From positions 62,001-126,000 of the forward strand of contig NZ_JAUHPV010000004.1 in assembly GCF_030418315.1 (NCBI RefSeq): DNA of 64,000 nucleotides, read 5' to 3'. This stretch comes from Demequina zhanjiangensis (lineage in GTDB: Bacteria > Actinomycetota > Actinomycetes > Actinomycetales > Demequinaceae). Positions 1-64,000 of this stretch are shown piece after piece. The notes under the pieces are model-generated. The model searched no databases. It was given only the letters and a program-made list of their open reading frames with translations, and was not told the origin of the DNA. The position numbers and the translations under genes are program-made. The number at the start of each line of letters is the position of its first letter. The stretch's first letter is position 1.

Positions 1-289
1 GGTGCGCCGCGCCTGAACCGGTTCGACGCAGGTCACGGAACGGTCACATCGGCCCCTTGAGGCGACAGGTTGTGCACGCTGCCCGACAGGTTGTGAAAAG
101 GCCCGGCCAGCGCTGGTTGACGGGTGCCTACCATGGCGGGCCGCTCGCAGAGCATGGGCTGGCGGCGCACCCAACTACACAGGAATGCACGGCCTTCGGA
201 GCTGAACCCCGATGGCCCCCCGGTCCGCGGAATGACCCGCGGATGCCTCGGAGCCGGCGAACAAGGACGTGCGCAAGGAGTAATCAACG
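1..289. other. Intergenic region upstream of the first GH3 gene
   Basis: No convincing gene is seen in these 289 bases; the short frames have no ribosome binding site or recognisable product. The stretch holds a 10-bp palindrome GAACCGGTTC at 15-24, the 21-bp-period direct repeats at 63-95, and a possible promoter (TTGACG at 117-122; TACCAT at 129-134 is the nearest -10-like hexamer but is not correctly spaced from it). A Shine-Dalgarno AAGGAG lies just before the GH3 start at 290. Confidence 0.6.
63..95 (+). promoter_or_regulatory. Tandem 12-bp direct repeats, probable LytTR regulator site
   Basis: CGACAGGTTGTG occurs at 63-74 and again, identical, at 84-95, a period of exactly 21 bp (two helical turns). 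LytTR-domain regulators (AgrA, ComE, VirR) bind pairs of about 9-bp direct repeats with about 12-bp gaps, so the geometry fits. A near-identical pair lies upstream of the other membrane GH3 gene, beside a LytTR response regulator gene. Binding itself is inferred. Confidence 0.7.
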
Positions 290-3283
290 ATGAGTACTCG
301 TTCGGCGAAGCCGCCGATGACCAATAGGAAGTTCCTCGGGATCTGGATCCCGGTGCTCGCGTTCTTCACCATCCTGCTGGTGGCGGCGAACGTGGCCCTG
401 AACATCTTCGGAGCATGGGTCGAGACGCAGCTCGGCACCGGTACCTACACGGTGGAGACCTCGGAGGACACCGAGGGCTGGGACACCGACTACAACAAGG
501 CCTCCTACGACTCGCTCGAGGCTGAGCAGGAGGACGCGTTCGCGCTCGTCCAGGAGATCGAGTCCGAGGGCATCGTCCTCACGAAGAACGAGAACGCGGT
601 TCTCCCGCTGACCTCTGGCGCGAGCATCACGATGTTCGGCCGCTTCTCCGCCGACCCGGTCTACGGCGGCGCGGGCTCCGGCTCCGTGGACACCTCGACC
701 GCGGTGGACGCCCTCACCGGCCTCACCAACGCGGGCTTCGACGTGAACCCGACCGTGTACTCGATGTTCTCGGACTTCGCGCAGAACAACGACAAGGCCG
801 ACATCGTCATGGACGAGCCCTGGAGCTCGAACTACACGATCGGTGAGATGCCCGTCGAGCAGTACTCCGACGAGGCGACCGCCTCCTTCGGCGACTACGC
901 CGACGCTGCAGTGGTCGTCATCGGCCGCGGTGGCGGCGAGGGCGGCGACCTGACCCAGGACATGACCGACGTCCAGGGCACCGCCGACGAGCGCGCCCAG
1001 GCAGGCGAGCACATGCTCGAGCTGAACCAGGACGAGCTCGCGATGCTCGAGGTCGCCAAGGCGAACTTCGACAACGTCGTGGTGATCGTCAACGCGTCCA
1101 CCACGATGGAGCTCGGCCCCATCCAGGACGACGCCGACATCGACTCCGTCCTGCTCATCGGCTCGCCCGGCCAGACCGGCTACAACGCCGTCGGCGAGGC
1201 CCTGAACGGCACCATCAACCCCTCGGGTCGCACCGTCGACACCTGGGCCGCCGACTTCACCCAGGACCCCACCTGGAACAACTTCGGCCACTTCGAGTAC
1301 AGCAACATCGACACGGAGAACGGCTCCGGCTACTTCGTGCAGTACGAGGAGGGCATCTACGTCGGCTACCGGTACTACGAGACCGCAGCCGTCGAGGACT
1401 TCATCGACTACGACTCCGCCGTCATCTACCCGTTCGGCTACGGCCTGTCCTACACGGACTTCGAGTGGGAGCTCGTGGGCGAGGACATGGGTGACACCGA
1501 CGGTGAGATCACCCTCGAGGTCCAGGTGACCAACACCGGTGACGTCGCAGGCAAGGACGTCGTCGAGGTCTACTTCAACGCCCCGTACACCGAGGGTGGC
1601 GTCGAGAAGGCGGAGGTCGTCCTGGGCGACTTCGCGAAGACCTCGCTGCTCGAGCCCGGCGCCTCGGAGACCGTCTCCCTGACGTTCGCCGTCGCCGACA
1701 TGGCCTCGTACGACTACGAGAACGCCGGCGCCTACGTCCTCGACGAGGGTGACTACGGCATCCGCGTCCAGAGCGACTCGCACACCCTCGCCGAGGGCAT
1801 CGACGAGCTGACCTACAGCGTGGGCGACACCGTCGTCTTCGACGAGGACGGCCGTCCCTCCGACGCGGTCACCGCCGTCAACCAGTTCGACGACGTCAGC
1901 GCGCTGTTCTCCGACACGCCGCAGGAGGGCGTCGCGACGAACCTGTCGCGTGCCGACTTCGCCGGCACCTGGCCCACCGCGCCGACCGAGGCCGACATGG
2001 TCGCTCCCGACGCGATCGTCGAGGCGTTCCAGCCGTACGACGCCGCTGCCGCGGCCGAGGCGTCGGACGCCGAGATGCCCACCACGGGTGCCGAGAACGG
2101 CCTGCAGCTCATCGACCTGCGCGGCGTCGCCTTCGACGACCCGCTGTGGGACCTGCTGCTCGACCAGCTCACCGTCCAGGACATCACCACGGTGATCCTC
2201 AACGGTGCGTACAACACGGCCGCGATCGAGTCGATCGTGAAGCCCGCCACCGTCGACCTCGACGGCCCCGCAGGCTTCTCGTCCTTCCTCAACGACGCCT
2301 ACAACGGCACCGCGTACCCGTCCGAGGTCGTCATCGGCCAGACGTGGAACAAGGACCTGGCGTTCCGCATGGGCCAGCAGATCGGCGAGGAGGCGCTCCA
2401 GATGGAGGCCAACGGCTGGTACGCACCGGCGCTCAACATCCACCGTTCGCCGTTCGCGGGCCGTAACTTCGAGTACTACTCGGAGGACCCGTACCTGTCC
2501 GGCGCGATGGCGGAGGCCACCTCGAGCGGAGCGCTCACGAAGGGCGTGTACACGTTCCTCAAGCACTTCGCGATGAACGACCAGGAGACCAACCGCGTCA
2601 ACAACGGCGTCTCCTCGCAGGCGAACGAGCAGGCGATCCGTGAGATCTACCTGAAGGCGTTCGAGATCCCCGTCAAGGAGGTCACCGGCGAGATCACCTA
2701 CGTCGCGGACGACGAGGGCACCCTCGCCACCGCCGAGGTGGGTCAGATGGCCATGATGAGCTCGTTCAACCGCATCGGCGGCACCTGGGCGGGCGGCTCG
2801 CCGGCGCTCATGACGAACGTGCTTCGCGAGGAGTGGGGCTTCGAGGGCTTCGTGATCACCGACTTCAACCTGTACGGGTACATGTACCCGGACCAGGGCA
2901 TCAACGCCGGTACCGATCACATGCTGACCTTCGAGCCCATGAAGCAGCTGGCCGACACCGAGTCCGCGCTTGCGGTGAGCAACCTCCGTCAGGTCGCCCA
3001 CCACATGCTCTACACGGTGGCCAACTCGAACGCGATGGACGGCATCGCCCCGGCGTCGACCATCACCTACACGCCGCCGGCGTGGCGCTACTGGCAGACC
3101 GGCATCACCATCGCCCTGGGCGTGCTGATCGCTCTCGGCGCGGTGCTGGTCACCGTCCGGGTCCGTCGCCACGGCAAGGGCGAGGACGAGGCGCCTGAGG
3201 GCGCCGAGGCCGGCACCGACGAGCCTCAGGGCTCTGCGGATGTCGAGGCCCCCGCCAAGGACGAGGCTCCGGCCAAGTCCTGA
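290..3283 (+). CDS. Membrane-anchored GH3 glycoside hydrolase with permuted domains
   Basis: 997-aa family 3 glycoside hydrolase predicted to hydrolyse beta-linked glycosides outside the cell. One N-terminal membrane segment (about residues 20-45) and one near the C-terminus (about 935-960, then a basic and acidic tail) place the catalytic part outside. Domain order is reversed from the usual one: alpha/beta sandwich (about 85-330), fibronectin-III-like domain starting at YPFGYGLSYTDF (about 381), then the GH3 barrel (about 600-920). The barrel has KHFAMNDQETNR and GFVITDFN, whose Asp858 should be the nucleophile. Start ATG follows AAGGAG. Substrate is unknown. Head of the locus with the cytosolic GH3, GtrA and GT2 genes; expression is probably controlled by the LytTR-like repeats upstream. 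Confidence 0.85.
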   Translation: MSTRSAKPPMTNRKFLGIWIPVLAFFTILLVAANVALNIFGAWVETQLGTGTYTVETSEDTEGWDTDYNKASYDSLEAEQEDAFALVQEIESEGIVLTKNENAVLPLTSGASITMFGRFSADPVYGGAGSGSVDTSTAVDALTGLTNAGFDVNPTVYSMFSDFAQNNDKADIVMDEPWSSNYTIGEMPVEQYSDEATASFGDYADAAVVVIGRGGGEGGDLTQDMTDVQGTADERAQAGEHMLELNQDELAMLEVAKANFDNVVVIVNASTTMELGPIQDDADIDSVLLIGSPGQTGYNAVGEALNGTINPSGRTVDTWAADFTQDPTWNNFGHFEYSNIDTENGSGYFVQYEEGIYVGYRYYETAAVEDFIDYDSAVIYPFGYGLSYTDFEWELVGEDMGDTDGEITLEVQVTNTGDVAGKDVVEVYFNAPYTEGGVEKAEVVLGDFAKTSLLEPGASETVSLTFAVADMASYDYENAGAYVLDEGDYGIRVQSDSHTLAEGIDELTYSVGDTVVFDEDGRPSDAVTAVNQFDDVSALFSDTPQEGVATNLSRADFAGTWPTAPTEADMVAPDAIVEAFQPYDAAAAAEASDAEMPTTGAENGLQLIDLRGVAFDDPLWDLLLDQLTVQDITTVILNGAYNTAAIESIVKPATVDLDGPAGFSSFLNDAYNGTAYPSEVVIGQTWNKDLAFRMGQQIGEEALQMEANGWYAPALNIHRSPFAGRNFEYYSEDPYLSGAMAEATSSGALTKGVYTFLKHFAMNDQETNRVNNGVSSQANEQAIREIYLKAFEIPVKEVTGEITYVADDEGTLATAEVGQMAMMSSFNRIGGTWAGGSPALMTNVLREEWGFEGFVITDFNLYGYMYPDQGINAGTDHMLTFEPMKQLADTESALAVSNLRQVAHHMLYTVANSNAMDGIAPASTITYTPPAWRYWQTGITIALGVLIALGAVLVTVRVRRHGKGEDEAPEGAEAGTDEPQGSADVEAPAKDEAPAKS

Positions 3284-3298
3284 CCTGAACCAGGTTCT

Positions 3299-3332
3299 GT
3301 CCCGGGTCGGCTCCCCATCGCCGGCCCGGGAC
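3299..3332 (+). terminator. Hairpin between two GH3 genes
   Basis: GTCCCGGGTCGGC (3299-3311) can pair with GCCGGCCCGGGAC (3320-3332), 12 of 13 pairs, loop of 8 bases. No T-run follows, so it may be a partial terminator or processing site that reduces expression of the downstream gene. The loop TCCCCATC also appears in the hairpin after the second membrane GH3 gene (12780-12817). Confidence 0.55.
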
Positions 3333-3377
3333 GGGACCTCAGGCAAGACACTCATCTCTGACGTATTGGAATGCTCC

Positions 3378-5804
3378 GTGATCTCCGCTGACAAGCTCAC
3401 CCTCCGCGAGAAGGCCGCCCTCCTGAGCGGCGAGAGCGTGTGGGACAGCCGCCCGCTGCCGCGCCTGGGACTGCGCTCGCTCGTGCTGTCCGACGGCCCG
3501 CACGGCGTGCGTCGTCAGCTCGGTGAGGGAGACCACCTGGGCCTCAACGCCTCCGCGAAGGCGACCTGCTTCCCCACGTCCGCCACGGTCGCGAACAGCT
3601 GGGACCCGGTGCTCGCGGAGCGGATCGGCGAGGCGCTGGGAGCCGAGGCCGCCGCGCTGGGCGTGGACGTGCTGCTCGGCCCCGGACTGAACATCAAGCG
3701 CAGCCCCCTGGGCGGGCGCAACTTCGAGTACTTCTCCGAGGACCCGCTGCTCGCGGGACGCCTCGCCGCGGCGTACGTGCGGGGCATCCAGTCCCAGGGC
3801 ACCGCCGCGTCACCCAAGCACTTCGCCGTGAACTCTCAGGAGACGCGCCGCATGTCGAGCGATTCGATCGTGGACGAGCGCACCCTGCGTGAGATGTACC
3901 TCGCGGCCTTCGAGACCGTCGTGCGCGAGGCGAGCCCCCGCACGATCATGTCCTCGTACAACAAGGTCAACGGCGAGTACGCCCACGAGAACCGCCACCT
4001 GCTGGTCGACATCCTGCGCGACGAGTGGGGCTTCGACGGCGTGGTCGTCTCCGACTGGGGAGGCGGCAACGACGCGGTGGCCGCGGTCAAGGGCGGCGGC
4101 ACGTTGGAGATGCCGTCTCCCGGGCTCGGCTCCGCGCTCGAGATCCTGGCAGCGGTCGAGGACGGTCGCCTCACCGAGGCCGACCTGGACGTGCGCGTCC
4201 AGGAGATGCTCGATCTGCACGACTGGATCGAGTCGCGCGAGGCGGACGCCGTGGATCACGACGCGAACCACGCGCTCGCCAGGGCCGCCGCGGAGCAGTC
4301 CGTGGTGCTGCTGCGCAACGAGGGCGACCTGCTGCCGCTCGCGAAGGGCACGCGAGTCGCCGTCATCGGCGACTTCGCGGACACCCCCCGCTACCAGGGC
4401 GCAGGCTCCTCGCAGGTGAACCCCACCCAGCTGACCAACGCGCTCGAAGCGGTGCCGTTCAGCGGTCTGGACATGGTCACGTACGCGCAGGGCTTCCGCC
4501 GCGACGGCGTCGCGGACCCCGCTCTCGCGTCGGCCGCGGTCGACGCTGCCCGCGAGGCGGACGTCGTGCTGCTCTACCTGGGCCTCGACGAGACCCGCGA
4601 GTCCGAGGGCAAGGACCGCGACGACATGACGCTCGCTGCCAACCAGGTGGACGTTCTGACGCAGATCGCCGCCGTCAACGATCGCGTCGTCGTGGTGCTC
4701 TCGGCCGGCTCCGCCGTCGAGATGCCGTGGCTCGAGAAGGTCCCGGCCGTCGTCCACGCCTACCTGGGCGGCCAGGCAGGAGCCGGTGCGGTCCTGTCCG
4801 TGATCACGGGCGAGGTGAACCCCTCCGGTCGCCTGGCGGAGACCTACCCCGTGTCGCTCGCCGACACCCCCACCGCGAGCGCGTTCCCCGTCGAGGAGGA
4901 GGCCACCGTCTACCGCGAGGGCCCGTACGTCGGCTACCGCTACTACACGACGGCAGGCGTGCCGGTGCTGTTCCCGTTCGGATACGGCCTGAGCTACACC
5001 ACCTTCGAGTACTCGGACCTGTCCGTGACGGCCGAGGGTGCGACGTTCACGCTTGCGAACACCGGCGACCGCGACGGTGCCGAGGTCGCGCAGCTCTACA
5101 TCTCCCGCACCTCGCCGGGCGCCTACCGTCCGGCGCGCGAGCTGAAGGGCTTCCGCAAGATCCACCTCGCCGCAGGCGAGTCGGTGCGTGTCACGATCCC
5201 CTTCGACGAGCGCACCTTCCGCACCTTCGACGTCGAGGCCGACGCCTGGACGGTCGAGGCGGGGGAGTACCGGGTGCTCGTGGGCGCCTCGGTGGAGGAC
5301 CTCTGGCTCGACGCCTCGCACGCCGTCGAGGGCTCCGCTCCGTCGACGACCGAGGTCCCCGAGGTGTACCGCACCGGCAAGGTCACCGACGCGACCGACG
5401 CCGACGTGGAGGCCCTGATCGGACGGTCGCTCCCGACCGCTCCGGCTGCGGGTGCCCGCGTCGCTCTCGGCGCGAACGACCCGTTCCGCGCGATGCACCA
5501 CGCCAAGAGCCCGCTCGGTCGCCTGGTCGCGCGCATCCTGCGGTCCCTGATCGCACGCTCCGAGGCGAAGGGCAAGCCCGACCTCAACCTGTACTTCCTG
5601 TACAACATGCCGTTCCGCGCGCTCGCCAAGATGACGAACGGCGCGGTGTCGATGGGGATGGTCGACTCGATCGTGATCCTCGCCAACGGCCACTTCTTCA
5701 AGGGCCTGGGCGGCGTGATCGCCGGGTTCTTCCGCCAGGCGGGCGCTTCGCGTCGCCTCAAGAACGAGCTCGCGGCGGAAGCCACCGAGTCCGTCTCGAT
5801 CTGA
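3378..5804 (+). CDS. Cytosolic GH3 beta-glycosidase
   Basis: About 808-aa GH3 enzyme with the ordinary order: barrel first (GPHGVRRQ, KHFAVNSQETRR, then GVVVSDWGGG whose Asp226 is the expected nucleophile), alpha/beta sandwich (about 310-530), fibronectin-III-like domain (about 530-650) and a C-terminal extension of about 130 residues not part of the core enzyme. No signal peptide or membrane segment, so it probably acts in the cytoplasm on imported glycosides. Start chosen at GTG 3378 because conserved similarity begins there (ISADKLTLREKAALLSG); a longer reading from 3240 would overlap the previous gene. No clear Shine-Dalgarno. Substrate cannot be told from sequence. A paralogue with the same extension lies at 60484. 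Confidence 0.88.
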   Translation: MISADKLTLREKAALLSGESVWDSRPLPRLGLRSLVLSDGPHGVRRQLGEGDHLGLNASAKATCFPTSATVANSWDPVLAERIGEALGAEAAALGVDVLLGPGLNIKRSPLGGRNFEYFSEDPLLAGRLAAAYVRGIQSQGTAASPKHFAVNSQETRRMSSDSIVDERTLREMYLAAFETVVREASPRTIMSSYNKVNGEYAHENRHLLVDILRDEWGFDGVVVSDWGGGNDAVAAVKGGGTLEMPSPGLGSALEILAAVEDGRLTEADLDVRVQEMLDLHDWIESREADAVDHDANHALARAAAEQSVVLLRNEGDLLPLAKGTRVAVIGDFADTPRYQGAGSSQVNPTQLTNALEAVPFSGLDMVTYAQGFRRDGVADPALASAAVDAAREADVVLLYLGLDETRESEGKDRDDMTLAANQVDVLTQIAAVNDRVVVVLSAGSAVEMPWLEKVPAVVHAYLGGQAGAGAVLSVITGEVNPSGRLAETYPVSLADTPTASAFPVEEEATVYREGPYVGYRYYTTAGVPVLFPFGYGLSYTTFEYSDLSVTAEGATFTLANTGDRDGAEVAQLYISRTSPGAYRPARELKGFRKIHLAAGESVRVTIPFDERTFRTFDVEADAWTVEAGEYRVLVGASVEDLWLDASHAVEGSAPSTTEVPEVYRTGKVTDATDADVEALIGRSLPTAPAAGARVALGANDPFRAMHHAKSPLGRLVARILRSLIARSEAKGKPDLNLYFLYNMPFRALAKMTNGAVSMGMVDSIVILANGHFFKGLGGVIAGFFRQAGASRRLKNELAAEATESVSI

Positions 5805-5825
5805 GAACTGAAAGAGAGACCAACG

Positions 5826-6542
5826 ATGTTCAGCTGGATCACGCGTCTGTGGAACCGCTTCTATGAGAAGCGTCCCAACACCGCCCAGTTCCTCATGTTC
5901 TTCATCCTGAGCAACGGCGTCACCGTGCTGCAGCTCGTCCTGATGCCGCTGTTCCGCAGCATCTTCGACCAGACCGGGCTCGTCGACATCAGCTTCCAGG
6001 TCATGCCGGTCGGCTCCAACCTGGACGGCTCTCAGTTCTACATCTTCGACTACGCCGCCGGCCCCATCCAGGCCGACGGCACGGGCGGCGGCCTCGCCTA
6101 CTTCCTGGCGGTGCAGATCACCATCGCGATCGCCCAGGTCATCAACTTCTTCGCCCAGCGCAAGATCACCTTCCGCGCGAACAACTCGGTGTGGAAGGCC
6201 GCGATGTGGTACTTCATCGCGTACGTCATCATCACGATCGCGGCAGGCGCCGCGCAGGGCTTCTACAAGGTGCCGATCTACAACCTGTTCATCGACACCT
6301 GGGGCATGGGCAGCACCGGCGAGACCATCGCCGACGTGATCACGATGATCATCAACAGCGCCATCGCGTTCTGGGTGTTCTTCCCGATCTTCAAGATCAT
6401 CTTCAAGCATGTGCCTGAGGATGAGGCGTCGGTCACCTCCGACGCGGAGCCCGATGCAGAGGCCGCCCCGGCAGGTAGGATTGCCGCCGGCCCTGCCGCG
6501 GACGACGCTGCGGAGGGCACGCCGGGCTCCCCCGCCCGCTGA
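5826..6542 (+). CDS. GtrA-like four-helix membrane protein
   Basis: 238-aa protein with four hydrophobic segments (about residues 18-45, 98-120, 130-155, 165-190) and an Ala/Glu-rich cytoplasmic tail. NFFAQRKITF in the second/third helix region matches the signature of the GtrA family, proteins linked to transfer of lipid-linked sugars across the membrane or to cell-surface polysaccharide synthesis. Lies 21 bp after the cytosolic GH3 and 17 bp before a family-2 glycosyltransferase, the usual GtrA partner, so the two probably act together. Family call is by pattern, not search. Confidence 0.7.
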   Translation: MFSWITRLWNRFYEKRPNTAQFLMFFILSNGVTVLQLVLMPLFRSIFDQTGLVDISFQVMPVGSNLDGSQFYIFDYAAGPIQADGTGGGLAYFLAVQITIAIAQVINFFAQRKITFRANNSVWKAAMWYFIAYVIITIAAGAAQGFYKVPIYNLFIDTWGMGSTGETIADVITMIINSAIAFWVFFPIFKIIFKHVPEDEASVTSDAEPDAEAAPAGRIAAGPAADDAAEGTPGSPAR

Positions 6543-6559
6543 GAGAGCTGAGTCTGACT

Positions 6560-7576
6560 ATGCCCACCCTGTCCGTCGTCGTGCCCTGCTACAACTCGGC
6601 CGACTACATGTCCCACTGCCTCGACACCCTGCTGACCGGCGGGGAGGACGTGGAGATCCTGGTCGTCGACGACGGCTCCCGTGACGCGACGGCGGAGATC
6701 GCCGACTCGTACGAGGAGCGGTACCCGGGCATCGTGAAGGCGATCCACAAGCCCAACGGCGGCCACGGCTCGGCGATCAACGCCGGCCTGGCCGTCGCGA
6801 CGGGCGAGTTCATCAAGATCGTCGACTCCGACGACTGGGTGGACGAGTCGGCGCTCTCGGCGCTGCTGTCCACGCTGCGTGCGTTCGTGACGGACCGCAC
6901 CGTGATCGACCTGGTCGTGTCGAACTTCGTGTACGAGAAGGTCGGCAAGAAGAACAAGACCGCCGTGCGCTTCCGCGACGTGCTGCCCACGGGCCGCGTC
7001 TTCGGCTGGGACGAGGTCGGTCGGTTCGGCAAGCGGCAGTACCTGATGATGCACTCGCTCGTGTACCGCACCGAGCTGCTGCGCGACGCCGGCCTGCGCC
7101 TGCCCGAGCACACGTTCTACGTGGACAACCTGTACGCGTTCGAGCCGTTGCCGCACGTGCGCCGCATGTACTACCTGGACGTGGACCTCTACCGCTACTT
7201 CATCGGGCGTGAGGGTCAGTCGGTCAACGAGGAGGTCATGATCTCCCGGCTCGACCAGCAGCTGCGCGTCAACCGCATGATGATGCGCCACCTGCCTCGC
7301 CGCGACAGCGTCCCCGCGGGCCTGATGCGCTACATGAGCCACTACTTCGAGATCATCTGCGCCGTCTCGTCGACGCTGTCGCTGCGCGCCGGCACGCCTG
7401 CCGCGCTGGACCGCAAGGACGCGCTGTGGGACGACATCCGCGAGTGGGACCCCGAGCTGTACTGGCGCCTGCGCCGTCGCATGCTCAACCTCGTGGTGAA
7501 CCTGCCGGGCCGTGCCGGTCGTCAGGTGGGCGTGGTGGCCTACAAGGCCGCGCAGAGGGCCGTCGGCTTCAACTGA
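6560..7576 (+). CDS. Family 2 glycosyltransferase
   Basis: 338-aa GT2 (GT-A fold) enzyme. N-terminal nucleotide-sugar binding strand LSVVVPCYNSADY, then ILVVDDGSRDAT and the metal-binding DSDDW (about residue 92) are typical. No membrane segments, so it acts on the inner membrane face, probably adding a sugar to a lipid or surface acceptor. It follows the GtrA-like gene by 17 bp, a common pairing in which GT2 makes a polyprenyl-linked sugar and GtrA helps move it. With the GH3 genes it suggests synthesis and trimming of a surface glycan; donor and acceptor are unknown. Confidence 0.88.
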   Translation: MPTLSVVVPCYNSADYMSHCLDTLLTGGEDVEILVVDDGSRDATAEIADSYEERYPGIVKAIHKPNGGHGSAINAGLAVATGEFIKIVDSDDWVDESALSALLSTLRAFVTDRTVIDLVVSNFVYEKVGKKNKTAVRFRDVLPTGRVFGWDEVGRFGKRQYLMMHSLVYRTELLRDAGLRLPEHTFYVDNLYAFEPLPHVRRMYYLDVDLYRYFIGREGQSVNEEVMISRLDQQLRVNRMMMRHLPRRDSVPAGLMRYMSHYFEIICAVSSTLSLRAGTPAALDRKDALWDDIREWDPELYWRLRRRMLNLVVNLPGRAGRQVGVVAYKAAQRAVGFN

Positions 7577-7578
7577 TC

Positions 7579-7602
7579 GCGGGCGCGGGCGCGGGCGCGG
7601 GC
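7579..7602. repeat. Hexanucleotide tandem repeat (GCGGGC) x4
   Basis: Four perfect copies of GCGGGC fill the 24 bases between the stop of the glycosyltransferase gene and the stop of the convergent histidine kinase gene. Such runs are prone to slippage; here it would not change either protein. Confidence 0.8.
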
Positions 7603-7603
7603 C

Positions 7604-8911
7604 TCAGGCCGGCACCGGCACGAGCACCCGCAGCACGAACCAGCCGTCCTCGACGCGGACCGTCATGGTGCCGTCGTACTTGTAGGCGGCCTGCCGGATG
7701 TTCTTGAGGCCGTAGCCGTGATGGTGCGCCTCGTCCTTCGTGGTGCGGGGAAGGCCGTCGACGAGCGTGACGGCGCCGCCGAACCAGTTCTCGAACCGCA
7801 GCAGCGCGAACGCGCCCTCCCTGTACACGGCCACGCGGATGAGCCGCTTGTCCTTGTCGGACACGTTGCGCGTCGCCTCGATCGCGTTGTCGAGCGCGTT
7901 GCCGAAGATGGTGACGATGTCGATGACGTCCATGAAGTCCACGACGGAGCCGTCGACGACGGGAGTGATCGCGATCCCGTGCTGTGCGGCCTGGCTCGTC
8001 TTGGAGGTGAGCATCGTGTCGACGACGGTGTTGCCCGTGTCGAGCGGCACGCCCGACAGCCCTCGGATCTCCTGCTCGAGCTGATCGGCGAGCTCCCCTC
8101 GCGCCCCTGCGTCTGACTCGGCGCGCATCGCCTCCACGTACTGCTTGAGGTCGTGGTGGCGCCTGTTCACCTCATCGGCCGCGGCGCGCGACGCGAGGTA
8201 CTGCTCGTGCTGGGTGTGGAGCAGCGTGTTCATCGACTGCAGCTCGACCACGCGCAGCAGCTCGAGCCGCTGGGCGCGCTGGGCGTACAGCACCACGAAG
8301 CCGCACAGGTCCACGAGCGTGCGGATGTAGAGCAGCTCGGGGCCGATGCGTCCGCTGAAGGGGGTGCTCGTGGTGATGAAGCTGAGGTTGGAGACCAGGA
8401 ACGTGGCGGTGGCGATTCCCAGGGCGCTGGCGAGCGCCTTGTTGTCTATCGCGAGCGGGAGGTCGCGGGGGAACTGTCGTCGCTCGATCAGGTAGGCGAC
8501 GGCGAACACCGTGCCCGCCGTCGCGATCAGCAGCACGATTCCGCCTGCTGTCGGTCCTGCGTCTCCGAGGAAGAAGTAGTGGAGCTGCCAGGCGAGGGAG
8601 GCGCCCAGCTCGGCGAGCACGAAGGCGCGGGCGGTGAGGTCGCCGGCCTCTCGCATCGACACGTCGGAGGTGAGCCAGATCAGGGTGAACATCGCCGCGA
8701 CGGCAAGCAGCATGCCGACCGTCCACAGTCCGATGGGAAGCGTGCCGGCGAACTCCTGGATGCCCCACATCAGGACGAGGCCACCGATGAGCGTGGCGAC
8801 CAGCGGAACGCCGCTGACGCGCTTGCGCATCACGGAGATGTAGACGAGGCACGCGGACCATTCCGCGAGGGCGGTGACCCAGCGAGGGATGTCCGCGATC
8901 GCGTCGTTCAT
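7604..8911 (-). CDS. AgrC-like sensor histidine kinase
   Basis: 435-aa membrane kinase. The N-terminal half has about six hydrophobic segments, then a cytoplasmic part with the unorthodox phosphoacceptor box RRHHDLKQY (His252/His253) and a GHKL ATPase domain with FGNALDNAIEAT (N box) and HGYGLKNIRQ (G box). This arrangement is that of AgrC/ComD peptide-sensing kinases and their relatives. It overlaps the LytTR response regulator gene by 4 bp and is translated second, the reverse of the usual agr order. No AgrB peptidase or AgrD-like propeptide is visible in the window, so the ligand is unknown. Confidence 0.85.
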   Translation of the reverse strand: MNDAIADIPRWVTALAEWSACLVYISVMRKRVSGVPLVATLIGGLVLMWGIQEFAGTLPIGLWTVGMLLAVAAMFTLIWLTSDVSMREAGDLTARAFVLAELGASLAWQLHYFFLGDAGPTAGGIVLLIATAGTVFAVAYLIERRQFPRDLPLAIDNKALASALGIATATFLVSNLSFITTSTPFSGRIGPELLYIRTLVDLCGFVVLYAQRAQRLELLRVVELQSMNTLLHTQHEQYLASRAAADEVNRRHHDLKQYVEAMRAESDAGARGELADQLEQEIRGLSGVPLDTGNTVVDTMLTSKTSQAAQHGIAITPVVDGSVVDFMDVIDIVTIFGNALDNAIEATRNVSDKDKRLIRVAVYREGAFALLRFENWFGGAVTLVDGLPRTTKDEAHHHGYGLKNIRQAAYKYDGTMTVRVEDGWFVLRVLVPVPA

Positions 8912-9621
8912 GACCGGTGGCCACCCATGTGGTCGGCGAGCGCGTCCATGAAGCCGCGCTTGCGGGGGCGGCTGACCTGCAGCTCGATTCCGCCGGTGAG
9001 GGTGCAGCTGGTGGGCTGGACGGAGCGCACGTGGCGGAGGTTCACCAGGTAGGGGTTGTTGGAGCGGTAGAAGCCCTTGCCTTCGAGCTCTGCCTCGAGC
9101 GCCTTGAGGGTTCCGGTGAAGGACAGCTCCTCGGTGCGCGTGTGCACGATGATGCGATGCCGGATCGACTCGAGGTAGACGATGTCCACGAGGTTGATGC
9201 GCGTCAGGGAGCCGCCGACGTTGACCACGAGACTCTCGTCGTCGCGTTCGCGCAGGCGGCTGAGGGAGCGGTCGAGCTCGTGCTCGAGCGAGAAGTAGGG
9301 GACGGGCTTGAGCAGGAAGCTGAGGGCGTCGACCTCGTACCCCTTGATGGCGTATTGCGCCATGTTGGTGACGAAGACGATGATGACGTCCGGGTCGGTC
9401 TCGCGGATGTGGTGCGCGGCGTCGAGCCCCCCGACCTCCGGCATCTCGATGTCGAGCAGCAGGATGTCGTACTCAGGGCGGTAGGCGTCGATGATCTGGG
9501 AGCCGTCGGAGAAGGTGCGGATGTCGAACTCGAGCCGGCGTTCGGCGCTGTAGCGGCGGAGGTGTCCGACGAGGGCGTCGCGCGCCGTCGGATCGTCCTC
9601 GACGATCCCGATGCGGATCAC
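8908..9621 (-). CDS. LytTR response regulator (AgrA-like)
   Basis: 237-aa regulator: receiver domain starting RIGIVEDDPTARDAL with phosphoacceptor in DILLLDIEMPE, then a LytTR DNA-binding domain (about residues 135-235, including GKGFYRSNNPYLVNL). Start set at GTG 9621, preceded by GGAAGG, because the receiver domain begins there; a longer frame from 9696 adds unconserved residues. Partner of the overlapping kinase. LytTR proteins bind paired direct repeats; such pairs lie at 9714-9746 in its own upstream region and at 63-95, so the membrane GH3 genes are the obvious targets. Confidence 0.9.
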   Translation of the reverse strand: MIRIGIVEDDPTARDALVGHLRRYSAERRLEFDIRTFSDGSQIIDAYRPEYDILLLDIEMPEVGGLDAAHHIRETDPDVIIVFVTNMAQYAIKGYEVDALSFLLKPVPYFSLEHELDRSLSRLRERDDESLVVNVGGSLTRINLVDIVYLESIRHRIIVHTRTEELSFTGTLKALEAELEGKGFYRSNNPYLVNLRHVRSVQPTSCTLTGGIELQVSRPRKRGFMDALADHMGGHRS

Positions 9622-9713
9622 GCGACCACCGCCTTCCCTCGGCCGGACGAGGTGACGCGTCCGGGACCGCCAGTTTATCGGGGCGTGCGGGAGCATTGGA
9701 CCCTGCCTCCGAG

Positions 9714-9746
9714 TGACAGGTTGTGCGGTCAGAGCGACAGATTGTG
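9714..9746 (+). promoter_or_regulatory. Tandem 12-bp direct repeats, probable LytTR site (second)
   Basis: TGACAGGTTGTG (9714-9725) and CGACAGATTGTG (9735-9746), period 21 bp, differ from the pair at 63-95 by one base each. They sit in the divergent region between the LytTR regulator operon and the second membrane GH3 gene, so they may serve both directions. Confidence 0.72.
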
Positions 9747-9783
9747 CAGGACGGCCGGCGCGGCTGTGAGCGTGCGCGATGCT

Positions 9784-9799
9784 TGAAAAGCGCTTGTCA
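9784..9799. promoter_or_regulatory. Quasi-palindrome, LacI-type operator candidate
   Basis: TGAAAAGCGCTTGTCA: the two 8-base arms match at 7 of 8 positions around a central GC. This resembles LacI/CebR-type sugar repressor operators with a central CG/GC step. It lies 50 bp before the GH3 start, where a repressor could block transcription. No LacI-type gene is in the window. Confidence 0.35.
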
Positions 9800-9849
9800 T
9801 GCAGTTTTCAGATGGTTCGTGACGAGCGGTCACCTTGCAAAGGAGCAAC

Positions 9850-12771
9850 ATGAGCACCACGCCCGAAGGCGGCACCGCCGCCCGGAAGCGCCCTCGCCGG
9901 CTCGGACCCGTCCGTGCCACGGCCATCTATGTCCTCAGCGCAGTCCTGATCGTCGCGCTGATCATCGGCAACAGCTACGCGCTGCGGTACTCCGATCTCA
10001 TCTCGGTGTACCTCGGACAGTCCACGCAGCGCGTCGTCTCCACCGACGGAGACGGCGATGCCGACTACTACATCTCCTCGTTCGACAACGAGGCCGACCG
10101 CCAGGCCTACCTGGAGCAGGTCGCGACCGACATCTCCCGCGAGGGCATCACCCTGCTGGAGAACGACGGCGCCCTGCCGCTCTCGACCGGCATCCGCGTC
10201 AGCCTGCTCGGCCAGGACTCCGTGGACCCGGTCTTCGGCGGTGGCGGCGCAGGCTCGGTCGACACGTCGCAGGCCGTCGGCTTCGACGACGCGTTCGCCG
10301 CAGCCGGCCTCGAGGTCAACCCGACCCTGTGGGACTTCTACGACACCGGGGCAGGCTCGTCGTACCGCAAGGCCACGATCGACGCATACGGCCAGGGTTC
10401 GTACGCGGTGAACGAGGTGCCGCAGGACGTCTACACCGACGAGGCGCTCGCAAGCCTCGACGACTACAACGACGCGGCGGTCGTCATCCTCGGCCGCTCG
10501 GGCGGAGAGTCCTCGGACCTGCCGACCGCGGCCGACGAGAACGGCTACACGTACCTGCAGCTCAGCGCCGAGGAGCGCGACATGCTGCAGCTCGCGTCCG
10601 ACCGCTTCGACACCGTCATCGTGGTCCTCAACGCCCAGAACCCTGTCGAGCTCGGCGACCTCGCCGACTACGACGTGGACGCCACCCTGTGGGTCGGCGG
10701 CCTGGGCCAGACCGGCGCGACCGCGGTCGCCGAGGTCATCACCGGCGTCGTCAACCCTTCCGGTGCGCTGACCGACACCTACGCGTACGACTCGCTCAGC
10801 GCCCCCGCGATGGCGAACTTCGGCTCCTACCACTTCGCGAACAACGCGGAGGTGTGGTCGCAGAATGCCTACCTCGTGTACGGCGAGGGCGTCTACATGG
10901 GGTACCGCTACTACGAGACCCGCTATGAGGACGTCGTGCTCGGCAACGAGGACGCCTCGGCCTACGACTACGCGACTCAGGTCCAGTACCCGTTCGGCTA
11001 CGGCCTGTCGTACACGGACTTCGCGTGGGACGGCTACACGGTCGACGAGTCCGACGACTCGTTCCAGGTGAGCGTGGAGGTCTCCAACACGGGTGACGTG
11101 GCGGGCAAGGACATCGTCCAGGTGTACCTGCAGCAGCCCTTCACCGACTACGACGTGGAGAACGGCATCGAGAAGTCCGCGATCGAGCTCGCGGGCTACG
11201 CGAAGACGTCGCTGCTCGAGCCCGGCGCCTCCGAGACCGTCACCGTGACGGTCCCGAAGGACCTCATGGCCACGTACGACACCGATGGCTTCGGCACCTA
11301 CATCGCTGACGCCGGCGACTACTACCTGGCCGCAGGCCAGAACGTGCACGAGGCCCTCAACAACGTGCTCGCCGCCAAGGGCCACAGCACGGCCGACGGC
11401 ATGGACGTCGACGGCACTGCCGACTTCGCGTGGGTCACCACCCTCGACGAGCTCGACTCGACCACGTTCGCCACGTCCGACGTGACGGGTGAGCCGATCG
11501 TCAACCAGTTCCCGATGACCGGGGTCGAGGCATACGACGAGTCGTTCACCTACCTGAGCCGCACCGACTGGGACGGCACCTGGCCCACCACCTACGCCGA
11601 CGGCGCGTGGGAGGCCCCGCAGGAGCTGATCGACGCGATGCAGATCACGGTCCCCGAGGAGGACCCGGACGTCGAGACGCCCGTGTTCGACACGGTCGAC
11701 CCCGACTACGGCGAGCTCACCGCGGCGATGCTCGTGGGCGAGGAGTACGACAGCCCCGCCTGGGACGCGCTTCTCGGTCAGGCGACGCTCGACGAGCTCG
11801 AGCAGCTGGTCCGCATCGGCGGCTACGCCACCCGCGGCGTGGACTCGATCCAGCTGCCGGCGACCGTCGTCAAGGATGGCCCTGCAGGCATCTCCGACAC
11901 GCTCGTGGGCGGTGAGTCCGGCATGGCCTACCCGCCGGAGATCGTCCTCGCGGCCACCTGGAACGACGAGCTCGCCCGCCAGATGGGCGACGCGATCGGC
12001 GAGGACTCGATCCAGCTCGGCGTGGCCGGCTGGTACGCGCCCTCGACGAACCTCCACCGCACCCCGTACTCGGGCCGCAACTTCGAGTACTACTCGGAGG
12101 ACGGTCTGCTGTCCGGTCGCATGGGAGCCGCGGTCGTCGCGGGTGCCGACGCCAAGGGCGTGCAGGTGTTCGTGAAGCACTTCGCGATCAACGACCAGGA
12201 GGTGAACCGCTACGGAGGCGCCATGTTCGCCGACGAGCAGACCATCCGTGAGGTCTACCTGCCCGCCTTCCAGATGCCTGTCGAGGACGGCGGTGCGCGC
12301 GGCATGATGGCGGCGATGAACCGCATCGGCGCCACGTGGGTCGGCGCTCACGAGGGTCTGATGACCGGAGTGCTGCGCGATGAGTGGGGCTTCCAGGGCG
12401 TGGTCATCACCGACCAGGCGTCATTCGACGTCTTCGCCTACGAGGACCTGCGTCAGGGTCTCGCGGCCGGGACGAGCCTGTGGCTCAACACCGACGCCGA
12501 GCTGTGGCGCCTGTCCGACGAGGACATGACGCCCACCGTCCAGCGCGACATCGTGGACGCCGCGCATGACGTGGCCTTCGCGGTCGTGAACTCGAACGCC
12601 ATGAACGGTCTGGCCGCGGGCGGACGCATCGAGCAGGTCACGCCGCTGTGGCAGTGGGGCCTGTACGCGCTCGACGCCGTGGTGGCGCTGGGCGTGCTGG
12701 CGATGCTCGGCTTCACCACCCGCCGGCTGATCGTCCAGCGCAAGACGGCGGAGGTGACCGTCGAGTCCTGA
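9850..12771 (+). CDS. Second membrane-anchored GH3 hydrolase, permuted
   Basis: 973-aa paralogue of the first gene: N-terminal membrane helix (about residues 22-45), alpha/beta sandwich (about 90-320), fibronectin-III-like domain beginning at YPFGYGLSYTDF (about 381), then the barrel (about 610-915) with KHFAINDQEVNR and GVVITDQASF, whose Asp855 should be the nucleophile, and a C-terminal membrane helix (about 935-958). The active part should face outside. Start at ATG 9850 is fixed by AAAGGAG at 9839-9845. The residue after the nucleophile differs from the usual DW (here DQ, in the first gene DF), so specificity may be unusual. Diverges from the LytTR system. Confidence 0.85.
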   Translation: MSTTPEGGTAARKRPRRLGPVRATAIYVLSAVLIVALIIGNSYALRYSDLISVYLGQSTQRVVSTDGDGDADYYISSFDNEADRQAYLEQVATDISREGITLLENDGALPLSTGIRVSLLGQDSVDPVFGGGGAGSVDTSQAVGFDDAFAAAGLEVNPTLWDFYDTGAGSSYRKATIDAYGQGSYAVNEVPQDVYTDEALASLDDYNDAAVVILGRSGGESSDLPTAADENGYTYLQLSAEERDMLQLASDRFDTVIVVLNAQNPVELGDLADYDVDATLWVGGLGQTGATAVAEVITGVVNPSGALTDTYAYDSLSAPAMANFGSYHFANNAEVWSQNAYLVYGEGVYMGYRYYETRYEDVVLGNEDASAYDYATQVQYPFGYGLSYTDFAWDGYTVDESDDSFQVSVEVSNTGDVAGKDIVQVYLQQPFTDYDVENGIEKSAIELAGYAKTSLLEPGASETVTVTVPKDLMATYDTDGFGTYIADAGDYYLAAGQNVHEALNNVLAAKGHSTADGMDVDGTADFAWVTTLDELDSTTFATSDVTGEPIVNQFPMTGVEAYDESFTYLSRTDWDGTWPTTYADGAWEAPQELIDAMQITVPEEDPDVETPVFDTVDPDYGELTAAMLVGEEYDSPAWDALLGQATLDELEQLVRIGGYATRGVDSIQLPATVVKDGPAGISDTLVGGESGMAYPPEIVLAATWNDELARQMGDAIGEDSIQLGVAGWYAPSTNLHRTPYSGRNFEYYSEDGLLSGRMGAAVVAGADAKGVQVFVKHFAINDQEVNRYGGAMFADEQTIREVYLPAFQMPVEDGGARGMMAAMNRIGATWVGAHEGLMTGVLRDEWGFQGVVITDQASFDVFAYEDLRQGLAAGTSLWLNTDAELWRLSDEDMTPTVQRDIVDAAHDVAFAVVNSNAMNGLAAGGRIEQVTPLWQWGLYALDAVVALGVLAMLGFTTRRLIVQRKTAEVTVES

Positions 12772-12779
12772 TCACTCTT

Positions 12780-12817
12780 CCCGCGCCCACCGGTTCCCCA
12801 TCACCGGCGGGCGCGGG
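12780..12817 (+). terminator. Hairpin after second membrane GH3 gene
   Basis: CCCGCGCCC (12780-12788) pairs with GGGCGCGGG (12809-12817), with an inner CGGT/ACCG pairing and loop TCCCCATC. No T-run follows. Lies 8 bp after the stop codon. Confidence 0.55.
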
Positions 12818-12872
12818 GGGTTGGACCTCGCCGGCAGCAGGCCGGCACGTGTAGTTGGGGTCCTCCATGCAG

Positions 12873-12907
12873 CGTCTGCCCCCGGTCAGCAGGACCGGGG
12901 GCAGACG
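12873..12907. terminator. Strong bidirectional hairpin between convergent genes
   Basis: CGTCTGCCCCCGGTC (12873-12887) and GACCGGGGGCAGACG (12893-12907) form a perfect 15-bp stem with a 5-base loop between the GH3 gene and the convergent TetR gene. Confidence 0.75.
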
Positions 12908-12922
12908 TATGTGCAGGGCGGG

Positions 12923-13504
12923 TCAGGCGTCCTTGACCATGAGCGCCAGCATCGAACTGATGGCGCGCGGCATGTCGACGCTCCGGTCGTAGAGCCACTG
13001 GGTCTGCAGGCCGTCGGAGATGGCGACGATCGTCTCGGCTGCGACGCGCGGCTCCAGCCCCTCGCGCAGGCGGCCCTCGGCTGCGACGCCGGCGAAGTAC
13101 GTCTCCCAAGAATCGCGGGCCACCCGGTAGCGGTCACGGAAGTACTCGTGCGCGTCGTGCTCGGGCTCGGTCGCCTCGTTCACGATGCGAGTGAACAGCT
13201 GGATGAGTCCTGGCTGATCGGTGTTCCGGCGGACGAACTCGACGTAGCCGCGCGTGTGTCCCAGCCCGTCGTCCTCGGCGGAGGCGGCGCCGTGCCGGGC
13301 GTCGCGCTCCTGGACGACAGCGGCGAGCAGCGCCTCCTTGGAGCCGAAGTGGTGGAGCACGCCGTTGGGGCTGAGGCCCACCTCCTGGGCGAGCTGCCCG
13401 ATGGTCGTCTTGGAGTAGCCGTCGCGCGCGATGATCCGCAGCGCGGCGTCCAGGATCTCGGCGCGCTTCTCGATGCCTTTGCGATAGGACCCCCGTGCTG
13501 GCAT
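12923..13504 (-). CDS. TetR-family transcriptional regulator
   Basis: 193-aa TetR-type regulator. Helix-turn-helix at about residues 10-57 (RAEILDAALRIIARDGYSK, then the recognition helix in VGLSPNGVLHHFGSKE), followed by an all-helical ligand-binding domain. Start at ATG 13504. Converges on the membrane GH3 gene and lies 55 bp after the SRAP gene on the same strand, so it may be read through from it. No palindromic operator is evident in the short upstream gap; targets are unknown. Confidence 0.88.
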   Translation of the reverse strand: MPARGSYRKGIEKRAEILDAALRIIARDGYSKTTIGQLAQEVGLSPNGVLHHFGSKEALLAAVVQERDARHGAASAEDDGLGHTRGYVEFVRRNTDQPGLIQLFTRIVNEATEPEHDAHEYFRDRYRVARDSWETYFAGVAAEGRLREGLEPRVAAETIVAISDGLQTQWLYDRSVDMPRAISSMLALMVKDA

Positions 13505-13559
13505 GGTGCCAAGTCTAGGTCGGCGTGGTCCCGGTTCCCGGCGAGCGCGAGGCGGTCCG

Positions 13560-14258
13560 TCAGGTGACCGGCGCGATCAGATCGGCGTCGTTGTTGCGGA
13601 CGTTGCCGACCGCCTTGCCGACCGTGTGCCAGGCGAGCTCGGGCGCGGGGGCGGCGACAGCGTCGTGCAGGTCCGACGCTTCGGCGTCCTTGGCGAGCCA
13701 GGTGGCCGCTGACTCGGAGGTGAGCATGGCGGGCTGGCGGTCGTGGATCTCCTGCATCTCGTCACGCGACGCGACGGTGACGATCGAGCAGGAGGCCATC
13801 CACGGTGCGTCGTCCCCCTCGGCCTTGTCCCGCCAGAACTCGTAGAGCCCGGCGAACGCGAGCGGCGCGTCGCCCGCAGGATGGATGAAGTACGGGGTCT
13901 TGCCGTCGGGTCCCGTCTTCCACTCGTAGTAGCCCGACGCGGGAACCAGGCAGCGACGCTTGCTGAAGGCCGCGCGGAACGACGGCTTCTCCGCCATGGT
14001 CTCCGAGCGCGCGTTGAACATGCGGGAGCCGACGGACGGGTCCTTGGCCCACGACGGCACCAGGCCCCAGCGGGCGACCTCCACGTGACGCTCGCCGACG
14101 GGTGCGGGCTCACGCGCGGGGACGACGATCGGCACCTTCTGGGTGGGCGCGATGTTCCACGACGGCGGCAGCAGACGGGCGTCGTCGGACATGACCGCCA
14201 CCTCGAAGGCGTCGATCAGGTCCTGCTCGGTGAGGAAGTTCGCGTACCGGCCGCACAT
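13560..14258 (-). CDS. SRAP (YedK/HMCES-type) DNA-protein crosslink repair protein
   Basis: 232-aa SOS-response-associated peptidase. The mature protein starts with Cys2 (MCGRYANF), the residue that in YedK/HMCES attaches covalently to abasic sites in single-stranded DNA. Other family landmarks are NARSET, CLVPASGYYEW and the His in EIHDRQPAML. Length is typical. Acts in the cytoplasm protecting abasic sites at stalled forks. Stands alone; neighbours are unrelated. Confidence 0.93.
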   Translation of the reverse strand: MCGRYANFLTEQDLIDAFEVAVMSDDARLLPPSWNIAPTQKVPIVVPAREPAPVGERHVEVARWGLVPSWAKDPSVGSRMFNARSETMAEKPSFRAAFSKRRCLVPASGYYEWKTGPDGKTPYFIHPAGDAPLAFAGLYEFWRDKAEGDDAPWMASCSIVTVASRDEMQEIHDRQPAMLTSESAATWLAKDAEASDLHDAVAAPAPELAWHTVGKAVGNVRNNDADLIAPVT

Positions 14259-14333
14259 GACCCCAGTGTGCCTCGCGGGTGTGACGGTGCGCGCGGGCTC
14301 GGGCGGGGTTCTGGGTGAGACCGGGGCCCGGGG

Positions 14334-15722
14334 TCAGACGGGATCCACCTCGGGGTCACTCGCGGGGGAGGGGGACTCTGCGTCGCCGCGGAACACGCCG
14401 AACGCGACGGCGATGAGCGCCAGCAGGAGTCCGATGAAGACCACCTCGAGCGGAGTGACCGGGCGCACGAGCGCGAAGCACAGCGCGAACACGGCGGCGA
14501 GCACCACCCACAGGATCCAGGGGTGACGGTCCAGCAGGCGGGCGAGCTCGGGGGAGCGCCAGCCGCGCTCGTCCAGCGTCGACGCGCCGCGCGAGAGCGT
14601 CCGCGCGCCTCCCTCGCGCGCCGCGATCGCCGCCGTGGAGCCGCCTGAGAGGAAGCCGGCGATCAGCAGGATCAGGCCAGCGAGCGCGAACGCCATGCTG
14701 GACGCGACCAGCTGCCCGGTGAGGCCGTTGTAGAGGGCGGCCGTCGCGTCGGTCGGGATGTCCGAGGCGAGAGCGGCGCCGGCGACCGCGCCCACGATGG
14801 TGAGGGCACCGGCGACGAGCGAGCCGACCACGAGCATCAGCGAGCCGGCGACCACGGCGGCGCGTGGGCGGCGCGGGTGGATGAGGATGCCGATCACCAG
14901 CAGGCCCAGGACGATCCACGGGAGCACGTTGCCGATCGTGGTGAGGACGGCGTAGGCGAGACGTGCCGTGGCCACCTCCGGCACCTGGGTGACGGTGATC
15001 GAGACGTCGACCTCAGGGATCGAGTCGGCGAGCCCGAAGCCCTGCTCGACGAGCGCGGGCTTGAGGGCCTCGATGATCGGCTGCAGCTGGATGACCACGT
15101 TGCCGGAGGAGTCGATCGCGATCGCGCCCTCGCCGTCGTCCTCCAGGACGGCGACAACCTGCGAGTGGGTGAGCGTGAGAGCCTGCTCCCAGATGTCGGC
15201 GAACGCCTCGGACTCGACCACGGCGGTGAGGGCGGAGCGGATCGCGGTGCGGGTCTGATCGGCGAGCAGGGGGCCCAGCACATCGGCCGCCTCGGCAAGG
15301 CGCGGCGTCGAGTCCTCGTCGAGGATGCTGTCGAGCAGCTCGGCGACCAGCGCGTCGGTGTCGAGCGCGTCGTCGATCGCCGTGGCGGCGGTGTCCACGA
15401 TCAGCGCCTGGATCGCCGGGTCCTCGGCCAGCGGTGCGAGCGTGCCGACGAACCGGCTCGTGTCGCTCACCTGGCCCGCCGCGAACGACGCGACCGACGT
15501 GATCGGTGCCAGGATCGCTGCGATCACCAGGATCGTGGTCGCCAGGAAGGCGCGGCCACGGTGGCGCGACTCCTTCACCGGCGCGGGCGTCGGGGTGGGT
15601 GCGGGAGCCGCCACCACGACCGGCTCCGGCGGCGTCGAGACCTGCGCGCGCAGCGACTCGTTCTCCGCCTCCAGCGCGCTCAGCCGCGCCTCCAGCTCGG
15701 CCTTCGTCATCTTCGTCGCCAT
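14334..15722 (-). CDS. Multi-pass membrane protein, function unknown
   Basis: About 462 aa. A short N-terminal coiled coil (KAELEARLSALEAENESL) and Pro/Ala linker precede a first membrane helix (about 62-85); an extracytoplasmic domain of about 150 residues follows, then five or so membrane helices (about 230-440) and an acidic C-terminus. Similar layouts occur in uncharacterised actinobacterial membrane proteins; no catalytic motif is seen. Start chosen at ATG 15722 with GAGGGG upstream; a GTG at 15734 would leave no room for a ribosome binding site. Confidence 0.7.
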   Translation of the reverse strand: MATKMTKAELEARLSALEAENESLRAQVSTPPEPVVVAAPAPTPTPAPVKESRHRGRAFLATTILVIAAILAPITSVASFAAGQVSDTSRFVGTLAPLAEDPAIQALIVDTAATAIDDALDTDALVAELLDSILDEDSTPRLAEAADVLGPLLADQTRTAIRSALTAVVESEAFADIWEQALTLTHSQVVAVLEDDGEGAIAIDSSGNVVIQLQPIIEALKPALVEQGFGLADSIPEVDVSITVTQVPEVATARLAYAVLTTIGNVLPWIVLGLLVIGILIHPRRPRAAVVAGSLMLVVGSLVAGALTIVGAVAGAALASDIPTDATAALYNGLTGQLVASSMAFALAGLILLIAGFLSGGSTAAIAAREGGARTLSRGASTLDERGWRSPELARLLDRHPWILWVVLAAVFALCFALVRPVTPLEVVFIGLLLALIAVAFGVFRGDAESPSPASDPEVDPV

Positions 15723-15912
15723 CGCGACCCCCACCCCTCGTACCGGGAGACCCCATGTCTCCTGCTACCGAGCGTAGCGACAGCGGGCCCATGTGGGCAG
15801 GTCCGACCGTGTGGCGGCCGGTTCGGGGAAGGTGTGGGGGCGTCGGCCGGTTGCACCTGACGGAAGCCGGCGCACACGTCGATCCCGGAGTCGAGCATCG
15901 GGAGGGGGAGCG

Positions 15913-16929
15913 ATGGAAGGCACCTGGCCACTCCTGCCCTCCGCGGTCGCGCTTGCGCTCGCGGTCGGCGCGATCGTTGTCGCAGGGTCCAAGCTCGCCC
16001 ACGTGGCCGACGAACTGGCTGACCGCACCGGCATGGGCGAGGCCCTTGCTGGGGCCCTTTTCCTGGGCGGTGTGACGTCGCTTCCGGGCATCGTCGCGTC
16101 GGCCACTGGAGCGCTCGAAGGCGATGCGGGCTTCGCGCTCGCCAACCCCGTGGGTGGGGTGGCCATCCAGTCGGTGTGGCTCGCGATCGCGGACCTCGTC
16201 TATCGCCGCGCGAACCTGGAGCACGCCGCCGCATCGCTCGAGAACATCCTGCAGGCGCTCGTGCTGCTCGCGCTGCTGTCGTTGCCCGTCATCGCGTACG
16301 CGACCCCCGAGCTGACGTGGGGCTGGGTGCATCCCGTCACCGTGCTGATCCCCGTGCTGTACGGGTACGGCCTCGTGCTGGTGCGACGCATGCGTGCCGA
16401 GCCGATGTGGGAGCCCGAGGCGACCTCGGACACCGTCGTGGATGAGCCCGACGAGCCCTCAGAGCGTTCGCTGCCGCACCTGTGGGCGTCTCTCTCCGCG
16501 CTCGCGATTGTCGTCGGCGTCACCGGCTGGGTGATCGCCAAGGCAGGGCTGGGTGTCGCCGCGGGGACAGGATGGTCGTCGTCGGTGACGGGCTTCACGC
16601 TCACCACGGCGATCTCCTCGCTGCCCGAGCTCGTCACGCTCCTCGCGGCCGTCCGCATCGGCGCGCTCACCCTCGGTGTCGCGAACATCATCGGCGGCAA
16701 CGTGTTCGACACGCTGCTCATCGCCGTCTCCGACGCCTTCTACACGCGCGGATCCATCTACGCCGACGCGGGGCCCGAGAGCCTCGTCCTGCTCGGCGGC
16801 ACGCTGCTCATCACCGCGATCCTCGCGGCCGGACTGCTAGTGAGGGACCGACGCGGCGTCGGCTTCGAAGGAGTCGCACTGCCGGCCGTCTATGTGGCCA
16901 CGGCGGCGATCGCGGTGATGGTGGTCTAG
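15913..16929 (+). CDS. CaCA-family cation exchanger (Na/Ca antiporter-like)
   Basis: 338-aa integral membrane protein with about ten helices and two internal repeats typical of the cation/Ca2+ exchanger superfamily: GVTSLPGIVASATGAL (about 55) and SSLPELVTLLAA followed by IIGGNVFDTLL (about 235-270). The second repeat keeps the GN..D core; the first has NPVGG where GN is usual, so ion selectivity is uncertain. Expected to exchange Ca2+ or another cation for Na+ or H+. Start ATG 15913 follows GGAGGGGGAG; the open frame extends upstream without similarity. Confidence 0.8.
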   Translation: MEGTWPLLPSAVALALAVGAIVVAGSKLAHVADELADRTGMGEALAGALFLGGVTSLPGIVASATGALEGDAGFALANPVGGVAIQSVWLAIADLVYRRANLEHAAASLENILQALVLLALLSLPVIAYATPELTWGWVHPVTVLIPVLYGYGLVLVRRMRAEPMWEPEATSDTVVDEPDEPSERSLPHLWASLSALAIVVGVTGWVIAKAGLGVAAGTGWSSSVTGFTLTTAISSLPELVTLLAAVRIGALTLGVANIIGGNVFDTLLIAVSDAFYTRGSIYADAGPESLVLLGGTLLITAILAAGLLVRDRRGVGFEGVALPAVYVATAAIAVMVV

Positions 16930-17139
16930 GGACTGCGTGGCCGAGTCCGGGGCGGAGTCGTGTGCTGTTCGCGCGGCGCCGCGGCGTCATGCCTTCCGCG
17001 AAGCCGCACATGACTGCGATGCTTCTCGCGTGGGTTGGCTCGTGAGCGAGCTGCTCTTCCCGTGCCGGGACGGTGCGTAGAGATGCAGACCAGAAGCGGG
17101 CTCGCCATCTCAGAGAACTCTCAGGTGAAGGAGTAGAGA

Positions 17140-17340
17140 GTGACGCACCCCTCCGAGTCGCTCGAGCAGTATGTCCAGGACCGGACACAGCAGTTGCGAA
17201 ACCTCGGCGCCTCCGAGGAAGAGATCGCCGAGTACGAGTTCGAGGCCGACCTCGAGCAGGAGCCGGTCGAGGACAGCGAGCCGCCTGAGACCCCGCCGAG
17301 CGTGCTGCAGGGGGAGCCGGGGGACTGGGGTCAGACCTGA
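17140..17340 (+). CDS. Small acidic protein, unknown
   Basis: 66-aa hydrophilic protein, very rich in Glu (about one residue in five), with an amphipathic stretch (SLEQYVQDRTQQLRNLGA) and a Pro-rich C-terminus. GTG start preceded by AAGGAG at a good distance, and its codons favour G/C in third position, which supports it as a gene. No recognised family. It stands alone, about 195 bp before the pilus locus. Confidence 0.6.
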   Translation: MTHPSESLEQYVQDRTQQLRNLGASEEEIAEYEFEADLEQEPVEDSEPPETPPSVLQGEPGDWGQT

Positions 17341-17497
17341 GGCACTGGTAGGCAGGCGCTCGCGCTGCGGGACGTACTGTCGTCGCAGCGCTCGGCGGGC
17401 ATCCTTGAGTGAATCCTTGTCAATGCGGCCCGACGCGGTATCCGCCATCCACAGCGTGAGATTGTCGGGCAGTTGTCCACAGATGCCTGGCAGCCCC

Positions 17498-17526
17498 TGA
17501 CGCGTGGTGTCTCATTTGCCTAGTTT
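17498..17526 (+). promoter_or_regulatory. Promoter giving a leaderless tadA transcript
   Basis: CTGACG (17498-17503), 17-bp spacer, TAGTTT (17521-17526), then 8 bases to the ATG at 17535. With transcription starting about 7-8 bases after the -10, the mRNA would begin at the start codon. No Shine-Dalgarno is present, which agrees. Confidence 0.6.
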
Positions 17527-17534
17527 GTCCGTTC

Positions 17535-18767
17535 ATGGGGGCGGAAGCGGTCGCGCAGCTTGAGAGCGAGGTGCGCGCACAGATTCGTTCGCGTGGCGTC
17601 GACCCGTTGCGTGATCGTGAGGGCGTGCGCGCCTTGGTTGATGAGGCGCTCGCGGCGTGGGAGGAGCGCGCGCTTCAGGGCGTCGTGCCGTCAGTTGAGG
17701 ATCCCGAGTGGGCGACCCGGGCCGTGCTCGCGAACGTCGCCGGTCTCGGGCCGTTGCAGCAGTACCTCGACGATCCAGAGGTGGAAGAGATCTGGATCAA
17801 CTCGCCGACCAGCGTGTTCGTCGCACGCCGCGGAGTCGCCGAGCTCACCACCACGATCTTGTCCGCCGCACAGGTGCGCGACCTGGTCGAGCAGATGCTC
17901 AAGGTGTCGGGCCGCCGCCTTGACCTGTCGAGCCCATTCGTCGACGCATCGCTTCCTGGCGGAGAGCGCCTGCATGTGGTCATTCCGGATGTCACTCGCC
18001 TCCACTGGTCGGTGAACATCCGCAAGTACATCGCTCGCGCCAGCCATCCCGACGACCTGGTCGCTCTCGGCTCGCTCACGCCCGCCGCCGCGCGGTTCCT
18101 TGCCGCCGCGGTCAATGCAGGGCTCAACATCCTGGTCTCTGGCGCCACCCAGGCAGGCAAGACCACGGCCCTCAACGCGCTCGCGGGCTCCGTCCCGGCC
18201 CGCGAGCGCGTCGTCACCTGCGAAGAAGTGTTCGAACTGTCGCTTCCCTTGCGCGACGTGGTCGGTCTTCAGTGTCGGCAGCCGTCGCTTGAGGGGACAG
18301 GGGAGATCGCCCTCCGACGCCTCGTGAAGGAGGCGCTGCGCATGAGGCCCGACCGGTTGATCATCGGCGAGGTGCGCGAGGCCGAGTCGCTCGACATGCT
18401 GATCGCCTTGAACGCGGGAGTGCCTGGCATGTGCACGCTTCACGCGAACTCCGCGCGAGACGCGATCACCAAGATGTGCACGCTGCCGCTTCTCGCGGGG
18501 GACAACGTCACGGCGGCCTTCGTCGTGCCGACGGTCGCCTCGGCGATCGACCTGGTGGTCCACCTCGATCGCGACGCCCGCGGACGTCGCCAAGTCGTTG
18601 AGATCGTCGGGGTGCCCGGTCGGGTCGAGGCGGGGATCATCGAGACCTCCGACCTGTTCCACCGCGTCGACGGCGAGCTCGTGAGGGGAAGCGGCGAACC
18701 TCCGCACGCGGAACGGCTCGCTGGACTCGGTGGCCTTGGCCTCTCGCGCCACCCAGGTGGCGGCTGA
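17535..18767 (+). CDS. tadA: TadA/CpaF pilus assembly ATPase
   Basis: 410-aa secretion-type ATPase that powers assembly of Flp/Tad pili at the inner membrane. Walker A GATQAGKTT (residues 203-211), the Asp-box region RVVTCEEVFEL, Walker B region RPDRLIIGEVREAE and the His box GMCTLHANSA are all present. First gene of a tightly packed operon: stop overlaps the tadB start (TGATG). Start codon has no ribosome binding site but sits directly after a -10 box. Confidence 0.93.
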   Translation: MGAEAVAQLESEVRAQIRSRGVDPLRDREGVRALVDEALAAWEERALQGVVPSVEDPEWATRAVLANVAGLGPLQQYLDDPEVEEIWINSPTSVFVARRGVAELTTTILSAAQVRDLVEQMLKVSGRRLDLSSPFVDASLPGGERLHVVIPDVTRLHWSVNIRKYIARASHPDDLVALGSLTPAAARFLAAAVNAGLNILVSGATQAGKTTALNALAGSVPARERVVTCEEVFELSLPLRDVVGLQCRQPSLEGTGEIALRRLVKEALRMRPDRLIIGEVREAESLDMLIALNAGVPGMCTLHANSARDAITKMCTLPLLAGDNVTAAFVVPTVASAIDLVVHLDRDARGRRQVVEIVGVPGRVEAGIIETSDLFHRVDGELVRGSGEPPHAERLAGLGGLGLSRHPGGG

Positions 18768-19627
18768 TGGGCACGGTGCTCGGTCTGTCGCTCGGGGCAG
18801 GACTCTTCCTTGTCTGGTGGTCGACCTGGGTGGTGGAGCCGCGGTCCGCAAGGGCTGCTTCCCGGTGGTCCTCGCGCCTGTCCGATGACCTCGTGCAGTC
18901 GGGTGTGAGGGGCGTCGGTCCAGGAGGGCTCCTGTGGACTGCCGCGGGAACGGGACTGATGGCCATGGTGGTGACATGGGCGATGACAGGATCCGCAGTG
19001 ATCGCCGCCTGCTTCGCTGTGCTGGCCGCACGTGCGCCTGTCGCGCTCGTGCGCGCGCGGTCCCGGTCCCGTCGCGCGATGATGCGGGAGGTCTGGCCCG
19101 AAGCCGTCGACCACCTGGCATCCGGCATCCGTGCAGGGATGGCGCTGCCCGAAGCGCTCAGCCAGCTCGGCGAGCGCGGGCCGGAACCGCTGCGCGCGCC
19201 GTGCGCCGCCTTCGGCCGGGACTATCGCGCCTCAGGCAGGTTCGGGGACTGCCTCGATGCTCTGAAGGAGCGGCTCGCCGACCCCGTCGCCGACCGCATC
19301 GTCGAGGCGCTGCGGCTCACCAGGGAGGTCGGTGGCAGTGATGTCGGTTCGCTGCTGCGCACCCTGAGCGAGCTCCTGCGCGAGGACTCCCGCACTCGCG
19401 GCGAGCTGGAGGCGCGACAGAGCTGGACGGTCAACGCAGCCCGCCTGGCGAGTGCGGCTCCGTGGGTGGTCCTACTCGTCCTATCTATGCAGCCGCAGAA
19501 CGCCGCCGCCTATGACTCCGCGCGGGGCGTCACCGTTCTGGTGGCCGGTGGCGCTGCGACGATCGTCGCGTATCGGCTGATGATGCGGATCGGTCGCCTG
19601 CCCCAGGAGCAGCGGGTGATGCGATGA
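18767..19627 (+). CDS. tadB: TadB-like pilus assembly membrane protein
   Basis: 286-aa GspF-type membrane protein. Hydrophobic N-terminus (about 5-25 and 60-90), a cytoplasmic type II secretion F domain (about 110-230) including HLASGIRAGMALPEAL, and C-terminal helices. TadB and TadC form the inner-membrane platform on which TadA acts. Overlaps tadA by one base and tadC by four. Confidence 0.87.
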   Translation: MGTVLGLSLGAGLFLVWWSTWVVEPRSARAASRWSSRLSDDLVQSGVRGVGPGGLLWTAAGTGLMAMVVTWAMTGSAVIAACFAVLAARAPVALVRARSRSRRAMMREVWPEAVDHLASGIRAGMALPEALSQLGERGPEPLRAPCAAFGRDYRASGRFGDCLDALKERLADPVADRIVEALRLTREVGGSDVGSLLRTLSELLREDSRTRGELEARQSWTVNAARLASAAPWVVLLVLSMQPQNAAAYDSARGVTVLVAGGAATIVAYRLMMRIGRLPQEQRVMR

Positions 19628-20535
19628 CCGCGATCCTGCTCGGCGTCACCCTCGGCGCTGGTGTGCTGCTCGTTCACTCGTGGTGGCGTTCGCGGACGCC
19701 CAGCTTGCTTCAGCGTCTCGACCCCGCGCTGTCGCTCGGGCAGCAAGGTCGAGCCGACGACCTCGTCTCAGGTCCGCAGTTCGCAGCCCCACGGATCCTG
19801 GAGCCGATCGTGGCGGACGCGATCCGGGCGCTCGAACGGTGGGGGAGCTCCACCCTTGAGATCGAGCGCCGTCTCGCACGAGCAGGGCGCGCGGGCACCG
19901 CCGACCAGTACCGCGCCTCCCAGGTCGTCGCCGGAGCGCTTGGTCTCGCGGCGGGGATCGCGGTGTCGCTCGCGCTCGCCGCGACCCGAGGTTCACCGAT
20001 GCCTGCGCTCCTGGTCCTCACCCTCGCGTGCGCTGCGTCGGGGGTGCTCCTCGGAGATCGGATGCTCTCCCGCGCGATCACCGTTCGAGAGCGTCGACTC
20101 ACCGCCGAGCTCCCCGCGATCGCCGAGCTGCTCGCGCTCTCGGTCTCGGCAGGAGAGGGCGCGCTCGGCGCGCTCGAGAGGGTCAGCAGGATCGCCTCCG
20201 GGCCCATGGCGGAGGAGATCCTCGAGGTGCTGGCCCGCGCCAAGGCAGGCACACCGCTCCCCGAATCGCTCCGTCAGCTCAGCGACTCCACCGGAGTGCC
20301 GGCGGTCGAGCGCTTTGCGGAGGCCGTCGCCACCGCCATCGAGCGCGGCACACCGCTCGCCGGGGTCCTCAGAGCGCAGGCGGGCGACGTGCGTGCCGCA
20401 GGGCAGCAGGAACTGATGGAGGACGGAGGGCGGCGAGAGATCCTCATGATGGTCCCCGTCATCTTCCTCATCCTCCCCGTGACAGTCCTCTTCGCCGCCT
20501 TCCCTGGGCTGGCCGCGCTGAGGCTCGAACTGTGA
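19624..20535 (+). CDS. tadC: TadC-like pilus assembly membrane protein
   Basis: 303-aa second platform protein, GspF-like domain about 150-270 (ELPAIAELLALSVSAGEGAL, then AKAGTPLPESLRQLSDST) with membrane segments at the N-terminus, middle (about 100-140) and C-terminus (MMVPVIFLILPVTVLFAAF). Translation coupled to tadB by ATGA overlap. The Gly-x-Leu pattern in the F domain is that of the family. Confidence 0.87.
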   Translation: MTAILLGVTLGAGVLLVHSWWRSRTPSLLQRLDPALSLGQQGRADDLVSGPQFAAPRILEPIVADAIRALERWGSSTLEIERRLARAGRAGTADQYRASQVVAGALGLAAGIAVSLALAATRGSPMPALLVLTLACAASGVLLGDRMLSRAITVRERRLTAELPAIAELLALSVSAGEGALGALERVSRIASGPMAEEILEVLARAKAGTPLPESLRQLSDSTGVPAVERFAEAVATAIERGTPLAGVLRAQAGDVRAAGQQELMEDGGRREILMMVPVIFLILPVTVLFAAFPGLAALRLEL

Positions 20536-20545
20536 AGGAGAAGGC

Positions 20546-20737
20546 ATGACCACACTCACCAAGGCCTGGAACGCGCTTGGGCAACGCATGCGAGACCTCG
20601 ACGACCGTGGAGACGTGCCCGGCTGGGTCCTCATCACGCTCATGACGGCAGGGCTCGTGGCGGCCATCTGGGCTGTCGCCGGCCCAGCCCTCACGGGCCT
20701 GTTCACCGACGCGATCAACTCCGTCACCGGTGCGTGA
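20546..20737 (+). CDS. Flp-type pilin-like small protein
   Basis: 63 aa: a charged N-terminus (about 25 residues) and one membrane helix (GWVLITLMTAGLVAAIWAVA), ending in a short tail. Position between tadC and the TadE genes and the single-helix shape fit a Flp pilin subunit, but the usual Flp cleavage motif (Gly before a Glu five residues into the mature helix) is not clear. AAGGAG lies just upstream. It is the only pilin candidate here. Confidence 0.65.
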   Translation: MTTLTKAWNALGQRMRDLDDRGDVPGWVLITLMTAGLVAAIWAVAGPALTGLFTDAINSVTGA

Positions 20738-21113
20738 CCTCCGTAGTGATACGGGCAGCGTCATCGTCGAACAGCTGATGACGATGATCCTCGTCGTGGT
20801 GCTCGCGCTCGGCGTCCTCCAGGTCGCGCTCGCTGTGCACGTCCGTAACACCCTCATCGAGTCGGCCGCAGAGGGAGCGCGGCTCGCCGCCCGCGGCGAC
20901 CGTGAACTCGCCGACGGCGCCGCGCGTGCCGAGTCGCTCGCCCACGAGTCGCTCGGCGGGCTCGAGGTGAGCGCCGCCGCTGCAGACGCGACCATCGCAG
21001 GCATGCCCGCCGTCGAGGTCACCTTGACGGCGCCCGTACCCGTGCTCGGGCTCTGGGGCCCCGCCGAGTCCACGGTTCGCGGCACGGCCCTGCAGGAGCC
21101 GAGCAGTGGGTGA
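20730..21113 (+). CDS. TadE-like minor pilin
   Basis: 127-aa pseudopilin-like protein. SVIVEQLMTMILVVVLALGV near the N-terminus combines a Glu with a single hydrophobic helix, as in TadE. The rest is a small extracytoplasmic domain. GTG start overlaps the previous gene by 8 bp and its end overlaps the next, showing translational coupling. Confidence 0.78.
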   Translation: MRDLRSDTGSVIVEQLMTMILVVVLALGVLQVALAVHVRNTLIESAAEGARLAARGDRELADGAARAESLAHESLGGLEVSAAAADATIAGMPAVEVTLTAPVPVLGLWGPAESTVRGTALQEPSSG

Positions 21114-21600
21114 GGAAGCGGGCTTCGACACTCGTTGGGGCTGGGACGACACGGGCGGCGCGATGGTCGAGTTCCTCGCGATCTCGCTGGTACTGATCGT
21201 GCCTCTGATCTATCTGGTCATCACCCTGGGACTGGTGCAGGCGGCGGCGTACGCCGCCGAAGGTGCCGCCCGGGACGCGGCCAGGGCATCCGTGCTCGTC
21301 GGAGTTGAGGCGCTCGAGAACGGCGCCACCGACGGCGACGCGGGTGCAGCCGCCCAGGCCCGCGCGGAGGCTGCCCTCTCGGTCGCGCTCGCGGACTTCG
21401 CCGTCGATCCGACCCAGGCCGATCTCGCCACCTCCTGCTCTGCGAACCCGTGCTTCACGCCCGGATCGGATGTCACCGCGCGCGTGACCATCCGCGTGCC
21501 GCTCCCCGGAGTTCCCGGCTTCGTGTCGGATGCCGGGCTCGCCGTCACGATCTCGTCCGAGTCGACCATGCCCGTCGACTCCCTCGGAGACGGACGATGA
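21106..21600 (+). CDS. TadE-family pilus protein
   Basis: 164 aa with the TadE signature GGAMVEFLAISLVLIVPLIY (Glu near the start of the helix), then an Ala-rich region and an extracytoplasmic domain with two Cys (TSCSANPCF) that could form a disulfide. GTG start overlaps the upstream gene by 8 bp. Predicted minor pilin of the Tad apparatus. Confidence 0.85.
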   Translation: MGEEAGFDTRWGWDDTGGAMVEFLAISLVLIVPLIYLVITLGLVQAAAYAAEGAARDAARASVLVGVEALENGATDGDAGAAAQARAEAALSVALADFAVDPTQADLATSCSANPCFTPGSDVTARVTIRVPLPGVPGFVSDAGLAVTISSESTMPVDSLGDGR

Positions 21601-22070
21601 CCCTGCGACGGCTTCCTGGTGTGAGTGCGGACGATGAGGCCGGCAACGTCACCCTCCTCTCGCTAGGCCTGCTTGTCCTGCTGCTCTCGCTGATCCTGGT
21701 GATCGCCTCCGCGACTGCCGTACAGCTCACGCGCGTGCGCCTTCTGCACCTCGCCGACGAGCTCGCCCTCGATGCCGCCGACTCGCTCGACCTCGACGCG
21801 TACTACCGAGGCGACATCGCAGACCTGGATGACGGCACCGTGCTGCTCGGCGAGCAAAGGATGCAGGCGACGGTTGCGGATCACCTTGGCGACGCGAGCG
21901 ATCGGCACGGCCTCGAAGGTGCCCAAGCAGTGCTGGTGGCCACGCCCGACGGCGCCACCGCCGTCGTCCAAGTGCAGGTCACCGTCGACCCTCTGTTCGG
22001 CGTCTCCGCCCTGCTTCCGTTCACCGACGGGATCACCCTCACCGCCGAGTCCTCGGCCCGCGCGTCATGA
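21597..22070 (+). CDS. TadG-like (Flp pilus-assembly) protein
   Basis: 157 aa. DEAGNVTLLSLGLLVLLLSL is the N-terminal motif of TadG/TadE-like proteins, with one membrane helix and a short extracytoplasmic part. Shorter than full TadG proteins, lacking a von Willebrand-type domain. Start ATG 21597 overlaps the previous stop (ATGA). Last gene of the cluster; no prepilin peptidase or TadZ gene is in the window. Confidence 0.72.
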   Translation: MTLRRLPGVSADDEAGNVTLLSLGLLVLLLSLILVIASATAVQLTRVRLLHLADELALDAADSLDLDAYYRGDIADLDDGTVLLGEQRMQATVADHLGDASDRHGLEGAQAVLVATPDGATAVVQVQVTVDPLFGVSALLPFTDGITLTAESSARAS

Positions 22071-22202
22071 CAGGTCACCCACCTCACGTGGGGTCTGCGG
22101 CGGGTGTGGGATAGGAGTAGACGAGCCTGCGAAGACGCAGGATCGCCGGTGGTGCGGCACGCACCCCGCGCGCCTCACCACCCTCCGGGGAGGAGAGGAA
22201 CG

Positions 22203-23045
22203 ATGCGCAAGTTAGCAGTACCGATAGTCGGAGCAGCGCTCATCGCAGCGATGCTCGCGACACCCGCCCTCGCCAAGGGCGGACCGCCCACCGGAGTCGA
22301 GACAGGCAACAACCTGTCCGTCCCGGCCATCTTCGTCACCGCCGACGGTACGACCATCCCCAGCACGGCGCCCGGACTCCGCGCGCCCTGCGACTGGACG
22401 TCGTACGCACCCGGCTGGGACGGAGCGCTCCCCATCGCTGAGGGACTCCCGAATGCCGGCTACTGGCTGCAGAAGACCGCAGCCACCTGGGGCGCGTCAT
22501 GCGCCGTCGCCAGCAGCGCACAGGTGACGCTCGACTGGGGTGACAACCTCACCGGCACCACCGCGCTCAAGGCAGGCAAGACCATCCGTGTGGAGGTAGG
22601 CCTGTTCGCCAACGGTGCGGCAGCGGCCACCGGCTACACGATCGACAACCTGTCGGAGGAGGGCGTGCCCGACCGTCTCGCGGTCTACGGCACCAACGAC
22701 GCCGACGGCACCGCCATGACGCCTCGCGTGTGGGATCACGACGCGACGTTCACCATCGCGACCGTTCCCACGGACGGCAGTGCACCCGCCTCCTTCACGA
22801 TCCCCGCGTCCGCGGAGATCAACTCCATGGGAGCCGTGGTCTACGGCTTCAACTGGGGTCAGAAGGGCGACTTCGCCGCGGCAGGCGACTACGCGATCAC
22901 GTTCACCGTCTCCGACGACACCACGATCGGCGCCGTCCAGGACTGGAACGCGGACACGATGACGAGGACCGACCACGCGGTGACCCTCGACATCACGCTC
23001 AGCCCGAAGGCAGGAGGAGGAGGGGGCGGCGGCAGGGGCCGCTAG
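22203..23045 (+). CDS. Secreted protein of unknown function
   Basis: 280 aa with a clear signal peptide (MRKLAVPIVGAALIAAMLA, cleavage after ALA) and a beta-rich body containing one Cys pair (about 59 and 100 of the precursor). The C-terminus is a run of seven Gly followed by RGR; there is no LPxTG or membrane anchor. AGGAGAGG precedes the ATG. It follows the pilus genes by 132 bp and could be a surface-associated or pilus-related product, but that is guilt by position. No family recognised. Confidence 0.7.
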   Translation: MRKLAVPIVGAALIAAMLATPALAKGGPPTGVETGNNLSVPAIFVTADGTTIPSTAPGLRAPCDWTSYAPGWDGALPIAEGLPNAGYWLQKTAATWGASCAVASSAQVTLDWGDNLTGTTALKAGKTIRVEVGLFANGAAAATGYTIDNLSEEGVPDRLAVYGTNDADGTAMTPRVWDHDATFTIATVPTDGSAPASFTIPASAEINSMGAVVYGFNWGQKGDFAAAGDYAITFTVSDDTTIGAVQDWNADTMTRTDHAVTLDITLSPKAGGGGGGGRGR

Positions 23046-23072
23046 GCCCTGCAGACCCGCTGCTGGGATCGC

Positions 23073-24368
23073 CTACGACGCGTCGGCGGTCTCAGCAGCG
23101 TCGACCGCCTCCGACCAGGCATCGTCAGCGCTGGTGTTGCCCACCGCGACGTCCGCGAGGACGAGCTCCACTGCCGTGCGCACGTTGATGTTCTTCTGCG
23201 CGTAGTAGATGGAGCCGGTGAGGTCCTCTGCCGTCTTCGTGAAGATCGAGCCCACGGGCGCGTTGTTGAAGAACGGGTTGGAGAAGGCCTGGATGCCCTC
23301 GTCCACGTAGAGCGCCGGGGTGGCGGGCAGCGCACCGACCGACTGGAAGCGCGCGAGCTGCTGCTCGTCCTCCATCAGCCACTGCAGGAACTCGTAGGCG
23401 GCCGCGGTCGTCGCCTCGTCGGACTGGGCGGGCATCGTGTAGAAGTTCGCCGCCCAGTTGCCGCCCTCGCCGGGGATGTCCATGACGTCCCACTGGCCGG
23501 AGAAGTCCTCGGGTGCGTTCTGCTCGACATAGGCGAGCATCCACGAGGGGCACAGAACCGTGGCGAAGGTGCCGTCGTACAGGCCTGCGGTCCACTCGTC
23601 GGTCCACTGCGCGACGTTCGCGGAGATGCCAGCGGATGCGGCGGCGACAGCCGTGCCGAACGGGGCCTCGACGCCGTCCATGGCGAGCGCGTTGTCCGTG
23701 TCGTAGTAGCTGACGCCGGCCTGCATGAGCAGCGGGTTGAGGAGGCTCGTGGTGCTGTCCACGAATGCGGTGCCCGTCTCTCCGGTGTACTGCTCGCCGA
23801 CGCTGATGAAGCCTTCCCAGGAGTCGCCCATGAGGGTGGAGAGCGCGTCGCGGTCACCGGTGAGGCCGGCGTCTTCGAGCAGGTCGCGGCGGTAGCACAG
23901 CGCGAGCCCTGAGACCGAGGCGGGCAGTCCGATGGTGCCGGAGCCGTTGGCATTCGTGGCCTCGGCCCACGCCCACGGCAGCACGGTGGACTCGTACTCG
24001 GCGGCGCCCAGGTCCAGCAGGTTGACGAACCCGTCCGACTGGCCCACGAAGGTAGGCATGTACGCCTCGTCGAGCACGGCGATGGTCGGGGCGCCGGTGC
24101 CGGCGACGAGCGCGCTCTGAAGCCCGTCGTGCAGGTCGGCGTACGACTGCTGCTCGACCGCGATGGTGACGTTCGGGTTGTCGGCCATGTACTGCTCGGC
24201 GAGCGGCTCGATGCCGATGTCTCCGACTGTGGCGACGGAGATCGTCACGGGCTCGGCCGAGGCCGAGGGGGATGCGGACGTGTCGGTGCCGTCTCCGGTG
24301 CAGGCGCTCAGCACGAGCACTCCCGCCAGGGTGGTCGCCGCGACGCCGGTCGCAGTCCTCCAGGTCAT
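23073..24368 (-). CDS. Sugar-type ABC transporter substrate-binding lipoprotein
   Basis: 431-aa family 1 extracellular solute-binding protein. Lipoprotein signal with lipobox LSAC (Cys at about 23) and a Ser/Ala/Asp linker, then a two-lobed binding fold with motifs such as GLPASVSGLALCYRRDLLEDAG and GEGGNWAANFYTMPAQ. Such proteins deliver oligosaccharides to ABC permeases. No permease or ATPase gene is adjacent, so the partner must be elsewhere. A possible -10 TACAGT lies at 24415-24420 on the minus strand. Confidence 0.88.
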   Translation of the reverse strand: MTWRTATGVAATTLAGVLVLSACTGDGTDTSASPSASAEPVTISVATVGDIGIEPLAEQYMADNPNVTIAVEQQSYADLHDGLQSALVAGTGAPTIAVLDEAYMPTFVGQSDGFVNLLDLGAAEYESTVLPWAWAEATNANGSGTIGLPASVSGLALCYRRDLLEDAGLTGDRDALSTLMGDSWEGFISVGEQYTGETGTAFVDSTTSLLNPLLMQAGVSYYDTDNALAMDGVEAPFGTAVAAASAGISANVAQWTDEWTAGLYDGTFATVLCPSWMLAYVEQNAPEDFSGQWDVMDIPGEGGNWAANFYTMPAQSDEATTAAAYEFLQWLMEDEQQLARFQSVGALPATPALYVDEGIQAFSNPFFNNAPVGSIFTKTAEDLTGSIYYAQKNINVRTAVELVLADVAVGNTSADDAWSEAVDAAETADAS

Positions 24369-24543
24369 CCGTTCGCTCCCTCATCAGTTCTCGCGCCGGT
24401 GAGGCGCACCCCCTCACTGTAGTAGCGAGCAGGCGTGACATCGCCCGCGTGGGGGTCGGGCTGACATGTGTGCAACGCCTGGGGAGGGGGAGGCGTTGCC
24501 AGGGCGAAGGGGTACGCGAGCGGGCTCGTCGGGCGCCGGATCC

Positions 24544-24557
24544 GGACCCTAGGTACC
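24544..24557. promoter_or_regulatory. Secondary GGACC-CTA-GGTACC site upstream of pflB
   Basis: A looser inverted repeat 30 bp upstream of the main site, about three helical turns away, as expected for a second dimer of the same regulator. Weak on its own. Confidence 0.35.
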
Positions 24558-24573
24558 GTGGTGAAACGAACCG

Positions 24574-24587
24574 GGGCCAAAGGTCCC
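24574..24587 (+). promoter_or_regulatory. DosR-like activator site of pflB
   Basis: GGGCCAAAGGTCCC. Its centre is 30.5 bp before the putative -10 TATTTT (24611), near -42 of the expected transcript, the class II activator position. It shares AAGGTCCC with sites before the OFA transporter and adhE genes. Compared with the mycobacterial DosR/DevR consensus (GGGACTWWAGTCCC) it matches 11 of 14 positions; the actual regulator is unknown. Confidence 0.6.
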
Positions 24588-24726
24588 GAGAATTAGTGAA
24601 CACGCCGTTCTATTTTGGTTTTGGACATGCGGTCGACCGGACCGTGTGGTCGCAGCCTCGACGGGGTCCAGAACCGCCGGGGAGAGAAGAGGCCTTACCG
24701 GGCCTCGAGCGTGAGGAGTTCCGCCA

Positions 24727-26997
24727 ATGACCATCACTTCCCCCACCGGCGCTGACCTCGACGCCGTCCGCGAGCACGCATGGCGTGGTTTCACGTCCGG
24801 CCCGTGGCGCGACGCGATCAACGTCCGTGACTTCATCCAGCTGAACTACACCCCGTACGACGGCGACGACTCGTTCCTCGCCGGCCCGACGGAGCGCACC
24901 ACGGGTGTGTGGGAGAAGCTGTCGGCGATGTTCCCGGAGGAGCGCGAGAAGGGCGTCTACGACGTCGACTACGAGACCCCGGCCACCATCACCGCGCACA
25001 AGCCCGGCTACATCGACCAGGACAACGAGGTCATCGTCGGCCTCCAGACCGACGCCCCGCTGAAGCGCGCGATCATGCCGTTCGGCGGATGGCGCATGGT
25101 CGTCAAGGAGCTCGAGACCTACGGCTACCCGGTCCTTCCGGAGCTTGAGGAGACCTTCTCCAAGTACCGCAAGACGCACAACGACGGCGTCTTCGACGCG
25201 TACCCCCCGAACGTTCGCGCCGCCCGCTCGTCGCACATCGTCACGGGTCTGCCCGACGCCTACGGTCGCGGCCGCATCATCGGTGACTACCGCCGCGTCG
25301 CCCTCTACGGCGTCGACGCCCTGATCGAGGGCAAGAAGGTCGAGCGCATGTCGCTCGACATGGAGCGCTCCACCGAGGACATCATCCGCGACCGCGAGGA
25401 GAACTCGGAGCAGATCAAGGCTCTGAAGGAGCTCAAGCAGATGGCGGCCTCCTACGGCTTCGACATCTCGGGCCCCGCGACCACCGCCAAGGAGGCCGTG
25501 CAGTGGCTGTACTTCGGCTACCTGGCTGCGGTGAAGGAGCAGAACGGCGCCGCCATGTCGCTGGGCCGCACCTCCACCTTCCTCGACATCTTCATCGAGC
25601 GTGACATCGCCGACGGCACCCTCAACGAGTCCGAGGCGCAGGAGATCATCGACGACTTCGTGATCAAGCTGCGCATCGTCCGCTTCCTCCGCACCCCCGA
25701 GTACGACTCGCTGTTCTCCGGCGACCCGACGTGGGTCACCGAGTCCATCGGCGGCATCGGCACGGACGGTCGCTCGCTCGTGACGCGCACCTCGTTCCGC
25801 TTCCTGCAGACGCTGTACAACATCGGCCCGGCCCCCGAGCCGAACCTCACGGTGCTGTGGAGCGACAAGCTGCCCCAGGGCTTCAAGGAGTACTGCGCCA
25901 AGGTCTCGATCGACACCTCGTCGATCCAGTACGAGGCCGACGACCTGCTCCGCGACCAGTGCGGTGACGACGCGGCGATCGCCTGCTGCGTGTCCGGCAT
26001 GGAGGTCGGCAAGCAGATGCAGTTCTTCGGCGCTCGCGTCAACCTGGCCAAGGGCCTCCTCTACGCGATCAACGGTGGCCGCGACGAGGTCTCCGGCAAG
26101 CAGGTCTCGCCGGTCACCCCGGCGGTCGAGGGCGACGTGCTCGACTTCGACGACGTGATGGCGAAGTTCGACGTCTTCATGGACTGGCTGGCCGAGACGT
26201 ACGTGGACGCGCTGAACTGCATCCACTACATGCACGACAAGTACGCGTACGAGCGCATCGAGATGGCGCTTCACGACCGCGAGATCCTGCGCACCATGGC
26301 CTGCGGCATCGCCGGCCTCTCGGTCGCGACCGACTCGCTCGCCGCCATCAAGTACGCCAAGGTCACGCCGGTTCGCGACGAGACCGGCCTCGTGGTCGAC
26401 TACAAGACCGAGGGCGAGTACCCGGCCTACGGCAACGACGACGACCGTGCGGACGACATCGCGGTGGACCTGGTGCACCGCTTCATGGAGAAGGTGCGCA
26501 AGCAGCCCACCTACCGCAACGCCAAGCACACCCAGTCGGTGCTGACGATCACCTCGAACGTGGTCTACGGCAAGGCGACGGGCAACACGCCCGACGGTCG
26601 CCGCGCCGGCGAGCCCTTCGCCCCGGGTGCCAACCCCATGAACGGCCGCGACAACCACGGCATCATGGCGTCGGCCCTCTCCGTCGCGAAGCTGCCCTAC
26701 GACGACGCTCAGGACGGCATCTCGCTCACCACCTCCGTGGTCCCCTCGGGCCTCGGTCGTGACAAGTCCGAGCAGATCAAGAACCTGGTCGGCGTGCTGG
26801 ACGCCTACACCGTGTCCTCCGGCTTCCACATGAACGTCAACGTGCTCAACCGCGAGACGCTCGAGGACGCCATGGAGCACCCGGAGAACTACCCGCAGCT
26901 CACCATCCGTGTGAGCGGCTACGCGGTGAACTTCGTCCGCCTGACGCGTGAGCAGCAGATGGACGTCCTCTCCCGTACGTTCCACGCGGGCCTGTAA
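24727..26997 (+). CDS. pflB: Pyruvate formate-lyase
   Basis: 756-aa glycyl-radical enzyme converting pyruvate and CoA to acetyl-CoA and formate in anaerobic metabolism. The adjacent active-site cysteines are in AIACCVSGM (Cys420-Cys421) and the radical-bearing glycine in RVSGYAVNF (Gly731), both in the canonical positions relative to a length very close to E. coli PflB (760). Start ATG is near a GAGG (24714-24717). Followed by a strong hairpin and then the activase gene. Probably induced without oxygen through the upstream site. Confidence 0.97.
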
Positions 26998-27010
26998 GAC
27001 AGAATCAGGA

Positions 27011-27047
27011 GCGACGCCCCGCCCCTCGGTGGGCGGGGCGTCGCCCT
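27011..27047 (+). terminator. Terminator/attenuator between pflB and pflA
   Basis: Perfect 14-bp stem GCGACGCCCCGCCC (27011-27024) / GGGCGGGGCGTCGC (27031-27044), loop CTCGGT, followed by CCTTTC. Probably lowers pflA expression relative to pflB, a common arrangement because little activase is needed. Confidence 0.8.
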
Positions 27048-27086
27048 TTCTCCAGACAACTTCGACAAGGCGAGGAGATCCCCACC

Positions 27087-27908
27087 ATGCCTGACGAGCC
27101 CGTCCCCGTACAGCTCCTCACGTCCCCTCCCATGGAGATCGCGGACAAGGAGCTGGAGGACAGCGAGAAGCTCGCGTCACCCCTCACCGGCTCCGTCCAC
27201 TCGTGGGATCTGGTCACCGGCGCGGACGGCCCCGGCACCCGCATGACGCTGTTCATGGCGGGCTGCGGCATGCGCTGCCAGTACTGCCAGAACCCCGACA
27301 CATGGCGCATGCGTGATGGCGTGCGGCACACGGTGGACGAGGTGATGGAGCGCGTCACCCGGTACGCGACCGTCATGAAGGTCACCGGGGGAGGGCTCAC
27401 CATCTCCGGCGGTGAGCCGCTGCTGCAGTCCAAGTTCGTCATGAACGTGTTCCGCCGCTGCAAGGATCTGGACATCCACACGGCGCTGGACACCGCGGGA
27501 CTGCTGGGTTCGCGTCTCACGGACGACGACCTCAACTACGTGGACCTCGTGCTGCTCGACATCAAGTCGGGCATCCCGGAGACGTACAAGCGGGTCACCG
27601 GTCGCCCGCTTCAGCCCACGCTCGACTTCGCCCGGCGTCTGGACGCGCTGGAGAAGAAGGTGTGGATCCGCTTCGTCCTGGTCCCCGGACTCACGGACGC
27701 GGTGGAGAACGTCGACGCCGTCGCCGACTTCGTCGCGACGCTCGGCAACGTCGAGCGGCTCGAGGTCCTCCCGTTCCATCAGCTCGGTCGCGAGAAGTGG
27801 GAGCTGTCCGGCGAGCCGTACCTGCTCGAGGACACGCAACCGCCGAGCAAGGAGCTGATCGAGCGCGTGAAGCAGCAGTTCGCGAAGCGCGGCATCAACG
27901 TGATGTGA
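27087..27908 (+). CDS. pflA: Pyruvate formate-lyase activating enzyme
   Basis: 273-aa radical SAM enzyme that installs the glycyl radical on PflB. The cluster-binding motif is CGMRCQYC (Cys60, Cys64, Cys67), followed by TGGGLTISGGEPLLQ for SAM binding. Slightly longer than E. coli PflA (246) because of an N-terminal extension of about 25 residues. Lies 89 bp after pflB beyond a terminator-like hairpin. Confidence 0.95.
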   Translation: MPDEPVPVQLLTSPPMEIADKELEDSEKLASPLTGSVHSWDLVTGADGPGTRMTLFMAGCGMRCQYCQNPDTWRMRDGVRHTVDEVMERVTRYATVMKVTGGGLTISGGEPLLQSKFVMNVFRRCKDLDIHTALDTAGLLGSRLTDDDLNYVDLVLLDIKSGIPETYKRVTGRPLQPTLDFARRLDALEKKVWIRFVLVPGLTDAVENVDAVADFVATLGNVERLEVLPFHQLGREKWELSGEPYLLEDTQPPSKELIERVKQQFAKRGINVM

Positions 27909-27911
27909 GCC

Positions 27912-27937
27912 AGAGGCGCCCTCCGGGGCGCCTCTTC
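27912..27937 (+). terminator. Terminator of pflA
   Basis: AGAGGCGCC (27912-27920) pairs with GGCGCCTCT (27927-27935), followed by TCTCAT. Immediately after the stop codon. Confidence 0.75.
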
Positions 27938-28162
27938 TCATATGGCCGCCAGCCATGGTTTCCGCAGTCGTGGAACGCCCTCACGTGTTAATTCCTTGTG
28001 ACATGGCCGATTCTCTGCGGATTCGCTTGCTATCGTCGGACCCAAGCAGTGCGTGCCCCGACGCGAGTCCTGCGGGACTCTTGCTCGACGGATCGTGCCA
28101 GGCCGACGACCGTCTTCATGCCACGCATACGCCCGTCGCCAGGCCGGTCGGGTGGAGTAGCC

Positions 28163-29545
28163 ATGGCAATCACGCTTGACCGCACCCGCATCGCGACGCT
28201 CATCGAAGAGCAGACCGCGATGCTCAACGAGCGCACCACCAAGTCCAAGGAGATGTTCGGGCAGGCGTCCGAGCACCTCTCGGGCGGTGTCGCCTCCAGC
28301 TATCAGGGGCGCGACCCCTGGCCCATTTACATCGAGTCCGGCTCCGGCGACCGGATCGTCGACGTGGACGGCAACGAGTACTACGACTTCCACAATGGCT
28401 TCGGCTCGATGGTCCAGGGGCACGCCCACCCGGCCATCGGCGACGCGCTCGCGAAGCGCTACCCGCTCGGCACGCACTTCGCTGCCGCCACCGAGGACTC
28501 GATCGTCGTCGCCGACGAGCTCGCCCGCCGCTGGGGTCTGCCCAAGTGGCGCTTCACGAACTCGGGCTCCGAGTCCACCATGGATGCGATCCGCATCGCC
28601 CGCGCCTTCACCGGCCGCGACACCGTGATGAAGATCTTCGGCAGCTACCACGGTCACCACGACACCGTCATGGTGTCGATCGGCGTGGAGTACGACAAGA
28701 TCGGCGACCGCGAGAACCTCGAGTCGCTCGCCTACGGCGCAGGCATCCCGCAGGCGACCGTCGACATGACCATCGCCGTGCCCTTTAATGACGCCGGCGC
28801 CATGGAGCGCCGCATCGAGCGCCTCGACGCCGAGGGGCGCAAGCCCGCCTGCGTCATCATGGAGGCCGCGATGATGAACCTGGGCGTCGTGCTTCCCGAG
28901 CCTGGCTACCTCGAGGCCGTCCGCGAGATCACCAAGAAGCACGGCATCGTCCTCATCTTCGACGAGGTCAAGACCGGCCTCACCATCGCCCCCGGAGGCG
29001 CCACCGAGAAGTTCGGCGTCACCCCCGATATGGTGACGCTCGCCAAGGCGCTCGGCGGTGGTCTGCCGTCCGGCGCGATCGGCGGCACCGAGGAGGTCAT
29101 GGCGATCGTCGAGGACGGCACCGTCTACCAGGTGGGCACCTACAACGGGAACCCGCTCACCATGGCCGCCGCCCGGGCCTCGCTGCTCGACGTGCTCACC
29201 CCGGCCGCCTACGACCGCCTCGCCGAGCTCAACGACCGCATCGTCAACGGCTGCCAGGCCGTGATCGACAAGTACGACCTGCCCGGCTACGCCGTCGGCA
29301 TCGGCTCCAAGGGGTGCGTCACCTTCGCCACCGAGAAGATCGTGGACTACGAGACCTTCAAGGAGGCGCAGGACGTCGACCTGTGCGAGCTCGCATGGCT
29401 GTGGAACATGAACCACGGCATCTTCATGACCCCGGGCCGCGAGGAGGAGTGGACCATGTCCGTCGTCCACTCCGACGAGTCGGTCGACGCCTACATCGCC
29501 GCGTTCGACTCGCTCGCCGCTGCGCTCACGGAGGCCGACGCCTGA
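28163..29545 (+). CDS. Class III PLP aminotransferase (GSA-aminotransferase-like)
   Basis: 460-aa pyridoxal-phosphate enzyme. The PLP lysine is in LAKALGGGLPSG (Lys295); FTNSGSESTMDAIRIAR, SYHGHHD and IFDEVKTGL are the expected cofactor-site motifs. Closest in style to glutamate-1-semialdehyde aminomutase-like aminotransferases, but no tetrapyrrole genes are near. Its stop overlaps the start of an amine-oxidase-like gene (TGATG), so a role in transamination of an amine or omega-amino acid is more likely. Start ATG 28163 has GGAG five bases upstream; the upstream frame extension is not conserved-looking. Confidence 0.8.
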   Translation: MAITLDRTRIATLIEEQTAMLNERTTKSKEMFGQASEHLSGGVASSYQGRDPWPIYIESGSGDRIVDVDGNEYYDFHNGFGSMVQGHAHPAIGDALAKRYPLGTHFAAATEDSIVVADELARRWGLPKWRFTNSGSESTMDAIRIARAFTGRDTVMKIFGSYHGHHDTVMVSIGVEYDKIGDRENLESLAYGAGIPQATVDMTIAVPFNDAGAMERRIERLDAEGRKPACVIMEAAMMNLGVVLPEPGYLEAVREITKKHGIVLIFDEVKTGLTIAPGGATEKFGVTPDMVTLAKALGGGLPSGAIGGTEEVMAIVEDGTVYQVGTYNGNPLTMAAARASLLDVLTPAAYDRLAELNDRIVNGCQAVIDKYDLPGYAVGIGSKGCVTFATEKIVDYETFKEAQDVDLCELAWLWNMNHGIFMTPGREEEWTMSVVHSDESVDAYIAAFDSLAAALTEADA

Positions 29546-30942
29546 TGACTGCCGAGGCCTCCCGCACCACTGTCTTCGAACGCGAACCCGCCGACCCCGC
29601 GGTGGTGCGGGAGGCCCTCAGCGGCTCCCGCCTTGCTCCCTTCTGGCTCGACGGCGTCGAACGCCCCGAGCACCCGCCCCTGTCAGGACTCGAGGTGGCC
29701 GACCTGGTCATCGTCGGCGGCGGCTACGCCGGCCTGTGGACCGCTGTGCTCGCCAAGGAGCGCAACCCTGAGACGCGCGTCGTCCTGCTGGAGGGCGAGC
29801 TGATCGGCTGGGCGGCGTCCGGCCGCAACGGCGGCTTCTGCGAGGCCAGCCTCACGCACGGCCGCGAGAACGGCGAGAGCCGCTGGCCCGACGAGATCGA
29901 CAGGCTCGACGAGCTCGGCCTCGAGAACCTCGACGAGATCGAGGCGACCGTCGCGAAGTACGGCATGGACGTCGACTTCGAGCGCACCGGGCAGCTGAGC
30001 GTCGCCGTCGAGCCGCACCAGGTGGAGTGGCTCGAGGAAGGCTCGCTCGACGCCGACGGCGTCCGCGCCCTGGTCGACTCGCCCACCTATCTGGGCGGCG
30101 AGCTGGACACCGAAGGCTGCGCGATGGTGCACCCCGGCAAGCTCGCGCTCGAGCTGGCCCGCGTGGCAGTCGAGCTGGGCGTCGTCATCCACGAGCGGTC
30201 CGCCGTCACCGAGCTGACCGACAACGGCGTGCGCACCGGCAGGGGAGAGGTGCACGCGGCGAAGACCGTGCTCGCCACGAACGTCTTCCCGTCGCTGCTC
30301 AAGCGCAACTCGCTCATGACGGTGCCCGTCTACGACTACTCGCTCATGACCGAGCCGCTCACGCCCGAGCAGCTCGCCTCGATCGGCTGGGACGGCCGCT
30401 ACGGCATCGCCGACATGGGCAACCAGTTCCACTACTACCGGCTCACCGCGGACAACCGGATCCTCTTCGGCGGGTACGACGCGATCTACCACCCCGGCCG
30501 CAAGGTCAAGGGGGCGTACGAGGACCGTCCCGAGTCCTACGCGAAGTTGATGAGCCACCTGCTCACCACCTTCCCGCAGCTCGAAGGCATCCGAATCTCG
30601 CACCGCTGGGCCGGAGCGATCGACACGTGCACCCGCTACTGCGCGTACTTCGGCACCGCGCGCAAGGGGAAGGTTGCCTACACGGCGGGCTTCACCGGGC
30701 TGGGTGTCGGGGCGACGCGCTTCGCCGCGAACGTGATGCTCGACCTGCTCGCGGGCGAGGACACCGAGCGCACGCGGCTCCAGATGGTGAAGGAGCGGCC
30801 GCTGCCGTTCCCGCCCGAGCCCGTCGCGGCGATCGGCATCGGCATGACCCAGTGGTCGCTCAACCAGGCCGACCACCGCGAGGGACGGCGCAACATCCTG
30901 CTGCGCACCCTCGACCGCTTCGGCCTGGGCTTCGACTCGTGA
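29545..30942 (+). CDS. FAD-dependent amine oxidase (PuuB/DAO family)
   Basis: 465-aa flavoprotein of the D-amino-acid oxidase fold. FAD-binding motif LVIVGGGYAGLW (Gly58, Gly60, Gly63), then AASGRNGGFCEA, which resembles gamma-glutamylputrescine oxidase-like enzymes, and HRWAGAIDTCTRY near the C-terminus. Expected to oxidise an amine or N-substituted amino acid to an aldehyde with H2O2 release. Lies between the aminotransferase and a cupin gene with 1- and 4-base overlaps, a single translational unit; GABA genes follow after the island, so polyamine catabolism is a reasonable guess. Confidence 0.82.
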   Translation: MTAEASRTTVFEREPADPAVVREALSGSRLAPFWLDGVERPEHPPLSGLEVADLVIVGGGYAGLWTAVLAKERNPETRVVLLEGELIGWAASGRNGGFCEASLTHGRENGESRWPDEIDRLDELGLENLDEIEATVAKYGMDVDFERTGQLSVAVEPHQVEWLEEGSLDADGVRALVDSPTYLGGELDTEGCAMVHPGKLALELARVAVELGVVIHERSAVTELTDNGVRTGRGEVHAAKTVLATNVFPSLLKRNSLMTVPVYDYSLMTEPLTPEQLASIGWDGRYGIADMGNQFHYYRLTADNRILFGGYDAIYHPGRKVKGAYEDRPESYAKLMSHLLTTFPQLEGIRISHRWAGAIDTCTRYCAYFGTARKGKVAYTAGFTGLGVGATRFAANVMLDLLAGEDTERTRLQMVKERPLPFPPEPVAAIGIGMTQWSLNQADHREGRRNILLRTLDRFGLGFDS

Positions 30943-31286
30943 CGACGCTGGAGCCGGGCGGCGTGATCCGCGCGGCCTCGCTGCCGGTGCCCCTGGAGGC
31001 GCTGCCGCATGCACAGGTCGAGGCCGGGGCGCCGCGGGCCGGCTCTGTCGCTCTCGCGGCGTTCGAGGGGCTCGAAGTTGGGGTGTGGGAGCACACCCCG
31101 GGCGTCAGCACCGACGTGGAGATCGACGAGGTCTTCGTGGTGCTCTCCGGGGCCGCGCGCATCGACATGGTCGAGCCTGAAGGCGAATCGCTTGAGGTCG
31201 GTCCCGGTGACGTGGTGCGGCTCGTGGCCGGCCAGCGCACGCGCTGGACGGTGACGGAGACGTTGAGGAAGATCTACCTGGCCTGA
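30939..31286 (+). CDS. Small cupin-domain protein
   Basis: 115 aa, single cupin barrel: DEVFVVLSGAARIDM and LEVGPGDVVRLVAGQRTRW are cupin motifs 1 and 2. The motif-1 His residues that normally bind metal are largely absent, so it may be non-catalytic or use another ligand set. GTG start overlaps the oxidase stop (GTGA). Cupins of this size often accompany amine-oxidase genes. Confidence 0.78.
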   Translation: MTTLEPGGVIRAASLPVPLEALPHAQVEAGAPRAGSVALAAFEGLEVGVWEHTPGVSTDVEIDEVFVVLSGAARIDMVEPEGESLEVGPGDVVRLVAGQRTRWTVTETLRKIYLA

Positions 31287-31371
31287 GTTCTGTCCCCAGG
31301 AACCCCTCAGCGGCGTCGAGTCTGAGTAGCCTTGTCGCAGGGGCGGGAATGCACGACAGGGGGTTCAGAGG

Positions 31372-31638
31372 ATGGTCACGGCGCCTAGCAAGAGGTATCG
31401 GCAGGTCGACGACACGGGACTTGTGTGGACGCACCGTCTTCACCTCGCCCTCACGGCTCTCTGGGTGCTTCTGGCGGCGTACGTGTGGGCTTCCGAGTGG
31501 TCGGACTGGATCGGGCTGGCGCTGCTGACCTGCGCGAGCGTCGTCGGTGTCGGTTCCAATGGCTACCTGGCACTCAAATCGAAGCAGGAGATCGACCGTC
31601 GCCGAGCTCACGGCCCGTCTATGCACGTAGTCGAGTAG
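31372..31638 (+). CDS. Small two-helix membrane protein
   Basis: 88 aa with two hydrophobic segments (about 24-42 and 46-66) separated by SEWSDW, and charged ends. AGAGG precedes the ATG. No known family. It is the first gene after the amine operon and at the edge of the low-G+C island, so it may belong to the inserted DNA. Confidence 0.5.
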   Translation: MVTAPSKRYRQVDDTGLVWTHRLHLALTALWVLLAAYVWASEWSDWIGLALLTCASVVGVGSNGYLALKSKQEIDRRRAHGPSMHVVE

Positions 31639-31769
31639 CGCTTCACGGCTTCCCATGGACAAGGGAGGGGCGGGCATGCTGGTTAGGCGCCAATCCGCCC
31701 GGTCGCGTACACACGGGCACACGGGTGGGTCGCCTGCTGGGCACCGGATGCTCTCGACATGATGATTGC

Positions 31770-32048
31770 GTGGCGCAGCTCAGCGGGATGCAGTCACTGT
31801 GCAACCCTGCCTTCATGATCGTCGTTCCCGAGTTGCAGTTCCGCACCCGCTGCGTAGAAGGTGACCCTGTGTTCCTCGGCGGCGTCGATGTCTGGACCAT
31901 GGAGTGGCAACGCACGGCAACCGCGGTCCTCATGCAGAACTCGATTGGTCCCAACCCTCAACGCGTGCCCACCTATCGCATCCCAGGTCCACATAGGGCG
32001 GTCTACTTCGCGGCAACCGAGACATCAAACTGCGTGTGCGCGTTCTAG
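31770..32048 (+). CDS. Hypothetical protein, weakly supported
   Basis: Up to 92 aa from GTG 31770 (or 86 aa from ATG 31788). The translation has a natural composition (PAFMIVVPELQFRTR, VFLGGVDVWTMEWQ) and third positions favour G/C, but there is no good ribosome binding site and no known family. It may be a fragment of a larger ancestral gene at the island border. Confidence 0.3.
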   Translation: MAQLSGMQSLCNPAFMIVVPELQFRTRCVEGDPVFLGGVDVWTMEWQRTATAVLMQNSIGPNPQRVPTYRIPGPHRAVYFAATETSNCVCAF

Positions 32049-32349
32049 GGGCGTGTCCGGAGTGAGACCGCACCGGAGGGTTGATCGACGAGTTGCCTTC
32101 TTGGCTAGACGTGCAGCACTGCGTCCGGAGCCAGGGTGACGACCAAGGAAGCAACTCGTGAATACACCCTCATGGCGGTGTCGCCCTCTCTCGGGCTCAA
32201 ATGGCCACGCAATGATCAAGTGGAAGTAGAGCCTCTAGCCGAGCGGACCGACGTCGCCGCACCGGTCGCCTCCACCCCCGTCGCCTGGAAGCGGCGCCCG
32301 CCGTGGCGAGCCGCTTTGGGCAGCGGTCGCCGAGAGCTAGGGTTCTTCC
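32049..32349. other. Region upstream of the ABC-3C operon
   Basis: About 300 bases in which I see no convincing gene. The two short frames here have atypical Arg/Pro-rich translations and no start signals. It presumably carries the promoter of the three-gene system that starts at 32350; no clear -35/-10 pair stands out. Confidence 0.5.
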
Positions 32350-33306
32350 ATGCGCTACCCGTTCCACGACTTGGACGACAGCAAGTTTGAACGTCTCGTG
32401 GTTGCACTGATGCGGGAGTTGTTCGGGCTGGCTGTCGAAGAGTTCTCGCCAGGCCCCGATGGTGGGCGAGATGCGCGGTTCACGGGTACCGCCGAGAGAT
32501 TCCCGAGCGCCGCCAGCCCCTGGGTGGGCTGCACAATCGGGCAGGCCAAGCACACGAGCGGGTTTAACACTCACATTTCAGACAGCGATTTCAGCGGTGC
32601 CGGAGAGACGTCGTTGATCTCAGTGGAGATCGAGCGTGTAAAGGCGCTCGTGAAGTCCGGTGAGCTCGACAACTATCTTCTCATTACAAATAGGCGCGCT
32701 GGAGCGATCGCTGCCACTGACATCAGGGACCGGATAGCACGTGAGGTTGGCATCCCGACTGAGCGCATATTCGTCGCCGGCATCGAGTTCCTTGATTCGA
32801 TGCTCGAGAAGTTTCCAGGCCTTGTTCGACAGGCCCATCTGGAGATGCCAGATGTGCCGCTGAACGTTCCGAGCCAGGATCTCGCGGAGATAATTCTTGC
32901 GGTTTCCAAGGCGCTTGGTGCTGACGATCTCCTCACGGATGCACCAGTCGTTGACAGGGTCTCACTTGCGCAGAAGGACGCTGCGAACGGTATGTCGAGT
33001 GAGTTTAGTTCCCAGCTCGCCAGGAACTACCTTGACCTCACGATTGAAATCCAGCGATTCCTGGCTGCACCTGGAAATGTTGATGTCCTGCGGCGATATG
33101 AGGCTGCCGTGGAGGACTTTCAACTCAAGATCATTGCTCATCGAAGTGACTTCGAGTCTTTCGACAGGCTCTTTAATTACCTCGTGGGCTTGCTCTTCTC
33201 TCGAGACACTGTCCTCGGGCGGGAGCGGAGGCTCACGCGCGCTCTGGTCTTCTACATGTACTGGAACTGCGATATCGGGCGGGTGCCGGATGCTATTGCC
33301 GAATAA
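32350..33306 (+). CDS. ABC-3C system effector: nuclease-fold plus C-terminal domain
   Basis: 318 aa. The N-terminal region has a restriction-endonuclease-like core, GPDGGRDARF with Asp41 and GQAKH with Gln65-x-Lys67, i.e. the D...QxK variant of PD-(D/E)xK found in Mrr-like nucleases. The last about 100 residues (ARNYLDLTIEIQRF to YWNCDIGRVPD) fit the alpha-helical C-terminal domain used by effectors of ABC-three-component systems. Downstream genes give the other two components, with a 17-bp overlap. Codon use is visibly more A/T in third position than in flanking genes. Probable role: DNA-targeting effector of an anti-phage or conflict system; inferred. Confidence 0.72.
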   Translation: MRYPFHDLDDSKFERLVVALMRELFGLAVEEFSPGPDGGRDARFTGTAERFPSAASPWVGCTIGQAKHTSGFNTHISDSDFSGAGETSLISVEIERVKALVKSGELDNYLLITNRRAGAIAATDIRDRIAREVGIPTERIFVAGIEFLDSMLEKFPGLVRQAHLEMPDVPLNVPSQDLAEIILAVSKALGADDLLTDAPVVDRVSLAQKDAANGMSSEFSSQLARNYLDLTIEIQRFLAAPGNVDVLRRYEAAVEDFQLKIIAHRSDFESFDRLFNYLVGLLFSRDTVLGRERRLTRALVFYMYWNCDIGRVPDAIAE

Positions 33307-33526
33307 GCACTCGCACCCCGACGCGACAGTAATGGCGGCGTCGACCGTGATTCTCCGCGCGCTCCGCCGCGAGCGCGTCATGAAGTACGACGACGTCAAG
33401 CGTGTTGCGGGTCGCGAGGTGCGAGACGTGGACTATTTGTTCACGCCCGCGGTCAGCCTTCTTTTCCTCCTTGGAATAGTTGAATACCGGCCGACGGTGG
33501 ATTGCTTCGAATACACGGGTGGATAA
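33290..33526 (+). CDS. ABC-3C system middle component (MC6-like)
   Basis: 78 aa starting MLLPNKHSHPDATVMAAS, with a C-terminal hydrophobic helix pattern AVSLLFLLGIVEY. The opening M(I/L)LP.KH and the helix ending in GxIE(Y/L) are what I know of the middle-component-6 type of ABC-three-component systems. ATG 33290 lies inside the effector gene, so translation is coupled; stop is 3 bp before the ATPase start. The very small adaptor is predicted to link the effector to the ATPase. Confidence 0.7.
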   Translation: MLLPNKHSHPDATVMAASTVILRALRRERVMKYDDVKRVAGREVRDVDYLFTPAVSLLFLLGIVEYRPTVDCFEYTGG

Positions 33527-33529
33527 ATA

Positions 33530-35323
33530 GTGAAGTTAGAACGACTGTACTCGAACCGTCCCGAAATCTTCGAAGAGGTCAGATTCAATGACGGGTTTTC
33601 TGCGGTGCTCGCGGAGATTCGCAAGCCAGAAAATATGGATCTTGACACCCACAATCTCGGCAAGAGCACGGTCGGGGCACTCCTGGACTTCTGCCTGTTG
33701 AAGGGCAAATCGAAAAGGTTCTTCCTCTTCGCCAACGGAGATATATTTCGTGAGTTTGTGTTCTTCTTGGAGGTCATGCTCCCGGACGGCCGCTTTCTTA
33801 CGATTAGACGAGCGGTAGACCCTGGCACCCGTGTCGATCTTGCGATCTCAGATGTGCCCATCGATGGTGAAGGCGACGAATCGGTCGTGTGGGAGCACAC
33901 CAATCTCACGCTCGCGCGGGCGAAGTTGATTGTCGACGGATTGTTGAGCTTCGACGTGCTCAAGCCATGGGGTCTGCGGCAGGTGATTGGATACCTGATT
34001 CGCAGCCAGAGTGACTACGGCGATGTGTTCCAGCTGGACAAGAACTCCGGCAAGCACCTGGAATGGAAGCCGTTCGTTGCGCAGCTGATTGGCATGGACG
34101 GTGAGCGCGCTATGGCCCTCTATCAAACTCGTGATGACGTGGAGCAGTACCGAGAGCGGATCAAGACGCTCAAGGCGGAGTGGGGCGGCGTCGAGGTTGA
34201 CTCCTCGGTGCTTAGCGGCCTTATCGCCAACAAGCGACGTGAGGTGAAGGAGAAGGAGACCGCGGTCGAGGCGTTCTCCTTCCACGGCGACGATGTCGAG
34301 CGAGTCAGGGTGCTGGTCGACGAGACCGAGCAAGAGATCGCCAGGCTCAATGAGGACTCGTACAGACTTAGGCAGCTGGCGGTTCGGCTCGAGGAGTCGC
34401 TGGCTGAGGACCAGATCGTATTCCGGCCAAGCGAAGCCGAGGGGCTGTTTGCTGAAGCTGGCATCGCTTTCGGGGACCAGGTGAAGCACACGTTCGAGAG
34501 CCTCATCGCGTTCAACCGTGAGATTTCCGAAGAGCGTAGAGGCTACTTGGCGGCGCAGTACGCAGAGGTCCTGGAGGAGCAGGAGGCCACGGATGCGCGA
34601 CTTGAGGAACTGGATCGAATTCGCCGTGACGTTCTGGGGGTTCTGCGCGAGTCAGACTCGCTTGAGAAGTACCGTGACGTCTCGCTCGAGCTGACTGATC
34701 TCAAGGCCGAACTTCAGGCTCTTGAGGCCCGCCGGGTGGCCGCCGATCGGCTACTTGACCTCAAGCAGGAACTGCGCGAGAAGGAAGAGGACTTCAACCG
34801 GCTCAAGTCGGAGACGGAGACTGAAATCGTCGCGGTCAGCAGCGATGACGAGGGGCGATTCGGCTTGCTTAGGCGGTATTTCGGAGACATTGTCAACGAA
34901 GTGCTTGGGCAACGAGCGCTGCTCGCGATGCACCTCAATGCGTCGGGAGGAATCGATTTCGTGGCCGACTTCATCGACGACAGTGGAACGGCAACAGCTG
35001 GCGGCGAGGGCCTCACCTACAAGAAGACGATGTGCATTGCTTTCGATCTTGCGCTTCTGAGGGCGTATGGCGATGCCCCGTTCCCGCGTTTCGTCTATCA
35101 CGATGGAGCGTTCGAGCAGTTGGAGTCGCGCAAGCGCCAGAAACTGCTCGCGGTCTTCCGCGAGTACTCGGAGCTCGGATTCCAGCCCATAGTCTCGCTA
35201 CTTGACTTCGAGGTTCCGCGGGGTAGCGCCGCTTCAGCGGACCGGCTCTCGGACGGCGAAGTGATCGTTACTCTCCACGATGAAGGTGAATCGGGTCGGT
35301 TGTTCAAGACAGAGTCTTGGTAG
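33530..35323 (+). CDS. DUF2326 SMC-like ABC ATPase (ABC-3C)
   Basis: 597 aa. Short Walker A THNLGKSTVGALLDFC (Gly44-Lys45-Ser46), long coiled-coil centre (about 205-440, rich in Glu/Arg/Leu), and a C-terminal ATPase lobe with RFVYHDGAFEQLESRKRQ. This is the DUF2326 architecture, the SMC/RecN-like motor of ABC-three-component systems. GTG start 3 bp after the middle component. Predicted to sense or move along DNA and license the nuclease-like effector. Ends at a hairpin; third-position A/T content again higher than the chromosome around it. Confidence 0.82.
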   Translation: MKLERLYSNRPEIFEEVRFNDGFSAVLAEIRKPENMDLDTHNLGKSTVGALLDFCLLKGKSKRFFLFANGDIFREFVFFLEVMLPDGRFLTIRRAVDPGTRVDLAISDVPIDGEGDESVVWEHTNLTLARAKLIVDGLLSFDVLKPWGLRQVIGYLIRSQSDYGDVFQLDKNSGKHLEWKPFVAQLIGMDGERAMALYQTRDDVEQYRERIKTLKAEWGGVEVDSSVLSGLIANKRREVKEKETAVEAFSFHGDDVERVRVLVDETEQEIARLNEDSYRLRQLAVRLEESLAEDQIVFRPSEAEGLFAEAGIAFGDQVKHTFESLIAFNREISEERRGYLAAQYAEVLEEQEATDARLEELDRIRRDVLGVLRESDSLEKYRDVSLELTDLKAELQALEARRVAADRLLDLKQELREKEEDFNRLKSETETEIVAVSSDDEGRFGLLRRYFGDIVNEVLGQRALLAMHLNASGGIDFVADFIDDSGTATAGGEGLTYKKTMCIAFDLALLRAYGDAPFPRFVYHDGAFEQLESRKRQKLLAVFREYSELGFQPIVSLLDFEVPRGSAASADRLSDGEVIVTLHDEGESGRLFKTESW

Positions 35324-35361
35324 GGCGTGCGGAGGTTGGCCGGGCAGCCCGCGCGAAGCAC

Positions 35362-35382
35362 GGGGCGCGCTGTGCGCGCCCC
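35362..35382 (+). terminator. Hairpin after ABC-3C ATPase gene
   Basis: Nine-base stem GGGGCGCGC / GCGCGCCCC with loop TGT, 39 bp after the stop codon. Confidence 0.6.
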
Positions 35383-35707
35383 CAAACTTGAAGTAGCAAC
35401 ATAACTCGTTACGCCATCCAGACCCCTCCGGCCACTCGATAGCGGCTAGCCCCAGGCGGTTCCGGGCTTGGTCAAGCCCGACCGTTCAGTGGCAACGGAA
35501 GTACGCGCATGCGAGGCGAGCGCATCTCGTGGCTGCACACCTGGGCACGGGCTCGACGGGTTCCGGGTTCGCCGGTAACTTGCCCGCTCGGGTGGCAGGA
35601 GCTCGCGGGTGCCGTGCGAGGGGCGGGTGCGCCAGCGGCGCAGGCCGCACCGCACCGGGCCCCGCCGGCCCTCGACGCGTGTTCACCGATGGGGGCTGAT
35701 TAGCGAC

Positions 35708-35725
35708 AGGTGGGCAAGCCCGCCT
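35708..35725 (-). terminator. Hairpin at the end of the PucR gene
   Basis: AGGTGGGC/GCCCGCCT, 7 of 8 pairs with loop AA, just beyond the stop of the minus-strand regulator gene. Confidence 0.45.
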
Positions 35726-35736
35726 GAGGCGCGCCC

Positions 35737-37236
35737 CTACGATTCAAGCCGGCCCGAGGCCGTCAGCGCCGCCCACGCCAGTGCGCGGCCCGCGACCGTG
35801 CTCAGATCGAGCCCGAGCAGCCGCTGCGCCTGCTCGATCCGGGTCCGCACCGTGTGCCTGTGCACGCCGAGCGCCCGGGCCGCGGCGTCGTGCGCGCACT
35901 CCGCCGAGACCCAAGCGGTGAGCGTCGCCATCAGCTCTGTGCCGTGAGCGCGGTCGTGGTCCGCGAGCGGCTCGAGAGTGCGCGCGCCCAGCTGGCGCGC
36001 CTCCTCGTCGCCGAGCGCCGCGAGCATCCCCAGCCGCGCCGTGTCCTCGAAGCGGACGAGCCCGGTGTGGCCGCGGGTGAGCGCGATCCGCGCCCGCGCG
36101 AGCGCATCGCCGTACTCCTCCCAGGAGTGAGCGACTGACATCCCGACCGGCTCGTCGACGGCGGCCAGCGCGATCGCGGCGCCGTCCGCCGGGCCGAGCA
36201 CGATCGCCTCGGTCGTCCAGAGCACGACGAACAGCGTGGGCTGTTGCGTGAGCGCCGTCAGAAGGCGGGGAGTGGGATGCGGGGCGATGGCAACGGCGAC
36301 CGGCGGGGACGGCAGGTAGATGCCGGCTGCGTCGGCGACGTCTCGGGCAAGGTCGCCGTCATCGCGCTCGATCGCTGCCAGGAGCCCTGCCCGAAGCACC
36401 TCACGTCCGTGCTCCAGGTCGGCCCGGCGCTCGCCCGCCGCACCCGCGATGGCCGCGGCAGTGGTGACGACGGAGCGTTCGTGCTCGTCCAGCATCATCG
36501 CGACGGCGAGCACGCCCTGGCCGCCGCCGTGCCCGAGGGTCTGCAGCGTCACGGGAGTGTCCCCGACGGTGAACGAGCCGCCCGCCGCGACCCGGCGGGC
36601 GGTGAGGCCCACGGCCTCGACCCGCACCCGCTCGGCGGCGTCGGCCCCGAGGCCGCCGGCGGGGTGCTCGTGGAGGAACCTGCCCCCAGCGTCGACCACG
36701 CCTACCCAGACGCCCAGGCGTCGCGACAGTTCCGCGATCACCGCGTCGGTGCCGCGACGGCTCAGCGCGGCCAGCGCGATGGCGCGCTGCGCGTCGAGCG
36801 CCCACGTGCGGCGGGCGTAGGCGGCGGCCGCCACGGCCTCCGCGTTCGCACGTGCCACCGCGATGAACGGAGTCTTGTACGGCACCTCCCACAGCGGGAT
36901 GCCGTGGGTTCGGCAGGCCTGCGCCAGGGGAGCGGGGATGCCGTCGCGCACCACCTCGGTGCCGAAGCCCAGCCCCAGCACCCCGCGGCGCCGCAGTCGG
37001 TCCACGTAGGCGTCGTACTCGTCGTCGGAGGCGGCGTCCGCGAACTGCGTGCCCGTGGTGAGGAGCACGAGCCCTTCGGAAAGAAACGGCGTGGGGTCCA
37101 GGAGGTCGGTGCTGTGGACCCACCGGATCTCGCGGTCGAGCGCATCGGCGGGCAGGTCGGCGGGATCGCTGGCGAGCCGCAGGTCGAGTCCGCGTCGCGC
37201 GAGCAGCGCCCTGATGGTGGGCCCGGCGGGTTCCAT
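35737..37236 (-). CDS. PucR-family transcriptional regulator
   Basis: 499 aa. N-terminal PucR domain (about 7-125; RWVHSTDLLDPTPFLSEG is typical), a central GGDEF-like or ligand-binding region, and a C-terminal HTH_30 helix-turn-helix ALGVHRHTVRTRIEQAQRLLG (about 455-480). Start ATG 37236 chosen because the PucR domain begins there. Divergent from gabT with a 91-bp shared control region carrying two TGTAC repeats; likely regulator of the GABA genes, as in other actinobacteria where PucR-type proteins control amine or purine catabolism. Confidence 0.87.
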   Translation of the reverse strand: MEPAGPTIRALLARRGLDLRLASDPADLPADALDREIRWVHSTDLLDPTPFLSEGLVLLTTGTQFADAASDDEYDAYVDRLRRRGVLGLGFGTEVVRDGIPAPLAQACRTHGIPLWEVPYKTPFIAVARANAEAVAAAAYARRTWALDAQRAIALAALSRRGTDAVIAELSRRLGVWVGVVDAGGRFLHEHPAGGLGADAAERVRVEAVGLTARRVAAGGSFTVGDTPVTLQTLGHGGGQGVLAVAMMLDEHERSVVTTAAAIAGAAGERRADLEHGREVLRAGLLAAIERDDGDLARDVADAAGIYLPSPPVAVAIAPHPTPRLLTALTQQPTLFVVLWTTEAIVLGPADGAAIALAAVDEPVGMSVAHSWEEYGDALARARIALTRGHTGLVRFEDTARLGMLAALGDEEARQLGARTLEPLADHDRAHGTELMATLTAWVSAECAHDAAARALGVHRHTVRTRIEQAQRLLGLDLSTVAGRALAWAALTASGRLES

Positions 37237-37254
37237 GGACGCAGTCTGCCACCG

Positions 37255-37281
37255 TGTACAGAGATGCGCACCACTTTGTAC
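37255..37281. promoter_or_regulatory. Paired TGTAC elements between pucR and gabT
   Basis: TGTAC at 37255-37259 and 37277-37281, 22 bp apart, same orientation (GTGTACA and TTGTACG in context). Placed upstream of the gabT -10 (TAGGCT, 37315-37320), a plausible activator site for the divergent PucR protein. A short motif, so moderate support only. Confidence 0.35.
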
Positions 37282-37327
37282 GCCGTGGCGAATGAGTCTC
37301 CCGCAACCCATGCCTAGGCTCGCCGCT

Positions 37328-38689
37328 ATGAGCACCCTTGAGGCATCCGCCGTCCCCCTCGGTGGGCCGGCCCTGGCGCAGGAGCGCCGACTCGTCACGT
37401 CCATCCCCGGTCCCCGCTCGCAGGAGCTGCTCGACCGGAAGGCGCAGGCGGTGCCCCGCGGCGTCGGCCACACCGCCCCGATCGCGGCGGTCGCCGCCGG
37501 TGGTGGCGTCGTCGTCGATGCCGACGGCAACTCGCTGATCGACCTCGGCTCCGGCATCGCCGTGACCTCCGTGGGCAACGCCCACCCTGCCGTCGTCAAG
37601 GCGGTCCAGGACCAGGTTGCGCAGTTCACCCACACCTGCTTCATGGTGTCCCCGTACGAGGGCTACGTGGCCGTCGCCGAGGCGCTCAACAGCCTCACGC
37701 CCGGCGACTTCGAGAAGCGCACCGCGCTGTTCAACTCGGGCGCCGAGGCCGTCGAGAACGCGATCAAGATCGCCCGCCACCACACCGGCCGCTCGGCCGT
37801 CGCCGCGTTCGACCACGCGTACCACGGCCGCACCACGCTCACGATGACGCTCACGGCCAAGGCGATGCCCTACAAGACCGGCTTCGGTCCCTTCGCCCCC
37901 GAGGTCTACCGCGCCCCGATGTCGTACCCCTACCGCGACGGGCTGAGCGGCAAGGCCGCCGCCGCCCGCGCCATCTCGGTGCTGGAGAAGCAGGTGGGAG
38001 GCGACCAGCTGGCCGCCGTCATCATCGAGCCGATCCAGGGCGAAGGCGGCTTCATCGTCCCGGCCGACGGCTTCCTGCCCACCATCCAGGCATGGGCCAA
38101 CGAGAAGGGCATCGTCGTCATCGCCGACGAGGTCCAGAGCGGATTCGCCCGCACCGGCACGATGTTCGCCTCCGAGCATTTCGGCTTCATGCCCGACCTG
38201 GTCACCACCGCCAAGGGCATCGCCGGCGGCATGCCCCTCGCGGCCGTCACCGGCCGCGCCGAGATCATGGACTCCGCCCACCCCGGCGGCCTCGGCGGCA
38301 CCTACGGCGGCAACCCCGTCGCCTGCGCCGCCGCGCTCGCGACCATCGAGGTCTTCGAGACCGAGAACCTCTCCGCGCGGGCTGCCGCACTCGGCGCCCT
38401 CATGCGCGACCGCCTCGAAGCGCTCCAGTCCAGCGACCCCCGCGTCGGCGAGGTTCGCGGGCTCGGCGCCATGATGGCCATCGAGCTCGTCGAGCCGACC
38501 ACCGGAGAGCCCGCCCCCGCCGTCGCCGGCGCTGTCGCCAAGGCGGCCATCGCTCAGGGCGTCATCGTGCTCACGTGCGGCACCTACGGCAACGTGCTCC
38601 GCTTCCTGCCGCCGCTGTCCATCTCCGACGAGCTGCTCGTCGAAGGCCTCACCGTCGTCGGCAAGGCCCTCGCGGAGGTGCAGGCATGA
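37328..38689 (+). CDS. gabT: 4-aminobutyrate aminotransferase
   Basis: 453-aa class III aminotransferase. PLP lysine in TTAKGIAGGMPLAA (Lys296), FNSGAEAVENAIKIAR and IEPIQGEGGFIVP are GabT signatures. Converts GABA and 2-oxoglutarate to succinate semialdehyde and glutamate. No Shine-Dalgarno; TAGGCT ends 7 bases before the ATG, so the transcript is probably leaderless. Its stop overlaps the start of the semialdehyde dehydrogenase gene, matching the pathway order. Confidence 0.93.
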   Translation: MSTLEASAVPLGGPALAQERRLVTSIPGPRSQELLDRKAQAVPRGVGHTAPIAAVAAGGGVVVDADGNSLIDLGSGIAVTSVGNAHPAVVKAVQDQVAQFTHTCFMVSPYEGYVAVAEALNSLTPGDFEKRTALFNSGAEAVENAIKIARHHTGRSAVAAFDHAYHGRTTLTMTLTAKAMPYKTGFGPFAPEVYRAPMSYPYRDGLSGKAAAARAISVLEKQVGGDQLAAVIIEPIQGEGGFIVPADGFLPTIQAWANEKGIVVIADEVQSGFARTGTMFASEHFGFMPDLVTTAKGIAGGMPLAAVTGRAEIMDSAHPGGLGGTYGGNPVACAAALATIEVFETENLSARAAALGALMRDRLEALQSSDPRVGEVRGLGAMMAIELVEPTTGEPAPAVAGAVAKAAIAQGVIVLTCGTYGNVLRFLPPLSISDELLVEGLTVVGKALAEVQA

Positions 38690-40149
38690 GCGCCACCGAG
38701 AAGGCAGTCCTGGACGCCGTCCCCACCGGCCTGTTCCTCGGCGGCGAGTGGGTCGCCTCCTCCACCGGAGCGACGTTCGAGGTTCGCGACCCGGCCACCG
38801 GTGACGTGCTCACCTCCGTGGCCGACGCGAGCCCCGAGGACGGCGTCCGCGCGCTCGACGCCGCTGCCGCCGCTCAGGACGAGTGGGCCGCCACCGCGCC
38901 CCGAGTCCGCGCCGAGATCCTCCGCAAGGCGTTCGACCTGGTGCAGGAGCGCAAGGAGGAGCTCGCGCTGCTCATGACGCTCGAGATGGGCAAGCCGCTG
39001 GCCGAGGCCAGGGGGGAGGTCGCCTACGGCGGCGAGTTCCTCCGCTGGTTCTCCGAGGAGGCCGTCCGCATCTCCGGCCGCTACGGGCTCAACCCCGAGG
39101 GCACCGGCCGCATGGTCGTCTCCCAGCGCCCCGTCGGCCCCAGCTACCTCATCACCCCGTGGAACTTCCCGCTCGCGATGGCGACCCGCAAGATCGCGCC
39201 GGCGCTCGCCGCCGGCTGCACCGTCGTGGTCAAGCCCGCAGCCCTGACCCCGCTCACCACGCTCGCGATGGTGGGCATCCTCGAGGAGGCCGGCGTCCCC
39301 GCGGGCGTGGTCAACGTCATCACGACCACCAGCTCGCGCGGCGTCACCGAGCCCCTGCTCGCAGACCCGCGCCTCAAGAAGCTGTCCTTCACCGGCTCCA
39401 CCGAGGTGGGCCAGGGGCTCATCCGTCAGGCCGCCGACCGCGTCCTCCGCGTCTCCATGGAGCTGGGCGGCAACGCGCCGTTCGTCGTCTTCGAGGACGC
39501 CGACCTGGACAAGGCCGTCGAGGGTGCCCTCATGGCCAAGTTCCGCAACATCGGCCAGGCCTGCACCGCCGCCAACCGCTTCATCGTCCACAAGGACGTC
39601 GCCGACGAGTTCGCCGCGAAGGTCACCGAGCGCGTCACCGCGATGCGCATCGGCCGCGGCACCGAGGACGGCGTCACCATCGGCCCGCTCATCGACGACC
39701 GCGCCGTCGAGTCCTCGCTCGCCCTCGTGGCCGACGCCGTGGACCGCGGCGCGACGGTCACCACCGGCGGCGCCGCGATCGACGGCCCCGGCAGCTTCCT
39801 CGCGCCCACCGTCCTGACCGACGTGAAGGCAGGCAGCGAGATTCTCCGCGAGGAGATCTTCGGCCCCGTGCTCGCCATCGCGACGTTCGAGGCCGAGGAC
39901 GAGGCTGTCGCGCTCGCTAACGCCACCGACTACGGGCTCGTGTCCTACGTCTTCACCGAGGACCTGGCCCGCGGCCACCGCATGATCGACCGGCTCGACA
40001 CGGGGATGATGGGCCTCAACGCAGGCGTCGTCTCCAACGCGGCTGCGCCGTTCGGCGGCGTCAAGCTCTCGGGCCTGGGTCGCGAAGGCGGCCTCGAAGG
40101 CATCCACGAGTACCTGTCCACGAAGTACACGCTGATCCCGGTCAGCTGA
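38686..40149 (+). CDS. gabD: Succinate-semialdehyde dehydrogenase
   Basis: 487-aa aldehyde dehydrogenase of the GabD group. Catalytic Cys293 in NIGQACTAANRF, general base Glu in MELGGNAPFVVF, and cofactor motif FTGSTEVGQGL. Oxidises succinate semialdehyde from GabT to succinate with NAD(P)+. ATGA overlap with gabT. Confidence 0.93.
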   Translation: MSATEKAVLDAVPTGLFLGGEWVASSTGATFEVRDPATGDVLTSVADASPEDGVRALDAAAAAQDEWAATAPRVRAEILRKAFDLVQERKEELALLMTLEMGKPLAEARGEVAYGGEFLRWFSEEAVRISGRYGLNPEGTGRMVVSQRPVGPSYLITPWNFPLAMATRKIAPALAAGCTVVVKPAALTPLTTLAMVGILEEAGVPAGVVNVITTTSSRGVTEPLLADPRLKKLSFTGSTEVGQGLIRQAADRVLRVSMELGGNAPFVVFEDADLDKAVEGALMAKFRNIGQACTAANRFIVHKDVADEFAAKVTERVTAMRIGRGTEDGVTIGPLIDDRAVESSLALVADAVDRGATVTTGGAAIDGPGSFLAPTVLTDVKAGSEILREEIFGPVLAIATFEAEDEAVALANATDYGLVSYVFTEDLARGHRMIDRLDTGMMGLNAGVVSNAAAPFGGVKLSGLGREGGLEGIHEYLSTKYTLIPVS

Positions 40150-40179
40150 CCGCAGCACCACCACCAAAAGAGGAGAAGC

Positions 40180-41547
40180 ATGACCGCCTACGCCGTCGTC
40201 AACCCCGCCACCGGGGAGACGCTCGCCACGTACCCGACCATGACCGACGCCGAGGTGGAGGAGGCGCTCGCCAAGGCCGAGGGCGCCTACCGCGGCTGGT
40301 CCCGCAACTCGACGCCCGCCGAGCGCGCCGCACTGATCCGCAAGGTCGCGGAGCTCCACCGTGAGCGCCGCGACGAGCTCGCCGCGATCATCGTGCGCGA
40401 GATGGGCAAGCCGCTGTCCCACGCCTACGGCGAGGTGGACTTCGCGGCAGACATCACCGAGTACTACGCCGACCAGATCGACAAGATCACCGGCGACACC
40501 CCGCTCGACATCCTGGGCGAGGGCACCGCCGTGGTGCGTCGCGCCCCGATCGGCGTGCTGCTCGGCATCATGCCGTGGAACTTCCCCTACTACCAGGTCG
40601 CTCGCTTCGCCGCGCCGAACATTGCGGTGGGCAACACGATCATCCTCAAGCACGCGCCGCAGTGCCCCGAGTCCGCCGCCGCGATCGAGCAGATGTACCT
40701 GGACGCCGGCTTCCCCGAGGGCGCCTACGTGAACGTGTACGCCACGAACGAGCAGGCTGCGGACTTCATCGCCGACCCGCGCGTCCAGGGCGTCTCCGTC
40801 ACCGGCTCGGAGCGTGCGGGCTCGGCCGTCGCTGCGCTCGCGGGCAAGCACCTCAAGAAGGTCGCGCTCGAGCTGGGAGGCTCGGACCCGTTCATCGTGA
40901 TGTCCACCGACGACATGGACGCCGTGGTCGCCGGAGCGCTCGAGGCGCGCATGGACAACTCCGGTCAGTCCTGCAACGCCCCCAAGCGCTTCATCATCAT
41001 CGACTCGCTGTACGAGGAGTTCGCGGAGAAGTTCACCGCGGCCGTCGCGGGCACCGTCGCCGGCGACCCGTTCGCCGAGGGGTCGGACATCGGCCCGCTG
41101 TCCTCTCTGCTCGCCGCGGAGCGCCTCCAGGCGCAGGTGGACCGCGCGGTGGAGCAGGGGGCGACGCTGGTGACGGGCGGCGTGCGCACGGGCGCCTTCT
41201 ACTCGCCGACGGTCCTGGCCGACGTCACGAAGGACATGGACGTCTACAAGGAGGAGCTCTTCGGCCCCGCGTCGACGCTGTACAAGGTGTCGTCGGAGGA
41301 AGAGGCCCTCGAGCTCGCGAACGACACCGGCTACGGCCTCGGCTCGTACGTGTACACGACCGACCCGGAGCAGGCCGACCGTATGGCGAACGGAATCGAC
41401 GCGGGCATGGTCTACGTCAACTGCGTCCTGGCGGACAGCCCCGAGCTTCCGTTCGGCGGCGTGAAGCGGTCCGGCACCTCGCGTGAGATGGGCCTGCTCG
41501 CGGCCGACGAGTTCGTCAACAAGAAGCTCGTGCGCGTCGCGCCGTAG
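40180..41547 (+). CDS. Second succinate-semialdehyde-type aldehyde dehydrogenase (Sad-like)
   Basis: 455-aa aldehyde dehydrogenase, shorter than GabD and of the Sad/GabD2 type. Catalytic Cys265 in NSGQSCNAPKRF; Glu in LELGGSDPFIVM; PWNFPYYQVARF is typical of this subgroup. RBS AGAGGAGAAGC directly before the ATG. Two semialdehyde dehydrogenases in tandem suggest different cofactors (NADP versus NAD) or substrates such as other omega-amino aldehydes. Confidence 0.88.
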   Translation: MTAYAVVNPATGETLATYPTMTDAEVEEALAKAEGAYRGWSRNSTPAERAALIRKVAELHRERRDELAAIIVREMGKPLSHAYGEVDFAADITEYYADQIDKITGDTPLDILGEGTAVVRRAPIGVLLGIMPWNFPYYQVARFAAPNIAVGNTIILKHAPQCPESAAAIEQMYLDAGFPEGAYVNVYATNEQAADFIADPRVQGVSVTGSERAGSAVAALAGKHLKKVALELGGSDPFIVMSTDDMDAVVAGALEARMDNSGQSCNAPKRFIIIDSLYEEFAEKFTAAVAGTVAGDPFAEGSDIGPLSSLLAAERLQAQVDRAVEQGATLVTGGVRTGAFYSPTVLADVTKDMDVYKEELFGPASTLYKVSSEEEALELANDTGYGLGSYVYTTDPEQADRMANGIDAGMVYVNCVLADSPELPFGGVKRSGTSREMGLLAADEFVNKKLVRVAP

Positions 41548-41568
41548 CGTGCGCGGCGGCGCGGACGG

Positions 41569-41599
41569 TTGACGCAACATATACCCCCTGGGGTATAGT
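41569..41599 (+). promoter_or_regulatory. Rhodanese promoter with embedded CsoR/CstR-like operator
   Basis: TTGACG (41569-41574), 19-bp spacer, TATAGT (41594-41599). The near-perfect palindrome TATACCCCCTGGGGTATA (41580-41597) fills the spacer and overlaps the -10. This form, TATACCCC..GGGGTATA, is the type bound by CsoR-family repressors (Cu(I)-sensing CsoR, persulfide-sensing CstR). Position predicts direct repression. Confidence 0.75.
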
Positions 41600-41606
41600 T
41601 TCCGTC

Positions 41607-42038
41607 ATGAAGAAGCACATCGTCCGCGCCGCCTTCGCCGGCGCCCTGCTGACCCTGGCCGTTCCCGCGCTCACCGCCTGCTCGTCCGACGACGCTGCCG
41701 TGGTGGAGCCCGCCGACGTCGTCTTCGACGCGTCGCACGTCGACTCCTCGATGTTCGCCGCCGCCACCGAGGTGGACGGCGTCACGATCATCGACGTCCG
41801 CACGCCTGCCGAGTTCGCCGAGGGCCACCTGCCTGGCGCGGTCAACATCGACGTGAGCGCCGCGACGTTCGCGGACGAGATCGCGCAGCTCGACCCCGAC
41901 GCCGACTACGCCGTGTACTGCCGCTCGGGCAACCGCTCACGCGCAGCGATCGAGACCATGCAGGGCGCAGGCTTCGCCGCGCTGATCGGCCTCGAGGGCG
42001 GCATCGGCGCGTGGGGCGGCGAGGTCGTCACCGGCTGA
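41607..42038 (+). CDS. Rhodanese-domain lipoprotein
   Basis: 143 aa. Lipoprotein signal peptide with lipobox LTAC (Cys about 25) then a single rhodanese domain: TIIDVRTPAEFAEGHLPGA and active-site loop YCRSGNRSRA with Cys105. The loop length matches sulfur-transferring rhodaneses. Anchored outside the membrane, it may handle sulfane sulfur or thiosulfate. Promoter contains a CsoR/CstR-like operator, consistent with persulfide stress control. Confidence 0.9.
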   Translation: MKKHIVRAAFAGALLTLAVPALTACSSDDAAVVEPADVVFDASHVDSSMFAAATEVDGVTIIDVRTPAEFAEGHLPGAVNIDVSAATFADEIAQLDPDADYAVYCRSGNRSRAAIETMQGAGFAALIGLEGGIGAWGGEVVTG

Positions 42039-42056
42039 CCCCCACCACCCTCTGTA

Positions 42057-42096
42057 CGCCCCGGCCTGCTCCCTCCCCTTCCCGCAGGCCGGGGCG
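42057..42096 (+). terminator. Terminator after rhodanese gene
   Basis: Perfect 13-bp stem CGCCCCGGCCTGC (42057-42069) / GCAGGCCGGGGCG (42084-42096), loop of 14 pyrimidine-rich bases. Could also end the convergent small gene. Confidence 0.7.
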
Positions 42097-42120
42097 GACT
42101 GCTTTCAGGCTTCGGCGGCT

Positions 42121-42408
42121 TCAGACGCTGCGGTCGCTCCATCGCGGGTCCCACGCGCCATCCGCCTTCAGCTCGTCGCGGAGGCGCCGGAAGTGCTCGC
42201 GTCCGTGCGTGCGCTTCTGCTGCCGGATCCAGCGGTCGAACTCGCGGAAGTCGCGCTCGGGGTTGAAGGCGAAGCGGTCGTCGGCCTGAATCATCCACGA
42301 GCGCTGCTCGAAGCCGCGCTCCCAGCGTCGGTCCTCGCGCCGCTCGCGCCGCTCCTCGTGGTGCACCGCGATCACGTCGCGCCATTCGGCGAGCATGCCC
42401 TGTCGCAT
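42121..42408 (-). CDS. Small charged protein, unknown
   Basis: 95 aa, strongly charged and rich in Arg, Asp and Trp (WRDVIAVHHEERRERREDRR), predicted helical and soluble. AAGGGGG lies before the ATG at 42408. No known family; composition suggests nucleic-acid or protein binding, but that is a guess. Chosen over the longer overlapping frame because its composition is natural. Confidence 0.55.
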   Translation of the reverse strand: MRQGMLAEWRDVIAVHHEERRERREDRRWERGFEQRSWMIQADDRFAFNPERDFREFDRWIRQQKRTHGREHFRRLRDELKADGAWDPRWSDRSV

Positions 42409-42716
42409 CAGAAGCCCCCTTCATCTGTTGCTGCGCCGCCGCCCCCCGGCGAGCGAACGCCCTGTCTCCCGCCGTGTGAGCGTGGCGCCCACGAATTGGT
42501 ACGGGAAACGCTGATATTTCACACCTGATGCAGCGTTGTCAAGGGATTTCGGCCTGCGACACGCGGTGTCTCCTTCGACTGTGGCGTCGAGGGGCCAGAA
42601 TCCGGACCAAGGTCCCTGCGTTCTCACTCCCGGAACCAGGAATATGGGGCTCAGCGGAGCAACGATGCTCGAGCGTCCCCCGTTCGCGGCGCGTTGCTCC
42701 CGAAGGGAGAACAACG
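42409..42716. other. Regulatory region upstream of the OFA transporter
   Basis: 308 bases without a supported gene. Contains the AAGGTCCC-type activator site (42603-42616), a putative -10 AATATG (42641-42646) and GAAGGGAGA as ribosome binding site before the start at 42717. The start of the minus-strand small gene is at its left edge. Confidence 0.55.
42603..42616 (+). promoter_or_regulatory. DosR-like activator site of the OFA transporter gene
   Basis: CGGACCAAGGTCCC; inner GGACC-AA-GGTCC is a perfect inverted repeat. Its centre is 31.5 bp before the putative -10 AATATG, the same geometry as at pflB and adhE. Confidence 0.6.
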
Positions 42717-44105
42717 ATGTCCATCCTTGACCGCGAACGCACCGTCGCCCCGCCCGGCTACAACCGCTGGCTCGTGCCCCCGGCAGCGCTCGCCGTCCAC
42801 CTGAGCATCGGCCAGGTGTACGCCTACTCCGTCCTCAAGGACGCGCTCCGAGACCGCTTCGACGCCTCGCACACGCAGGTCGGGATCATCTTCTCGATCT
42901 CGATCGTGATGCTCGGCCTCTCCGCCGCGTTCGGCGGCCGCTGGATGGAGCGCAACGGCCCGCGCAAGACCATGGTGATCTCCGCGGCGGCCTGGTCGAG
43001 CGGCTTCGCGATCGCCGCGCTGGGCGTCTCGATGGATCAGCTCTGGGTCGTCTACCTGGGCTACGGCTTCATCGGAGGCATCGGCCTCGGGCTCGGCTAC
43101 ATCTCGCCCGTGTCGACGCTGATCAAGTGGTTCCCGGACCGTCCCGGCCTGGCCACGGGCCTGGCGATCATGGGCTTCGGTGGCGGCGCGATGCTCGCAG
43201 CCCCGCTCACCCAGTACATGCTCAGCTCCTACTCCGCGACCGAGGCCGACTCGCTGGTTCCGACCTTCCTCACCCTGGGTGCCATGTACGGATGCCTGAT
43301 GCTGCTGGGCGCCGCCGTCGTCCGCGTGCCTCCCAAGGGCTACGTCCCTGAGGGGTGGGTGCCGTCCGAGCACGTCTCGAAGGTGTCGAGCGGCGGCCAG
43401 GTGAGCGCGAAGAACGCGATCAAGACGTTCCCGTTCTGGATGCTGTGGCTCGTGCTGTTCACGAACGTCACCGCCGGCATCGGCATCCTCGAGAACGCCA
43501 AGCCGATGATCGAGGACTACTTCCCGGCCGTGTCCGCGGCGGCCGCCGCAGGATTCGTCGGGCTGCTGTCCCTGGCCAACATGGGCGGCCGCATCGGCTG
43601 GTCGAGCTTCTCCGACGTGATCGGGCGCAAGGCCACGTACATCATGTACCTGGGCGTCGGCGCCGTCGCCTACACCTCCGTCGCGCTCTTCGGCCCGGCG
43701 AACCTGGTGCTGTTCGTGCTGCTCGTGGTGCTGATCATCTCGTTCTACGGCGGAGGCTTCGCCACGATCCCGGCCTACCTCAAGGACGTGTTCGGCGAGT
43801 TCGAGGTAGGTGCCATCCACGGTCGGCTGCTCACCGCATGGTCGGCCGCCGGTGTGGCGGGCCCGCTCATCATCAACGGCCTGCTCGACCTGCTCGAGGG
43901 CCAGGGGCTCAGCGGCGCCGACCTCTACCGCCCCTCGATGCTCGTGATGGTCGGCATCCTCCTGGTCGGCTTCGTCGCCAACCTCCTGGTGCGTCCGGTC
44001 AGCCAGAAGTGGCACGAGGCCGACGACGCGGTGCCTGACCACGAGCTCCACCACACCGCAGACAGCGACGCGCCCGCATTCGCGGCCGCGGGGAAGGAGT
44101 CCTGA
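42717..44105 (+). CDS. OFA-family MFS transporter (oxalate/formate antiporter-like)
   Basis: 462-aa major facilitator with 12 predicted helices. GQVYAYSVLKDALRDRF near the first helix and GFGGGAMLAAPLTQ in the middle fit the oxalate/formate antiporter (OFA) group. Start ATG 42717 has GAAGGGAGA upstream; the upstream frame extension is spurious. Shares a putative anaerobic activator site with pflB and adhE, so export or exchange of formate or another fermentation acid is likely. Followed by a 43-aa partner gene after 3 bp. Confidence 0.85.
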   Translation: MSILDRERTVAPPGYNRWLVPPAALAVHLSIGQVYAYSVLKDALRDRFDASHTQVGIIFSISIVMLGLSAAFGGRWMERNGPRKTMVISAAAWSSGFAIAALGVSMDQLWVVYLGYGFIGGIGLGLGYISPVSTLIKWFPDRPGLATGLAIMGFGGGAMLAAPLTQYMLSSYSATEADSLVPTFLTLGAMYGCLMLLGAAVVRVPPKGYVPEGWVPSEHVSKVSSGGQVSAKNAIKTFPFWMLWLVLFTNVTAGIGILENAKPMIEDYFPAVSAAAAAGFVGLLSLANMGGRIGWSSFSDVIGRKATYIMYLGVGAVAYTSVALFGPANLVLFVLLVVLIISFYGGGFATIPAYLKDVFGEFEVGAIHGRLLTAWSAAGVAGPLIINGLLDLLEGQGLSGADLYRPSMLVMVGILLVGFVANLLVRPVSQKWHEADDAVPDHELHHTADSDAPAFAAAGKES

Positions 44106-44108
44106 GCC

Positions 44109-44240
44109 ATGGCTGACAAGAGCAGTTCCACCAGCGGGTCCAACCCGCTCGCCTATGTGCTGTGGGCGCTGGTCGTCTCCGGCCTCGTCTACGGCGTCAG
44201 CATGACCGCGATCCGCGCCGCGGCGCTGTTCACGGGCTGA
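44109..44240 (+). CDS. MFS transporter small subunit
   Basis: 43 aa, one membrane helix (PLAYVLWALVVSGLVYGVSM) with a Ser-rich N-terminus. It starts 3 bp after the stop of the OFA transporter. Very small single-helix proteins annotated as MFS small subunit are typically found next to OFA transporters, and this fits in size and position. Too short for automatic gene callers. Confidence 0.75.
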   Translation: MADKSSSTSGSNPLAYVLWALVVSGLVYGVSMTAIRAAALFTG

Positions 44241-44253
44241 CAGTTCGCCTTCG

Positions 44254-44287
44254 CTGATGCCCTGGCCCTGAGCGGTCAGGGCATCAG
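44254..44287. terminator. Terminator after MFS small subunit
   Basis: Perfect 11-bp stem CTGATGCCCTG (44254-44264) / CAGGGCATCAG (44277-44287), 12-base loop, between convergent genes. Confidence 0.75.
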
Positions 44288-44340
44288 TGCGTCTGGGCCC
44301 GCTCGGCTTCAGCGGGACGGGCCGACGCTCCGCCCGAGGA

Positions 44341-45357
44341 TCAGGCGGCCGGGCCGGGAGGCGTGGGCTCGGGGCTGGTGAGCTCGCCGCGTCGGGCGGC
44401 GATGATCGTGCGCACCGCCATGGCCGCCACGAGCATGGTGGCCGCAGCCAGCGATACGGCGCCGACCCACTCCCACCAGGCCGCACCGTCGGCCGTCTGA
44501 AGGAAGGCGCGCGACGCGGCGGCCAGGGGGAAGGTGTACGCCCACGCGGAGACCGCCCAGGGGGCCTTCCGGAGCGAGCGGCTCTGCACCAGGAGGAGGC
44601 ACACCTGGAACAGGGTGACGCCCAGCAGGATGCGGGCTGCAGGGTCGTCCCAGGAGCCGCCCAGGCGCACCCACGCGAGGCTCGCGACCGCCGGGGGAGC
44701 GACGAGGATCGCGAGCGTCGGTGCGAGACGCGGCGGGATGACGCCGGCGGTGAAGAGGCGCGCCAGGACCACGGGCAGCAATCCCAGCCAGTAGACGATG
44801 CCGACGCCGAAGAAGAGCCAGCTCAGATCCGCGTCGGCGTGCTCGACGCCCGCGAGCGGCACGACCAGGTTGCCGACCACGGGGATGAACCAGGCGGGGT
44901 GGATGTGCGTCTGGGTGATGGTCGCGTCGGCGATCCAGCGGTGCATGACGTACAGCGTGACCGCCGCCTGCAGCGTCGCGCCGACTGCCCACAGCCCGAA
45001 GGAGAGGCCCTCCTGGACCTCGAGCAGCGCCGTCGCGGTCACGAGCGCGCCGATAGGGACCGTGGCGATGAAGGCCGCCTTGACCGGGTGGGTGGCCTCG
45101 GCGCGCACGGCGGCGGGGTGAAGGATCGCCTTCGCTGCGTAGGCGACAGTGGCCAGGGCGAGCGCTCCGAGCGCGACCCAGGCGAGCGTCTCTCCGGTCG
45201 CGGCCGGAAGGTCCCAGCGGTGCGCGGCGCCCTGCCATGCGAGTGCCAGTCCGCCGATGCCCATGACGGAGGCGAAGATGCCCACCGGGAGGTGCTGAAG
45301 GCCTGGGCCGGTGGGGGACTGCGGTGCCGCGGGTGCGTCGGCGGGGGCTGCGGTCAT
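44341..45357 (-). CDS. TDT/SLAC1-family membrane transporter
   Basis: 338 aa, about ten membrane helices. Features such as LPVGIFASVMGIGGLALAW at the N-terminus and HPAWFIPVVGNLVVPLAG in the middle are those of the tellurite-resistance/dicarboxylate transporter (TDT, TehA/Ssu1/SLAC1) family. Start ATG 45357 has AGGAG upstream; the longer frame to 45552 runs through the promoter. The operator it shares with the rhodanese gene makes sulfite or other sulfur-anion export (Ssu1-like) an attractive role; C4-dicarboxylate or tellurite-type transport is the alternative. Confidence 0.82.
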   Translation of the reverse strand: MTAAPADAPAAPQSPTGPGLQHLPVGIFASVMGIGGLALAWQGAAHRWDLPAATGETLAWVALGALALATVAYAAKAILHPAAVRAEATHPVKAAFIATVPIGALVTATALLEVQEGLSFGLWAVGATLQAAVTLYVMHRWIADATITQTHIHPAWFIPVVGNLVVPLAGVEHADADLSWLFFGVGIVYWLGLLPVVLARLFTAGVIPPRLAPTLAILVAPPAVASLAWVRLGGSWDDPAARILLGVTLFQVCLLLVQSRSLRKAPWAVSAWAYTFPLAAASRAFLQTADGAAWWEWVGAVSLAAATMLVAAMAVRTIIAARRGELTSPEPTPPGPAA

Positions 45358-45383
45358 GGGGTTCTCCTGGGATCTGGCCACTC

Positions 45384-45404
45384 TTCTATACCCCCGAGGG
45401 TATA
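45384..45404 (-). promoter_or_regulatory. CsoR/CstR-like operator of the TDT gene
   Basis: TATACCCCCGAGGGTATA (45387-45404) differs from the rhodanese operator only in the two central bases. On the minus strand it overlaps TATAGA (45389-45384), a -10 box for the TDT gene, the same arrangement as at the rhodanese promoter. Confidence 0.72.
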
Positions 45405-45510
45405 CGCCGACGCGCAGCGATGTGCGTCGAACCGGGCAGGACGGTCGGCTGTCGCCCCTTGAGCGACACCTGTCCAACAGGCTTCGGAACCGTGTGAATG
45501 CGCTGGAAAA

Positions 45511-45527
45511 ATACCCCCTAGGGGATG
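45511..45527. promoter_or_regulatory. Third CsoR/CstR-like palindrome
   Basis: ATACCCCCTAGGGGATG, with CCCCTAGGGG a perfect 10-bp palindrome but without the full outer TATA arms. It lies between the TDT and adhE promoters, about 120 bp from each, and could cooperate with the nearby TDT operator or act on adhE. Confidence 0.5.
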
Positions 45528-45559
45528 CAAAAGGCCTGGTATTTAGGCCCATGGTCCCC

Positions 45560-45573
45560 GGGACCTTGGCACC
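45560..45573 (-). promoter_or_regulatory. DosR-like activator site of adhE
   Basis: GGGACCTTGGCACC, which on the other strand reads GGTGCCAAGGTCCC. Centre is 30.5 bp before the putative -10 TACACT (45597-45602). A second inverted repeat GGTCCC-C-GGGACC (45553-45565) overlaps it. Confidence 0.58.
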
Positions 45574-45652
45574 GAGCAGACCGCGTTGATCCCCCTTACA
45601 CTTCTAAGTGTCGGGACCCGATGGGGGAACCCGGTAGAGGAGAGAGTGAAAG

Positions 45653-48394
45653 ATGACAACCACAGCCCCGGACCAGAAGGCCGAAGCTCCCGCCCAGGCG
45701 GTCGACGTTGCGGCATCCATCGACAAGCTCGTCGCGAACGCGCAGGTCGCCCTGCAGCAGTACGCGACCTTCACCCAGGACGACGTCGACCTTCTCGTGA
45801 AGAAGGCCTCGGTCGCCGCGCTCAACCAGCACGGTGAGCTCGCGGTCCTCGCAGTCGAGGAGACCGGCCGCGGCGTGTTCGAGGACAAGGCCGTCAAGAA
45901 CATCTTCGCCTGCAAGCACGTCACCCACTCGATGGCGCCCATGAAGACCGTTGGCATCATCAACGAGGACCCGATCAAGGGCATCATCGAGATCGCCGAG
46001 CCCGTCGGCGTGGTCGCCGGAGTCACCCCGGTCACCAACCCCACCTCGACCGCGATCTTCAAGTCGCTCATCGCGCTGAAGACCCGCAACCCGATCATCT
46101 TCGCGTTCCACCCGAGCGCACAGAAGTCGTCCGTCGCCGCCGCCAAGATCGTGCGCGACGCCGCGATCGCCGCCGGCGCCCCCGAGTTCTGCATCCAGTG
46201 GGTCGAGACCCCGTCCATCGAGGCCACCGGCGCCCTGATGAACCACGACGGCGTCGCCCTCATCCTCGCGACCGGCGGAAACGCCATGGTCAAGGCGGCC
46301 TACAGCTGCGGCAAGCCCGCACTCGGCGTCGGCGCGGGCAACGTCCCCGCCTACGTCCACAAGTCGGCCAACCTGGACCGCTCCATCAACGACCTGGTCA
46401 TCTCCAAGGCGTTCGACAACGGCATGGTGTGCGCCTCCGAGCAGGCAGTCATCCTCGACGCCGACATCTACGACGAGTCGATCAGCCTCTTCAAGCGCCT
46501 CCACGCCTACATGGCCACCCCCGCCGAGAAGACGATGCTCGAGGAGTTCATCTTCGGCGTCCAGGCCAACGGTGAGAACTGCGCCGGCGCCAAGCTCAAC
46601 CCCAACGTGGTTGGCAAGACCCCGCAGTGGATCGCCGAGCAGGCAGGCTTCACCGTCCCGGAGGAGACCTCGATCATCATGGCCGAGGTGTCCACCGTCG
46701 GCGAGAGCGAGCCCCTCACCCGCGAGAAGCTGGCCCCGGTCCTCGCCGTCCTCAAGGCGGAGTCCACCGAGCAGGGCCTCGACTACGCCAAGCGCATGGT
46801 CGAGTTCAACGGCCTCGGCCACTCGGCCGCCATCCACGCGCAGGACGACGAGCTCATCAAGGACTTCGGCAAGATCTGCAAGGCCAGCCGCATACTCGTC
46901 AACTCGCCCTCCTCGCACGGTGGCATCGGCGACATCTACAACGCCCTCATGCCGTCGCTCACCCTGGGATGCGGCTCCTACGGTCGCAACTCGGTCTCCG
47001 CGAACGTCACCGCGGTCAACCTGATCAACGTGAAGCGCATCGCCCGGAGGAACAACAACATGCAGTGGTTCAAGGTGCCGGCGAAGACCTACTTCGAGCC
47101 CAACGCCATCCAGTACCTCATGGACATGAACGGCGTGAACCGCGTCACGATCGTCACCGACGCGACCATGACGCAGATCGGCATCGTGGACAAGGTCCTC
47201 GACATGCTGCAGCGTCGCGAGAACCCCGTCTCCGTGCAGATCATCGACAACGTCGAGCCCGAGCCGAGCGTCTCCACCGTCCGCAAGGGCACCGAGACCA
47301 TGCGTGCCTTCCAGCCCGACACGATCATCGCCGTCGGCGGTGGCTCGCCCATGGACGCCGCGAAGGTCATGTGGCTCCTGTACGAGCACCCGGACATCGA
47401 CTTCGCCGACCTCAAGGAGAAGTTCTTCGACGTCCGCAAGCGCGCCTTCCAGTTCCCGAAGCTGGGCGAGCTGGCCAAGCTGGTCTGCATCCCCACCACG
47501 TCGGGCACCGGCTCCGAGGTGACGCCGTTCGCGGTGATCTCCGACCCGGAGAACGGCCGCAAGTACCCGCTCGCCGACTACGCGCTCACGCCGACCGTCG
47601 CGATCGTGGACCCGGTCCTCACCAGGAACCTCCCGGCCCGCGTGGCCGCGGACTCCGGTCTGGACGCCCTCACCCACGCCACCGAGGCCTACGTCTCCGT
47701 GTACGCGAACGACTACACCGACGGCCTGTGCCTGCAGGCCATCAAGATGGTCTTCGAGCACCTCGAGACCTCGGTGCAGGAGGGCGGCGAGGCCGTCAAG
47801 GCCCGCGAGAAGATGCACAATGCCGCGACGATCGCCGGTATGGCCTTCGCCAACGCGTTCCTCGGCCTGGTGCACGCCATGTCGCACGTGACCGGCTCGA
47901 CCTTCCACGTCGCGCACGGCCGCACCAACTCCATCTACCTGCCCCACGTGATCCGCTACAACGGCAAGGTCCCGACCAAGCCCACCTCGTGGCCCAAGGC
48001 CGAGTCCTACGTCGCGCCGCAGCGCTACCAGGAGATCGCCAAGCACCTCGGTCTGCCGGCCTCCACGCCGGAGGAGGGCATCGAGTCCTACGCCAACGCG
48101 GTCGCCGAGCTGCGCGCCAAGTGCGGCGTCGAGGGCTCGTTCCAGGAGGTCGGCGTCGACGAGGCCGAGTTCATGGCCTCGCTCGACACGCTCGCGATGA
48201 ACGCCTACGCGGACCAGTGCGCGCCGGCCAACCCGCGCCTGCCGATCCTCGAGGACATGAAGATCATGATGGAGGCCGCGTACTACGGCACCTCGTTCGA
48301 CGAGGTCGTCGCCTCCCGCAAGGCCAAGGCCGCGTCGGACAAGGCTCCCGCCGCGCCCGCCAAGAAGGCCGCAGCGAAGAAGTCCGCCAAGTAG
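45653..48394 (+). CDS. adhE: Bifunctional acetaldehyde-CoA/alcohol dehydrogenase
   Basis: 913 aa. N-terminal aldehyde dehydrogenase domain (about 20-460) with catalytic Cys260 in GMVCASEQAVI; C-terminal iron-dependent alcohol dehydrogenase domain (about 480-880) with GGGSPMDAAKVMW and metal-ligand histidines in HATEAYVS, HAMSHVTGSTFHVAHGR. Reduces acetyl-CoA to ethanol, re-oxidising NADH in fermentation, and pairs with pflB/pflA. A Lys/Ala-rich tail (KKAAAKKSAK) is added to the usual C-terminus. AGGAGAGAG precedes the ATG. Likely forms spirosome filaments like other AdhE proteins. Confidence 0.96.
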   Translation: MTTTAPDQKAEAPAQAVDVAASIDKLVANAQVALQQYATFTQDDVDLLVKKASVAALNQHGELAVLAVEETGRGVFEDKAVKNIFACKHVTHSMAPMKTVGIINEDPIKGIIEIAEPVGVVAGVTPVTNPTSTAIFKSLIALKTRNPIIFAFHPSAQKSSVAAAKIVRDAAIAAGAPEFCIQWVETPSIEATGALMNHDGVALILATGGNAMVKAAYSCGKPALGVGAGNVPAYVHKSANLDRSINDLVISKAFDNGMVCASEQAVILDADIYDESISLFKRLHAYMATPAEKTMLEEFIFGVQANGENCAGAKLNPNVVGKTPQWIAEQAGFTVPEETSIIMAEVSTVGESEPLTREKLAPVLAVLKAESTEQGLDYAKRMVEFNGLGHSAAIHAQDDELIKDFGKICKASRILVNSPSSHGGIGDIYNALMPSLTLGCGSYGRNSVSANVTAVNLINVKRIARRNNNMQWFKVPAKTYFEPNAIQYLMDMNGVNRVTIVTDATMTQIGIVDKVLDMLQRRENPVSVQIIDNVEPEPSVSTVRKGTETMRAFQPDTIIAVGGGSPMDAAKVMWLLYEHPDIDFADLKEKFFDVRKRAFQFPKLGELAKLVCIPTTSGTGSEVTPFAVISDPENGRKYPLADYALTPTVAIVDPVLTRNLPARVAADSGLDALTHATEAYVSVYANDYTDGLCLQAIKMVFEHLETSVQEGGEAVKAREKMHNAATIAGMAFANAFLGLVHAMSHVTGSTFHVAHGRTNSIYLPHVIRYNGKVPTKPTSWPKAESYVAPQRYQEIAKHLGLPASTPEEGIESYANAVAELRAKCGVEGSFQEVGVDEAEFMASLDTLAMNAYADQCAPANPRLPILEDMKIMMEAAYYGTSFDEVVASRKAKAASDKAPAAPAKKAAAKKSAK

Positions 48395-48436
48395 CGGCAT
48401 CAGGCGAGTCGGACCTGGACACACCCGGCCCGCACC

Positions 48437-48477
48437 GGAAGGCCCCGGCTCCCTCACAAGGGGAGTCGGGGCCTTCC
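48437..48477 (+). terminator. Terminator of adhE
   Basis: GGAAGGCCCCGGCTCCC (48437-48453) pairs with GGGAGTCGGGGCCTTCC (48461-48477), 16 of 17 pairs, loop of 7 bases. Confidence 0.78.
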
Positions 48478-48523
48478 CGCGTCCGCAGCGGCGCCGCGCG
48501 CAGGACCACTAGACTTGAGCACC

Positions 48524-49636
48524 GTGGCTATTGAATTCCCTGTCGAGATCGCAGCGCTGCGCAACACCTTCGAGCAGATCGAGGCGGTGCTCGACCCGGC
48601 GTCGCTGAAGGCGAGGATCGCAGAGCTCGAGACCCAGGCGGCAGCCCCGGACCTCTGGGACGACCAGGAGAACGCGCAGGCCGTCACGAGCGCCCTCAGC
48701 GCCGCGAACTCCGAGCTGGCCCGCGTCACCGGCTTCGGCCGCCGCATCGACGACCTCGAGGTGCTCATCGAGATGGGCGAGGAGGCCGAGGACGAGGAGA
48801 CGCTCGCCGAGGCCGAGCAGGAGCTCGAGAAGCTCAAGAAGGACCTGTCCGCCATGGAGGTCCGCACCCTCATGAACGGCGAATGGGACGAGCGCAACGC
48901 CGTCGTCACCATCCGCTCCGGCGCCGGCGGCGACGACGCCACCGACTTCGCCGAGATGCTGCTGCGCATGTACCTGCGCTGGGCCGAGCGTCACGGCTAC
49001 CAGACGAAGGTGCTCGACACCTCGTACGCCGAGGGCGCCGGCATCAAGTCCGCGACCTTCGAGCTCAACGCGCCGTACGCGTTCGGCACGCTGTCCGTCG
49101 AGGCCGGCACACACCGCCTCGCGCGCATCAGCCCCTTCGGCTCCGCGGACAAGCGCCAGACCTCGTTCGCGGCCGTCGAGGTGATCCCGCAGATCGAGTC
49201 GACCGACCACATCGACGTGCCCGAAGCCGACATCAAGGTCGACGTGTTCCGCTCGTCCGGCCCCGGCGGTCAGTCGGTCAACACCACCGACTCCGCCGTG
49301 CGCATCACCCACCTCCCCACCGGCATCGTCGTCTCGATGCAGGACGAGAAGTCGCAGATCCAGAACCGCGCCGCCGCCATGCGCGTGCTCCAGTCGCGCC
49401 TGCTGCTCCTCAAGAAGGAGGAGGAGGCAGCGCAGAAGAAGGAGCTCGCCGGCGACATCAAGGCGAGCTGGGGCGACCAGATGCGCTCCTACTTCCTCTA
49501 TGGCCAGCAGCTGGTCAAGGACCTGCGCACCGGCCACGAGGTCGGCAACCCGCAGACCGTGTTCGACGGCGACCTGGACGGGTTCATCGACGCCGGCATC
49601 CGCTGGCGCCGCGCCCAGCAGACGCAGCAGGACTGA
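48524..49636 (+). CDS. prfB: Peptide chain release factor 2
   Basis: 370 aa. GGQ motif in [14 protein letters not shown] (residues 248-250) that triggers peptide release; N-terminal helical region and stop-codon recognition domain as in RF2. Start GTG 48524 (MAIEFPVEI) preferred over TTG 48515. There is no in-frame UGA near the start, so the programmed frameshift of many bacterial prfB genes is absent. TAGACT (48510-48515) ends 8 bases before the GTG and no Shine-Dalgarno is seen, suggesting a leaderless message. Upstream of ftsEX and smpB as in many actinobacteria. Confidence 0.95.
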
Positions 49637-50065
49637 CCCCGGGCAGCCCGCGAGGGCTGCCGCGCGCTGTTGACTCGGCGGCCCGTGCGGACCCGCGCGG
49701 CAGGCTCGGCGGGCCGTGCGCTGCTGACTCGGCGGTCCGCGCGCTGCTTCCAGGGGCGCGCCCCGGCAGGCCCGCGCGGCAGGCTCGCGCGCCAGCGCTG
49801 ACCGAGAGCTCTCCGACACTTTGAACCAACGCCAAGGCGACGCGCCGGCGCGTCGCGGTCTGCGGCGGCGTGTCCGCGGGGTGTCGCGGGCGAGATTGGT
49901 TCAAAGTGTCGGAGCTGGGTTCTGAAGCAGCCCCGAACCGGACACTCCGGGCAGTGTGATCCATCGGACACTCGCTGGCGGCGTGGCCTCCCCGCGAGTC
50001 ACGATGCGGCTACTTACCATGCGTGCAGAAGGCATGGGTCCGTCCCCCCGTGCCCGGATGGCAGT
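49637..50065. other. prfB-ftsE intergenic region with repeats
   Basis: 429 bases, no supported gene. The first part is built of degenerate direct repeats: a 26-base unit at 49664-49689 recurs at 49718-49743 (23 of 26), and CCCGCGCGGCAGGCTCG at 49692-49708 recurs exactly at 49771-49787. Then comes the inverted-repeat element at 49811-49914. The last about 60 bases presumably carry the ftsE promoter. Confidence 0.65.
49811..49914. repeat. 104-bp element with perfect 19-bp terminal inverted repeats
   Basis: CTCCGACACTTTGAACCAA (49811-49829) and its exact reverse complement TTGGTTCAAAGTGTCGGAG (49896-49914) enclose 66 G+C-rich bases containing a perfect 16-bp palindrome GACGCGCCGGCGCGTC. Looks like a small non-autonomous mobile element (MITE) or a structured RNA/terminator. 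No coding capacity; no second copy seen in the window. Confidence 0.7.
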
Positions 50066-50758
50066 GTGATACGGCTAGAGAACGTCAGCAAGGTGTACTC
50101 GCGAGGTGCACGACCCGCGCTCGATGGAATCGACATCGAGATCGAGCGCGGTGACTTCGTGTTCCTCGTGGGCTCCTCAGGATCGGGGAAGTCGACCTTC
50201 CTCAAGCTGATCCTGCGCGAGGAGCGCCCCACCGGGGGAGACGTGTATGTCGCCGGCCGTCACCTGAACAAGCTCTCCGCCTGGCGCGTGCCGCACCTGC
50301 GCCGCGAGATCGGCGCCGTGTTCCAGGACTTCCGCCTGCTGCCGAACAAGACCGTCTATCAGAACGTGTCCTTCGCGCTCCAGGTGATCGGCAAGGGTCG
50401 CCGTGAGATCGACTCGACGGTGCCGGAGATGCTCGAGCTCGTCGGCCTGGCCGGCAAGGAGCGGCGCATGCCGCACGAGCTGTCCGGTGGTGAGCAGCAG
50501 CGCGTGGCCATCGCGCGCGCGTTCGTGAACCGTCCGCCGATCCTGCTGTGCGACGAGCCGACCGGAAACCTGGACCCGGGCACGTCCGTCGGCATCATGC
50601 GCCTGCTCGACCGCATCAACCGCACCGGCACCACGGTGCTGATGGCCACCCACGACGACGAGATCGTGGACCAGATGCGCAAGCGCGTCATCGAGCTCAA
50701 GGGCGGCCACCTGGTGCGTGACCAGGACCGCGGCGTGTACGGGCTGGAGCGGGCATGA
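50066..50758 (+). CDS. ftsE: Cell division ATP-binding protein FtsE
   Basis: 230-aa ABC ATPase. Walker [14 protein letters not shown], signature [15 protein letters not shown], Walker [14 protein letters not shown] and the His loop ATHDDE are all intact. With FtsX it forms a complex at the septum that activates cell-wall hydrolases. GTG start; gene end overlaps ftsX by 4 bp. Confidence 0.95.
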
Positions 50759-51666
50759 GGCTCCGGTTCATCTTCGGGGAGGTCTTCAACGGCCTTCGCC
50801 GCAACTCGACGATGGCGCTGTCCGTCGTGCTCGTCACGTTCGTGTCGCTCACTTTCGTGGGTGCGGCGGCGCTCATCCAGACGCAGATCGGCCAGCTTCA
50901 GGACGACTGGTACGGCCAGGTCGAGGTCTCGGTCTTCCTGTGCCCGGTGCAGTCCGTGGAGGAGCAGTGCGCCCAGGGCGAGGCGACGCCGGCCCAGGAG
51001 CAGGCGATCCTCGACGTGCTCGAGAACGGCTCGGTGGCGGCGCTCGTCGAGTCCGTCGAGTACGAGTCGAAGGAGGAGGCGTACGAGAACTTCGAAGCGC
51101 GTGCCGACTCCTCGCTGGCGCAGTACCTCACGGCCGACGACATGCAGGCGAGCTTCCGGGTCAAGCTGACCGACCCGTCGCAGTTCCAGGTCGTCGCCGA
51201 CGCGACGCAGGGTCTGCCGGGCGTGGAGGAGGTGCAGGACCAGCGCGAGATCTTCGACCAGCTGTTCGCGTTCCTGAACGCGGCGACGCTCGTCGCAGCG
51301 GGCCTCGCGGCGGTCATGCTGCTCACCGCGGTGCTGCTCATCACGACGACCGTCCGCCTGAGCGCGTTGAGCCGCAAGCGTGAGACGACGATCATGCGCA
51401 TGGTCGGCTCGTCACGCACCCTCATCCAGCTGCCGTTCATGCTGGAAGGCGCCGTCGCCGCGACCGCGGGAGCCCTGCTCGCCGCGCTCGGGCTGTGGTT
51501 CGGGGTGCAGTATCTGGTGCAGGACTGGTTGAGCTCGTCCGTCGGATGGGTGGACTATGTCAGTGGAGACGATGTCCTGGCGATCGCGCCGTGGCTCATC
51601 GTCATCGCATTCGGGCTCGCGGCGTTCGCGTCGCTGTTGACCCTGGGGAGGTACACGCGCGCATGA
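50755..51666 (+). CDS. ftsX: Cell division protein FtsX
   Basis: 303-aa membrane protein. One N-terminal helix (about 20-42), a large extracytoplasmic loop (about 45-180) with a Cys pair ([10 protein letters not shown]), and three C-terminal helices. The loop is where FtsX contacts its hydrolase partner; the gene for a coiled-coil M23 protein follows with an ATGA overlap, strong evidence for partnership. Confidence 0.94.
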
Positions 51667-52976
51667 GGACCCCTTCCCGTCGCCTTGCCTCCGTCGTCGC
51701 CACGCTCCTCGCGGCGTCGATCGGAGCCGGGCTGCTCGTGGGCTCCGCCGCTGCGTCGGGCCAGGTGGGTGTCGCCTCGTCGTCCTATGACGACGAGATC
51801 GCGGACGCGCGCAAGGAGCAGGCCCAGACCAAGCAGGACCTGGACGATCTTGAGAGCCAGCTCGAGGACACCGATGCGGCGATCGTCGAGGCCAACCGCA
51901 AGCTGCAGGCGCTCGAGGACCGGCTGCCCGGCCTCCGGGAGGAGCTGGACCTCGCGCAGGAACGCTACGACTCCGCCGTGCTCGAGCAGCAGATCGTCGC
52001 CGACAAGCTCGAGGCGGCACAGGCGCAGGATGAGGCGCTCACCGAGCAGATCGCGAAGGACAACGACCGGATCGGGTCGATCCGCGACGCCATCGCGATC
52101 ATCGCGCGCGACAGCTACACGGGTGAGGAGCTCACGAGCCTGGGCGTCGTGTTCGGCGCGCAGTCGTCGGACGAGTTCGTCGAGGACTATGCGGCGCGTG
52201 ACGCCGCCGCGCGCGTCCAGGCGAACGCGCTCGCCGAGATGGAGCAGATCGCTGCGGTGAACCGCAACCGCGAGACGCGCCAGGAGGCCGTGCGCGAGGA
52301 GATCGAGCGCCTCAAGCTCGAGGCGGACAGGCTCGTCGCGGAGACCGAGGCCGCCAGGCAGGTGGCTGAGGAGAAGAAGGCCGAGGTCGAGGACGCGCTC
52401 GCGGAGCAGCGCGAGCTCCAGGCGTACCTCGAATCGCAGCGAGCGTCGTACCTGGCGCAGCAGGAGAGGCTCGAGTCGCAGCAGAGGGCGGTGCGCAACG
52501 AGCTGCGGGACCTGCTGGCGAAGAAGGCGGCCGAGGAGGCTGCGGCGAGCGCCACCCCGGTGGGCAGGGGAGTGATGAACTTCCCCACCAAGGTGCCGTA
52601 CATCACCTCGAGCTACGGCATGAGGTATCACCCGATCTACCACTACTGGCGTCTTCACGCGGGCACCGACTTCCGCGCCTACTGCGGCACCCCGATCTAC
52701 GCGGCGGCCGACGGCAAGGTGCTGTGGGCGTCGTGGCGCGCGGGATTCGGCAACCAGGTGATGCTGGACCACGGCACGTATGCGGGCGACACGCTCGCCT
52801 CGAGCTACAACCACCTCACGCGCTACGCCGTCAGCACCGGTCAGACGGTGCTTCAGGGCGACCTGCTCGGCTACTCGGGCAACACTGGATCCTCGGTCGC
52901 GTGCCACCTGCACTTCGAGGTGTACGTGAACGGCTCGACTGTGGACCCGATGACGATCCTGGGCCCGATCCCGTAG
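51663..52976 (+). CDS. M23 peptidase with coiled coil (EnvC/FtsEX-dependent hydrolase type)
   Basis: 437 aa: signal peptide ([19 protein letters not shown]), long coiled coil (about 45-310), and a C-terminal LytM/M23 domain. Zinc ligands His332 and Asp336 in HAGTD and the HLH of HLHFE (His415, His417) are present, so unlike E. coli EnvC this protein could itself be an active peptidoglycan endopeptidase. Likely recruited and activated by FtsEX through the coiled coil. Start ATG 51663 overlaps the ftsX stop. Confidence 0.92.
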   Translation: MRTPSRRLASVVATLLAASIGAGLLVGSAAASGQVGVASSSYDDEIADARKEQAQTKQDLDDLESQLEDTDAAIVEANRKLQALEDRLPGLREELDLAQERYDSAVLEQQIVADKLEAAQAQDEALTEQIAKDNDRIGSIRDAIAIIARDSYTGEELTSLGVVFGAQSSDEFVEDYAARDAAARVQANALAEMEQIAAVNRNRETRQEAVREEIERLKLEADRLVAETEAARQVAEEKKAEVEDALAEQRELQAYLESQRASYLAQQERLESQQRAVRNELRDLLAKKAAEEAAASATPVGRGVMNFPTKVPYITSSYGMRYHPIYHYWRLHAGTDFRAYCGTPIYAAADGKVLWASWRAGFGNQVMLDHGTYAGDTLASSYNHLTRYAVSTGQTVLQGDLLGYSGNTGSSVACHLHFEVYVNGSTVDPMTILGPIP

Positions 52977-53094
52977 CCTGCGCCGGCGTCGGCCAAGTGC
53001 GGCCGTCGCGTCGTCCACGCGTGTTGGCCTAGACTGAGAGGTCCGTGTCCGCGCGCCGGGGCAGTCCTGCCCCGCAAGGTCGAGGAGGTGAGCG

Positions 53095-53562
53095 ATGGGC
53101 GACGGCGTCAAGGTGATCGCCACCAACCGGTCGGCGCACCACGACTACTTCATCGACGACACCTTCGAGGCTGGCGTCGCGCTGATGGGCACCGAGGTGA
53201 AGTCGCTGCGCATGGGCCGCGCGACCATCGGCGAGGGCTACGTGTACGTGGACCGCGGCGAGGTGTGGGCGGAGAACCTGCACATCCCCGAGTACGTGCA
53301 GGGCACCTGGACGAATCATGCGGTGCGTCGCAAGCGCAAGCTCCTGCTGCACGCGCACGAGATTGAGACCCTCATGCGCAAGACCAGCGAGAAGGGCTAC
53401 ACGATCGTCCCGCTGAAGCTGTACTTCAAGGGCAGCCGTGTGAAGCTCGAGATCGGTCTGGCGCGAGGCAAGAAGCTCCACGACAAGCGTCAGACGCTGC
53501 GGGAGAAGCAGGACCGCCGCGAGGCCGAGCGGGCGATGAGCCTGCGCCGCGCCCGGGACTGA
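53095..53562 (+). CDS. smpB: SsrA-binding protein SmpB
   Basis: 155 aa. NRSAHHDYFIDDTFEAG, GTEVKSLRMGRA and the C-terminal basic tail KKLHDKRQTLREKQDR are typical of SmpB, partner of tmRNA in ribosome rescue. GAGGAGG lies ideally before the ATG. The tmRNA gene is not adjacent. Confidence 0.96.
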   Translation: MGDGVKVIATNRSAHHDYFIDDTFEAGVALMGTEVKSLRMGRATIGEGYVYVDRGEVWAENLHIPEYVQGTWTNHAVRRKRKLLLHAHEIETLMRKTSEKGYTIVPLKLYFKGSRVKLEIGLARGKKLHDKRQTLREKQDRREAERAMSLRRARD

Positions 53563-53675
53563 GCCTTCCGCGGAGCGCGCTCGAGGCTGATCCCCGTACC
53601 CCCGCCGGGAGCGAGCCGTCCACAGGCGCGTCGTTCCTGTCGGGGCGGCGCGTGGGCTTCGGCATGATGGAGGGC

Positions 53676-55529
53676 ATGAAGGGGACCCTCCGCGCGCTCG
53701 CCGCGCTCATGCTCGCTCTCGTCTGGACCGGCACCGCCGCCTATGCGGCGAGCGACACCACCGGCAACCAGGTCACCAGGTGGGATGCGGTCTGGGATCT
53801 CCAGGCCGACGGCTCGGCCGAGGTGACGATCGACTTCGACTTCGACTTCGGCGATGACCCCGGGCATGGCCCCTACCTGACGTTCCCCACCGAGGTGGAC
53901 TACGGCGACGGAGTGCACACGCGCCTGTTCGACGTGCACGACATCAGGGTGGGAAGCCCCTCGGGAGCTCCGGCGCAGGCCTATGTGGACGAGTCGGGCG
54001 GCGCGGTCACCATCAGGATCGGCGACGAGGACGTGGACGACGTCTCGGGAACCCAGCGCTACGTCCTCGCCTTCACGGTGGATCACGTGATGAACGCCAC
54101 CACCGCGGCCGAGCTCGGCGGCGAGGGTGACCAGATCGTGCAGGACGAGCTGTTCACGAACGTCGTCGGCACCGACTGGACGATCCCCCTGTCGGACATC
54201 ACGGTGACGATCGAGTCCCCCGTGGAGGTCCTGGACCTCGTGTGCTGGGCCGGGGACGCCGGCTCCGACCAGCGGTGCGGATCCTCCGAGCATGAGGGGT
54301 CCTCGGCTGTGGTGACGCAGGAGCGGCTGGAGCCGTATCAGGGCCTCACCGTCGCGGTGGCGTATCCGCCCGGCAGCTTCGACACGACGCCGGAGCTCGT
54401 CGAGCGTCGGACGTTCGTCGGTTCCTTGGGCCTGGGCTGGTACACGGTTGGCGCGGCGGTGCTGCTGCTCGCGCTCGGCGTGGGCCTGGTGGTCCGGTAC
54501 CTGCGCCGCAACGGGCTCGACGTCGAGTACGACCAGGTGACGCCGGGGCTCGCGCCCACGCTCGGCGCGACGGCTCCCGTGCGGACGCGGGACAGGAAGG
54601 CTCCCGTCGCCGTGCAGTTCGAGCCGCCGGCGGGACTCCGCCCGGGGCTGCTGGGCACGCTGATCGACGAGAAGGCTGACACGCGTGACGTGACGGCGAC
54701 GATGATCGACCTCGCGGTGCGCGGCTATCTGTCGATCGAGCCTGTGGGCGACCTGGACAGCAAGGATGGCGACTTCACCCTCACCAGGCAGCGCGACGCC
54801 GATGGGGCTCTCGCGCCGTACGAGCGGCTGCTCTTCGACGCGCTGTTCGACGGGCGCGACGCCGTGACGCTCGACGACCTGCGCACCACGTTCGCGGAGG
54901 ACATGGAAAAGGTTCAGAAGTCGCTCTACGACGAGGTGACGGTCCGCGGCTGGTTCAAGGGTGATCCTCACAAGGCGCGGTCCAGGTGGGCCGGGCTCGG
55001 CGCTCTGCTTCTCCTCGCCGGCGTCGGCGTCACGGTGCTTCTCGCGCTGAGCGTGTCGCTCGGGGTGCTGGGGCTTCCGCTCGCGATCGTGGGCGTCGTC
55101 GTGCTCGCGACCACCGGGGTGGCGCCCGCCCGCACCGCCGAGGGGAGCCGCGTGCTCGCGCAGACCCGAGGCTTCGAGCTGTACCTCGCCACCGCGGAGG
55201 CGGACCAGATCCGCTTCGAGGAGGGCCATGACATCTTCTCGCGGTACCTCCCGTACGCGATCGCCTTCGGGCACACCGAGCGGTGGGTGTCGGTGTTCGA
55301 GAAGCTTGCCGCGAGAGGCGTCTCGCTGCCTGAACCCACCTGGTACCACGGCTACGCGTACGGGGCCTTCTGGATGTACTCGGCCGGCCTGTCGCACCGC
55401 ATCGAGAGGTTCGAGTCGCTGGCGTCGAATGCGCTCACGGCCCCCACTCCGGGCTCCTCCGGCGGGTCCGGCTTCTCGGGAGGCTCGGTCGGCGGCGGGT
55501 CCTTCGGCGGTGGTGGCGGCGGCTGGTGA
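53676..55529 (+). CDS. DUF2207 membrane protein
   Basis: About 617 aa. Signal peptide or N-terminal helix (TLRALAALMLALVWTGTAAY), extracytoplasmic DUF2207 domain (about 25-240), a membrane helix (about 250-275), a cytoplasmic winged-helix-like region, two more helices (about 440-475), and a C-terminal Gly-rich tail with Ser and Phe. This is the standard DUF2207 architecture, function unknown. Three possible in-frame starts (GTG 53652, ATG 53664, ATG 53676); the last leaves a good signal peptide, but the choice is uncertain. Confidence 0.8.
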   Translation: MKGTLRALAALMLALVWTGTAAYAASDTTGNQVTRWDAVWDLQADGSAEVTIDFDFDFGDDPGHGPYLTFPTEVDYGDGVHTRLFDVHDIRVGSPSGAPAQAYVDESGGAVTIRIGDEDVDDVSGTQRYVLAFTVDHVMNATTAAELGGEGDQIVQDELFTNVVGTDWTIPLSDITVTIESPVEVLDLVCWAGDAGSDQRCGSSEHEGSSAVVTQERLEPYQGLTVAVAYPPGSFDTTPELVERRTFVGSLGLGWYTVGAAVLLLALGVGLVVRYLRRNGLDVEYDQVTPGLAPTLGATAPVRTRDRKAPVAVQFEPPAGLRPGLLGTLIDEKADTRDVTATMIDLAVRGYLSIEPVGDLDSKDGDFTLTRQRDADGALAPYERLLFDALFDGRDAVTLDDLRTTFAEDMEKVQKSLYDEVTVRGWFKGDPHKARSRWAGLGALLLLAGVGVTVLLALSVSLGVLGLPLAIVGVVVLATTGVAPARTAEGSRVLAQTRGFELYLATAEADQIRFEEGHDIFSRYLPYAIAFGHTERWVSVFEKLAARGVSLPEPTWYHGYAYGAFWMYSAGLSHRIERFESLASNALTAPTPGSSGGSGFSGGSVGGGSFGGGGGGW

Positions 55530-55537
55530 CCCACACG

Positions 55538-55557
55538 CGTACCGCGGTTGCGGTACG
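55538..55557. promoter_or_regulatory. Inverted repeat CGTACCGC-N4-GCGGTACG
   Basis: Perfect 8-base arms with GGTT between, 90 bp before the MMPL start. Fits a response-regulator or TetR operator; it could also be the end of the DUF2207 transcript, whose stop is 9 bp upstream. Confidence 0.5.
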
Positions 55558-55604
55558 TGAGGTCACCGCGCATGGCCGATGACCGCTGACGGGGCTGATC
55601 CCTA

Positions 55605-55632
55605 CCTTCGAGAGGTACACCTCATTCGAAGG
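55605..55632. promoter_or_regulatory. Nested palindrome before the MMPL start
   Basis: CCTTCGA and TCGAAGG flank GAGGT-AC-ACCTC, forming a 28-base hairpin interrupted only by a two-base bulge. It ends where the ribosome binding site AAGGAAAGG begins, so it can act as an operator in DNA or block translation in RNA. Confidence 0.5.
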
Positions 55633-55646
55633 AAAGGACCATCCCC

Positions 55647-57824
55647 ATGTCCCGATTCGCCCGTTGGACGGCCAGGCATCGCATTGCCGTGGTCGTCGCC
55701 TGGGTACTGCTGCTCTTCGGGCTCGGCGGTGCCGCGGGAGCGGCCGGCGCCGCGTTCTCCGACGTCCCCGACATGCCCGACTCGGAGTCGGCCCGAGCCA
55801 TCGAGATGCTGTCGACCGTCGACGGCGTGGGCGGCACCACCGGCCACATCGTGTGGCAGGCCGACGGCTCCTCGATCGACGACCCTGCGGTCGTGTCGCA
55901 GGTCGATGCGATGCTCGACCGGGTCGCTGGCCTCGAGGGCGTGACCTCGGTCGTGTCTCCCTACGACGACCCGTCGGGCGCGCAGATCAGCGCCGAGACC
56001 GACACCGCCTTCGCCACGGTCGCCGTGACCGACGGCTTCGACATGGAGCAGGTCCGGGACGTGATCGAGGCGTCGGAGACGGACACGCTCCAGATCGAGA
56101 TGGGCGGTACGGCGCTCACCGCCGACCCTGGTGGCCAGCACGGAGCCGAGGTCATCGGCCTGATCGCCGCCCTGATCCTGCTGTACGCGATGTTCCGTGC
56201 CAAGCGCGCGGCCCTCCTCCCGCTGCTGACCGGCGTGGTGGGCGTCGTCGCCTCGATCCTTGTCGTGGTCCTCGGTGCGCACCTGTTCGACATCTCGGAG
56301 GACGCGATCACGATGGGCGCCCTGATCGGGCTCGGAGTGGGCATCGACTACTCGTTGTTCCTCACGCACCGCTTCAGGAAGGCTCTCGCGTCCGGGCGCT
56401 CTGTGGAGGACTCGATCGCTGAAGCCGTCGACACCTCCGGCCGATCGGTCGTGTTCGCAGGCATCACCGTGATGATCGCGCTTGTCGGCATGTTCCTGCT
56501 GGGCATGGCCATCCTCACCGCGATGGCGATCTCCGCGGCCGTCACCGTCCTGTTCACCGTGCTCGCCGCGATCACGCTCCTTCCTGCGCTGCTCGCGATG
56601 CTCGGCACGAAGGCGCTGTCGCGTCGTCAGCGGGCCGAGCTGGCCGAGTCCGGCGTCGCCTCGATGGGCCAGCCGCGCTTCGCGACCAGGTGGGTGACCA
56701 CGGTCCAGCGGGCACCGCGTCGCGCCGCTGTGGCGGCACTGCTCCTCGTGGGCATCGTGGCGGCACCGCTCACCCAGATGCACATCAGCCGGGCCGACGC
56801 GTCGGCCGACTCGGTGGGCACGCCGACGCGTGACTACTACGACCTGATGACGCCCGCCTTCGGCGCTGGGATCGACGCGCAGGTCGTGGTCGTCGCGGAC
56901 ATCACCGGCGGCGGTGCTGCCGACGCCTTCGACCAGCTGGTCGCTGAGCTTCCCGCGCTCGACGACGTGGCGTCGGTGCAGGCGGCTCCCGCGGGCATGC
57001 TCGGCGACGTGGCGATCGCTGCAGTGACGCCCACGACGAGCGCCCAGATGCAGGAGACGGAGGATCTTGTCAACGAGATCCGCGACGTCCTGGCCCCCGA
57101 GGCTGCAGCCGCAGCCGACATCGACGTCCTCGTCACCGGGACGACGGCCGCGAACATGGACATCGCGGAGGGCCTGCTCGGCAACCTGCCGACCTACCTG
57201 CTCGCGATCTCGGTCCTCGGGTTCCTGCTGCTCGCGGTGGCGTTCCGCAGCTTCATGGTGCCGCTGCTCGGTGTGCTGACGAACCTGCTCAGCATCGGTG
57301 TGGGCATCGGCGCGGCGGTCGCCGTCTTCCAGTTCGGCTGGGGCAGCTCGATCTTCGGAGTGGGCGGCGGAGCGCCGATCATCTACATGGTGCCCGTGCT
57401 CGTGGCGGGCGTGGTCTTCGGGCTCGCGATGGACTACCAGGTGTTCCTGGTGTCGCGGATGCACGAGGAGTGGACCAGGACGGGCGACCACCGCCGCGCG
57501 GTGCGCGTGGGCGGTTCCGACACGGCCAAGGTGATCGCCGCGGCCGCGCTGATCATGGTGTCGGTGTTCGCCTCCTTCGCCTTCAGCGGTGACCGGATCG
57601 TCTCGGCGATCGGTGTGGCGCTGGGAGTGGCGGTCCTGCTCGACGCGTTCGCTGTCCGCCTGACTCTCATGCCGGCGCTGATGACGCTGATCGGCGAGCG
57701 TACCTGGTCGTATCCTGGCTGGGCCGAGCGCATCTCGCCTCACGTCTCGGTGGAGGGCGCCGCGCATGATGACGCCGACGAGGCGGACCTTGAGCCCGCC
57801 CTGGTGGGCGCTCGCCAGCGCTGA
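55647..57824 (+). CDS. MMPL-family RND transporter
   Basis: 725 aa with two repeats, each a first helix, an extracytoplasmic domain and five further helices. ALIGLGVGIDYSLFLTHRFRK and VFGLAMDYQVFLVSRMHEE are the paired D-Y motifs of the MMPL proton relay. Exports lipids, glycolipids or drugs in actinobacteria. Followed after 17 bp by a kinase gene and then its response regulator, so expression is likely controlled by that system. Confidence 0.92.
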   Translation: MSRFARWTARHRIAVVVAWVLLLFGLGGAAGAAGAAFSDVPDMPDSESARAIEMLSTVDGVGGTTGHIVWQADGSSIDDPAVVSQVDAMLDRVAGLEGVTSVVSPYDDPSGAQISAETDTAFATVAVTDGFDMEQVRDVIEASETDTLQIEMGGTALTADPGGQHGAEVIGLIAALILLYAMFRAKRAALLPLLTGVVGVVASILVVVLGAHLFDISEDAITMGALIGLGVGIDYSLFLTHRFRKALASGRSVEDSIAEAVDTSGRSVVFAGITVMIALVGMFLLGMAILTAMAISAAVTVLFTVLAAITLLPALLAMLGTKALSRRQRAELAESGVASMGQPRFATRWVTTVQRAPRRAAVAALLLVGIVAAPLTQMHISRADASADSVGTPTRDYYDLMTPAFGAGIDAQVVVVADITGGGAADAFDQLVAELPALDDVASVQAAPAGMLGDVAIAAVTPTTSAQMQETEDLVNEIRDVLAPEAAAAADIDVLVTGTTAANMDIAEGLLGNLPTYLLAISVLGFLLLAVAFRSFMVPLLGVLTNLLSIGVGIGAAVAVFQFGWGSSIFGVGGGAPIIYMVPVLVAGVVFGLAMDYQVFLVSRMHEEWTRTGDHRRAVRVGGSDTAKVIAAAALIMVSVFASFAFSGDRIVSAIGVALGVAVLLDAFAVRLTLMPALMTLIGERTWSYPGWAERISPHVSVEGAAHDDADEADLEPALVGARQR

Positions 57825-57841
57825 GGTCTCGAGGAGGAACG

Positions 57842-59071
57842 ATGAACCGCACGCCGCGTGAGCTCGCGGCCCGTGTGATCCAGGGCTCGGCCCGGGTGGG
57901 ATCCCCCACCCGGGCCGAGGTCGCGCTCACCATCGGGGGCTTCGCCGCCGCTGTCGCGCTCTCGGTGATCCCGTGGCATCAGGGGGCGGACACCGTCGCG
58001 CTGATGGTGAGGACGCTTGTGCTGGTGGGGCTCGTCCTGCCGTGGCGCACGTGGGCGCCGTCCGTGGTCCTGGTGGCCGTCGCGGGGATCGAGTTGTGGC
58101 ATGTGGCGTCGATCGCGGCGATCGCCGGGGACGCGCCGGACGGCCTGTCGATAGCCCTGTACCTGCCGGCACCGGTCGGCACGATGCTTGCCGCGTACAC
58201 CCTCGGTCGGCGTGCCTCGAGGGTGCGCGCCTGGGTGCTCGCGAGCGCCGCGGGGCTCGCTCTGGCGATCGCAGCGCATGCGTGGGGCGCCGCGCCTGAG
58301 CCGGGCGTCGACGTGCTGATGCTCAACACGATCGTGCTGGCGACGGGGATCGGAGTCGCGCTTGACGCGCGTGCTGCTCGGTTGGCCCATAAGGAGGCCT
58401 GGCGGGAGGAGGAGCGGCGCCGCGCCGTCGAGGACGAGCGGTTGCGGATCGCGCGCGAGCTCCACGACGTGCTCGCCCACAATCTGACGTTGGTCAATGC
58501 GCAGGCGTCGGTCGCGGAGTATCTGCTTCCGACTGATGCAGAGGCGGCCGCGAAGGCGCTGCATGGCGTGAGCGTCCATACCCGTCAGGCGCTCGAGGAG
58601 GTTCGCGCGACCATCGGGGTGCTGCGTTCCGGCGATGAGGACGAAGGCGAGGGCGGGGGCGAGGGGCTCAGGCCTGCGCCCACGCTGTCCCGTGTGGACG
58701 AGCTCGTGCGAGACCACGAGGCCGGCGGGGGAGCGGTGACCCTTCAGACGCGCGGCGTGCCAGGGCATCTGTCCGCGTCGGCGGATGCGGCGGGCTACCG
58801 CATCGTCCAGGAGGCGTTGACGAATGCGCGCAAGCATGCCCCGGGGCTGCCCGTCTCGATCGAGATCGAATGGGACGTCGATGCGGTGCGGGTCGCCGTG
58901 ACGAATCCCGTGAGCCAGGAGCAGCCTGCGGCGACCTCAGGTGGCTTCGGGCTGGTGGGGATGGCGGAGCGGGCGCGGGCGGCAGGGGGTTCCTTGACCA
59001 CGGGGTTGAGGCCGCGCATAGGCTTCGTGGTCGAGGTACGTCTGCCGCGGGCCAAGGAGGAGGAGTCATGA
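57842..59071 (+). CDS. NarL-type sensor histidine kinase
   Basis: 409 aa. Four to five N-terminal membrane helices (about 25-165) with little outside the membrane, HisKA_3 dimerisation domain with phosphoacceptor His208 in RELHDVLAHNLT, and a HATPase domain (about 310-405) with GFGLVGMAERARAAGGSL. Pairs with the overlapping LuxR-type regulator. Short loops suggest it senses membrane or cell-envelope stress. Confidence 0.92.
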   Translation: MNRTPRELAARVIQGSARVGSPTRAEVALTIGGFAAAVALSVIPWHQGADTVALMVRTLVLVGLVLPWRTWAPSVVLVAVAGIELWHVASIAAIAGDAPDGLSIALYLPAPVGTMLAAYTLGRRASRVRAWVLASAAGLALAIAAHAWGAAPEPGVDVLMLNTIVLATGIGVALDARAARLAHKEAWREEERRRAVEDERLRIARELHDVLAHNLTLVNAQASVAEYLLPTDAEAAAKALHGVSVHTRQALEEVRATIGVLRSGDEDEGEGGGEGLRPAPTLSRVDELVRDHEAGGGAVTLQTRGVPGHLSASADAAGYRIVQEALTNARKHAPGLPVSIEIEWDVDAVRVAVTNPVSQEQPAATSGGFGLVGMAERARAAGGSLTTGLRPRIGFVVEVRLPRAKEEES

Positions 59072-59724
59072 CCATCCGAGTGGTGCTTGCTGACGATCAG
59101 GCGTTGCTGAGGGGCACCTTCACACTTCTGCTGAACGCCGTGGAGGACATCGAGGTCGTGGGCGAGGCCTCGGACGGCGAGGAGGCGGTGGCCGTGGTGC
59201 GGTCGGCGCGGCCCGACGTGGTGGTGATGGATCTGCGCATGCCGCGCAAGGATGGCGTCGCTGCGACCGAGGAGATCGCGTCGGATCCGGATCTGGCGCA
59301 CACGAAGGTGCTTGTGCTGACCACCTTCGAGACGGAGGAGCTGGTCCTGGCCGCGCTGCGTGCGGGAGCGAGCGGGTTCCTTGGCAAGGGGGTGAGCCCC
59401 GCCGACCTGATCGAGGCGATCCGGACGACGGCGGACGGCGAGCGGCTGCTGTCCCCGGCGGCGACGCGGGCGCTGATCGAACGGGTCGTCGATGACGGTC
59501 CGCGACGCCCGCGGCGCGATGTCTCGGGGCTGTCGGAGCTGACGGAGCGCGAGCGGGAGCTCGTGGCGCTCGCGGCGGAGGGGCTGTCGAATGAGGAGAT
59601 CGCGGCGAGGCTGGTGATCAGCCCGGCGACGGTGAAGACGCACATCAACCGCGCGATGATGAAGCTGGGTGCGAGGGATCGCGCCCAGCTGGTGGTCTTC
59701 GCGTACGACGCGGGGCTCGCCTAG
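59068..59724 (+). CDS. NarL/LuxR-family response regulator
   Basis: 218 aa: receiver domain with Asp55 in VVVMDLRMPRKDG and C-terminal LuxR helix-turn-helix (LTERERELVALAAEGLSNEE, then SPATVKTHINRAMMKL). Start ATG 59068 overlaps the kinase stop (ATGA) and follows AGGAGGAG. Likely target: the MMPL promoter with its inverted repeats at 55538-55557 and 55605-55632. Confidence 0.94.
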   Translation: MTIRVVLADDQALLRGTFTLLLNAVEDIEVVGEASDGEEAVAVVRSARPDVVVMDLRMPRKDGVAATEEIASDPDLAHTKVLVLTTFETEELVLAALRAGASGFLGKGVSPADLIEAIRTTADGERLLSPAATRALIERVVDDGPRRPRRDVSGLSELTERERELVALAAEGLSNEEIAARLVISPATVKTHINRAMMKLGARDRAQLVVFAYDAGLA

Positions 59725-59750
59725 GCGGAGCGGTCGGTCGCGGCGCTCGC

Positions 59751-60440
59751 TCAGCGACTCTCGTCGGGCGCCGGCAGCTCGAAGGCGGACGCGAGGACCT
59801 GCGCGAAGAGCGTGGGCATGTCGATCTCGCCGGGGTGAAGCGCGTTGTAGGTCTCGAGGCCCTCCTGCGCGGCGATGACGGCGACGGCGCGCTGCTCGGG
59901 GGTGAGAGGGTCGTCGGTCCCGCCGTTGGCGGCGCGGCCGCGCTCGATGGTGTGCGCGAGGATGTCGCGCAGGGTGTCGTGGCGCTCCTGGAGCACTGCG
60001 CGTGCCGGGTGGTTGGCCGATCCTGCCTCGGCGGTGAGCAGTGACAGGAGCTGGACGAGTCCAGGGGAGTCGAGGTTGCGGCGGGCGTTGGCGGCGAGCG
60101 AGTCGGCGATCGTCTGGACGGGCAGGCTGCGCATCATCTCGAGTGCCTCGCCGACGCCCTGCATGCCCTCGGGGAGCCCGCGGGTGTCGTGCCACTCGAT
60201 CACGGCGAGCAGTAGGGCGGTCTTGTTGCCGAAGTGGTGGATGAGCGTCGAGTGGTCGATCCCTGCCTCGCGTGCGATGGATCGCAGTGAGGCGCCGTAG
60301 AAGCCCTTCTCGGCGAAGGCGTCGGCGGCGCGCTCGACGATGGCCTGCTTGGTGACGCGACCCTTGGCGTATCCCTCGGGTCGCGCGGGCGATGCCGCTG
60401 CCGGCGCTGTCTCTCTGTCCACCCCTGAATGGTGCCACAT
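59751..60440 (-). CDS. TetR-family regulator divergent from GH3 genes
   Basis: 229 aa. After an Ala/Pro-rich N-terminus of about 28 residues comes the TetR helix-turn-helix (QAIVERAADAFAEKGFYGAS, then IDHSTLIHHFGNKTAL) and a helical ligand domain. Divergent from the cytosolic GH3 gene with 43 bp between starts, in which a perfect 16-bp palindrome lies. Most likely represses the GH3 pair and itself, released by a sugar or glycoside signal. A GTG at 60422 is an alternative start. Confidence 0.88.
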   Translation of the reverse strand: MWHHSGVDRETAPAAASPARPEGYAKGRVTKQAIVERAADAFAEKGFYGASLRSIAREAGIDHSTLIHHFGNKTALLLAVIEWHDTRGLPEGMQGVGEALEMMRSLPVQTIADSLAANARRNLDSPGLVQLLSLLTAEAGSANHPARAVLQERHDTLRDILAHTIERGRAANGGTDDPLTPEQRAVAVIAAQEGLETYNALHPGEIDMPTLFAQVLASAFELPAPDESR

Positions 60441-60446
60441 TCAAAG

Positions 60447-60462
60447 TCCACCACGTGGTGGA
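60447..60462. promoter_or_regulatory. Perfect 16-bp palindrome, TetR operator
   Basis: TCCACCACGTGGTGGA between divergent start codons. It covers the expected -35 area of the GH3 promoter, whose -10 TATCAT is at 60471-60476, so a bound dimer should block it. Only 6 bp from the TetR start. Confidence 0.75.
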
Positions 60463-60483
60463 GGTTGAGGTATCATTCTCAAC

Positions 60484-62916
60484 ATGGCCAACGTCGACCG
60501 TCGCGCAGGCACCCGCACTCAGATGACCCTTCACGAGAAGGCGTCGCTCATGTCGGGCGCGAACTTCTGGAACACCAAGCCGCTCGAGCGGCTCGGCGTG
60601 CCGAGCATCATGCTCACCGACGGCCCCCACGGACTCCGCAAGCAGGGCGGCGCCGCCGATCACCTCGGCCTCAACGCAAGCATCCCCGCCACGTGCTTCC
60701 CGCCGGCCGCCACCCTCGCCAACACCTGGGACCGCGACCTGATCGAGCAGGTGGGCCGCGCGCTCGGCACCGAGGCGGCCGCCGAGGACGTCAGCGTCCT
60801 GCTCGGCCCCGGCCTCAACATCAAGCGCAACCCGCTCGGAGGTCGCAGCTTCGAGTACTTCTCCGAGGACCCGCTCGTCTCGGGGACCCTGGCAGGCGCT
60901 CTCGCCCGGGGCATCCAGTCCCAGGGCGTCTCCGCGTGCCTCAAGCACTTCGCGGTCAACAGCCAGGAGACCCACCGCATGAGCGTCGACGAGATCGTCG
61001 ACGAGCGTGCCCTGCACGAGCTCTACCTCGAGGGCTTCAGGATCGCGCTCGCCGAGAGCGATGCCTGGTCCGTCATGACCTCCTACAACAAGGTCAACGG
61101 CGTCTACGCGAACGAGAACCACGCGTTGCTCGAGCGCACGCTGCGGGGTCGCTGGGGCTTCGACGGGCTCATCGTCACCGACTGGGGTGGCAACAACGAC
61201 AGGGTCGCCGGCCTCCGCGCGGGCAACGCCCTCGAGATGCCGTCGACCTCGGGCGTCACCGACCAGGAGATCGTCGCCGCCGTCGACGCAGGGCACCTCG
61301 AGGAGAGCGTCCTCGACGCCCGCGTCGACGAGCTGCTCACCCTGATCGACCGGACCTCAGGCCGCTCCGACGCCGCCTCCGCCGATCACGACGCCCACCA
61401 CGCGCTCGCGATCGAGGCCGCACGACGCGCGGTCGTCCTCCTGCGCCACGAGAACGACGTCCTTCCCCTCGGTCCGTCCAGCGGCCGCGTCGCCGTGATC
61501 GGAGACTTCGCGCGTACCCCGCGCTACCAGGGTGCGGGCAGCTCGCTCGTGAACCCCACCCGGCTCGACTCCGCGCTCGACGCGCTCCGGGAGACCGGGC
61601 TGGACATCGTCGGCTACGAGCCCGGCTTCAGCCGCATGGACGGGCCGTCGAAGCGGCGTCGCCGTCGGGCCCTCGCGCTCGCACAGCGTGCCGACGTCAC
61701 CGTGCTCTTCCTGGGACTCGACGAGTCCGCCGAGGCCGAGGCGGTGGACCGCACGCACATGCGGCTCGCGGACAACCAGCTCGCGCTCGTGAGGGAGCTC
61801 ACCCGCGCAGGCACGCGCGTGATCGTCGTGCTGGCGGGCGGCGCCCCCGTCGAGCTCCCGTTCGCCGACTCGGTCGAGGCGATCCTGCACGGCTACCTCC
61901 CGGGGCAGGGTGGCGGCCGTGCCATCGCCGACGTGCTCACCGGCGAGGTGAACCCCAGCGGGAGGCTCGCGGAGACCTACCCCCTCCAGTACGAGGACGT
62001 CCCGTCGTCCGCGTCCTTCGGCCGCACCGAGGCCACGTCGGAGCATCGCGAGAGCATCTACCTGGGCTATCGCTACTTCGACAAGGTCGGCATGGAGGTG
62101 CGCTACCCGTTCGGGCACGGCCTGTCCTACACGGCCTTCGCCTACTCGGACCTCCGAGTCGACCGAGACGGCGTCCGCGTGACGGTCACCAACACAGGCG
62201 AGCGCGCAGGCGTCGAGACCGTGCAGGTCTACGTCGAGGCCCCCGACGCGGGGCTTGGTCAGTTCCGTGCTCCGCGCGAGCTTCGTGGCTTCGCCAAGGT
62301 CGCGCTCGACGTGGGGGAGAGCGCCGAGGTTGAGATCGCCTTCGCGGACCACGCCTTCGAGGTCTTCGACGTCGAGTCCTCCGACTGGAGGGCCGTGGGC
62401 GGCGAGTACACGGTCCACGTCGGCGCGTCGTCGCGCGACCTTCGACTGAGCGAGGCGCTCGTCGTGACCGGCGCCCCGATGCCGACGGTCAGCGTCGACG
62501 TGCTGCCTCACTACATCGTGGGGACGGTCGAGCACGTGGACGCCACCGAGTTCGAGGCGCTGCTCGGGCGCCCGCTGCCGCCGAGTGACTGGCCCACCGG
62601 TGTGCCGCTCACGAGGGACGACATCATCGCCCAGACGCAGGGGCGCGGAGGCTTCGCGGGCTTCCTCCACTGGGTCATCACGGCCGCGGGCAAGGTGCTG
62701 ATGCGCCTGCGCATGCCGCTCGCCGCCAACAACACGAACTTCGCGCTCGACATGCCCTTCAGGTCTGTCGCGCGCCTGAGCGGGGGAGCGGCCGACGACG
62801 ACATGGTCGACGGCCTCCTGCTCATGGTCAACGGACAGTTCTGGCGCGGCCTGCGCCGGACCGCGACCGCATGGCGCGCGCTGCGCCGACGCACGCGCGC
62901 TGCACACCGCCGCTGA
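60484..62916 (+). CDS. Cytosolic GH3 beta-glycosidase (second)
   Basis: 810-aa paralogue of the gene at 3378, same order: barrel with GPHGLRKQ, KHFAVNSQETHR and GLIVTDWGGN (Asp233 the expected nucleophile), alpha/beta sandwich (about 315-530), fibronectin-III-like domain (about 535-650), and the same type of C-terminal extension (about 680-810, with ALDMPFRSVARLSGGA matching NMPFRALAKMTNGA of the paralogue). No signal peptide. TATCAT ends 7 bases before the ATG and no ribosome binding site is seen, so the mRNA may be leaderless. Confidence 0.9.
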   Translation: MANVDRRAGTRTQMTLHEKASLMSGANFWNTKPLERLGVPSIMLTDGPHGLRKQGGAADHLGLNASIPATCFPPAATLANTWDRDLIEQVGRALGTEAAAEDVSVLLGPGLNIKRNPLGGRSFEYFSEDPLVSGTLAGALARGIQSQGVSACLKHFAVNSQETHRMSVDEIVDERALHELYLEGFRIALAESDAWSVMTSYNKVNGVYANENHALLERTLRGRWGFDGLIVTDWGGNNDRVAGLRAGNALEMPSTSGVTDQEIVAAVDAGHLEESVLDARVDELLTLIDRTSGRSDAASADHDAHHALAIEAARRAVVLLRHENDVLPLGPSSGRVAVIGDFARTPRYQGAGSSLVNPTRLDSALDALRETGLDIVGYEPGFSRMDGPSKRRRRRALALAQRADVTVLFLGLDESAEAEAVDRTHMRLADNQLALVRELTRAGTRVIVVLAGGAPVELPFADSVEAILHGYLPGQGGGRAIADVLTGEVNPSGRLAETYPLQYEDVPSSASFGRTEATSEHRESIYLGYRYFDKVGMEVRYPFGHGLSYTAFAYSDLRVDRDGVRVTVTNTGERAGVETVQVYVEAPDAGLGQFRAPRELRGFAKVALDVGESAEVEIAFADHAFEVFDVESSDWRAVGGEYTVHVGASSRDLRLSEALVVTGAPMPTVSVDVLPHYIVGTVEHVDATEFEALLGRPLPPSDWPTGVPLTRDDIIAQTQGRGGFAGFLHWVITAAGKVLMRLRMPLAANNTNFALDMPFRSVARLSGGAADDDMVDGLLLMVNGQFWRGLRRTATAWRALRRRTRAAHRR

Positions 62917-62946
62917 ACGCGGCCCCACCGAGAAGCCGAGAGGAAC

Positions 62947-64000
62947 ATGGCTACCCGTAGAGAGATCAAGAGGGACGCGGTCGCACGCGTCCAGGCGGAC
63001 CGCGCAGCGACGCGCGAGCGCCGTACCCAGCTGAAGGCGATGACGCCTGAGGAGCGCAAGGCTGCGAAGGCGCAGGACGCCCGCGACGCACGCGAGGCGA
63101 AGGCCTCCGCGAAGGCTGAGCGCAAGGCCGCCCGTGCGGGCATGAACCGCAAGGAGCGGCGCGAGGACTCGCGTCGCGCGCGCATCACCCGAAAGGTCGC
63201 GCACCGCCGCAGGCGTGCGATCGGATGGGGCGTGGCCGGAGTGGCGGTCGTCGGCATCGGCGCGCTCGCGGCGCCGTACGTCGGCGGGCTGGCTCGCGTC
63301 GCGTCGCTCGAGTTCGCCGACGGCACCGTCGAGGCGCTCCAGGCACGCGAGGACGCGCTCGTCGTCGCTGAGAACGTGTCGGACGAGGGCATGGTGCTGC
63401 TGAAGAACGAGGGCGACGTCCTCCCGCTCGCAGGCGACCGTGTCAACGTCTTCTCGTTCGCGTCGTTCAACCTCCTGCTGGGCGGCGGCGGCTCGGGCGG
63501 CTCGACCGTCGCGGGAGCGCCCACGCTGTACGAGGCGCTCGAGGCGCAGGGCGTCGCCTACAACGAGGACCTCTACGCGACCATGGAGGACGCGGGTGCG
63601 GCGCACAGCGAGGGCGCCTCGAACGCCTTCGTCCAGATGGCGCAGCTCGCGATGGGCGGAGGCTCCTCGGAGCCCGCGCCCGACTACCTCACGGACGACG
63701 TCATGGCGCAGGCGGCGGACTACTCCGACACCGCGATCGTGGTGTTCGGTGTGAGCGGCGGCGAGGGCACCGACCTCACGCAGGAGCAGCTTCAGCTGTC
63801 CGACGAGCAGGTCGCGCTGCTCGACGCCGTGACCGCGCACCAGGATGACGTGATCGTCGTCATCAACGCGGGCAACCAGATGGAGCTCGGCTTCCTGGAC
63901 GACTACCCGCAGATCAAGGCCGCCGTCTGGATGGGCACGCCCGGCCCGCAGGGCGCGGTCTCGCTTGCGAAGATCCTCACCGGAGAGGTGAACCCGTCGG
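62947..64000 (+). CDS. Membrane GH3 hydrolase, permuted type, cut by window end
   Basis: First 351 codons only. The N-terminus is an about 90-residue cytoplasmic region very rich in Ala, Arg, Lys and Glu, predicted as one long helix, then a membrane helix (about 95-118) and the alpha/beta sandwich (ENVSDEGMVLLKNEGDVLPL onward) that comes first in permuted GH3 proteins. The barrel should lie beyond the window. GAGAGGAAC precedes the ATG, 30 bp after the cytosolic GH3, repeating the membrane/cytosolic pairing seen at the left end. Confidence 0.82.
   Translation, partial: MATRREIKRDAVARVQADRAATRERRTQLKAMTPEERKAAKAQDARDAREAKASAKAERKAARAGMNRKERREDSRRARITRKVAHRRRRAIGWGVAGVAVVGIGALAAPYVGGLARVASLEFADGTVEALQAREDALVVAENVSDEGMVLLKNEGDVLPLAGDRVNVFSFASFNLLLGGGGSGGSTVAGAPTLYEALEAQGVAYNEDLYATMEDAGAAHSEGASNAFVQMAQLAMGGGSSEPAPDYLTDDVMAQAADYSDTAIVVFGVSGGEGTDLTQEQLQLSDEQVALLDAVTAHQDDVIVVINAGNQMELGFLDDYPQIKAAVWMGTPGPQGAVSLAKILTGEVNPS

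Follow-up and report, generated by a model that had tools for sequence, protein, structure and literature searches.

The fermentation loci of the window

The window (the whole 64,000-nucleotide, or 64-kb, stretch of the Demequina zhanjiangensis genome that we analyzed) contains three loci related to fermentation: pflB with pflA, a gene for an MFS transporter, and adhE. Their features are as follows; the boxes were identified by scanning the window and are supported by related loci.

24544..24557, plus strand: weaker candidate for a further box, GGACCCTAGGTACC, 5' of the pflB box (11/14 match)
24574..24587, plus strand: DosR-type box GGGCCAAAGGTCCC in the pflB promoter, kept in relatives
24611..24616, plus strand: predicted -10 TATTTT of pflB, 23 nt 3' of the box
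24727..26997, plus strand: pflB, formate C-acetyltransferase (pyruvate formate-lyase; TIGR01255, 1187.9 bits, cut-off 994.2)
27087..27908, plus strand: pflA, pyruvate formate-lyase activating enzyme (TIGR02493, 310.7 bits, cut-off 231.75)
42603..42616, plus strand: DosR-type box CGGACCAAGGTCCC in the transporter promoter
42640..42645, plus strand: predicted weak -10 GAATAT of the transporter gene
42717..44105, plus strand: MFS transporter, L-lactate type (OFA-related; NF049980, above cut-off)
45545..45558, plus strand: the more distal of the two adhE boxes, AGGCCCATGGTCCC
45560..45573, plus strand: promoter-proximal adhE box GGGACCTTGGCACC
45597..45602, plus strand: predicted -10 TACACT of adhE, 23 nt 3' of the proximal box
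45653..48394, plus strand: adhE, bifunctional acetaldehyde-CoA/alcohol dehydrogenase (NF010378, 1372.9 bits, cut-off 951)

A preliminary description of this DNA had reported one motif upstream of pflB, the transporter gene, and adhE, and we found it at each of these places. At adhE, what had been described as a single site is one of two adjoining boxes. The transporter had been assigned to the OFA family; its promoter does have a box, but the protein reaches the cut-off of the NCBIfam model for L-lactate MFS transporters (NF049980; 327.9 versus 320) and falls below the cut-off for the oxalate/formate family (TIGR00890; 182.7 versus 374.85). pflA is probably co-transcribed with pflB.

We scanned both strands of the window for sites that match GGGACCWWGGTCCC at 11 or more of 14 positions and that have an A..T -10-like string at +23. 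There were three such sites in total, and these are the ones at pflB, the transporter gene, and adhE. Recurrence by chance was already thought unlikely, and in 100 dinucleotide shuffles of the window, sites with a box of at least 12/14 and an A..T -10 averaged 0.04 per shuffle (maximum 1). The distance from the end of the box to the predicted -10 is exactly 23 nt at all three loci, and the center of the box lies 30.5 bp before the first predicted -10 base. The shared distance proposed earlier therefore holds, with a single value in place of a range of 30.5–31.5 bp, as does the class II-like activator position.

The conserved columns of the boxes are GGGnCnWWGGTCCC. The preliminary description had emphasized a shared half-site, AAGGTCCC, which at adhE follows two differing bases on the reverse strand of GGGACCTTGGCACC. 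Because further copies of AAGGTCCC lie at 4737, 45208, and 47966 of the window, the half-site alone is not distinctive; the distinguishing element is the 14-bp near-palindrome.

Conservation of the boxes and of their spacing

To describe conservation, we used the best 30 pflB loci and the best 30 adhE loci (from 44 and 43 matching genomes, respectively) and 16 of 19 transporter loci (three partial loci were left out), and D. zhanjiangensis itself is counted in each case. Across the genus, the box keeps its location. At pflB, TAnnnT is present at exactly +23 in 28 of 30 loci, whereas 1,000 shuffles gave no offset with more than 3; of the 16 transporter loci, 13 have nAnnAT at +23 (shuffle maximum 3). 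These relatives share ancestry, which the shuffle statistics ignore. At adhE, 28 of 30 loci combine a box (10/14 or better) with TAnnnT at +23, and in 29 of 30, two sites that match at 10/14 or better and start 14–16 bp apart were read by eye.

A genome-wide motif scan had been proposed earlier. Without a -10, the bare 14-mer with up to two mismatches has 79 sites in the D. zhanjiangensis genome (four of them perfect copies) versus 62 for the reversed pattern, so it is a poor genome-wide marker. The signal emerges only if the -10 spacing is fixed: box-N23-TAnnnT has 141 matches across 44 genomes of the genus, versus 5 for the reversed pattern and 4 at N18 spacing. D. zhanjiangensis itself has just two strict matches, or 11 if one mismatch is allowed (versus 3 for the reversed pattern).

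We looked at the downstream genes for 115 of the 141 matches. (By our sorting, the other 26 comprise 25 from pflB and adhE loci and one from a contig edge.) For 11 of the 115, no reading frame could be assigned clearly within the 500 bp downstream, which was the distance limit of the filter. Boxes stand before further redox, respiratory, or anaerobic genes, including, in some genomes, cydA and the genes for a formate channel, NrdD, PntA, and a CMD/AhpD-like protein. Of 20 loci fetched for cydA, 19 contain the gene, and all 19 have a box of at least 12/14. Family scans covered 10 downstream proteins, chosen from among the cluster members, and no universal-stress protein was found among them.

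In Streptomyces and other filamentous actinomycetes, GGGnC-n4-GnCCC occurs upstream of pflB in 14 of 26 loci versus 1.5 expected. (Loci were grouped by hand, with L150 and the non-actinomycete loci L183, L192, L203, L208, L210, and L214 excluded; for L195, whose flank is shorter, the wrong 300 bp were read.) None of the pflB sites listed for these bacteria has TAnnnT at +23, so our claim on promoter layout does not extend to them.

A candidate regulator and sensor kinase

The likeness of the motif to the DosR/DevR box, which had been remarked on earlier, is borne out by the GGGnC-n4-GnCCC box over the -35 region and by a DosR-like regulator encoded beside the cyd cluster on contig C4:

15866-16483, minus strand: NarL/LuxR-type response regulator, DosR-like (domain and PDB matches)
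14235-15869, convergent with the regulator gene: GAF-GAF histidine kinase (domain and PDB matches)

The regulator has Response_reg and GerE domains, and its best match in PDB is DevR (3c3w, E = 3.9e-42; for NarL, E = 6.4e-30). The Asp of its sDLRLPDG segment aligns with the Asp of lDvRLPDG in DosR, whose phosphoacceptor is given as Asp54 (PMC3029386). Lys179, Lys182, and Asn183, which are reported as the DNA-contact residues of DosR (PMC4082495), align with identical residues. The genome has 15 GerE-domain matches, and among the 11 GerE-type frames that we translated, KTVKN is found in the candidate only. Another LuxR-type regulator, within the window (58870-59724), was dropped as the activator because its recognition helix reads TVKTHI instead of KTVKN. 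The DosR-like protein is the likely regulator of the boxes and would bind them. DevR is reported to be autoregulated (PMC3029386); in contrast, the Demequina regulator gene sits behind fpg, and no box of at least 11/14, as autoregulation would call for, was found before it (16484-18214 of contig C4).

The kinase has two GAF domains, HisKA_3, and HATPase, and its best PDB matches are GAF-A chains of DevS. Its His118 and Tyr140 align with His149 and Tyr171, which are named as the proximal and distal residues of DevS (PMC4082495); at the positions of Glu87 and His89, the kinase does not keep the DevS residues. The conserved His118 is the equivalent of the heme ligand, and the kinase would bind heme and respond to oxygen. 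The kinase gene closes the cyd cluster, where it is preceded by cydA, cydB, and two genes of ABC transporters, taken to be cydD and cydC. Of the 30 Demequina loci, 27 have it adjoining the regulator gene, as do 4 of 6 sister loci from other genera (L353–L356). No kinase was found within the 1,500-base flank at the Demequina loci L085, L086, and L088 or in C. septica (L352), and Georgenia (L351) has a partial kinase match only.

We first read the regulator as DosR itself, and withdrew this because of the tree and the PDB scores. The Demequina regulators fall in a clade that is separate from DosR (support 96/92), and a classical-type protein from Isoptericola matches DevR at 3.7e-76 (versus 3.9e-42). 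Cellulomonas terrae encodes both the classical and the sister-clade type. By these comparisons, the regulator is a member of a clade sister to DosR and is not its orthologue. By score alone (E of 1e-55 or better), 93 of the 248 genomes sampled from the order encode a regulator of this lineage.

Among 18 genomes from outside of Demequina, a pflB box with a -10 is present in 6 of 6 genomes with the regulator clade and in 1 of 12 without it (Fisher's exact test, P = 3.8e-4, with boxes sought at set score limits and counting as positive one Cellulomonas box, L149, with 22-nt spacing). The exception is Cryobacterium frigoriphilum, which has a pflB box at +23 (10/14) and no sister-clade regulator; it has a KTVKN regulator of the other type. 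In Microbacterium radiodurans, a KTVKNH regulator (L357) groups just outside of the clade, and the search at these score limits gave no box at pflB. Within Demequina, no regulator was found at E of 1e-40 or better in genome G042 (210 contigs, 97% complete), which keeps both the pflB and the adhE box.

A model for the control of fermentation

We consider it quite probable that the three sites are bound by a two-component system of the DosR-like kind, which turns on fermentation as oxygen falls. In this model, the GAF-GAF kinase would hold heme via the conserved histidine and release oxygen at low tension, and the oxygen-free kinase would phosphorylate the convergently encoded response regulator. 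The regulator would then occupy the near-palindrome GGGnCnWWnGnCCC, centered about 42.5 bp before the predicted start site. The box overlaps the -35 region, and the regulator would recruit sigma-A-type polymerase to a TAnnnT-like -10 that lacks a good -35, and would thereby activate rather than repress. (The -10s and the start sites are predictions.) The targets would be pflB, adhE, the lactate-type transporter gene, and the cyd cluster; and if the cyd cluster is a target, then the kinase gene is probably in its own regulon.

Alternatively, the boxes might be functional and be read by another regulator, such as another LuxR/NarL-type protein, while the DosR-like pair controls something else. 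The many GerE-domain matches in the genome and the boxes kept in G042 would fit with this. We nevertheless think it unlikely, given that the KTVKN contact residues occur in just one of the 11 translated frames, that the regulator clade tracks the pflB box with one exception in the 18 other genomes, and that the box shares the architecture of DosR and OsdR sites (the OsdR consensus is reported as AGGGCCGATCGGCCCT; PMC5069765).

Another possibility is that the sites belong to a fermentation regulator of the FNR/CRP or Rex type, as in other facultative anaerobes. The FNR site (TTGAT-N4-ATCAA) is A+T-rich and unrelated to the Demequina box, the Rex site is of the TTGTGAA type, and the conserved columns of the boxes resemble neither, which makes this reading very improbable. 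FNR of Escherichia coli and its relatives serves the same function, in that it is tied to the anaerobic expression of pyruvate formate-lyase and alcohol dehydrogenase, which are reported as FNR targets (PMC4601167); it is an unrelated type of regulator. Finally, a G+C-rich near-palindrome might recur by chance in a genome of 69% G+C beside A..T -10-like strings, and the bare motif is weakly enriched, but the four perfect copies in the genome, the enrichment once spacing is imposed, the position-specific conservation at three genes, and the shuffles of the window contradict it and leave it hardly credible.

Comparison to known systems

The proposed DosR-like system resembles DosR/DevR with DosS/DosT from Mycobacterium tuberculosis in its NarL-type regulator with equivalents of Lys179, Lys182, and Asn183, in its GAF-GAF-HisKA_3 kinase with equivalents of His149 and Tyr171, and in its boxes, which overlap the -35 region and occur as pairs at certain promoters. 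In the known DosR promoters described in PMC5360333 and PMC3029386, the proximal box lies over the -35, and some of the reported -10s deviate from TANNNT (PMC5360333). The Demequina system differs in that the regulator groups in a sister clade, the kinase gene follows cyd genes, and the boxes precede fermentation and respiratory genes, with no universal-stress protein among the products scanned.

OsdR/OsdK from Streptomyces coelicolor shares the palindrome architecture, and OsdK is described as retaining most of the oxygen-sensing residues of DosT (PMC5069765). In contrast, the predicted targets of OsdR are stress, nitrate, and other genes; they include pyruvate phosphate dikinase, and a zinc alcohol dehydrogenase is co-transcribed with one of the targets. 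The words "formate" and "fermentation" are absent from the main text of that paper (PMC5069765).

PolR/PolS from Microlunatus phosphovorus is another DevR/DevS-like pair that is tied to aerobic-anaerobic shifts, but PolR reportedly recognizes a direct repeat (consensus GTTCACnnnnnGTTCaC) and targets phosphate genes (PMC6754071). Since the consensus reported for the DevR-like PolR differs, likeness to DevR does not by itself determine the binding site.

In the literature we covered, which was partial and included few subscription papers, we found no account of the switch to fermentation in these actinobacteria. Among the matches listed, no title or abstract opening links pflB or adhE with a regulator of the DosR type. 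On balance, we favor the view that a second, unnamed lineage of DosR-type regulators is the FNR-equivalent of facultatively anaerobic actinobacteria, with direct control of mixed-acid fermentation and cytochrome bd, and that the cytochrome bd genes it turns on are followed by the gene for its heme sensor kinase, which would form a feedback loop via the sensor. If so, the dormancy system of mycobacteria has a sister lineage that serves fermentation in facultative anaerobes, fermenting bacteria of the Cellulomonas type would have a concrete and testable regulator, and one oxygen sensor would have been reused for two lifestyles.

Boxes at a fixed distance from the predicted -10 element

As the preliminary description held, a 14-bp near-palindrome (GGGnC-n4-GnCCC, scored as matches out of 14) lies before pflB, the transporter gene and adhE. 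The predicted -10 elements are:

pflB, TATTTT, exactly 23 nt past the box
transporter, GAATAT, exactly 23 nt past the box
adhE, TACACT, exactly 23 nt past the box

Because this gap (+23) is constant, the box centre precedes the -10 by 30.5 bp in each of the three promoters, and the fixed spacing claimed earlier (30.5-31.5 bp) narrows to that value. If transcription starts about 7 nt past the -10, as we assume, then the box centre is predicted near -42.5. By eye, none of the three promoters has a good -35 hexamer at 16-19 bp. A search of the 64-kb window, in both orientations, for matches of 11/14 or more that also carry A and T at the -10 positions yields exactly these three sites; at 12/14 or better with the -10 positions, the shuffled mean is 0.04. 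The half-site AAGGTCCC is uninformative alone.

PflB, PflA, and AdhE matched NCBIfam models above their cut-offs, and the top pflB identities among named records are to Demequina (86 and 84%). The transporter, originally described as OFA, passed the L-lactate MFS transporter model and failed the oxalate/formate model.

Conservation and genome-wide scans

Across related, and hence non-independent, sequences, TAnnnT lies exactly at +23 from the best-scoring pflB box in 28 of 30 loci, with at most one locus at each other offset (at most three at any offset in 1,000 shuffles). At adhE, a box scoring 10/14 or more is followed by TAnnnT at +23 in 28 of 30 loci; in 29 of the 30, judged by eye, two sites form a pair with starts 14-16 bp apart. 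The transporter has nAnnAT at +23 in 13 of 16 loci. All 19 regions with cydA (20 were fetched) carry a box scoring 12/14 or more, in several loci with a TAGTTT-like -10 about 24 nt past it (by eye).

A motif scan of the kind proposed at the outset bears out the pattern: among 44 Demequina genomes, GGGNCNWWNGNCCC-N23-TANNNT has 141 matches, versus 5 for the reversed pattern and 4 with N18 instead of N23. Three of these genomes share a box followed by TAnnnT at 18 nt inside TTTACGGT (genome:contig:position G011:C1:149955, G026:C10:48328, and G030:C10:154722), which may be a promoter that uses another spacing. The own genome (3.13 Mb, 18 contigs) has two exact matches, before pflB and before a gene without a Pfam match that looks like an ATP-grasp protein. 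Allowing one mismatch gives 11 matches, adhE among them, versus 3 for the reversed pattern. The pattern misses the transporter because the box there opens with C and the -10 is missing the T.

A reading frame begins within 500 bp downstream in 104 of the 115 examined matches (of 141). The downstream genes were grouped by BLAST linkage, with the family taken from a single scanned member per group:

VanZ-like, 18 loci (mixed group), recurrent
Pyr_redox_2 flavoprotein, 13 loci, recurrent
carboxymuconolactone-decarboxylase/AhpD-like, 8 loci, recurrent
transhydrogenase PntA, 3 loci, recurrent
formate channel, 2 loci
NrdD, 1 locus

The VanZ-like membrane protein, the largest group behind a box-N23-TAnnnT promoter (loci L227, L229, L282, L286, and related ones), may in part be an artefact of BLAST linkage.

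Neighbours of own-genome boxes within one mismatch include (the list is not exhaustive):

cydA, two boxes
lactate/malate dehydrogenase
NDH-2-like protein
iron alcohol dehydrogenase, box at one mismatch
old-yellow-enzyme-like protein, TACCGT at +23
PHO4-family phosphate transporter, perfect GGGACCWWGGTCCC palindrome at G000:C11:482728, no TAnnnT at +23
OsmC protein, perfect GGGACCWWGGTCCC palindrome at G000:C15:1434, no TAnnnT at +23
ArsR-type/UvrD-type gene pair, perfect GGGACCWWGGTCCC palindrome at G000:C15:93530, no TAnnnT at +23 (GACGAT on the ArsR side)

Among the boxed neighbours inspected here, the old-yellow-enzyme-like gene alone has TAnnnT at +23.

A candidate regulator and a neighbouring kinase

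The window's LuxR/NarL-type response regulator (58870-59724) was rejected as the activator, as its recognition helix is not of DosR type. Among 15 GerE matches in the own genome, the product of positions 15866-16483 of contig C4 best matches DevR in the PDB (3c3w, E 3.9e-42; NarL, 6.4e-30). In the alignment it is identical to DosR at Lys179, Lys182, and Asn183, the base-contacting residues according to PMC4082495. At E 1e-40 or better, 45 of 47 genomes of the family encode a match, partial in one case; genome G042 keeps the boxes with no regulator detected at that threshold.

Adjoining and convergent with this gene are, in this order, cydA, cydB, two ABC transporter genes, and a histidine kinase gene (two GAF domains, HisKA_3, HATPase). 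The kinase's first GAF domain matches DevS GAF-A structures. In the alignment, His118 and Tyr140 of the kinase correspond to DevS His149 and Tyr171, and the kinase has Asn and Leu in place of DevS Glu87 and His89. The neighbouring kinase match recurs at 27 of 30 Demequina regulator loci and at L353-L356 (Cellulomonas and Jonesia); it is partial beside the Georgenia regulator and absent from the short C. septica locus.

That the Demequina regulator is DosR itself is countered by a tree of 39 proteins, in which it clusters with Cellulomonas, Jonesia, and Georgenia regulators (96/92), apart from the KTVKNY-type of Isoptericola, Cellulosimicrobium, Microbacterium, and Cryobacterium, and by the stronger DevR match of a KTVKNY-type protein (3.7e-76). 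Cellulomonas terrae has both types. A pflB box with TAnnnT at 22-23 nt is present in 6/6 genomes with a sister-clade regulator versus 1/12 without (Fisher 3.8e-4), the sole exception being Cryobacterium frigoriphilum. TAnnnT at +23 is missing from two Cellulosimicrobium pflB regions whose boxes score 13 and 14/14. In the order, 93 of 248 genomes drawn have a regulator match at E 1e-55 or better, a count set by score and not by the tree.

Proposed mode of control

In known DosR promoters, the proximal box overlaps the -35, often with an additional box, and DosR is reported to be active on SigA promoters, several of whose -10s deviate from TANNNT (PMC5360333 and PMC3029386). The layout here is similar, with the box in the predicted -35 region, a pair at adhE, and two boxes at cydA; by this analogy, the predicted regulator is likely a class II activator at these promoters. 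For one DevR-like regulator, PolR, the reported site differs (PMC6754071), so likeness to DevR need not settle the site. Among the papers listed, which cover little subscription literature, and in passages of PMC5069765, PMC6754071, PMC5360333, PMC6448022, PMC3029386, PMC4082495, and PMC4601167, we found no DosR-type regulator tied to pflB or adhE.

The kinase gene lies behind the cyd genes, downstream of their boxes, and we found no box before the regulator gene, which lies behind fpg. Because of this gene order, a feedback loop would run through the sensor kinase and not the regulator.

In Streptomyces and other filamentous actinomycetes (loci L165-L193), GGGnC-n4-GnCCC occurs in the 300 bp before pflB in 14 of 26 loci, versus 1.5 expected from shuffles. 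These boxes suggest that DosR/OsdR-type control of pflB reaches beyond Demequina, with other spacings.
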